Virus record (IMG/VR): IMGVR_UViG_3300025813_000022 | Coordinates: 1 to 25,846 of that record | From: a virus | Length of the DNA: 25,846 nucleotides | Reading direction: 5' to 3' (one strand) | Part shown: in pieces, positions 1-25,846 of the stretch | Layout of the letters: each line of letters opens with the position of its first letter | Numbering within the stretch: the stretch's first letter is position 1 | Position numbers and translations under genes: made by a program | The notes under the pieces: model-generated | Seen by the model: only the letters and a program-made list of their open reading frames with translations | What the model was told of the DNA's origin: nothing | The model's database searches: none

Positions 1-808
1 TCGGGGCTTTCAGTCCCATCTGGTAGCGGGCGCGCAGGAACTTGATAAACTTTTCCATATTCAGGTCGTTATCCGTTATCTTGGACTCGATCTGCAGGGC
101 CTGTTCATCGGTTATGCGCTCGTATTCCTGCCCGGGTTTGATGCCGGCGCCGGCGGCGTTGCCGTCATCGTCAGCGCCTTCAAATTCGATAAGGAATATC
201 AGGTTCAAAAGATATCTCAACCCGTAGGACACCGAGCTTGCTTTGGCGTGTACCTTGGTCTTGTTGACGTTCCCTTTTATGCCTGTCATATCGAGAGGAA
301 CGTCATACTCGAAGTGGCGAGTATCCCCGCCGTTATGGGAAACATCAGCGCACACCCTGATTTCACCATCAAGTATTGGATTCAGCTCGGTAGCCCTGCC
401 CTCATAAGATGAAACCGAGAATCCGTGCTGTGTGTAGATCGGTCTGGCGGCATTGATAATATCTTCCAGCTCGGCATACATGCTGCTGGTCTGCTCGTTC
501 TTCTTTTTCTTCTTTACCGCCGGGATTTCCGCCTGAACCAGCGCCATGGCTGAGTTGTACTCTGCCTTGGCCTGCTCTGCCTGCATGTCCTTGTACATGT
601 CATAGAGGCGCTCCATCTTGGAGATATCGGCATCCGGGTTGGTGGCAACCCGTTCGATCATAGAGAGGAAGGTGGCTGATTTGTCGGCTGCCGCTGCGAT
701 GGCGTTGGACGCTGCCGGACGTTGCTGGATGTTACCGGGGGTTATCCGTTCGATGGATTTACCATCGATGTCGACAATAACACCAGACTTTTCGTTGTCG
801 TTGCTCAT
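1..808 (-). CDS. erf: ERF-family single-strand annealing recombinase (3' end beyond window)
   Basis: The leftward reading frame is open from ATG at 808 to the window edge, giving 269 codons without a stop, so the C terminus is missing. ERF proteins anneal complementary single strands during phage recombination and genome circularisation. Residues about 75-215 look like the ERF core: the run around residue 109 (MYAELEDIINAARPIY), the HNGG-D turn near 158-161, and a conserved block near 188-205 containing KASSVSYGLRYLL. A short acidic, Gly/Ala-rich linker (about 209-222) follows, then a probable C-terminal domain. The start is supported by AGGAG seven bases upstream and the CACCACA leader box seen at many genes here. 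The gene is divergent from the XRE repressor, and its promoter overlaps a probable repressor operator. The family call rests on motif recognition. Confidence 0.85.
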   Translation of the reverse strand, partial: MSNDNEKSGVIVDIDGKSIERITPGNIQQRPAASNAIAAAADKSATFLSMIERVATNPDADISKMERLYDMYKDMQAEQAKAEYNSAMALVQAEIPAVKKKKKNEQTSSMYAELEDIINAARPIYTQHGFSVSSYEGRATELNPILDGEIRVCADVSHNGGDTRHFEYDVPLDMTGIKGNVNKTKVHAKASSVSYGLRYLLNLIFLIEFEGADDDGNAAGAGIKPGQEYERITDEQALQIESKITDNDLNMEKFIKFLRARYQMGLKAP

Positions 809-845
809 GGTGTCTCCTGTTTGTGGTGGTGTTTGCTTCAAGGGC

Positions 846-874
846 ATGATAGATTACGGTTGTCTACAATGCAA
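846..874 (-). promoter_or_regulatory. Leftward promoter for the ERF gene
   Basis: On the minus strand TTGCAT (874-869) and TATCAT (851-846) are separated by 17 bases. The -10 matches the sigma-70 consensus at five of six positions and the -35 only at three. Transcription would start near 839, giving a CA-rich leader of about 30 bases before ATG 808. The -35 lies inside the inverted repeat at 858-876, so repressor binding there should block RNA polymerase. Confidence 0.55.
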
Positions 875-876
875 CC
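858..876. promoter_or_regulatory. Probable repressor operator, copy 1 (GGTTG-N9-CAACC)
   Basis: This is a 19-bp inverted repeat with perfect 5-bp arms, GGTTG and CAACC. It overlaps the -35 of the ERF promoter and lies just before the XRE repressor start. A second copy at 4815-4833 has the same length, the same arms and the same inner T, A, A, A and G positions (15 of 19 identical in this orientation). Assignment to the XRE repressor is an inference from position. Confidence 0.55.
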
Positions 877-886
877 GGAGATTGCT

Positions 887-1126
887 ATGGAAGATTCGCC
901 ACTACGAAGGGCCCGCATTGCTCGCGGCTGGGACACAGTTCAGGCTGCGGCCGCCTGCGCGCTCAATAAAAGCAGTATCTCAAGAATCGAAACCGGGGAG
1001 CAGATTCCCACCCTATTCACCGCCAAACTCCTCGCGGAAATATACAAAGATCAGGGACTGACAAGGGATATGATTTTCTATCCAGAGGAATACCCTGACT
1101 TTGTTCCGACTGTTAAGGAAGCGTGA
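887..1126 (+). CDS. XRE/Cro-type helix-turn-helix repressor
   Basis: This encodes a 79-residue DNA-binding protein. Residues about 5-60 form an XRE-type helix-turn-helix: an LRRARIARGW opening helix, then TVQAAAACALNKSSISRIE, where SSISRIE is the recognition-helix signature, then GEQIPT and a following helix. There is no peptidase or dimerisation domain, so it resembles Cro or a short lytic repressor more than full-length lambda CI. ATG 887 is chosen because CGGAG ends six bases before it; the in-frame ATG at 869 lacks an SD and lies inside the operator. It is transcribed away from the ERF gene, and the GGTTG-N9-CAACC site lies between them. It probably autoregulates and controls both the ERF and helicase promoters (inference). 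Confidence 0.75.
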   Translation: MEDSPLRRARIARGWDTVQAAAACALNKSSISRIETGEQIPTLFTAKLLAEIYKDQGLTRDMIFYPEEYPDFVPTVKEA

Positions 1127-1139
1127 AGAACGAGGGGTA

Positions 1140-1168
1140 TTGATTCTCACAACCGGGGCCAACATAAT
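1140..1168 (+). promoter_or_regulatory. Rightward promoter for the replication operon
   Basis: TTGATT (1140-1145) and CATAAT (1163-1168) are separated by exactly 17 bases, matching sigma-70 at four and five of six positions. Transcription would begin near 1175, upstream of the 30-codon ORF and the replication initiator gene. No GGTTG-N9-CAACC operator overlaps it, so it may not be under the same control as the ERF and helicase promoters. Confidence 0.55.
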
Positions 1169-1229
1169 GCGTCGTGATTTTGGCGTTTATGATGCCTGAT
1201 AAAAAAAACTCACCACAGAGGGAATGGAA

Positions 1230-1322
1230 ATGACTGCAGGAAATATCCCGCCCGTGTTGCTGTTACTCCCCGAATCCTCGCGAGGGCTCACCGAGCCATC
1301 GACGGGGGTTTGCAATGGCTAG
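1230..1322 (+). CDS. 30-residue leader ORF overlapping the replication initiator start
   Basis: A short frame runs from ATG 1230 to TAG 1320-1322 and overlaps the initiator start (1315) by eight bases. It is preceded by the box CACCACA and then GAGGGA, six bases before the ATG, which is the best SD in this leader. An in-frame ATG at 1224 is too close to the SD. The peptide (opening MTAGNIPPVLLLLPESSRGL) has a short hydrophobic run and no recognisable domain. Its 3' half is formed by iteron-like DNA (1276-1300). It probably couples translation to the next gene rather than making a functional protein; this is inference. Confidence 0.4.
   Translation: MTAGNIPPVLLLLPESSRGLTEPSTGVCNG
1272..1300. 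repeat. Iteron-like repeats upstream of the initiator gene
   Basis: The stretch contains CCTCGC, then GAGGGCTCACC and GAGCCATC, which are units of the same GAGGGCTC family found inside the initiator gene (1644-1690) and before terminase (13216-13269). The 20 bases at 1278-1297 match 13245-13264 with two mismatches. It lies 15-40 bases before the initiator start and could be an initiator-binding site that autoregulates the gene. Confidence 0.5.
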
Positions 1323-2163
1323 AATACGAACGATCAAGCCAGAGTTCTGGAGTGATGATGCACTCACCGAGTGCTCGCCGAGTGCTCGCCTACTATTCAT
1401 CGGTACATGGAACTTCGCCGACGACAGCGGAAACATGGACCGTTCTCCAAAACAACTGAAGGCTCGAATTTTCCCGCTAGATACCTTCGATGTTGAGGAA
1501 CTTGTCGTTGAGCTGTTGGAAAACGAGCTTCTTATTGAATACGAAGTCGACGGCAAAAAGTATCTGCATATCAAGAATTTCCACAAGCACCAGAAGATAG
1601 ATCATCCATCAAAACCCCTGTTCCCGGACTACGATGATTCGCTGAGGACTCGCGAGGGCTCGCGAGGGCTCAACGAGGGCTCGCTCACGAAGGGAAAAGG
1701 AAGGGAAAAGGAGAAGGATGTAAAAGAAACACCCTTGTCGAACCTTTCGGCTCGACCACGATCGGATTCGTCAAAGGCTAAAACCAAAAAAGCCGTCGAT
1801 CTGGCAATCGCGATCGAGGAAGTCTTTGCTTGTTGGCAAATGACGATGAAGCATCCACAGTCGAAACTGACTGAGGACCGGCGCAAACTGATACGCCGTT
1901 GGTTGGTACCCGGCAAGCTGGTGAAGGAACCCTTCACGGTAGACCAGTTGAAGCAAGCCATCCACGGTTGCTCGATGACACCGCACAACATGGGGCACAA
2001 CGACCGCAATCAGGTTTACGACGACCTGACAGTGATTTTGAAAAACGTCGCCAATATCGAGCGGTTCATCCACTCGTCAAAACATCCACCCAACCCCGGC
2101 AGCGCCAAAACGGCCAGCAACGTGTCGGTGGTGCAGCGGTTTGCCAACGGGGGTAGACCATGA
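1315..2163 (+). CDS. Replication initiator, lambda O-like (replisome organiser)
   Basis: This is a 282-residue phage replication protein that probably binds the origin and recruits a helicase loader. Residues 1-105 match the winged-helix N-terminal module common to phage O-like proteins: the opening RIRTIKPEFWSDDAL, then ARLLFIGTWNFADDSGN near 24-40, KARIFPLD near 49-56, and the conserved KKYLHIKNFHKHQKIDHPSK near 80-99. A basic, low-complexity linker follows (about 110-155), encoded by the iteron array. A second helical domain (about 160-265) carries CWQMTM and a WLVPGKLVKEPF segment. The gene ends in an ATGA overlap with its partner gene. The arrangement copies lambda O, where the origin lies within the linker-coding DNA. 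The start has GGGGG six bases upstream and is probably coupled to the 30-codon ORF. Confidence 0.8.
   Translation: MARIRTIKPEFWSDDALTECSPSARLLFIGTWNFADDSGNMDRSPKQLKARIFPLDTFDVEELVVELLENELLIEYEVDGKKYLHIKNFHKHQKIDHPSKPLFPDYDDSLRTREGSRGLNEGSLTKGKGREKEKDVKETPLSNLSARPRSDSSKAKTKKAVDLAIAIEEVFACWQMTMKHPQSKLTEDRRKLIRRWLVPGKLVKEPFTVDQLKQAIHGCSMTPHNMGHNDRNQVYDDLTVILKNVANIERFIHSSKHPPNPGSAKTASNVSVVQRFANGGRP
1362..1390. repeat. Tandem 11-bp repeats at the 5' end of the initiator gene
   Basis: Two perfect copies of GAGTGCTCGCC stand in tandem (1369-1379 and 1380-1390), preceded by a partial ACTCACC. They differ by one or two bases from the GAGGGCTCGC units at 1644-1690. They lie in coding DNA (residues about 17-25), so some of the repetition could be coincidental. 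Confidence 0.45.
1644..1735 (+). repeat. Iteron array and purine-rich tract: probable replication origin
   Basis: Four near-identical units follow one another: GAGGACTCGC, GAGGGCTCGC, GAGGGCTCAAC and GAGGGCTCGCTCAC (1644-1687). Directly after comes a purine-rich, comparatively A-rich stretch (about 1690-1735) that stands out from the GC-rich surroundings and could be the unwinding element. The array lies in the interdomain linker of the initiator gene. That is the lambda ori plan: iterons followed by an A-rich segment inside gene O. Origin function is inferred from this architecture. Confidence 0.6.
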
Positions 2164-2798
2164 AAGATTCCGATCGCGAAGAGTTCGCCCGGGTGATGCT
2201 CGGGGTTGCCGAGGTTTACGACAAGCCATTGAGCGACGAAAAACTAAACCTGTACTGGAGCGCGCTTTCGTCACTCAGCATCGAAGAGGTCAAGGCCGGC
2301 CTGACGAACCACATGAAAAACACCGATGACTTCGGGGGGTGCCGGTATCCACTGCCGGCAGACATTATCCGCGGTGTAGCCGGATCACTGGTAGACCGGG
2401 CGGCAACCGCATGGTCGAAGGTTCTAACCGCCATGCGATCAACCGGCCGGTACGCCACTGTTGCTTTCGACGACCCTATCATCCATGCCGTTATCCGGGA
2501 AATGGGCGGCTGGATCGATGCCTGCGGGATCACGGAGGACGAGATACCGTTCCGCGGGAAGGATTTCATGACGCGCTATCGTGGATACTCCCAGCGCGGC
2601 GGTGCTGCTGATTACCCGGCCAGTCTGCCCGGGATTGAGCAGATCACCAACGAGGCCAAGGATCCGGAATACCAGCCGAGGGTTGTCCTTATCGGACACC
2701 CGCAGACGGCTTACGAGGTTTACAAGGGCGGGAAGGCTGGCGCTGACCTTCTCACAACCACCCTGAAACTACCCGGCGCGAACTCACCACTATGCTGA
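2160..2798 (+). CDS. Replication partner protein, DUF6475-like (possible helicase loader)
   Basis: This 212-residue protein starts in an ATGA overlap with the initiator gene, so the two are probably made in step. Its N-terminal 75 residues (EFARVMLGVAEVYDKPLS, then LNLYWSALSSLSIEEVKAGL, then CRYPLPADI) resemble the DUF6475 domain found beside phage replication initiators. The middle (about 75-145) has helices and a GGWIDACGITEDEIPFRGKDF segment. There is no Walker A motif, so it is not a DnaC-type ATPase. By position it is the counterpart of lambda P, a loader that hands the host DnaB helicase to the origin. That role is inferred from location only. Confidence 0.6.
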   Translation: MKDSDREEFARVMLGVAEVYDKPLSDEKLNLYWSALSSLSIEEVKAGLTNHMKNTDDFGGCRYPLPADIIRGVAGSLVDRAATAWSKVLTAMRSTGRYATVAFDDPIIHAVIREMGGWIDACGITEDEIPFRGKDFMTRYRGYSQRGGAADYPASLPGIEQITNEAKDPEYQPRVVLIGHPQTAYEVYKGGKAGADLLTTTLKLPGANSPLC

Positions 2799-2819
2799 AT
2801 CTCACTGAGGAAACACCCT

Positions 2820-3053
2820 ATGAAAATTCTTGTTGATGCAACGCTAACTATTTGTCTGAAGGACGTTCCTGTCGACGTACCTGATGGCATTGCAGGAAAA
2901 CGCGATTACGAGGACGTGCTGGCTGACCTCGTCATGCAGAAAGCCGAGAAGAAGTTGGTATTTCTCGATTCCAAAGGCTCCGTCAGCGGGAACGAAGGCC
3001 ACATAGAGCACACGCAGTGCGACGGGGTTGATAACTGGTCAAACGACGAGTAG
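2820..3053 (+). CDS. Hypothetical protein, 77 residues
   Basis: This is a small acidic protein with no domain I recognise. The opening MKILVDATLTICLKDVPVDV looks like two beta strands, followed by a helical segment (YEDVLADLVMQKAEKKL) and a charged tail. The leader has GAGGAA about nine bases before the ATG and a degenerate form of the CACCACA box. It lies 21 bases after the replication partner gene, so it belongs to the same operon. Confidence 0.6.
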   Translation: MKILVDATLTICLKDVPVDVPDGIAGKRDYEDVLADLVMQKAEKKLVFLDSKGSVSGNEGHIEHTQCDGVDNWSNDE

Positions 3054-3107
3054 CCGTGGTTCCGTTGTCAGACCTGAAAGATATCTCACCACAAGAGGAA
3101 AACAGCA

Positions 3108-3323
3108 ATGATAAGCGAAACTAACTCCACAACCTACAGCGACATTCCGTTCGAGGCGGTTGTTCATAACACCCGGGAAGCGGCCAAGGTGCGTCTTGAC
3201 CCGGATACGACGGTCTGGATCCCGTTCTCGGTGATGGAGGACGGGGAGATAGACCCCGACGAGGACTCGGTTGCGATAGCCGACTGGTGGCTGATTAAGG
3301 AAGGGCTGGATAACTTCGCATGA
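3108..3323 (+). CDS. Hypothetical acidic protein, 71 residues
   Basis: The protein is strongly acidic, with a DGEIDPDEDSVAIADWW stretch in its second half, and has no recognised domain. The leader carries the full TCACCACA box (3086-3093) and then AGAGGAA, nine bases before the ATG. Its stop overlaps the start of the next gene (ATGA at 3320-3323), so it is translationally coupled to the HNH-type protein. It may be an accessory to that protein, but nothing in the sequence proves it. Confidence 0.6.
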   Translation: MISETNSTTYSDIPFEAVVHNTREAAKVRLDPDTTVWIPFSVMEDGEIDPDEDSVAIADWWLIKEGLDNFA

Positions 3324-4081
3324 GCGACCTCAACATCCTGCTACATGACGAGTGCCAGCTGGTCGATTGGGGCGAGTCGCGCTCGGGCGGGCCGTGGATC
3401 AAGTTGCGGTTGAATGATCCCGGCCTGCTCGACCCCTTCCGGGGGATGGATACCGCGACTGCCACCAAAACCGGGCACATCCTGAACGTCACGATCGCCG
3501 AGGGCGATATCGTGGCAGCCGCGGATCCACCGAAACCAGAACCCAAGGAACCGAACTATCTGGCCCGCGACATGGTGCAGTCGGGTTATTTCAGGAACCC
3601 GCACCTGTGGGATGCGATGGAAAGCGCCGGGATGATAAACCAGACCCAGCACAAGGCCATGATCGAGTCGATGCCCTGCCTGTTCTCTCACAAGAACATG
3701 AAGGAGTTCATTATCGGGCGCGACCCGTCGATGAATCCAATCAAACCGGAAAAGGTTTGTGTTGGCGATGTTGTCGGGCATCACTGCCGCACGGCAGAGA
3801 ACTCAGGCACCAGCATAAAACCAAAACATTGGTACCTGATCCCGCTGTGCCACATCCACCATCGGCAGGTACATGATTTTGTAGATCGCGCAGGGAGGGA
3901 ATTGCTGCTTACCCGGGCCATAAACATTACGAACAGGGTAGCCTTCGACGCTGTAAAGGAGAAACTCAGTCTTGACTCCATGAGTGAGCTGACTCCCGAT
4001 GAGCTGGGCGATTTCGAGAAGTATCTTGAAGAGTTCGGTTTCAAAACCGCACACCATTTCACCAAGAGAGAATGGGGGTAG
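3320..4081 (+). CDS. HNH-type nuclease-like recombination protein (DUF968/Ref-like)
   Basis: A 253-residue protein in two parts. Residues 1-70 begin LNILLHDECQLVDWGESRSG, a beta-rich domain seen at the front of phage recombination accessory proteins. Residues about 147-186 carry a histidine- and cysteine-rich signature: C147, HH at 154-155, SGTSIKPKHW near 162-171, and C177, H178, H180, H181 and H185. This layout resembles DUF968 proteins and the P1 Ref endonuclease, which use an HNH-like metal site. It would cut or process DNA during recombination together with the ERF protein. The family assignment is from motif spacing; catalysis is not shown. Confidence 0.55.
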   Translation: MSDLNILLHDECQLVDWGESRSGGPWIKLRLNDPGLLDPFRGMDTATATKTGHILNVTIAEGDIVAAADPPKPEPKEPNYLARDMVQSGYFRNPHLWDAMESAGMINQTQHKAMIESMPCLFSHKNMKEFIIGRDPSMNPIKPEKVCVGDVVGHHCRTAENSGTSIKPKHWYLIPLCHIHHRQVHDFVDRAGRELLLTRAINITNRVAFDAVKEKLSLDSMSELTPDELGDFEKYLEEFGFKTAHHFTKREWG

Positions 4082-4088
4082 TGCCTGC

Positions 4089-4709
4089 ATGTATGAACCA
4101 CCGCCGATAATGGAACAGCTGTCTAAACTTGCTACTCATGGAATCCAGTTTGAAGGGGCTGGTGGAGGGACCAAAAAGAACATGCTGGGACCGCAGGCGG
4201 TGTCTGCTGCGCTTTCAGGGTTACCGGAAGGACCTGTCGCGCTGTCGCTGGTCAAGTACGCCGGCCATGATGACCGGGGCTCGCTTGATTATCTGGTGGG
4301 CCTTGTGACCGCGTATGTCTACCAGCTCGCCGAGCAGGAAAAGTGGCGTTGCGCGGACCCGAAAACGATGTACAAGCGGTTGGCTATGCAGGCGCTGGAG
4401 GAGATAGAGATACAGCCACGGGTATGCCGTACCTGCCTCGGCCGCGGATCCGCGATCGTGAAGAAGCTCAAGGTTGTTTGCCTGTCATGCAACGGGACCG
4501 GGAAGCATTCTCCGACACACTCCGAGCGGGCTCGAAAGCTGGGAATAAACCGCAATGGGTTGCGCAATCGCTGGGCGGCGCGACTTGAATCTGTGAAGCG
4601 CGAGCTTTCCCGGTGGGAATATGAGGCCGCACAACAGGTTCGCCACAAACTTGTTGGCCGCAGGTGGCACGACGAGTTTGGGAACGTATGGAACGATAAT
4701 GAGTGGTGA
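4089..4709 (+). CDS. Q-like late antiterminator with DnaJ-type zinc finger
   Basis: The 206-residue protein has a zinc finger built from C113-x2-C116 and C131-x2-C134, each followed by Gly (CRTCLGRG and CLSCNGTG), as in DnaJ and in the Q antiterminators of phage 82/Qin type. A basic helical segment follows (ARKLGINRNGLRNRWAARL, about 148-166), plausibly a DNA-binding helix-turn-helix. The N-terminal half (about 33-85, with QAVSAALSGLPEGPVALSL) is helical, as in Q proteins. Q proteins bind near the late promoter and let RNA polymerase read through terminators. ATG 4089 gives a weakly placed GGGGG SD; longer in-frame starts overlap the previous gene. A DnaJ-like protein of other function is the alternative. 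Confidence 0.55.
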   Translation: MYEPPPIMEQLSKLATHGIQFEGAGGGTKKNMLGPQAVSAALSGLPEGPVALSLVKYAGHDDRGSLDYLVGLVTAYVYQLAEQEKWRCADPKTMYKRLAMQALEEIEIQPRVCRTCLGRGSAIVKKLKVVCLSCNGTGKHSPTHSERARKLGINRNGLRNRWAARLESVKRELSRWEYEAAQQVRHKLVGRRWHDEFGNVWNDNEW

Positions 4710-4824
4710 TGTCGCCTTGGGAGTAACGCTGGTACTGCTGCAGCCAATGATGATGTTTTTTGCAGCCATAAGGGTCCATAGATCGAGGGAATACAAAAAA
4801 AGGATGAAAATACCGGTTGCGTAG
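4699..4824 (+). CDS. 41-residue single-pass membrane peptide (candidate)
   Basis: A short frame overlaps the end of the antiterminator gene by 11 bases and ends just inside operator copy 2. It encodes one hydrophobic segment (VALGVTLVLLQPMMMFFAAI, about residues 5-24) and a strongly basic tail (RVHRSREYKKRMK), so an N-out/C-in topology would be expected. The SD is weak (GGAAC a few bases upstream). Small membrane peptides of this kind occur as superinfection-exclusion or holin-like proteins, but no function can be assigned. Confidence 0.35.
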   Translation: MSGDVALGVTLVLLQPMMMFFAAIRVHRSREYKKRMKIPVA

Positions 4825-4833
4825 AAAGCAACC
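4815..4833. promoter_or_regulatory. Probable repressor operator, copy 2 (GGTTGC-N7-GCAACC)
   Basis: This 19-bp inverted repeat with 6-bp arms (GGTTGC and GCAACC) has the same length and outer arms as the site at 858-876, and shares its central T, A, A and A positions. It covers the -35 hexamer of the helicase promoter. The shared geometry suggests one regulator, most simply the XRE protein, binds both. Confidence 0.55.
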
Positions 4834-4846
4834 CGGGAGGCATAAT
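4817..4846 (+). promoter_or_regulatory. Promoter for the helicase operon
   Basis: TTGCGT (4817-4822) and CATAAT (4841-4846) are separated by 18 bases. The -10 is a good match; the -35 is modest and embedded in operator copy 2. Transcription would begin near 4852-4853, giving a leader of about 28 bases that consists mainly of the hairpin at 4852-4872. Confidence 0.55.
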
Positions 4847-4851
4847 ATAGG

Positions 4852-4872
4852 CTCCAACTCACCACATTGGAG
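4852..4872 (+). promoter_or_regulatory. SD-sequestering hairpin with CACCACA loop, helicase leader
   Basis: CTCCAA (4852-4857) pairs perfectly with TTGGAG (4867-4872), leaving the nine-base loop CTCACCACA. The SD core GGAG lies in the 3' arm, eight bases... to seven bases before ATG 4880, so the closed form should hinder ribosome binding. The loop displays the CACCACA box shared with other genes in the window. Confidence 0.5.
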
Positions 4873-4879
4873 AAAAACA

Positions 4880-6469
4880 ATGAAGAACCAATTTGCACCA
4901 TCAAAATACCAGCTTGGCGTTCAGGAGTTCTGCCTGACAAAGTCTGGAAACGGAATCGTGATTGCCGTCGCCGGAAGCGGAAAGAGTTCAACCCTTGAAT
5001 GGCTGTACCCGCAACTGCGCGGATTCATCCTGCAGCTGGCGTTCAACAAACCCATCCAGCTCGATCTGGAGGCCCGGGTGAAAGAGGCCAAGCTAACCAA
5101 TGTCACCGTGAAAACCTTCAACGGCTGCGGTTTCGGCGGTATGTGGAAGGACCTTCCAAAGGCCGGCAAGCGGCTGTTGACCAAACTGGACAAGGACAAG
5201 ATGAAGTGCCTTGTCATGGATCGGCTCGACCGAATCGATTTCGAGGAATTCGGATCCGAGCTGATCAAGCTGTGCGGTCTGGCCAAGGCTTACGGTATTG
5301 TCCCGGAGGGCGGCGGCGGCATCGGCCTGTACCCCGACACCGATCAGATATGGCATAAGCTGGTCGACCTGTATGACCTCGATATTCGCGTCGAGATACG
5401 CCCCTACGTGTACCGGATCCTGCGCGAACTGTTGATTAAGTCCATCGCCGTCGTGCCCGAGGTCATCGATTTCGACGATCAGAAATACATCCCGGTTATC
5501 AAGCAGCTGCCGATCCGCAAATACGATTGGGTGCTGGTCGACGAGGCGCAGGACGCAAGCCATATCGATCGCGCACTGATCAAGATGTGCTTGCGCGAGG
5601 GTGGTCGCATGATCGCGGTCGGGGATCCCTGCCAGAGCATCTACGGGTTCCGCGGTGCCGCTGCCGACTCCATGGACCTGATAGCCGACGAGTTCAAAAC
5701 CACAGAGCTGCCGCTGACTATCAGCTACCGCTGCCCGAAGGCGGTTGTGTTCTATGCGCAGAGCATTGTCAGCCACATCGAGGCATCCCCCACTGCCAAG
5801 GTCGGCACGGTCGTTAGCATACCGCGGTACACCGCCAAGGAATTCCGTCCTGATGATCTGGCTATCTGCCGCAATACGGCCCCGCTGGTCACCATGGCCT
5901 ACCGGGTGCTGGGTCAGGGTGTGGCCTGCCGCATCATCGGCCGGGATATCTCCGGTGGACTGGTGCGACTGATCGAGAAGCTCAAACCCAAGGGCCTGCG
6001 CGGGGAGCATGGACTGGTCGAGAAGCTGATCGAGTGGCGCGATGCCGAGATAGAGAGCCTTGTAGAGCGCGGCAAGGAATCCAAGGTCGAGGGGATTCTG
6101 GACAAGTACGACACCCTGATGACCTTCATCGAGGAATCCGGGGTTGAGACGGTACCGGCGCTGAAAGAAAAGATCACCGGGATGTTCAACGACGACAAAG
6201 GTACCGACGTTCTCACGTTTTGCACCATCCATCGCGCCAAGGGCCTTGAGGCTAACCGGGTGTTCATACTGAACCCAGACTTGATGCCCAGCCCCTATGC
6301 CAAACAGGAGTGGCAGGTCACGCAGGAACACAACCTGATGTACGTCGCCTACACGCGGGCCAAGGATACGCTGGCCTTTATTAATTCGACCGATATCGTC
6401 AGGGAGCATCACACCCCCGTCGGTTTGCGCGCGTACACCCTTCCCGACTACCCGAGGATAGCAGCATGA
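4880..6469 (+). CDS. UvrD/Rep-type superfamily 1 DNA helicase
   Basis: A 529-residue ATP-dependent helicase, compact beside host UvrD (about 720). All core motifs are readable: Walker A AGSGKSS (31-37), motif II DEAQD (221-225), motif III GDPCQSIYGFRGA (248-260), motif IV SYRCP (282-286), motif V TIHRAKGLEA (449-458) and motif VI YVAYTRAKD (488-496). It probably unwinds DNA or strips protein during phage replication or recombination. ATG 4880 is chosen because it follows TTGGAG and the CACCACA box; upstream in-frame starts lie before the promoter. It has its own promoter with operator copy 2, so it is probably repressed together with the ERF gene. Its stop overlaps the next start. Confidence 0.9.
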   Translation: MKNQFAPSKYQLGVQEFCLTKSGNGIVIAVAGSGKSSTLEWLYPQLRGFILQLAFNKPIQLDLEARVKEAKLTNVTVKTFNGCGFGGMWKDLPKAGKRLLTKLDKDKMKCLVMDRLDRIDFEEFGSELIKLCGLAKAYGIVPEGGGGIGLYPDTDQIWHKLVDLYDLDIRVEIRPYVYRILRELLIKSIAVVPEVIDFDDQKYIPVIKQLPIRKYDWVLVDEAQDASHIDRALIKMCLREGGRMIAVGDPCQSIYGFRGAAADSMDLIADEFKTTELPLTISYRCPKAVVFYAQSIVSHIEASPTAKVGTVVSIPRYTAKEFRPDDLAICRNTAPLVTMAYRVLGQGVACRIIGRDISGGLVRLIEKLKPKGLRGEHGLVEKLIEWRDAEIESLVERGKESKVEGILDKYDTLMTFIEESGVETVPALKEKITGMFNDDKGTDVLTFCTIHRAKGLEANRVFILNPDLMPSPYAKQEWQVTQEHNLMYVAYTRAKDTLAFINSTDIVREHHTPVGLRAYTLPDYPRIAA

Positions 6470-6942
6470 CACAGAAAGAACTCGACAAACTCATGGCGGT
6501 GTTTGAGTTGCTGGCCACAAGCCTTTACTTGTCGCATGAACACCTGAAAGAGGATTACAGGATGCTTCAAGAGGAAGTGGAAGCAAGCCCCGATATGGGC
6601 GAGTCTGACACCTTTCAGTCATACGATATTTCCATGCAGGCGAGGCTGAACACCAACGAAGAGGTTCTCAGGAAGGCCGAGGAACTGATGGAGCTTCCGG
6701 GAAGGTTCACCGACCCGGAATTTCAACTCCCGAACGGCATCGCCATGGTCACGCCGCCGGCATCGGTTGACGTGAAAATACAGGTCACGCAGGACATTGA
6801 CCGCAACCTAGTCAATATCACCTTCGATCAGCCGGTAATGAACATCGCCATGGATCTGGAGGCGATACGGGAGTTCAAGTATTCGATTTTAGAGGGTATG
6901 GAGCGGCTGGTGCTGGCATCCGGCAGGGCAAGAATGAACTAA
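6466..6942 (+). CDS. Hypothetical protein, 158 residues
   Basis: The start overlaps the helicase stop (ATGA), so translation is coupled. Residues 1-80 are strongly helical and charged, probably a coiled coil (KELDKLMAVFELLATSLYLS, then a long E/K-rich stretch). Residues about 85-125 look beta-rich and carry a PPASVDVKIQVTQDIDRNLV segment, and a short helix ends the protein. No family recognised. Coupling to the helicase hints at a role in the same step of DNA metabolism, but that is weak evidence. Confidence 0.65.
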   Translation: MTQKELDKLMAVFELLATSLYLSHEHLKEDYRMLQEEVEASPDMGESDTFQSYDISMQARLNTNEEVLRKAEELMELPGRFTDPEFQLPNGIAMVTPPASVDVKIQVTQDIDRNLVNITFDQPVMNIAMDLEAIREFKYSILEGMERLVLASGRARMN

Positions 6943-6952
6943 GGAGAGAGCA

Positions 6953-7270
6953 ATGAGCTTATCTGGCGTAAAAAAAAGAGACGCGGTATTGCGGGACGAG
7001 TTATCAGAAAAGGAGTTCTTGGCGTTGTGGCCGGCAAACAGGAACCTCAACGAGGCGGTCGACAGCATAGAGAGCAAGGCATCCCGGGTAGGCAAGGCTG
7101 GCCATGAGTTGCTTGGCGTCAGGACCAGCGTTCGCAATCACCTGTTATGGATGGCCGAGCGGCAATTCAGCATTGACCATACCAAACTGAGCGAAAACCA
7201 CATCATGTCGCTGTTGGAGAGTTGTCGACTGACAATCGATTACAACCGGCTCATGAAGTGCATCGGATGA
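6953..7270 (+). CDS. Hypothetical protein, 105 residues
   Basis: A helical protein with no recognised domain. The N terminus is mixed-charge (KKRDAVLRDELSEKEFLALW), and the centre (VRNHLLWMAERQFSIDHTKL) suggests a packed helical bundle. The SD AAGGAGAG lies five to eight bases before ATG 6953, one of the strongest in the early operon, without a CACCACA box. The gene ends in an ATGA overlap with the next. Confidence 0.6.
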   Translation: MSLSGVKKRDAVLRDELSEKEFLALWPANRNLNEAVDSIESKASRVGKAGHELLGVRTSVRNHLLWMAERQFSIDHTKLSENHIMSLLESCRLTIDYNRLMKCIG

Positions 7271-7491
7271 CCGATTTAACTGAAACCTTCGCCAAGCTGG
7301 CTGAACGGGAGCAGGCGGTTAAGGTACGCGCAGCCGACGAACGCCGTCGAAGGGTGGAGGAGCTGCAGCGGTTCCTGTCGGTGCTTACGCCGAAGGAGCG
7401 AAAATTCCTCGATGACCTCAAGAGCGAGTTCGGTACCGTCTACTTCCAAAGAATAACCTTCAACGAGGGACCTCACCATGATGACACCTGA
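7267..7491 (+). CDS. Small coiled-coil protein, 74 residues
   Basis: The start overlaps the previous stop (ATGA at 7267-7270). An upstream in-frame ATG at 7222 would sit inside the neighbour without an SD. Residues 1-50 are a charged helix (FAKLAEREQAVKVRAADERR, then RRVEELQRFLSVLTPKERKF), probably a coiled coil, ending in an acidic and His-containing tail. It overlaps the next gene by 14 bases. Function unknown. Confidence 0.55.
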   Translation: MTDLTETFAKLAEREQAVKVRAADERRRRVEELQRFLSVLTPKERKFLDDLKSEFGTVYFQRITFNEGPHHDDT

Positions 7492-8002
7492 GCAAGTAAA
7501 AGAATTGCAGCTGGCGTGGGACACCGCCCTGCTGAAAGCGTGGCGCGATGATATCAAGTTCGGGCACCTGATGTATCGGTTCTGTACCGAGGTAAAGCTG
7601 GTGTACGGCATCGATCTTCCGGCGGAAGTTGAAGCGGAAGGAAGGAAGGGTATCGCCCGGTACCTGCATCGGAGAGGATTGAAGCGTATCGGTCACGACG
7701 GGCGGTTTCGGTGCGGTGGGACACGCCGTCCGGTGCGCGCCTTCGTGCATGATTATCTGAGCCCGCTAAGTAATGTTTTGTGGGACGGTGAGATACAGGA
7801 TACCGAAACACTGCTCGATATCATGCACGGCCTGTCGACCACGAAAACACGGTCTGCAGCAAACGAGTCGGTAGTCATTTCCAGAATGAGGCGCGGCATC
7901 AGGAACTCGGTTGTTGAGTCGGTCCTCTTGTACAACAGGAACAGGCGACCAACCCGGGGCGATAAGTGGGGAACAACCAAGGCCGTTAGGGGGAAGGGGT
8001 AG
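7478..8002 (+). CDS. Hypothetical basic protein, 174 residues
   Basis: This starts at the first of two adjacent Met codons, with GAGGGA seven bases upstream, inside the end of the previous gene. The N-terminal half is helical (PEQVKELQLAWDTALLKAW). The C-terminal 60 residues are rich in Arg and Lys (RMRRGIRNSVVESVLLYNRN, then a basic tail), suggesting nucleic acid contact. No family recognised. Confidence 0.55.
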   Translation: MMTPEQVKELQLAWDTALLKAWRDDIKFGHLMYRFCTEVKLVYGIDLPAEVEAEGRKGIARYLHRRGLKRIGHDGRFRCGGTRRPVRAFVHDYLSPLSNVLWDGEIQDTETLLDIMHGLSTTKTRSAANESVVISRMRRGIRNSVVESVLLYNRNRRPTRGDKWGTTKAVRGKG

Positions 8003-8005
8003 GCC

Positions 8006-8338
8006 ATGCCTGAGTTCTGCTATCACATTCAGCGGCGTGGATCCGGGGTTTATCTCACCCGCAACGTGAGGACTGTCGAGATACCCGTTTCCCCGCGCCT
8101 CGATCTGGAAAACCACAGCCCGACCGGTCTGGAGTATGGCTACCCCGGGTCCGGGCCGGCGCAACTGGCGCTTGCCGTGCTGGCTGACTACCTGCACGAC
8201 GACCGGCGCGCCTTGGACCTTCACCAAGAATACAAGTTCGATGTAATCGCCAAGCTGGATCAAAACCAGCCGCGGCACACCATAACAACCGCAAGTCTCG
8301 ACGAGTGGTTGTCTCACCACAAACCCGAAGAGGACTGA
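8006..8338 (+). CDS. DUF6166-like protein
   Basis: A 110-residue protein with a beta-rich first half (RGSGVYLTRNVRTVEIPVSP, about 11-30) and the stretch GYPGSGPAQLALAVLADYL (about 45-63), typical of DUF6166 proteins in phages, plasmids and integrative elements. That family has no established function. It is preceded by AGGGG a few bases before ATG and lies three bases after the previous gene. Its 3' end carries the TCACCACA box (8314-8321) serving the next gene. Confidence 0.6.
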   Translation: MPEFCYHIQRRGSGVYLTRNVRTVEIPVSPRLDLENHSPTGLEYGYPGSGPAQLALAVLADYLHDDRRALDLHQEYKFDVIAKLDQNQPRHTITTASLDEWLSHHKPEED

Positions 8339-8342
8339 CGCT

Positions 8343-8732
8343 ATGATGGAGCAATTCGACAGAGTAGAGCCTGTAGACGGTATCCCCGGCAGCCCGGACG
8401 TTCCGCTGATCACCCAAAAGCAACTCAACCACTTTACCGATAAGCTGGCAAACACCAGCTGGAACGGCAAGCGCGGCGACGAAGAGCGGTACCTGTCGCT
8501 GCAGATCAAGTATCTGACCATGGCGCTGCTGCTGTATCCACCAAGGGATCCGGATGCTTACGAGCGAAGGGAGAGAACGCTGCGCACCCTGTTCAATCGG
8601 CTATCTGCCGTGCGCGAGCGGATCCGGGATCACGCCAAACAGGTGGAGAAGTTGCGGATCCGGGAAGAGGGGCAGAATCGATTCCGGACGGTGCCGGCCT
8701 CCCCGGTGGGTCTGGCCGAGGTTGAATACTAG
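8343..8732 (+). CDS. Hypothetical protein, 129 residues
   Basis: This is the last gene of the early rightward operon. Residues about 25-105 are helical and highly charged (ERRERTLRTLFNRLSAVRER near 75-94), with a possible coiled coil, and contain no recognised motif. The leader has TCACCACA (8314-8321) and an AGAGGA SD about ten bases before ATG. It is followed by the two-hairpin element that closes the operon. Confidence 0.6.
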   Translation: MMEQFDRVEPVDGIPGSPDVPLITQKQLNHFTDKLANTSWNGKRGDEERYLSLQIKYLTMALLLYPPRDPDAYERRERTLRTLFNRLSAVRERIRDHAKQVEKLRIREEGQNRFRTVPASPVGLAEVEY

Positions 8733-8783
8733 GTCATATCACTTAGGTATTGAAAAGGGGACAGAAAATGGTACTCTCAATCC

Positions 8784-8838
8784 CACTATGGGGTTGTACC
8801 CCTTGAATAGTGAAAGGCCCCGGAAACGGGGCCTTTTT
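8784..8838 (+). ncRNA. Candidate two-hairpin small RNA or operon 3' end
   Basis: Two stem-loops stand back to back. The first pairs CACTAT (8784-8789) with ATAGTG (8807-8812) and GGGGT (8790-8794) with ACCCC (8798-8802), with a four-base TTGA bulge. The second is the terminator at 8816-8838. A weak promoter-like pair, TTGAAA (8750-8755) and TACTCT (8772-8777) with a 16-base gap, would start transcription near 8784. It may equally be just a structured 3' end of the upstream operon. Confidence 0.3.
8816..8838. terminator. Bidirectional rho-independent terminator
   Basis: GGCCCCG (8816-8822) pairs with CGGGGCC (8827-8833) around a GAAA tetraloop, followed by five T on the plus strand. Three A precede it, so a shorter U-run forms on the minus strand. 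It sits between convergent operons ending at 8732 (plus) and 8842 (minus), as expected for a shared terminator. Confidence 0.85.
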
Positions 8839-8841
8839 CGT

Positions 8842-9048
8842 TCATCTGATGGGTTGTCCACAACATCGGCATATTCTAACTTGCTCGATGCGCTTCACCA
8901 GTCGATGGACCGCGCTGACCTGCGATCCGGTGAATTCGGCGGCTACGCGGTAGGACCACCCCTTTACCAGCACCTTGTAGGCCGAGGCGGTTGCTTTGCT
9001 GCTGATCTGGAGCGCCTTAACGCGCTTGTCGAATTCGATCGGTGTCAT
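8842..9048 (-). CDS. TrfB/KorA-like DNA-binding regulator
   Basis: The 68-residue protein reads as a TrfB-type helix-turn-helix: FDKRVKALQI, then TASAYKVLVKGWSYRVAAEF (about 20-39), then TGSQVSAVHRLVKRI. In plasmid KorA/TrfB proteins the same pattern (a VLV-G element followed by an AA-G-S turn and recognition helix) binds operators and represses transcription. A CRCCGQ pair of Cys triplets ends the chain, possibly metal-binding. It is the last gene of the leftward operon, starting in an ATGA-type overlap with the gene before it, with GGAG about seven bases upstream. A KorA-like site was not found. Confidence 0.65.
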   Translation of the reverse strand: MTPIEFDKRVKALQISSKATASAYKVLVKGWSYRVAAEFTGSQVSAVHRLVKRIEQVRICRCCGQPIR

Positions 9049-9515
9049 CTTTTGTCTCCGCTTGGAACATCCGGGATGACATTGATAGCATACCCCGGGT
9101 TATTGGTCTTGAGTTCTCTGTAGACCGTCTCAGGGGCCGCTTTGGCGGTGTACGGCAGTGGTAGGGTTGTGGTGCCGAAGGCGCGATCCCACAGGGTCAT
9201 CAGGGGCTCGGTAACGGCGGTTCCAACCCACTTGCCATTGATCAGCTGGGCCACGATGCGGGGTTGCTCGACCGCGATCACCTTGGCGCCGGGGTTGCCG
9301 GCCTCCCTGAGTACCGCGGTCATGGCCCTTGCCATGGCGTCTGCCGGTTCCTTGCAGCCCACCCTGAATGTCTCGCCGTCAGCCCTGCGAACGTAATCTG
9401 CGGAGCCGTGAGGGTCGGATATCTGCAGGACAAACATCCCGGGTTGGTCATGCGGGACTATACTTTTTTCAGAGTGCTGGCCGTGGTAGAGTTTTTCACT
9501 GTCAGGATTCTTCAT
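9045..9515 (-). CDS. Hypothetical protein, 156 residues
   Basis: No family recognised. The N-terminal 25 residues are polar. Residues about 27-60 look beta-rich (GMFVLQISDPHGSADYVRRA), followed by a helix (EPADAMARAMTAVLREAG) and further strands. The leader is notable: box CACCACA directly followed by AGGAG, and both lie in a hairpin at 9521-9539. A larger hairpin (9542-9577) separates it from the gene before it. Its end overlaps the TrfB-like gene by four bases. Confidence 0.6.
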   Translation of the reverse strand: MKNPDSEKLYHGQHSEKSIVPHDQPGMFVLQISDPHGSADYVRRADGETFRVGCKEPADAMARAMTAVLREAGNPGAKVIAVEQPRIVAQLINGKWVGTAVTEPLMTLWDRAFGTTTLPLPYTAKAAPETVYRELKTNNPGYAINVIPDVPSGDKR

Positions 9516-9520
9516 TGTGT

Positions 9521-9539
9521 TCTCCTTGTGGTGAGGAAA
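9521..9539 (-). promoter_or_regulatory. SD-sequestering hairpin with CACCACA loop
   Basis: On the minus strand TTTCCT pairs with AGGAGA (six pairs, one a G-U), leaving the seven-base loop CACCACA. The SD lies in the 3' arm, six bases before ATG 9515. This matches the design of the leaders at 4852-4872 and 21027-21050. Confidence 0.45.
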
Positions 9540-9541
9540 CA

Positions 9542-9586
9542 GCCCCGACTATCCGTTTCTCCGTGGGTAGCCGGGGCAACTTTTTT
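9542..9586. terminator. Strong hairpin with plus-strand T-run inside the leftward operon
   Basis: GCCCCG-A-CTATCC (9542-9554) pairs with GGGTAG-C-CGGGGC (9565-9577), with one mismatch and one G-U, around a ten-base loop. AAC and six T (9581-9586) follow on the plus strand. This is terminator form for rightward transcription, although genes here run leftward. It could block antisense reading, or serve in the leftward mRNA as a stability or attenuation hairpin. Confidence 0.5.
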
Positions 9587-10211
9587 AGGTGGTGTGCAGA
9601 TTCTTGTGCACACCTGTAAGGGTCAGCAGGACAATGAGGTTGGAGTCATCATCCAGCCCCAAATCCTCGACGCACTGGTTTCTGGCCTGAATTTCCGCCT
9701 CGAAAACCCCTTCCGGCCTGTTCTGGCCGCCGTAGGCCACCGTCAGGTAGGTTCGCATCGGCGGGGTCATGGTCTGAATCAGGACTGTGTAGGGGACAGC
9801 GTTGTTGTTTGGTACAGAAATTTCTAGGTTGATGTAGCGATTTAGGTCATAGGCCGCTACCCAGCTGGAACCGCACGACGGGCATGATTGTTTGGTATAA
9901 CACGTCATCCCATCAATGTCAGGTATGTCACCATGAACGTCCCAATGGTTGCAGACCGGGCATTTTTCACCACCTAGCAATAACCATTCTGACGAGTTGT
10001 GTAGCGGGAGTTTCAGGCAGGATTCGCACACGACCATGCGTGTGATTATCTGGTTCGCGGTTTCCGGACTGTCATCGGTATCGACGTGGTAATCCCGTGC
10101 GTAACGGTGCTCCGATTCGAGAATCGGGTTGTCGCACCTGTCGCATACGGTTTCGGTGGCTGTCAGGCGCTCTTTTATCGACCTGATATCCATGTTTCGG
10201 TTTTTGCTCAT
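9585..10211 (-). CDS. Multi-zinc-ribbon protein, 208 residues
   Basis: Three cysteine groups suggest two or more zinc ribbons: C23-x2-C26 with C62-x2-C65, then C84-x2-C87 with C110-x2-C113 (C104 is also present). The knuckles read CDRC, CESC, CPVC and CPSCG. The C-terminal 80 residues are beta/alpha with no recognised motif. Zinc ribbons of this kind mediate nucleic acid or protein contact. ATG 10211 follows CGGAG and a CACCACA box, so it is preferred over the internal Met at 10193. It is the longest gene of the leftward operon. Confidence 0.65.
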   Translation of the reverse strand: MSKNRNMDIRSIKERLTATETVCDRCDNPILESEHRYARDYHVDTDDSPETANQIITRMVVCESCLKLPLHNSSEWLLLGGEKCPVCNHWDVHGDIPDIDGMTCYTKQSCPSCGSSWVAAYDLNRYINLEISVPNNNAVPYTVLIQTMTPPMRTYLTVAYGGQNRPEGVFEAEIQARNQCVEDLGLDDDSNLIVLLTLTGVHKNLHTT

Positions 10212-10242
10212 TGTGGTATCTCCGGTTGTGGTGTGGATGGTC

Positions 10243-10509
10243 TTACCGCTTTGGCAGGTGCTTGATTAACGCTCGCAGCGCCGGCATGTCTTTGTCGTAC
10301 CTGAATTTTTCGATCACAGTGCTGCCTTTTGCCTTGACCATCACCATGTCATTCTTGAATTCAAACTCCATGGCGATGATGGGCTTCAAGCCGTCCATGA
10401 TGTACAGGGTTCCGCTGTTCTGGAAGTCGAAATTGACTACCAGCTCCATGCCGTTTATTTGAACCTCGGTGTCGAGGGCCTCAAGGATGTGTTCTTGCAT
10501 TGATTTCAT
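10243..10509 (-). CDS. Hypothetical protein, 88 residues
   Basis: The start at 10509 follows AGGAG by seven bases and an ACCACA box; a longer in-frame start at 10548 overlaps the preceding gene and lacks an SD. The protein opens with a helix (MQEHILEALDTEVQING), then several beta strands (GMELVVNFDFQNSGTLYIMD), ending with a basic helix (MPALRALIKHLPKR). No family recognised. Confidence 0.6.
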   Translation of the reverse strand: MKSMQEHILEALDTEVQINGMELVVNFDFQNSGTLYIMDGLKPIIAMEFEFKNDMVMVKAKGSTVIEKFRYDKDMPALRALIKHLPKR

Positions 10510-10513
10510 GGCA

Positions 10514-10966
10514 TTACTCCTGTGGTTGGCGTTGCTTGTGTTGATCACCGGGGCGGCTTTCGTACTGAACAGCCCGCTTGGTTAGGTACCCAACCCCGAG
10601 CTTTGCGCCATCGGCGCGGGCCCAAAGGTGGAACTGGTTAGCCACATCCAGCAGGCGAGACTCTGCAGGGTAAAGTTCAAGCGCCTCGGCCTCCGGGCCG
10701 AGTAGCTGGTTCTTAATCTCCTGCAGGTCCCGCCAGTCGTGGATGGGTTGCTTGTCGTTTCGCTTGATGGACAGGTGGATCCACCCCGGGCAGTCGTTCT
10801 GGTCGACGGCTACCGTGTACAGGTCATTCTTGAACACGGCATCCTGTTTAAGCCGCCGCCACTGGCGCTTGGCATCGGATACCGAGCAGCCGTGGCGGTT
10901 GATCAGGTCGGAGAGGAACTGCCGCCGGGGCGGTATCCTCCGGGTTGCAGGCGCGAGGGGCTTCAT
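10514..10966 (-). CDS. DUF7694-like conserved phage protein
   Basis: The 150-residue protein has a basic, proline-rich start (PATRRIPPRRQFLSDLINRH) and a central block recognisable from many phages: KNDLYTVAVDQNDCPGWIHL (about 46-65), SIKRNDKQPIHDWRDLQEIK, and EALELYPAESRLLDVANQFH with LW after it. This matches the DUF7694 pattern. The family has no established function. The start overlaps the previous stop (ATGA), so expression is coupled within the leftward operon. Confidence 0.65.
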   Translation of the reverse strand: MKPLAPATRRIPPRRQFLSDLINRHGCSVSDAKRQWRRLKQDAVFKNDLYTVAVDQNDCPGWIHLSIKRNDKQPIHDWRDLQEIKNQLLGPEAEALELYPAESRLLDVANQFHLWARADGAKLGVGYLTKRAVQYESRPGDQHKQRQPQE

Positions 10967-11268
10967 AGCAGCACCTTGTAGTTTGTCAGGACGAAGTCAA
11001 TGGCAGCGTCCCAGCCGGCATCGAACGCTACTTCAGACGCCTCTCTGAAACACAGCCTACCGAATCTGGGGCGATCGATAACCTCGGATCTGGCTTTGGC
11101 GCGCAGGTCCATGTCGCCATCGTTCCAGTGGCTCTCGTTGATCAGGACGGGCGTGAAGGGATCCTGTGGGGCGTCTTTGTAGGACATACGCGCACCTTCT
11201 AGGCGCGCTACACGCTGATGCAGCTGGTCGAGCTGTTCTTTGATGCTCATGTTGTCTAGCAGACTCAT
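10963..11268 (-). CDS. Hypothetical protein with N-terminal coiled coil, 101 residues
   Basis: ATG 11268 is chosen because CGGAG lies seven bases upstream; the open frame extends to 11544 but the upstream part is out-of-frame DNA of other genes. Residues 5-28 form a heptad-like helix (MSIKEQLDQLHQRVARLEGA). The C-terminal part includes FREASEVAFDAGWDAAIDFV, a helix seen in several small phage proteins of unknown role. In its leader CTCC and GGAG can pair around a three-base loop. Its end overlaps the DUF7694-like gene (ATGA). Confidence 0.6.
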   Translation of the reverse strand: MSLLDNMSIKEQLDQLHQRVARLEGARMSYKDAPQDPFTPVLINESHWNDGDMDLRAKARSEVIDRPRFGRLCFREASEVAFDAGWDAAIDFVLTNYKVLL

Positions 11269-11309
11269 GGTGATTCTCCGGTGGAGGCCATCCTTGGCCG
11301 TGGCGAGGG

Positions 11310-11489
11310 TTAGCCGCGGGGCTTGTAGCAGTTCAGCCCGAGGATTGCATCGGTACCCGGGATCTTGGTGTTCCCCGAGGTCGTGGCAATGATGGTGGTC
11401 TTGCCAGACTTCGAGGGACCGTGGTTCTCGGACAGGTCGATCTTGAGGATCAGGGTTTTGCCGTCCAGCTCGATATCGATGTTTGTCAT
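11310..11489 (-). CDS. Small conserved phage protein, 59 residues
   Basis: A frame from ATG 11489 to TAA 11312-11310. The protein is beta-rich, with a recognisable phage pattern: a charged strand (IDIELDGKTLILKIDL), then the SKSGKTTIIATTSGN block (about 26-40), and a hydrophobic end (ILGLNCYKPRG). The SGKTT run is not a Walker A motif because it lacks the preceding G-x4. The SD CGGAG lies seven bases upstream, after an ACCACA box. Function unknown, although similar small proteins are common in phage accessory regions. Confidence 0.65.
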   Translation of the reverse strand: MTNIDIELDGKTLILKIDLSENHGPSKSGKTTIIATTSGNTKIPGTDAILGLNCYKPRG

Positions 11490-11565
11490 GGTGATTCTCC
11501 GGTTTGTGGTTTGGGATCGGCTTTCGCCGGGTACGCCCCCTCACAGGAAGAGGCGTAGCCTGCGG

Positions 11566-11754
11566 TCAGCTTTTCTCGGTTGCCTTGTCCACCTTGTCGC
11601 AGAACGCAGCGCACTTGTCGCAGGCCGGCACTTCCCCAAGGATGGGGTGCTGTACTGTGGTGGTGTGCAGGTTGCGACAGCCTTGGAAGTATTGGCACTC
11701 CCCGGTGACGCGGGCGCGTTCGAGCATTTCGCGGCGCTTGGTCTGATCAATCAT
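11566..11754 (-). CDS. Small Cys-rich protein, probable zinc binder (62 residues)
   Basis: Cysteines at C20, C26, C45, C48 and C52 (the last group reading CDKCAAFC) suggest a zinc site. The N terminus is a basic helix (QTKRREMLERARV). It overlaps the gene before it by eight bases, and its AAGGAG SD lies within that gene, seven bases upstream of the start. No family recognised. Confidence 0.55.
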   Translation of the reverse strand: MIDQTKRREMLERARVTGECQYFQGCRNLHTTTVQHPILGEVPACDKCAAFCDKVDKATEKS

Positions 11755-12244
11755 GGCGCAACTCCTTGAGCGGTGTCGGGGTGAAATGCAGATCCAGCTC
11801 GACGCCGTTCTCGATCAGCTCTTGGATGCTGATGTAGCCGAGACTCGGGCCATACCCGATATCGGCCATGCCAAACGCCTGATGCTGGCCGGTGTCACAG
11901 GGATCCGCAGGGTCGCCCCTGTCCTTTTCGGTGATGTACCAGTCCATCCCGCCGCGGAAGTAGTGCAGGTAGGCAATAGCCTCATCGCCCTTGCCGTCCT
12001 GATCATAGGTTTTGGGCATGTCCTGAATCAGGATGGTGGTCTGGATGATCTGGTCGACGAAATGCCAGCCTTCCTCGCCCCGCAGGCCGCAGGCCAGTGC
12101 GAAACGCTCAGACTCGGGCATGAAATCCTTGAGGACGGCATTGGACAGGCTCAGGGCGGCGTCAATGTCCTCCCTCTTCGGCCGGCCGCGGCGATTGATG
12201 ACCGTGCTGACGGTGGGGCTGATTCTGTTGGGTACTGCGTTCAT
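11747..12244 (-). CDS. DUF2958-like protein, 165 residues
   Basis: After a polar N terminus with a basic RRGRPKRED segment (about 18-26), the C-terminal half carries blocks resembling DUF2958: AIAYLHYFRGGMDWYITEKD (about 89-108), QHQAFGMADIGYGPSLGYIS (about 119-138) and ELDLHFTPTPLKEL. DUF2958 proteins are frequent in mobile elements and lack an established function. The SD AAGGAG lies seven bases before ATG 12244, and a GNRA-looped hairpin separates it from the CACCACA box. Confidence 0.6.
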   Translation of the reverse strand: MNAVPNRISPTVSTVINRRGRPKREDIDAALSLSNAVLKDFMPESERFALACGLRGEEGWHFVDQIIQTTILIQDMPKTYDQDGKGDEAIAYLHYFRGGMDWYITEKDRGDPADPCDTGQHQAFGMADIGYGPSLGYISIQELIENGVELDLHFTPTPLKELRHD

Positions 12245-12257
12245 CGTTATTCTCCTT

Positions 12258-12275
12258 GCCCCGGTTGCCCGGGGC
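12258..12275 (-). promoter_or_regulatory. GCAA-tetraloop hairpin in a leader
   Basis: On the minus strand GCCCCGG pairs perfectly with CCGGGGC around a GCAA tetraloop, a GNRA loop known for unusual stability and tertiary contacts. It sits between the CCTCACCACA box and the AAGGAG SD of the DUF2958-like gene, taking the place of the usual zero-to-five-base gap. Confidence 0.55.
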
Positions 12276-12289
12276 GGTTGTGGTGAGGT

Positions 12290-12601
12290 TTACAGTTGCT
12301 CGAATTTGCCGGATCCGCGGCCGTTTTCGTAGTAGATCGAGGTAGCGCCAGCGTTCGGTGTGCCGAAATCATCCAGCGGCGCGAATAACGTCTCGTCGTC
12401 CGGGCCAAGGTAGAACCCGGAGTAGTACAGCTCGCCGTCGTCGTCGTACATCCTGAACTCTTTGGCCTTCGGGTGGCCGCTGATTTCCTCGGGGCGCATG
12501 GTGCAGCCGCGAGGACCGGTGGTGCCGGCTTCGTCCTTCTCGAAGCCGTCGGGATCCCTCTGGTGCAGGTGGTCTACTGTGATTACCCAAGCGTATGTCA
12601 T
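12290..12601 (-). CDS. Hypothetical acidic protein, first gene of the leftward operon (103 residues)
   Basis: ATG 12601 follows AGGAG by eight bases and an ACCACA box; the frame extends upstream to 13006, but that part lies beyond the promoter. The protein reads MTYAWVITVDHLH, then an EAGTTGPRG stretch, then KEFRMYDDDGELYYSGFYLG (about 52-71), a pattern I associate with small proteins of mobile elements. It is strongly acidic. No function is assigned. Confidence 0.65.
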   Translation of the reverse strand: MTYAWVITVDHLHQRDPDGFEKDEAGTTGPRGCTMRPEEISGHPKAKEFRMYDDDGELYYSGFYLGPDDETLFAPLDDFGTPNAGATSIYYENGRGSGKFEQL

Positions 12602-12628
12602 GGTGGTTCTCCTGTGGTGTGGTGGCCT

Positions 12629-12645
12629 CCCCCATAGAGTGGGGG
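12629..12645 (-). promoter_or_regulatory. 5'-terminal hairpin of the leftward transcript
   Basis: CCCCCA (12629-12634) and TGGGGG (12640-12645) pair around a five-base loop. The predicted start site of the leftward promoter falls at about 12645, so the mRNA would begin with this hairpin. A 5'-end stem generally slows RNase E/RppH attack. A similar C6/G6 hairpin stands at 13522-13551. Confidence 0.45.
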
Positions 12646-12651
12646 GGTTCC

Positions 12652-12680
12652 AATATATGACGTTCACATGATAAAGTAAA
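12652..12680 (-). promoter_or_regulatory. Strong leftward promoter for the accessory operon
   Basis: On the minus strand TTTACT (12680-12675) and TATATT (12657-12652) are separated by exactly 17 bases, matching sigma-70 at four and five of six positions. It reads into the nine-gene leftward operon. The divergent methyltransferase gene begins only 30 bases away; I could not find an equally clear rightward promoter. CGTTCA occurs twice here (12661 and 12685) and may be part of a control site. Confidence 0.65.
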
Positions 12681-12710
12681 CACTCGTTCAAAAAAATATC
12701 GAGGTTTACC

Positions 12711-13214
12711 ATGGGTGGAATAGGCTCACACACAAAACCAAACGGCGGGTATGACGAGTGGATAACCCCACCTGAGATAGTTTCTGGCTTGGGACCTTTC
12801 GATCTTGACCCGTGCGCAGCGGTAGGGCAGCCGTTCCAAACGGCAGGGCTGCAGTACACGATCGAGGACAACGGGCTTGATCGGCCATGGACCGGGTGTG
12901 TCTGGATGAATCCGCCATACGGCAAATCCACGGGGCTGTGGCTGTCCAGACTGGCCGACCATGGTGACGGTATTGCGCTTATATTCGCCAGAACAGAAAC
13001 CCGCATGTTCTTTGATTACGTCTGGCCCCGGGCAACGTCGCTGCTATTCATCGAGGGGCGGTTGCACTTCCACTATGTCGACGGTTCCCGAGCAAAGTGC
13101 AACTCCGGAGGCCCTTCCGTGCTGATTGCTTACGGGGAGCGCGCCGCCGACAGACTGGCCAACTCAAGCATACCCGGGAAGCTGGTTGTCCTTCGGGGAA
13201 GCAACGAGCCATAA
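12711..13214 (+). CDS. Phage DNA N6-adenine methyltransferase (Dam-like)
   Basis: This 167-residue protein transfers methyl from S-adenosylmethionine to adenine N6. The catalytic motif NPPYG stands at 67-71. DLDPCA (31-36) is the binding-side motif typical of the small phage-type N6A methylase family, and DEWITPPEIV (15-24) is that family's characteristic start. No target-recognition domain is present; such short enzymes usually methylate GATC. It may protect phage DNA from host restriction or mark packaging and replication. It is the first rightward gene after the leftward operon, and its start lies within a short AT-rich divergent region. The iteron cluster follows directly. Confidence 0.85.
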   Translation: MGGIGSHTKPNGGYDEWITPPEIVSGLGPFDLDPCAAVGQPFQTAGLQYTIEDNGLDRPWTGCVWMNPPYGKSTGLWLSRLADHGDGIALIFARTETRMFFDYVWPRATSLLFIEGRLHFHYVDGSRAKCNSGGPSVLIAYGERAADRLANSSIPGKLVVLRGSNEP

Positions 13215-13215
13215 G

Positions 13216-13269
13216 GGAGGACTCCCCGAGGGCTCGCGAGGGCTCGCGAGGATTCACCGAGCCCTCACA
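13216..13269. repeat. Second iteron cluster, upstream of the terminase genes
   Basis: Five units in tandem: GAGGACTCCCC, GAGGGCTCGC, GAGGGCTCGC, GAGGATTCACC and GAGCCCTCAC. They are the same family as the array inside the initiator gene (1644-1690), and the end resembles 1278-1297. Here the DNA is non-coding, so the repetition is not a protein constraint. Initiator binding, a second origin element, or terminase recognition are all possible. Confidence 0.6.
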
Positions 13270-13521
13270 GAATTCATGGTGCAGCCAGCCTAACCGCCGC
13301 ATAGGCCGGCATTACTGCAGGGGCGTTGAGACGGGAAGCGGGCATCGCCGCATCCTTGCTGGGTACCCTACCCGGCGCGCCCACGACCAGCTGGCGGTGT
13401 CGATTAACACCAGCAGTGCGATACGGGACCGGCGGCGTGTTGTGTCGGGGCGTAACCTCCTTAACGCTGCCGGGATCGTGCCGGGGGCGCATCGATAGCG
13501 CCCAATCTAATTTAGCCATTT

Positions 13522-13551
13522 CCCCCCATAGTGACCTACAGGGTGGGGGGG
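13522..13551. other. C6/G6 hairpin
   Basis: CCCCCCA (13522-13528) pairs with TGGGGGG (13544-13550) around a 15-base loop that can itself form TAG/CTA. The same CCCCCA-TAG ... TGGGGG layout occurs at 12629-12645. The two flank the methyltransferase gene and iteron cluster. Confidence 0.5.
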
Positions 13552-13589
13552 AGATATCGCCTCCTGCGCGTTCTCAGGAGGTCAATTTT

Positions 13590-13628
13590 GCGCATTACGG
13601 ACATACCCACGCCGTTTTGCGCTTTTTT
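13590..13628 (+). terminator. Imperfect terminator-like hairpin
   Basis: GCGC (13590-13593) and CGG (13598-13600) pair with GCGC (13619-13622) and CCG (13612-13614). Four mostly weak positions lie between the two helices. Six T follow (13623-13628). It lies 26 bases before the next small gene, where a Q-type antiterminator would be needed for full reading into the late genes (inference). Confidence 0.4.
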
Positions 13629-13659
13629 CTCGAAAGTGGGGCATCAGAGGAAAATGCTC

Positions 13660-13851
13660 ATGAACATGACCAAAGGCCAGACCCCGACCAGCAAGAGCGG
13701 TGGAATGAAAGCACACCTTGGCGGTAACGGCTGCAAGCCTCGCGCCTCGCGCAGCGTCGATACCTCATTCGGCGGAAAGGCTGCCAAGCACCTGAAGCAG
13801 GAAGGTGGCAAGCAGAAAAACAAGTTCAAGGCCAGCAACTCGGTTAAGTAA
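13660..13851 (+). CDS. Small basic protein, 63 residues
   Basis: The protein is Lys/Gly/Ser-rich (MTKGQTPTSKSGGMKAHLGG, then a KHLKQEGGKQKNKFKASNSV end) and highly positive, with a few Arg, so nucleic acid binding is likely. No family recognised. AGAGG lies nine bases before ATG 13660; the ATG at 13654 is only three bases away from it. The gene lies 12 bases before the small terminase gene. Confidence 0.55.
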   Translation: MNMTKGQTPTSKSGGMKAHLGGNGCKPRASRSVDTSFGGKAAKHLKQEGGKQKNKFKASNSVK

Positions 13852-13863
13852 TCGAGCCGAACC

Positions 13864-14493
13864 ATGGCCGTTAAGAAAAAGACCGTCGCCAAAAAGGTCC
13901 CTGCGAAGAAACCCGCAAGCACCAAGAGTGGGGCCCCAGCGAAAACGGCAGCCAAGAAGCGGAAAACGCCAGCAAAGCGCAAACCGCCGGCGAAGAAGAA
14001 ACCCGCAGCAAGGAAGCCCGGTAGACCGAGCATCATGACGAAGGCGATCATCGACAGGATCTGTCGTGAAATCGTTGAGGGAAAGTCGGTCAAGAAAATC
14101 TGTGAGTCAGAGGACCTTCCGAATGTCTCGCAAGTGTATCGGTGGCTGGAAAAATCGGTCGAATTTCGCGACCAATACACGCGCGCGCGTGAGCTTCAAG
14201 CCGACTTCTGTGCTGATCGGATTGCCGAAATAGCCAGCGAGAGCCCGCCTAAGATCGGCGATGACAACCGGATCGACAACGGATACGTCCAGTGGCAGCG
14301 CCTCCGGGTGGATGCCGAGAAGTGGCGGGCGTCGAAGCTGGCCCCGAAACGCTACGGCGACAAGCCGACACAGGATGTGGACGAAACCGGCCGGGGAATC
14401 GACCAGAACTGGCGCGTGACGGTGGTTCACACGACCGCCGAGAGTTATCACGAGTCAATCAAGCACCAAAAAGAGCCCAAAAAAGGCCAGTAG
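13864..14493 (+). CDS. terS: Terminase small subunit with histone H1-like N-terminal tail
   Basis: This encodes the DNA-recognition subunit of the packaging motor (209 residues). Residues 1-55 are an almost uninterrupted Lys/Ala/Pro tail (KKKTVAKKVPAKKP repeated in variants), like histone H1 or bacterial Hc1-type proteins. The terminase domain follows: GRPSIMTKAIIDRICREIVE (about 53-72), then KSVKKICESEDLPNVSQVYR with a helix-turn-helix-like turn and WLEK after it, then ELQADFCADRIAEIA and a VQWQRLRVDAEKWRASKLAP helix. The fold resembles the small terminase family that precedes PBSX-type large subunits. It begins 12 bases after the previous gene with only a weak SD. The tail may give general DNA affinity. 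Confidence 0.75.
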   Translation: MAVKKKTVAKKVPAKKPASTKSGAPAKTAAKKRKTPAKRKPPAKKKPAARKPGRPSIMTKAIIDRICREIVEGKSVKKICESEDLPNVSQVYRWLEKSVEFRDQYTRARELQADFCADRIAEIASESPPKIGDDNRIDNGYVQWQRLRVDAEKWRASKLAPKRYGDKPTQDVDETGRGIDQNWRVTVVHTTAESYHESIKHQKEPKKGQ

Positions 14494-14552
14494 GTGGGAA
14501 ATCACAGCTATCCGCTCGCCGAGCGATTGTCATTTTGTGGGGAAAACAGACC

Positions 14553-14747
14553 ATGCCGGACCTGAAATCGAAGATTCACGGTGCGAAGGAGCGCGCCGAG
14601 CGTGAAATCAAGGACCATGCCGAGCTGGTGACTGCTCAATTCCACATACGCAACGGCCTGCTGAACGATGACGGCAGCCGCGGCGTGATCATGATCAGCC
14701 CGGGGGAGCTGGCCGACGCACTGGCCTACATGGCGAGCCGGCAGTGA
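14553..14747 (+). CDS. Hypothetical protein, 64 residues
   Basis: A short gene between the terminase subunits. The N-terminal half is a charged helix (DLKSKIHGAKERAEREIKDH). The second half has a strand (SRGVIMISPGELADALAYMA). TGGGG lies about ten bases upstream of ATG 14553. Its stop overlaps the GTG start of the large terminase by four bases, so translation is coupled. No family recognised. Confidence 0.55.
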   Translation: MPDLKSKIHGAKERAEREIKDHAELVTAQFHIRNGLLNDDGSRGVIMISPGELADALAYMASRQ

Positions 14748-16255
14748 GCCGAGCTGTCGCAACTGTCGCACCTGTCGCTGTCGCACGGGCGCCGGGAACT
14801 GCGGAGCTGACCATCCCGGGGAAGCTGCAGCGCCTGATCGAGGTACACAAGCGGTTCAAGGTCATTCTTGGTGGCCGCGGATCCGCCAAGTCGAACTCGG
14901 TGGGTGATATCTGCCTGAAGGACGTGGCGGTGACCGGCCTGAAGGTCGGATGCTTCCGCGAGTACCAGAACACCATCGCCGACTCGGTTCATTCCTTGCT
15001 GGCAGGGGAGATTGAGCGCCTTGGGGGCGAGGGATTCGAGGTACTGGCGCAGGAAATCAACCACGCCAGCGGTGGCGGATTCCGGTTCCGCGGTCTGGCG
15101 CGCAATGCCAGCGGCGTTAAATCCATGCACGGATTCCGCCGATTCTGGATCGAAGAGGCGCAGACCATCAGCAAAGAGTCGCTGAAACTACTGACGCCTA
15201 CGATGCGCGAGGAAGAGGGCGAAATCTGGATGACGGCCAACCCGCAGTCGCGGGCCGACCCGTTCTCCGAGCGGTTTATCAACCCGTTCCTGCGTGATCT
15301 GGAGAAGTATGGGTACTACGAGGATGATCTGCACCTGATCATCGTCTCGAACTACATGGACAACCCCTTCTTCCCGCCTGAGCTGGAGCAGGAGCGCCAG
15401 TGGGACGAGGAACACCTGCCATGGGCCGAGTACGAGCATATCTGGCTGGGCAAGTTCCTCGATACGGTCGAGAACGCGATCATCAGCGTCGAGTGGTTCA
15501 ACTCGGCGATCGATGCGCACCTGCAGCTGGGTATCGAGCCGCAGGGCGTCAGGATCCTTGCCCACGACCCGTCGGATCTGGGCCCGGACCCCAAGGGCCT
15601 GATGTTGCGCCACGGATCAGTGATTACCGGGTGCTGGGACAACGACAAGGGCACGGCCGAGGAAGGCATGGATTGGGCCACGCAAATGGCCATCGATGAG
15701 CGCGTCGACGTGTTCCGGTGGGATTGCGACGGGCTGGGAGTCAGTCTCAAGCGCCAAGCGGCAACCCAGCTGGACGGCAAGGGTATCGATATCGACATGT
15801 TCAAGGGATCCGAGGGGGTGGACTTCCCGAACGATATCTACCAGCCGGACGGTGTGATCGACAAGCGCAACGCCAAGACCAACAAGGAAACCTTCAAGAA
15901 CAAGCGCGCACAGTGGTATTGGAACCTGCGCGATCGGTTCATGAACACGCACAGGGCCGTGACCCGCAAGCTGTACATGAACCCCGAGAGCCTGATATCG
16001 ATATCCAGCGAGCATATCGACCCGGGGATGATCGACCGGCTGCGTACCGAGGTCTGCCGGATCCCGAGGAGGTACAACGCCAACGGCTACATTCAGATCA
16101 TGTCGAAGGTGGAAATGAAAAAGCCTCCGCTCAACATCGAATCCCCCAACCTCGCGGATTCTCTCATGATGTTGATGCCGGGACACACGCGCAATGTTAC
16201 AGTCAGCACTCAGGCCCGACCGGTAGTTCGTAGGAGCATGTCGGGCTGGACCTAG
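14744..16255 (+). CDS. terL: Terminase large subunit (packaging ATPase-nuclease)
   Basis: The 503-residue motor protein pumps DNA into the prohead and cuts it. Walker A is GGRGSAKS (43-50), Walker B is FWIEEAQ (134-140) and the coupling motif is IWMTANPQ (161-168). Nuclease acidic residues fit D275 (AHDPSDLG), D327/D329 (RWDCDG) and D472 (NLADSLMM). The layout is the PBSX/Terminase_3-like group. It starts with GTG at 14744, overlapping the previous stop; no better ATG lies before the ATPase domain. A proline-free alanine/valine-rich N-terminal extension (1-20) precedes the ATPase core. Its 3' end lies inside the hairpin that covers the next gene's start. Confidence 0.92.
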   Translation: MSRAVATVAPVAVARAPGTAELTIPGKLQRLIEVHKRFKVILGGRGSAKSNSVGDICLKDVAVTGLKVGCFREYQNTIADSVHSLLAGEIERLGGEGFEVLAQEINHASGGGFRFRGLARNASGVKSMHGFRRFWIEEAQTISKESLKLLTPTMREEEGEIWMTANPQSRADPFSERFINPFLRDLEKYGYYEDDLHLIIVSNYMDNPFFPPELEQERQWDEEHLPWAEYEHIWLGKFLDTVENAIISVEWFNSAIDAHLQLGIEPQGVRILAHDPSDLGPDPKGLMLRHGSVITGCWDNDKGTAEEGMDWATQMAIDERVDVFRWDCDGLGVSLKRQAATQLDGKGIDIDMFKGSEGVDFPNDIYQPDGVIDKRNAKTNKETFKNKRAQWYWNLRDRFMNTHRAVTRKLYMNPESLISISSEHIDPGMIDRLRTEVCRIPRRYNANGYIQIMSKVEMKKPPLNIESPNLADSLMMLMPGHTRNVTVSTQARPVVRRSMSGWT

Positions 16256-16279
16256 TCACCACACAGGAGAGCTGACATG
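16237..16279 (+). promoter_or_regulatory. Leader hairpin covering SD and ATG, with CACCACA in the loop
   Basis: CATGTC (16237-16242) pairs with GACATG (16274-16279), which includes the start codon. GCT pairs with AGC (16245-16247 with 16270-16272), and inside CCT with AGG (16251-16253 with 16265-16267), leaving AGTCACCACAC as the loop. The terL stop codon lies in the structure, so ribosomes finishing terL would open it and permit coupled translation. Confidence 0.45.
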
Positions 16280-16825
16280 AGTGATATTGCCGAGGTAACC
16301 GCGCACGTCCTGAAAACCGACCCCGAGCCGTTCGAGGATGTGCTGAAAGGGCGAAAGACTTTCGAGATTCGCTACGACGACCGGGGGTACGAGGTCGGCA
16401 ACGTGCTGCACCTGAGAGAAACCCGGTTCACCGGCGACGAAATGCGCAGGGATCCGGACAGATACCCGCTCGAATACACTGGCCGCGATTGCTGGGTGGG
16501 GATTATCCATATCTTGAGAGGGGGCTACGGACTTATGGGTGGCTGGATCATTGCCAGCATCACCGCGCCGTTCGACAACCCGAACCAGCTTCTTGGTGAA
16601 GAAAAGCCCCGCCCTAAAAGCGAGACGGCTTGCCAATATTGCCGGTGGTGGGGGCTGAAAGACCATGCCGTTAAGGACCTCAACGAGGCCCGGGGTGTGT
16701 GTCGGGTGAATCCTCCCGTCCTGCTGACCGACGACAGTGACCACGAGCCATGGCCGGTAACCTACGGCAACGAGTTCTGCGGCAAGTTCGAGAAGAAACC
16801 CTTTGATATCTACAAGAAGGTTTAG
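16277..16825 (+). CDS. DUF3850/ASCH-like domain fused to a Cys-rich module
   Basis: Residues about 8-98 match DUF3850, an ASCH/PUA-like RNA-binding fold: HVLKTDPEPFEDVLKGRKTF (10-29), EIRYDDRGYEVGNVLHLRE (30-48), and a GRDCWVGIIHILRG strand pair. Residues 117-170 carry C119-x2-C122-RWW, G-x-CR-x-NP (C142) and C168, a small metal-binding module repeated in the next gene. ASCH domains are thought to bind RNA or modified nucleotides, so a regulatory or nucleotide-sensing role is possible. The leader has the TCACCACA box and AGGAG. Confidence 0.65.
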   Translation: MSDIAEVTAHVLKTDPEPFEDVLKGRKTFEIRYDDRGYEVGNVLHLRETRFTGDEMRRDPDRYPLEYTGRDCWVGIIHILRGGYGLMGGWIIASITAPFDNPNQLLGEEKPRPKSETACQYCRWWGLKDHAVKDLNEARGVCRVNPPVLLTDDSDHEPWPVTYGNEFCGKFEKKPFDIYKKV

Positions 16826-16827
16826 CC

Positions 16828-17139
16828 ATGAGCGAGCGAACCTGTGAACAGTGCGCTTGGTGGGTGAAGCTGTCCGATGACGAAATAAGGGGAATGTTTG
16901 AGCTTTATCTCAGGACAGGAGAGGTCGGGACCTGCCGATTCAATCCTGCGATCATGATCCCGAGAACCGAGCAGGAACGCAGGTTTCCGCCGTTTCCGGT
17001 GACCAATCGCAAGGACTGGTGCCGTCAGTTCGCCCTGCGCGAGGATCTGGCCATCGAGAAGCAGAAGGAGCGAGAACGCCAGAGGATCGGTATTCGGGCG
17101 CCAACCCCGAAGCCAACCAGAGCCGGGGGTGAATGGTGA
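16828..17139 (+). CDS. Cys-rich module protein, 103 residues
   Basis: This is a free-standing copy of the module at the end of the previous gene. C6-x2-C9-AWW, then G-x-CR-x-NP around C36, then FPVTNRKDWC with C65 and F. The C-terminal 35 residues are a charged helix (IEKQKERERQRIGIRAPTPK). It begins two bases after the previous stop. Four Cys suggest one zinc or iron site. The shared spacing implies that both modules descend from one ancestor. Confidence 0.6.
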   Translation: MSERTCEQCAWWVKLSDDEIRGMFELYLRTGEVGTCRFNPAIMIPRTEQERRFPPFPVTNRKDWCRQFALREDLAIEKQKERERQRIGIRAPTPKPTRAGGEW

Positions 17140-17408
17140 TGGCCGCGTCCCTGAGCGGTTTCGTCAACTGCTACGGCGAGCCGGTTGTCATCAGCAAGCC
17201 GAGGCCGGGAACACCTGCAGGCTACGCGGCCCCGCCCGGGAGCGGTCCGGAGGGTGAAACCTGCGGGACCTGTAACCACCTGTATCGCAGGAAAATGGCG
17301 AAAACCTACCTCAAGTGCGAGCTGATGCAGGCCCGGTGGACGGGTGGCAAGGGTACCGACGTTAGGTCGAGGTCGCCGGCCTGTCTGCGCTGGGAGGGCA
17401 AGCCATGA
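17133..17408 (+). CDS. Cys-rich phage protein, 91 residues
   Basis: C44-x2-C47 (ETCGTCNHL), C62 and C84 (SPACLRWEG) form a pattern frequent in small phage proteins, where a TDVRSRSPACLRWE end is typical. The first 40 residues are Gly/Pro-rich. ATG 17133 lies five bases after GGGGG, better than the second Met at 17139, and the gene overlaps its neighbour by seven bases. No function known. Confidence 0.6.
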   Translation: MVMAASLSGFVNCYGEPVVISKPRPGTPAGYAAPPGSGPEGETCGTCNHLYRRKMAKTYLKCELMQARWTGGKGTDVRSRSPACLRWEGKP

Positions 17409-17656
17409 GTACCGCCGAAGAGATAGCCAAACTCGCCGATGCGATCGACAGGGCCACGGCAGTACCGCAGGAATTAATGATCGGCCCCGACCATCCACTG
17501 CACGAGGCCGCGATGAAGTTCCACATGCGAGGCAAAGCGGATCCGGTGGCCGACAACGAGCCCCGCGGGCGCAACGGCAAGCGGGTGAGTGAGCAGACAA
17601 CCGAGGAATGGCTGGCCGACTACGAGGCCGCGCTGAAAGAACAGGGGAAATTGTGA
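17405..17656 (+). CDS. Hypothetical protein, 83 residues
   Basis: The start overlaps the previous stop by four bases (ATGA), so it is coupled. The protein opens with a helix (AEEIAKLADAIDRATAVPQE) and ends with another (EQTTEEWLADYEAALKEQ), with a polar middle. No recognised family. Confidence 0.55.
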   Translation: MSTAEEIAKLADAIDRATAVPQELMIGPDHPLHEAAMKFHMRGKADPVADNEPRGRNGKRVSEQTTEEWLADYEAALKEQGKL

Positions 17657-17865
17657 CCGACGACTGCAGACTACATGGCGGTATGCTGGTCTGGTACCGC
17701 GGTCTGCAGGAGGAACAACGCAAGATCGAGGCCCGACTGGCAGCCGGTGAGCGAATCACCGAGCCAGAGCGGGCGATCGTGCGCTCGGGGATGGATGAAA
17801 TGAAGGCCATGGAGCGGCTGGCAAGACTCTCACCATGCGGAAAACCCGAAAAAGAGTCTATTTAG
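17653..17865 (+). CDS. Hypothetical protein, 70 residues (GTG start)
   Basis: GTG 17653 overlaps the previous stop (GTGA) and follows AGGGGA. The protein is mainly one long charged helix (LQEEQRKIEARLAAGERITE, then PERAIVRSGMDEMKAMERLA). Two Cys (C5 and C62) are far apart. A later ATG at 17683 would remove the first ten residues. Function unknown. Confidence 0.5.
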   Translation: MTDDCRLHGGMLVWYRGLQEEQRKIEARLAAGERITEPERAIVRSGMDEMKAMERLARLSPCGKPEKESI

Positions 17866-17891
17866 ACCCCAAATAGACCCCAATTAGCCCG
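17863..17891. repeat. Triplicated TAGACCCCAA direct repeat
   Basis: TAGACCCCAAA and TAGACCCCAAT stand in tandem (17863-17884), followed by a shortened TAGCCCG. The repeat begins at the stop codon of the previous gene and fills part of the 89-base gap before the Tat-signal gene. No promoter reads clearly from it. Confidence 0.5.
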
Positions 17892-17954
17892 TTTTTGGTG
17901 AGCATCTTCGTGACCCGTCAATTCTGTCGGGTGACGCAACCAACAGGAGAAACC

Positions 17955-18527
17955 ATGAACAGACGCAGATTTCTGCGCCTGCTGGGCTTGTCAGCGGGCG
18001 TCGTGAGTGTTCCCGTCGTGCTGTCCGGGGTGGATGTGAAGTTCCAGACCATGCCGGTCAAGGACGGCAAGGGGGTTACAGCCGCCGACGTTGCGCGCGC
18101 CGGAAAGGTGCTGGATGAGCAGGACGTACCGAAGGAAGGTCGCAGCCTGTATACATCCCTGCAGGACAAGGCGCGCCTGCTGCGCGAGGTCGTATTCGAG
18201 GATCCGGTGCTGACCGAGTACAAGACCCTCCCGCCGGTCGAGGTATTCGAGCCGCACTGCGAATATTCCAGAGAGTGGGATACCTTCGTCATTCGAGGTC
18301 TGGCGTTCCCGAAAGGCAGTAACGGCCCCACAGATGGCCGGTATTTCACCACGAAGGTCGACGAAGAGCTTGCCGACAGGGTGCTGACCAACCCCGATGC
18401 CCGCGAGGATCTGCGCCGCGAGATCCACGAAAGCACGGCCCGGGCGCTGTATTCGCCCACCCAGCGGGCGGTTTGGAATAAGGACCTGCTGAAACAGTTC
18501 TACGACAGGGTGTCCACCCATGGCTAA
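17955..18527 (+). CDS. Protein with Tat-type signal peptide, 190 residues
   Basis: The N terminus reads as a twin-arginine export signal: RRRFLRLL (3-10), a hydrophobic core (GLSAGVVSVPVVLSG, about 11-25), then a polar sequence. There is no clear AxA cleavage site in the first 30 residues, so it might stay anchored. The rest is mixed charge with no recognised domain. Residues 51-63 (KVLDEQDVPKEGR) resemble residues 178-190 of the capsid protein in this window. ATG 17955 is supported by AGGAG seven bases upstream; the frame extends upstream to 17895 without an SD. Lying between terminase and portal, it might be a virion protein rather than an exported one. Its end overlaps the next gene. Confidence 0.6.
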   Translation: MNRRRFLRLLGLSAGVVSVPVVLSGVDVKFQTMPVKDGKGVTAADVARAGKVLDEQDVPKEGRSLYTSLQDKARLLREVVFEDPVLTEYKTLPPVEVFEPHCEYSREWDTFVIRGLAFPKGSNGPTDGRYFTTKVDEELADRVLTNPDAREDLRREIHESTARALYSPTQRAVWNKDLLKQFYDRVSTHG

Positions 18528-18906
18528 TGTCGAGCTGACCGATTCTGACGTGGAAGAGGCGTTCAGTAAGGCGGTGCGCGATATCGTCAACCTGAGAGAC
18601 GCCCCGCTCGGAGCCAACCGTTACGGGGTGCTGCGCCACAACAGTAAGTCGCGCAAGGGCGTGATGCTGCTGACCTTCCGCACCCACGACAAGCTGGAAA
18701 TCGACTTCGAGGTTGATATGTTCGAGCTCCAAGCCCACGGCCGGCGCTACGTCGAGCATGTGATCGGACTGCTGTACATGCAGATCGGCAAGGCCCGCGA
18801 GGTCCGGCAGGAAGAGACTCGAATCGAAATCATCAACCATCCCATCAACAGGCCCGAGCCCGTGCCCACAGCCACGGCAGAGGCCGTGAGCAAGGTAATC
18901 CACTGA
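18520..18906 (+). CDS. Hypothetical protein before the portal gene, 128 residues
   Basis: The start overlaps the previous gene by eight bases. The fold looks alpha/beta: a helix (DSDVEEAFSKAVRDIVNLRD), strands (GVMLLTFRTHDKLEIDFEVD), a helix (HVIGLLYMQIGKAREVRQEE) and a Pro/Thr-rich tail. No family recognised. It lies one base before the portal start, so a head-assembly role is possible. Confidence 0.55.
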   Translation: MANVELTDSDVEEAFSKAVRDIVNLRDAPLGANRYGVLRHNSKSRKGVMLLTFRTHDKLEIDFEVDMFELQAHGRRYVEHVIGLLYMQIGKAREVRQEETRIEIINHPINRPEPVPTATAEAVSKVIH

Positions 18907-18907
18907 T

Positions 18908-21016
18908 ATGGCGCTAGGATCAACCGGTCTGGTTCGAGACGACAAGACGACGGGCAAGAGTGGCCTGCTAGTCGTTAAATCCAACTCCACCCTTGCCGCA
19001 GAGAAGGCAAAGGCAGAGCAGGAGGCCAAGAACAACCAGAACACGCCCCTGCTGGTAGGTCTTGCGGCTGATCTGACGCAAAAGTGGGAAGTGGCCAAGA
19101 CGGCCCGCACGTCCATCGAGCAGCGGTTACTGGACTGTCTGCGCCGCCGGCAGGGTGAGTATTCGCCCGAGAAGATGGCCAGCATCAAGGCGACCGGCGG
19201 ATCCGAAGTGTTCATGATGCTGACCAGTATCAAGTGCCGCGCGGCCGAGAGCTGGATCAACGACATTCTGTTCCCGGCCGGTGACCGGTGCTGGGAGGCC
19301 GAGCCGACCCCGATTCCGGACATGGACCCCGAGATCCGGCAGGAGCTGGCACAGGCGGTAGCCCAAGAGGCCATGATGTGGATGCAGCAGAACGGCATCC
19401 AGCTTCCTCCGGAGATCGTCCAGCAGCGCATGAAGATGGCCGAAGAGGAAATCGCCACGCGGCTGGAGAAAATGTCCCGCGAGACGGCCGAGAAGATGGC
19501 GAAAAAGATCGACGACCAGTTCACCGAGGGCAAGTGGGAAGAGGCCATGCGCGAGCTGGTGAAGAACACGGTGACCTTCCCGACCGCGTTCATCAAGGGC
19601 CCGGTAGTGCGCAAGCGCAAGTCTCTCAAGTGGATGCAGGACGGTAACGGCAAGTGGATCCCGAAGGTCGCCTCCGTGCTGCGACCCGAGTATTACGCGC
19701 CCAGCCCGTTTGACCTGTATTTCTCGCCATCCTCGAAGAACGTGCAGGACGGCTACCTGTTCGAGCGCCATCGCCTGCGCCGCAAGGACATTCTGGCCAT
19801 GAAGGGTGTTCCCGGGTACGACTCGGGCGCGATCGACGCGGTTCTGAGCCAGTACGGCATGGGCGGGCTGCGCAACTGGCTGACCGGTGACCAGCAGCGC
19901 GCCGAGCTGGAAGGCCGGCCGAACGAGTGGCTGGGACAGACCGATACCATCGATGCCCTTGAGTATTGGGGCAGCGCCAGCGGCCGGCATTTGCTTGATT
20001 GGGGTATGGATCCAGCCAAGGTCCCGGACCCCAACATGGAGTATGAGGTCAACTGCTGGAAGATCGGCAGCTACGTCATCAAGGCCGTGCTGAATGAATC
20101 CCCGACCGGGGAGCGTCCCTATGACCAGTGTTCGTTTGAGGATGTGCCCGGTTCGATATGGGGCAAGTCGGTTCCCGAGCTGATGGCCGACGTGCAGGAC
20201 GTGTGCAACGCCGCGGCGAGGTCGCTTGTAAACAACATGGCTGTATCGTCAGGGCCACAGATTGAGGTTCACACCGACAGGCTGGCGATCGGCGAGGACA
20301 TTTCCAATGTCACCCCGTTCCGGATCTGGCAGACCCTGTCAGACCCCAACGGCGGCACGAACAACCCGGCAGTGCGGTTCAACTACCCGCAGAGCATTGC
20401 CGACCAGCTGATGAAGGTCTACGAGTTCTTCTCCACGCTGGCCGACGAGTACACCAACATCCCGAAATACTCCTACGGCGACAACAAGGGCGCGCCGGGT
20501 ACCGCCTCCGGGCTGTCAATGCTCATGTCGTCAGCTGCCCGGGGGATCAAGCAGGTCATCGCCAATCTGGACAACCCGATCGAGGGCACGGTGCGCCGCA
20601 CCTACATCCACAACATGCTGTTTGACGAGGATGAGTCCATCAAGGGCGATCTGAGCGTCAGTGCCAAGGGTGCGCGCTCCATGGTGGCCAAAGAGCAGCA
20701 GATGGTACGCCGGCAGGAGTTCCTGCAGACCACGAACAACCCGACCGACTTGCAGATCATGGGTCTGGAAGGTCGCGCCATGCTCCTGCGCGAGGCCGTG
20801 AAGTCGTTCGAGATCAACGTCGACGACGTGATTCCCGACCGTGAGAAGCTACAGGAGCAGATGCAACAGGCCATGCAGGCCGAAATGCAGCAGCAACAGC
20901 AGGCCGCGATGCAGGGTGGACAGGCAGGACCGGCGCCGGGTGGCAGCCGCAACCTCGATCAGGCTGGAAATCCGGCTGGTGGCACCGATACCCGGTTGAT
21001 TCGCCAAGCCGCCTGA
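18908..21016 (+). CDS. Portal protein (P22/podovirus-like, 702 residues)
   Basis: This forms the dodecameric ring through which DNA enters and leaves the head. Its length matches the large portals of P22-like podoviruses. Features include a charged N-terminal segment, a helical region (about 138-225), the recognisable ASVLRPEYYAPSPFDLYFSP (about 256-275), a GSIWGKSVPELMADVQDVCN stretch, NIPKYSYGDNKGAPGTASGL (about 519-538) where the barrel/crown transition usually lies, and a Gln-rich tail (about 650-675) like the P22 barrel. The call rests on these blocks and on position between terminase and scaffold. Confidence 0.85.
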   Translation: MALGSTGLVRDDKTTGKSGLLVVKSNSTLAAEKAKAEQEAKNNQNTPLLVGLAADLTQKWEVAKTARTSIEQRLLDCLRRRQGEYSPEKMASIKATGGSEVFMMLTSIKCRAAESWINDILFPAGDRCWEAEPTPIPDMDPEIRQELAQAVAQEAMMWMQQNGIQLPPEIVQQRMKMAEEEIATRLEKMSRETAEKMAKKIDDQFTEGKWEEAMRELVKNTVTFPTAFIKGPVVRKRKSLKWMQDGNGKWIPKVASVLRPEYYAPSPFDLYFSPSSKNVQDGYLFERHRLRRKDILAMKGVPGYDSGAIDAVLSQYGMGGLRNWLTGDQQRAELEGRPNEWLGQTDTIDALEYWGSASGRHLLDWGMDPAKVPDPNMEYEVNCWKIGSYVIKAVLNESPTGERPYDQCSFEDVPGSIWGKSVPELMADVQDVCNAAARSLVNNMAVSSGPQIEVHTDRLAIGEDISNVTPFRIWQTLSDPNGGTNNPAVRFNYPQSIADQLMKVYEFFSTLADEYTNIPKYSYGDNKGAPGTASGLSMLMSSAARGIKQVIANLDNPIEGTVRRTYIHNMLFDEDESIKGDLSVSAKGARSMVAKEQQMVRRQEFLQTTNNPTDLQIMGLEGRAMLLREAVKSFEINVDDVIPDREKLQEQMQQAMQAEMQQQQQAAMQGGQAGPAPGGSRNLDQAGNPAGGTDTRLIRQAA

Positions 21017-21026
21017 CGGATAGTCA

Positions 21027-21050
21027 CCCCTCCAATCACCACAGGAGGGG
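21027..21050 (+). promoter_or_regulatory. SD-sequestering hairpin with CACCACA loop
   Basis: CCCCTCC (21027-21033) pairs perfectly with GGAGGGG (21044-21050), leaving AATCACCACA as the loop. The SD is fully within the stem, and ATG 21057 follows six bases later. The portal stop (21014-21016) lies just before the stem, so a terminating ribosome could open it. Confidence 0.6.
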
Positions 21051-21056
21051 AACACC

Positions 21057-21668
21057 ATGGCAGATGATTACCTGCCTGATCGGGTGCGATACAGCCCGAA
21101 ATCGCTAGAAAAGCACATCGATCGGCGCTACCTGCTGAACACGAAGAATGGACGGGTATTCCTCTGGACCCCGGTACTGTCGGTCAAGCCCGGCATGGTT
21201 TCGTGTGACGAGAACGGCACACCGACCAAGGCACTATCGCTGAAAGACCCGTATCTCAAGCACCAGACCGCCCAGCTTGCCAGCCAAATGGCCGCAGCCG
21301 GGGCAAGCAAGGATACGGTCAGCGAGTTCGGGGTGTTGCTGGATGACCTGTCACGCGACAACCGGAAGATCGAAAAACACTCGGGAGATTGGCCGCTTTT
21401 CACTGGCGTCAAGCCAGAACCCGAGTGGATGCGCGGCGCGCTCGCGCTGGCCGAGAAGGCAAAGCTGGAAATCGAGGCGCTGGCCGTCGCCGGCTACTGG
21501 CAGATATCCGGCCGGCTGAACTGGCAGGTCAAGCCCCCGAACGAGGTTTCACTGGCGTTTCAGCGCCAGCAGGCCATGGAGGCGATCGCCGGATACGACA
21601 TGCGCTATTTTGGCATGGTGGTTTCAGAACAGAACAAGTTCCACATGGAACACAGCAGGTCACTTTGA
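21057..21668 (+). CDS. Probable virion protein, paralogue of the last gene (203 residues)
   Basis: Residues 26-50 (LLNTKNGRVF ... SCDENG) match the gene starting at 25711 (LKNTKNGRVF ... PCDAQG), so both share a short N-terminal domain. The rest is helical, with two Ala-rich runs (AQLASQMAAAGASK and EWMRGALALAEKAKLEIEAL), and includes WPLFTGVKPEPEW. I do not recognise the family; its place after the portal suggests a head, adaptor or connector protein. Confidence 0.6.
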   Translation: MADDYLPDRVRYSPKSLEKHIDRRYLLNTKNGRVFLWTPVLSVKPGMVSCDENGTPTKALSLKDPYLKHQTAQLASQMAAAGASKDTVSEFGVLLDDLSRDNRKIEKHSGDWPLFTGVKPEPEWMRGALALAEKAKLEIEALAVAGYWQISGRLNWQVKPPNEVSLAFQRQQAMEAIAGYDMRYFGMVVSEQNKFHMEHSRSL

Positions 21669-21700
21669 CAGTGGGCCCAAAAATCTAAGAGGACAGGACT

Positions 21701-22177
21701 ATGCGTAGAGAACAGATGACGATCAACGAACTGACCGTCAACCGCGTCAAGACTCCCGAGGGCGTCGTTGTTGTGCCGGATGGCACGACCTACACCCTGC
21801 TGGAGAAGAACACCAACAAGGTCCACATCATCCCGGACCTGACCGGTGACTGCACCATTACCCTGCCAGCGGCCAAAAACGGCCTGCATTACCCGATTCA
21901 GTACGGTGGTGTCGCGGCTGACGCGCAGGACTGGACGATCATCACCCCGGAAGGCAATACCGTGTATTTCCTCGGCGGGCTTGTGCACCTTGACTCCGAT
22001 GCCGGATCCGCCGGTGACGAAGTCGTGCCGATCGCGGGCGACGGCAACAGCAACAGTTCGCTGAACGTGCTGACCCCGGACGTGGGTACCCTCGTGGACC
22101 TGTGGTGTCAGGGTGGCCTGTGGTACCTGAACGGTCAGGTGGTTTCCGCCACTGTTCCTGCGTTCGCTGACCAGTAA
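21701..22177 (+). CDS. Beta-rich structural protein, possible capsid decoration (158 residues)
   Basis: The protein is rich in Gly, Thr, Val and Asp with many predicted strands (GVVVVPDGTTYTLLEK; GDCTITLPAAKNGLHYPIQY) and few helices, matching small jelly-roll or decoration proteins. The SD AGAGGA lies about nine bases before ATG 21701. The following gene begins three bases after its stop. The role is inferred from context. Confidence 0.5.
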   Translation: MRREQMTINELTVNRVKTPEGVVVVPDGTTYTLLEKNTNKVHIIPDLTGDCTITLPAAKNGLHYPIQYGGVAADAQDWTIITPEGNTVYFLGGLVHLDSDAGSAGDEVVPIAGDGNSNSSLNVLTPDVGTLVDLWCQGGLWYLNGQVVSATVPAFADQ

Positions 22178-22180
22178 GCC

Positions 22181-22480
22181 ATGGACAACTTCACCCCGCT
22201 TGCCTACACCGGCAACCTGAACGCAACGACGACCATCACGACTCAGTCGTTCGCGCTCGCCGGTGGGGCCAAGAAACTGCGGTGTCGCAACCTCGACGGC
22301 ACGAATTACGCGCTTGTCGGGTTCGGGGCGACGGCGGCGCTGGCCAAGACCAACGCTGCCGACGGTATGGCTGTAGCGAAAGGCGAGGTCGAGGTCTGGA
22401 ATATCCCGACCTCGGCCAAGCATGTCGCTTATCTCGGCGATACCGGCACCGTGGTACTCAATTTCACGCAGGGCACCTAG
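22181..22480 (+). CDS. Small beta-rich structural protein, 99 residues
   Basis: It has low-complexity Thr/Ala/Gly sequence with alternating strands (NLNATTTITTQSFALAGGAK; DGMAVAKGEVEVWNIPTSAK; GTVVLNFTQGT). It lies three bases after the preceding beta-rich gene and is probably made with it. Such proteins often form head decorations or fibre tips; no specific family is recognised. Confidence 0.5.
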   Translation: MDNFTPLAYTGNLNATTTITTQSFALAGGAKKLRCRNLDGTNYALVGFGATAALAKTNAADGMAVAKGEVEVWNIPTSAKHVAYLGDTGTVVLNFTQGT

Positions 22481-22492
22481 AGGAACGCAACT

Positions 22493-22690
22493 ATGGGGTT
22501 TTTCGACTACCCGAAGGAAAAAAAGGCTGACAAAAAGCCCCGGCCGGCACCTACTGGTGGCCTGTTGGGGCGCGCTACACGCGCATTTGGCGGGCGCAAG
22601 AACCGTATCGATGACGCCATCGAGGCGGCAACGGGCGGGCCTGCAAGCCGCCGTAATCGCAAGAACGACGGCGATTCCGACGACTACTGA
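22493..22690 (+). CDS. Small basic, disordered protein, 65 residues
   Basis: MGFFDYPKEKKADKKPRPAP opens a very basic, Gly/Pro-rich chain with GRATRAFGGRKNRIDDAIEA and an acidic DGDSDDY end. AGAGGA lies eight bases before ATG. It is probably unstructured and might bind DNA or the inner head. No family recognised. Confidence 0.55.
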   Translation: MGFFDYPKEKKADKKPRPAPTGGLLGRATRAFGGRKNRIDDAIEAATGGPASRRNRKNDGDSDDY

Positions 22691-23014
22691 GTGGAAACCG
22701 TCGAACAACGAAGAATCAGGTTCCTCCCGGAGCCTGATGAGAAGATGCTCGAAACCCTTGTGCGGTTACGGGCAGAAAATCCGGATGCGACCCGGAAACT
22801 TGTGGAGTGGTTGCTGCAAGGTTCCTCGTATGCGGATAACGTACTGCGCAACGCAGCAGATGTTCATGCGTTGCACAGGGCACAGGGCGCCAGCGGCACC
22901 CTGTTCCCGGTTATCGAGGTCCTCTCGGATCCCGAAACCGAGCTTGCAGACTTGCGAGCAAAGCGCGCAGGCGTGAGGTTAAACCGGTCGAATTCCGGCC
23001 GGTCCTCATTCTGA
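22691..23014 (+). CDS. Hypothetical protein, 107 residues (GTG start)
   Basis: GTG 22691 directly follows the previous stop. The SD is poor, so translation is probably by reinitiation. The chain is helical and charged (EKMLETLVRLRAENPDATRK, then LVEWLLQG and AADVHALHRAQGAS) with a basic Ser/Arg end. Residues 14-40 have the form of a helical bundle, but no family is recognised. Confidence 0.5.
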   Translation: METVEQRRIRFLPEPDEKMLETLVRLRAENPDATRKLVEWLLQGSSYADNVLRNAADVHALHRAQGASGTLFPVIEVLSDPETELADLRAKRAGVRLNRSNSGRSSF

Positions 23015-23145
23015 GCGACCTACTCAACCACCCTTAACCTCGAATCCCTGTCAATTCGCTTATGCGGTCCACCGCAGGAATCGCCGTGTCAGGCCTTCTG
23101 CAGGAACGCATGAATCCGTATTGAGCTGGCTCGAAGGAGGAATGT
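23015..23145. other. Gap before the scaffold gene
   Basis: This 131-base gap holds a perfect short hairpin, GCGGT-CC-ACCGC (23066-23077), two copies of GCAGGAA (about 23080 and 23099), and the strong GGAGG SD of the scaffold gene. A promoter is not clear. It may be a processing site between the small genes and scaffold/capsid. Confidence 0.35.
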
Positions 23146-24135
23146 ATGGCTGTACCAAAGGTAATCCAGAAGCAACTCGACGACGCCGAAGCGGCAGCTA
23201 AGGCAAAGACCACGGAAACCGAAAGCCCTTCCGATCCTGCCCCGCCCAGCGGGCTGCAGCCGGTTGATCGTGCCGGTGACCCGACCGCAGACGGCTTGCC
23301 GCCTGCAAAACCGATAGACCCCGAGGACTACAAGGCGCGGTTTGCCGTTTACAAGACGGCGACCGACAAAACCATCAGTGAGCAACGCGAGCAGATTTCC
23401 GGGCTGACAACCCAGCTGACCCAGCTGAATCAGCAGATCGAACAGCTCAGATCACAGATGGCCGACAAGCCGGCCCAGCCCTCGACGCTCGATATCGACG
23501 ACGATGACCTGTCGGACGTTCCCAAAGAGATCCTCGAAAACTACGACGAGGCGTGGATCCGCGACATGAAGCGCATGAACAAGGGCCTGCTTGTGAAAGC
23601 AATCGCCCAGCTTCGCTCAGAGATAGCGGATATCAAGGGGAGCGTTACCAAGGTTACTCAGAGTGCGACCGAGTCGGCCAAGACCCGTTTCTATGCGGAT
23701 CTGGATAACGACCCGGTTTTCGGTAAGGGCAAACCGTACTTTTGGGAGAAGTTTGATCCCGATCCTGCATTTCGCCAGTGGCTGTCCTCGCAGGTCGATG
23801 AAACCATCGATCAGCGTCAGTGGGGAGTGGTCCTGCAGCAGAGCATCGATGCGAACAACGCAAGCGGTGTTAAGCGCGTCTTGCAGGAATTCATGAAGCA
23901 AACAGGTCGCAGCACACCCGCGAACACCCAGCAGAACCATCAGCCGAGTGGACTCGACAACCTGATCGCGCCGGAAGCCGGTGGCGGTGGGGATGTTGGA
24001 GACGCCCAGCCCGAGACGTTCAGCCAGTCATACGTGCAGAAGTTCTACACCGACTGGAGCAAGGGCAAGTACACGGACGAGGCTGCGAAAGCAATCGAAC
24101 GCCGAATCCAGCGAGGCCGCGTAGTCGAGGGGTAA
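23146..24135 (+). CDS. Scaffold protein for head assembly, 329 residues
   Basis: It lies directly before the capsid gene with the strongest SD of the late region (GGAGG, six bases before ATG). The sequence is hydrophilic and Pro/Ala-rich at first, followed by a coiled coil (SEQREQISGLTTQLTQLNQQ and a following IEQLRSQM), a middle acidic patch (DIDDDDLSDVP), a helical region (about 140-250), a Gln/Pro linker and a basic C terminus (KAIERRIQRGRVVEG). A basic helical C terminus that touches the capsid protein is typical of P22-type scaffolds. The call is from context and composition. Confidence 0.75.
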   Translation: MAVPKVIQKQLDDAEAAAKAKTTETESPSDPAPPSGLQPVDRAGDPTADGLPPAKPIDPEDYKARFAVYKTATDKTISEQREQISGLTTQLTQLNQQIEQLRSQMADKPAQPSTLDIDDDDLSDVPKEILENYDEAWIRDMKRMNKGLLVKAIAQLRSEIADIKGSVTKVTQSATESAKTRFYADLDNDPVFGKGKPYFWEKFDPDPAFRQWLSSQVDETIDQRQWGVVLQQSIDANNASGVKRVLQEFMKQTGRSTPANTQQNHQPSGLDNLIAPEAGGGGDVGDAQPETFSQSYVQKFYTDWSKGKYTDEAAKAIERRIQRGRVVEG

Positions 24136-24144
24136 CCCCCGGCT

Positions 24145-24192
24145 AGGAATTGCCTTGAGGGAGGACGCACACACAACCAAGAGGTAATTCCT
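24145..24192 (+). promoter_or_regulatory. Ten-bp leader hairpin abutting the capsid start codon
   Basis: AGGAATTGCC (24145-24154) pairs with GGTAATTCCT (24183-24192), ten pairs including one G-U, around a 28-base loop. The ATG at 24193 follows at once, and the last two bases of the AGAGG SD are in the stem. The loop contains another purine run (GAGGGAGG, about 24157-24164). This suggests control of capsid translation or of mRNA stability. Confidence 0.55.
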
Positions 24193-25116
24193 ATGCTGCC
24201 AGCAGCCGCCGGTGTACCCCAGCTTTCTGGTGTCACCATCCCCAACGCCGTGTGGAGCGGCAAGTTGCTCGTGAAGTTCTACGACGCTACCTGCCTGTCC
24301 GAAATCGCCAATACCGAGTACGAGGGTGAGATTTCCTCGATGGGCGACAAGGTCATTATCCGCACCACCCCAACCATCACGATCCGCGACTACAGCAAGG
24401 GTATGCAGCTGCAGACCGAGCGGCCCGAGCCCGAGACGGTGGAACTGCCCATCGAGAAGGGCAAGTATTGGAACTTCGCTGTCGACGACGTTGACAAGTT
24501 CCAGTCCGATTACGCCTTCATGGATGACTGGACCCGGGACGCTTCCGAACAGCTGAAAATCACCATCGATACACTGGTTCTCGGTGATATCTACGCTGAT
24601 GCAGACGCCAGCAATGCCGGTGCGACCGCCGGTGCGAAGTCCAGCTCCTACAACCTCGGTGCTTCCGGCGCCCCGGTCGGTCTGGACAAAACCAACGTCC
24701 TCGATTTCATCGTGGATCTTGGTTCGGTTCTCGACGAACAGAATGTTCCCGAGTCCGATCGCTGGCTGGTTCTGCCGACGTGGGCCTGCGGCATGATCAA
24801 GAAGTCCGATCTGAAAGACGCCTCCCTGACCGGAGACGGCCAGTCCACCCTGCGCAACGGGCGGATCGGCATGATCGATAACTTCACGATCTACAAGTCC
24901 AACCTGCTCGCCACCACTGCCGACGGCAGCGGCGAGACGGCCTACAACATCATCGCCGGCCAGAAATCCGGTCTGACTTTCGCCTCACAGATGCTCAATT
25001 CCGAGACTCTGCGGGCCGAGTCGACCTTTGGCCAGCTGGTGCGTGGTCTGCAGGTGTTCGGCTACAAGGTCATCAAGGGCGAGTCCATCGCCCACGGCTA
25101 CGTCTACAAGGCGTAA
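24193..25116 (+). CDS. Major capsid protein, 307 residues
   Basis: This is the shell protein of the head. The order portal, scaffold, capsid and the composition fit an HK97-fold capsid. Recognisable blocks are the N-terminal VWSGKLLVKFYDATCLSEIA (20-39), EGEISSMGDKVIIRTTPTIT (44-63), a central KGKYWNFAVDDVDKFQSDYA, and the signature VLDEQNVPESDRWLVLPTWA (179-198), common in P22-coat/T7-type capsids. There is no protease or delta-domain, so a separate scaffold is expected. The start has AGAGG about nine bases upstream. A hairpin terminator follows it. Confidence 0.9.
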   Translation: MLPAAAGVPQLSGVTIPNAVWSGKLLVKFYDATCLSEIANTEYEGEISSMGDKVIIRTTPTITIRDYSKGMQLQTERPEPETVELPIEKGKYWNFAVDDVDKFQSDYAFMDDWTRDASEQLKITIDTLVLGDIYADADASNAGATAGAKSSSYNLGASGAPVGLDKTNVLDFIVDLGSVLDEQNVPESDRWLVLPTWACGMIKKSDLKDASLTGDGQSTLRNGRIGMIDNFTIYKSNLLATTADGSGETAYNIIAGQKSGLTFASQMLNSETLRAESTFGQLVRGLQVFGYKVIKGESIAHGYVYKA

Positions 25117-25125
25117 CCGGGCCTG

Positions 25126-25149
25126 ACGGGGTGGGAAACCACCCCGTTT
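25126..25149 (+). terminator. Hairpin after the capsid gene
   Basis: ACGGGGTGG (25126-25134) pairs with CCACCCCGT (25139-25147) around a GAAA loop. Only three T follow, so it is a partial terminator or an mRNA 3' stabiliser for the abundant capsid message. Confidence 0.65.
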
Positions 25150-25182
25150 CACCCTTAACTTCATGAAATAGAGGATTTACTT

Positions 25183-25647
25183 ATGGCTGATACTGCTCCT
25201 GATTTCACCGCGAATCGCAGCGGTCCGGCGGCAAGCGCCCCGGCTGTCCTGCACTTCGAGGAAATCATCGACTGCGCAGCGAACAACCTCGCCAGCGGCG
25301 AGTCTCACGCGCTGTTCGATATCCCCAAGGGCCTCGTGCACCTGTCCACCGCGGTCGAGGTTCTGACCGCCGAGGGCGGCGCGGCAACGGCCGATATCGG
25401 TGTTACCGGTACCGACGTTGACTCGCTGATCGACGGCGTCGACCTCAATGCCTCTGCCGGCACTCTCTGGCAGTCCGGCAATGCGGGCACCGCCGAGGTC
25501 AATTCCATCCTTGGTTCCGCCGCCGGCTACATCACGGCAGCCGACGTGACGTTCAGCCTGTTGGCGAACGCCGCGCTGGACACCGCCGTTTTCCGTGTGG
25601 TGTCGAAGTGGCTCGACATGCGTGGCCAACTGCCTGACCCGACCTGA
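25183..25647 (+). CDS. Probable structural protein, 154 residues
   Basis: An Ala/Gly/Ser/Thr-rich chain with predicted strands (GLVHLSTAVEVLTAEGGAAT; VTFSLLANAALDTAVFRVVS) and few charged residues. AGAGGA lies ten bases before ATG 25183. It sits between two hairpin terminators, so it may be expressed with the capsid gene at a set ratio. Possibly a decoration or head-completion protein; no family recognised. Confidence 0.55.
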   Translation: MADTAPDFTANRSGPAASAPAVLHFEEIIDCAANNLASGESHALFDIPKGLVHLSTAVEVLTAEGGAATADIGVTGTDVDSLIDGVDLNASAGTLWQSGNAGTAEVNSILGSAAGYITAADVTFSLLANAALDTAVFRVVSKWLDMRGQLPDPT

Positions 25648-25668
25648 CTGTAAGTGGGTTGAAACCAT

Positions 25669-25698
25669 AACGGGGCCTTTCCGGGCCCCGTTCTTTTT
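25669..25698 (+). terminator. Rho-independent terminator after the small structural gene
   Basis: AACGGGGCC (25669-25677) pairs perfectly with GGCCCCGTT (25684-25692) around a six-base loop, followed by C and five T (25694-25698). The GGAGG SD of the next gene begins at once afterward. Confidence 0.85.
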
Positions 25699-25710
25699 GG
25701 AGGTACGTTT

Positions 25711-25846
25711 ATGAGTCTGACTCATGCAGTACAACTCGAAGGGCCGAAACCCCTGTTCCTGAAGAACACCAAGAACGGCCGGGTATTCCCTTACAACGAG
25801 ATTCACGCCAAGCGCGCCGATTTCGTTCCCTGTGATGCGCAGGGAA
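25711..25846 (+). CDS. Start of a structural gene, paralogue of the 203-residue protein (3' end beyond window)
   Basis: The frame is open from ATG 25711 to the window edge (45 codons). Residues 17-45 contain LKNTKNGRVFPYNEIHAKRA and an FVPCDAQG end, matching the LLNTKNGRVF and SCDENG segments of the protein at 21057. A strong GGAGG SD lies about eight bases before the ATG, directly after the terminator. The family is unknown; the rest of the gene is not in the window. Confidence 0.6.
   Translation, partial: MSLTHAVQLEGPKPLFLKNTKNGRVFPYNEIHAKRADFVPCDAQG

Follow-up and report, generated by a model that had tools for sequence, protein, structure and literature searches.

Start-associated sequences (SAS) and extended SAS (ESAS) have been described in mycobacteriophages of Cluster K (PMC3203893) and in Microbacterium phages of Cluster EF (PMC7302621). 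A SAS is a short asymmetric repeat of unknown function that marks some of the genes at their ribosome-binding sites, with approximately 10-19 copies per genome, and an ESAS is an upstream paired repeat, either an inverted repeat or a second conserved sequence, found with about half of the SAS (PMC3203893, PMC7302621). The SAS consensus, GGGATAGGAGCCC or GGGAAAGGACCCC, covers the position of the Shine-Dalgarno sequence (SD) (PMC3203893, PMC7302621). The inverted repeats of Cluster K were taken not to fold into hairpins as RNA (PMC3203893). In Cluster EC (Quhwah) Microbacterium phages, repeat motifs, TAGaCTCTaGGTgTaAgC, are located 21-30 bp upstream of starts (PMC7302621). SAS have thus been noted in actinobacteriophages since 2011, without a known reader or support as an RNA structure.

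We analysed a 25.8-kb (25,846-nt) IMG/VR virus record of a tailed phage, hereafter called the window. Its genes code for an Erf-like annealing protein and a UvrD-like helicase, as well as for both terminase subunits (small and large), a portal-like head-tail protein of 702 aa and a major head protein. The large terminase shares at most 47% identity with those of GenBank phages, and the portal is nearest to those of Rhizobium phages, at 34% identity. In the collections searched, the sole close relative of the window phage is 99.99% identical to it.

The heptamer CACCACA is present in 16 copies on both strands of the window, as opposed to a mean of 4.0 and a maximum of 9 in 100 dinucleotide shuffles. 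A preliminary description of this DNA, made from its letters, had placed this box at the translation initiation regions of early and late genes in a fixed orientation, and our analyses bear this out. Twelve of the 16 copies are found 16-45 nt 5' of a computed gene start on the same strand, a zone that represents 2.4% of both strands (P ~5e-17). The gap between box and start is 11-16 nt in ten copies and 21 and 34 nt in the other two, and most copies are separated from the SD (GGAG or GAGG) by 0-5 nt. Both early genes (Erf, 808, minus strand; helicase, 4880) and late genes (16277 and 21057, which follow the terminase and the portal, respectively) are boxed; the box is missing from many genes that overlap with or directly adjoin the preceding gene. 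The start-zone boxes and the structures that can be drawn around them are as follows.

822..828, minus strand: box 13 nt before the Erf-like ssDNA-annealing gene (ATG 808, minus); no hairpin.
1211..1217, plus strand: box before GAGGG and ATG 1230 (short ORF, 30 aa); only a 3-pair CTC/GAG stem.
3087..3093, plus strand: box before AGAGGA, gene start 3108; only a 3-pair stem.
4860..4866, plus strand: box before the UvrD-like helicase gene (ATG 4880).
4852-4872, plus strand: hairpin at the preceding box, 6 pairs (CTCCAA/TTGGAG), SD inside.
8315..8321, plus strand: box in the 3' end of ORF 8006-8338, 21 nt before start 8343; may be coincidental coding sequence.
9527..9533, minus strand: box 11 nt before gene start 9515 (minus).
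9521-9539, minus strand: hairpin at the preceding box, 6 pairs (TTTCCT/AGGAGA), drawable but at chance level.
10227..10233, minus strand: box 15 nt before gene start 10211 (minus); SD with 3 pairs only.
12279..12285, minus strand: box 34 nt before gene start 12244 (minus).
Between the preceding box and its SD, minus strand: hairpin, CCCCGGGcaaCCGGGG.
12613..12624, minus strand: double box, overlapping (CACCACACCACA), directly 5' of GGAG, gene start 12601 (minus); no SD-hiding hairpin.
16257..16263, plus strand: box before a DUF3850 gene (PHROG 'RNA-binding protein'), start 16277.
16237-16279, plus strand: fold at the preceding box, nested and interrupted, at chance level.
21037..21043, plus strand: box before the gene following the portal gene (start 21057).
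21027-21050, plus strand: hairpin at the preceding box, 7 pairs (CCCCTCC/GGAGGGG), SD inside; the sole notable case.

The letters of the box are specific. CACCACA ranks first or second among the 7-mers that precede starts in the window and in two other viral contigs (G015 and G016, see below). In the phages that have the box, it holds the first place, alone or jointly, or the second place among the A/C 7-mers 5' of the SD, and alternative A/C 7-mers that do not overlap with it are rare at that place. The box is thus real, a start-associated tag on approximately ten gene starts of the window phage.

The preliminary description had also drawn four hairpins with the box in the loop and the SD in the 3' stem, and had regarded them as a conserved architecture. 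All four can be drawn, but three of them fold no better than dinucleotide shuffles, with z scores of -0.33 (4838-4890), +0.60 (9508-9550, minus) and -0.41 (16232-16285). The fourth segment (21018-21066) has a z score of -1.96 and outfolds 195 of 200 such shuffles. The hairpin at 4852-4872 is better than ~99% of flank shuffles but not better than dinucleotide shuffles. Stems of at least five pairs between the SD and the 5' flank across the box are present at four of the 11 window boxes, compared with 2.75 when the flanks are shuffled (p = 0.24), and the boxes at 828, 12619 and 12285, all on the minus strand, show no SD-hiding hairpin. In other phages, the same type of stem is found at 29 of 269 boxes, with 35.9 expected. 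When the 5' flanks were permuted among ten copies with the box kept unpaired, p was 0.026 by energy, and 0.24 after removal of the 21037 copy; when pairs were counted instead, the corresponding values were 0.023 and 0.045. Pairing of the SD with the flank comes easily, because the box precedes GGAG and often has CT on its 5' side. The only near relative of the window phage, at 99.99% identity, is too similar to be informative on compensatory changes. Taken together, the SD-hiding hairpins of the window are therefore no more than chance, and we rejected them as a unit, given this chance level and their lack of enrichment in other phages (269 boxes).

Contigs G015 to G021 came from a pattern scan of viral contigs and were thereby preselected for at least one box. 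They contain 11 (G016), nine (G021), six (G015, G017 and G019 each) and three (G018) box sites, and the reversed control gave none. G015, G016 and G021 have many genes in common, and all three match Rhizobium phage 16-3. Using a strict pattern, we found 11 boxed starts in phage 16-3 itself, nine in TM3_3_14B, seven in X2_25 and five each in AP-16-3 and NV1.1.1; of the more distant phages, AmM-1 has none and RR1-A has one. Permuted A/C 7-mers average 0.4-1.0 occurrences per box phage versus 5-11 for CACCACA. Similarly, in 479 kb of related contigs, CACCACA has 211 sites and most permuted 7-mers have 1-35, with 85 for the overlapping ACACCAC. The box is thus common to these five Rhizobium phages and to dozens of related viral contigs.

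The window phage and the 16-3-like phages share no protein at an E value of 1e-4 (blastp and tblastn), and none of the 16-3 proteins has a match in the window. The 16-3-like phages have a conserved protein family, p074, some members of which harbour an L7/L12-like C-terminus. Relatives of the window phage by their large terminase (44-56% identity) are devoid of the CACCACA box, and no box was found in the available parts of the genomes of its portal relatives in rhizobia, RHph_TM3_14A and N3_13. In the fetched loci, we found no homologues of the boxed genes of the window other than distant helicases. Thus, the box recurs in phages that are unrelated to each other.

The box is not general in the other phage or cell loci that we fetched. 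Whole bacterial genomes have one to eight box sites each, and the strict pattern gave 63 scattered matches in 257 Gb of cellular DNA. Usage in host genomes was hence rejected as its source. The strict pattern gave 12 matches in viral contigs, and therefore the box is not widespread among viruses but clusters in particular phages. A bias general to phages or to A/C composition was likewise rejected, since no such bias was seen in the other fetched loci or with permuted 7-mers. Our literature search, which covered few subscription papers, returned no paper with both CACCACA and phage, and an earlier notice of the element is conceivable; the AP-16-3 genome paper makes no mention of hairpins, motifs or ribosome-binding sites.

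In the 16-3-like phages, a hairpin with a CACCA loop is located 20-30 nt before the start and is followed by CACCACA and then by a free SD. We gathered the sequences upstream of the sliding-clamp gene from 80 contigs. CACCACA is present at most 45 nt from the start in 52 of 71 distinct clamp leaders. Sixty of the 69 hairpin-bearing leaders have ACCA in the loop; there are 39 different stem sequences, and the hairpin usually ends 20-30 nt before the start. For 56 clamp leaders, aligned with MAFFT after those with longer spacers or without an ACCA-type hairpin had been removed, RNAalifold yielded a five-pair core with compensatory changes in all five pairs. In this alignment, 86.4% of the cells are paired versus 57.1% in shuffled alignments, and the covariation score is 0.707 versus 0.227 when shuffled and at most 0.14 when slid. 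Swapping the arms between phages, for all 69 leaders, decreased the number of sequences with at least seven pairs from 54 to 14.7.

This structure is not limited to the clamp gene. A 5' hairpin is found at 110 of the 208 boxes of 16-3-like phages (10.1 when shuffled), and an ACCA-loop hairpin precedes 69 of them (0.05 when shuffled). A covariance model built from the clamp leaders indicated more sites in each 16-3-like phage, at the starts of many of its genes. In the window, it gave weak matches only (E values of 0.012 to 0.36), and an ACCA-loop hairpin was found 5' of none of the 11 boxes. The hairpin of the 16-3 family is thus supported as RNA by evolutionary covariation, and it leaves the box and the SD single-stranded. 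Hence, the display of the motif in a loop, as proposed in the preliminary description, is not supported for the window phage but is found in an altered form in these unrelated phages, with the hairpin 5' of the box and the SD free.

The most probable reading, to which we assign a probability of approximately 0.6, is that CACCACA 5' of the SD is a start-associated cis element that acts, as a single strand and together with a trans-acting factor, on translation initiation of chosen genes. Its locking to the SD and the start, its single orientation and its exact letters argue for recognition of single-stranded RNA beside the SD, with an effect on initiation. In phage mRNAs, this sequence-specific element, directly 5' of the SD, would be read by a factor of the host or of the phage, and the bound factor would raise or lower 30S binding at the adjoining SD. 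A protein or RNA reading the box had been proposed before; the placement of the box is compatible with such a reader, although not by way of SD-hiding loops, which are at chance level. SD-sequestering hairpins would thus have no part in the element of the window phage. In 16-3-like phages, the second half of the element would be the covarying CACCA-loop hairpin 20-30 nt before the start. The loop together with the box suggests a factor with two binding sites in this family, in the geometry of dual-site translational operators.

The window phage has no CACCA-loop hairpin, and therefore a sameness of function with the 16-3 group is an analogy, drawn from seven letters and their position; the two groups may be served by the same factor. 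Candidate readers, as leads only, are the product of the DUF3850 gene at 16277, which has the box on its own mRNA, and the p074 family of 16-3-like phages. In a broader and rather doubtful extension, CACCACA by the SD, with or without the CACCA-loop hairpin, might be an RNA address for one conserved host factor, perhaps of an alphaproteobacterium. Unrelated phages would have adopted it independently to control the translation of selected genes, and in the 16-3-like phages it would make up a two-site operator together with the covarying hairpin.

Among the alternatives, the one that survives best requires no dedicated reader: the box might be an A/C-rich standby or enhancer without structure, holding the SD open and aiding 30S loading. 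It has neither G nor T, and the spacers 3' of the SD are A/C-rich as well. However, the sequence is kept to the letter, other A/C 7-mers with the same composition seldom occur in its place, and CACCA recurs in the hairpin loop of 16-3-like phages, so that we consider this explanation conceivable but rather unlikely. An element acting at the level of DNA, i.e. part of a promoter or an operator located near starts by happenstance, appears improbable. The ESAS inverted repeats of Cluster K were thought likelier to be DNA sites (PMC3203893), but the CACCACA box stays within a few nt of the SD and follows the orientation of the gene. In addition, the first 20 kb of the window have fewer sigma-70-like promoter matches than shuffles do, and the 16-3-like hairpin covaries as RNA, even if an inverted site in DNA whose specificity changes is formally conceivable.

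In enterobacteria, C/A-rich sites near SDs serve the small RNA GcvB. The box could similarly be a seed-pairing site for a phage or host small RNA with UGUGGUG. Its position and C/A composition fit, and CACCA in a loop would suit kissing contacts; however, Rfam gave no match above the gathering score in the window and half of the 16-3 genome, nor did we find a candidate small RNA, and we regard this possibility as quite improbable. Finally, a switch in the form of an SD-sequestering hairpin, opened or locked by a factor that binds its loop, is very improbable: apart from the drawability of four cases, the performance of segment 21018-21066 and that of hairpin 4852-4872 against flank shuffles, such hairpins are at chance overall in the window, several boxes cannot form one, three of the four named folds do not beat dinucleotide shuffles, and there is no enrichment at the 269 boxes elsewhere.

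In the dual-site translational operators of the CsrA/RsmA type, the motif is GGA and is recognized by a CsrA-family dimer. The 16-3-like phages resemble them in having one motif in the loop of an upstream hairpin and a second copy beside the SD, but their motif is CACCA and not GGA, nor did a CsrA-like protein turn up; the likeness is one of geometry only. The hairpin half is absent from the window phage, which shares with the two-part element of 16-3 the CACCACA directly 5' of the SD and lacks the covarying CACCA-loop hairpin.

Like the SAS, the box is a short asymmetric repeat at the starts of a subset of genes, in gene orientation (12 of 16 copies) and with a similar copy number. In contrast, CACCACA is located 5' of a variable SD and does not conform to the SAS consensus, the hosts differ, and CACCACA recurs in unrelated phages. 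Upstream ACCA-loop hairpins, which would be the counterpart of the ESAS, accompany none of the 11 window boxes; an analogous upstream hairpin is present in 16-3-like phages, where it covaries, unlike the inverted repeats of Cluster K. The Cluster EC motif has no link to CACCACA. A seven-letter start tag is now found in a different set of phages, including the cultured model Rhizobium phage 16-3, with a strongly covarying hairpin, which makes the question of what reads start-associated sequences testable in a laboratory phage. Should the reader of the box be a host factor, selected phage genes would rely for their translation on a step of mRNA recognition that has so far gone unseen. On the best reading, the box of the window phage works like the SAS/ESAS of actinobacteriophages without being a member of that family by sequence.

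The CACCACA box with its SD is also present in three phages, of 58-70% GC, that resemble neither Rhizobium phage 16-3 nor the window, namely the viral contigs G017 (L285-L286), G018 (L287) and G019 (L288-L289), each pre-selected for at least one box. One G018 box is preceded on its 5' side by a 13-bp hairpin with the loop GGCCGACCA.

Features of the window and of the 16-3-like phages
Window 16277-16825: DUF3850 gene (PHROG 986, 'RNA-binding protein'), with a box in its own leader
Window 11486-11503, 11265-11282 and 12598-12615, minus strand: repeat ACCGGAGAATCACCATGA, exact or near-exact, at three starts
Window 1251-1300, 1633-1682 and 13217-13266: 50-nt repeat, rich in GC and containing TCGCGA palindromes, present three times
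Window 12950-13560: GC-rich stretch without evident gene, between divergent gene blocks
L297:16013-17155 and L300:8050-9213: orthologs of 16-3 p074

The DUF3850 product is a candidate reader of the box that would regulate its own synthesis.

The repetition of ACCGGAGAATCACCATGA spans the SD, the spacer and the start as well, and the box upstream is merely partial at two of the three starts. The stretch between the divergent blocks may harbour promoters or an origin.

The p074 protein, in which GDRV-type segments recur, is kept in every 16-3-like phage tested. It is possibly a ribosome-linked factor; in some of these phages, its C-terminal end resembles the C-terminal part of ribosomal protein L7/L12 (Pfam).
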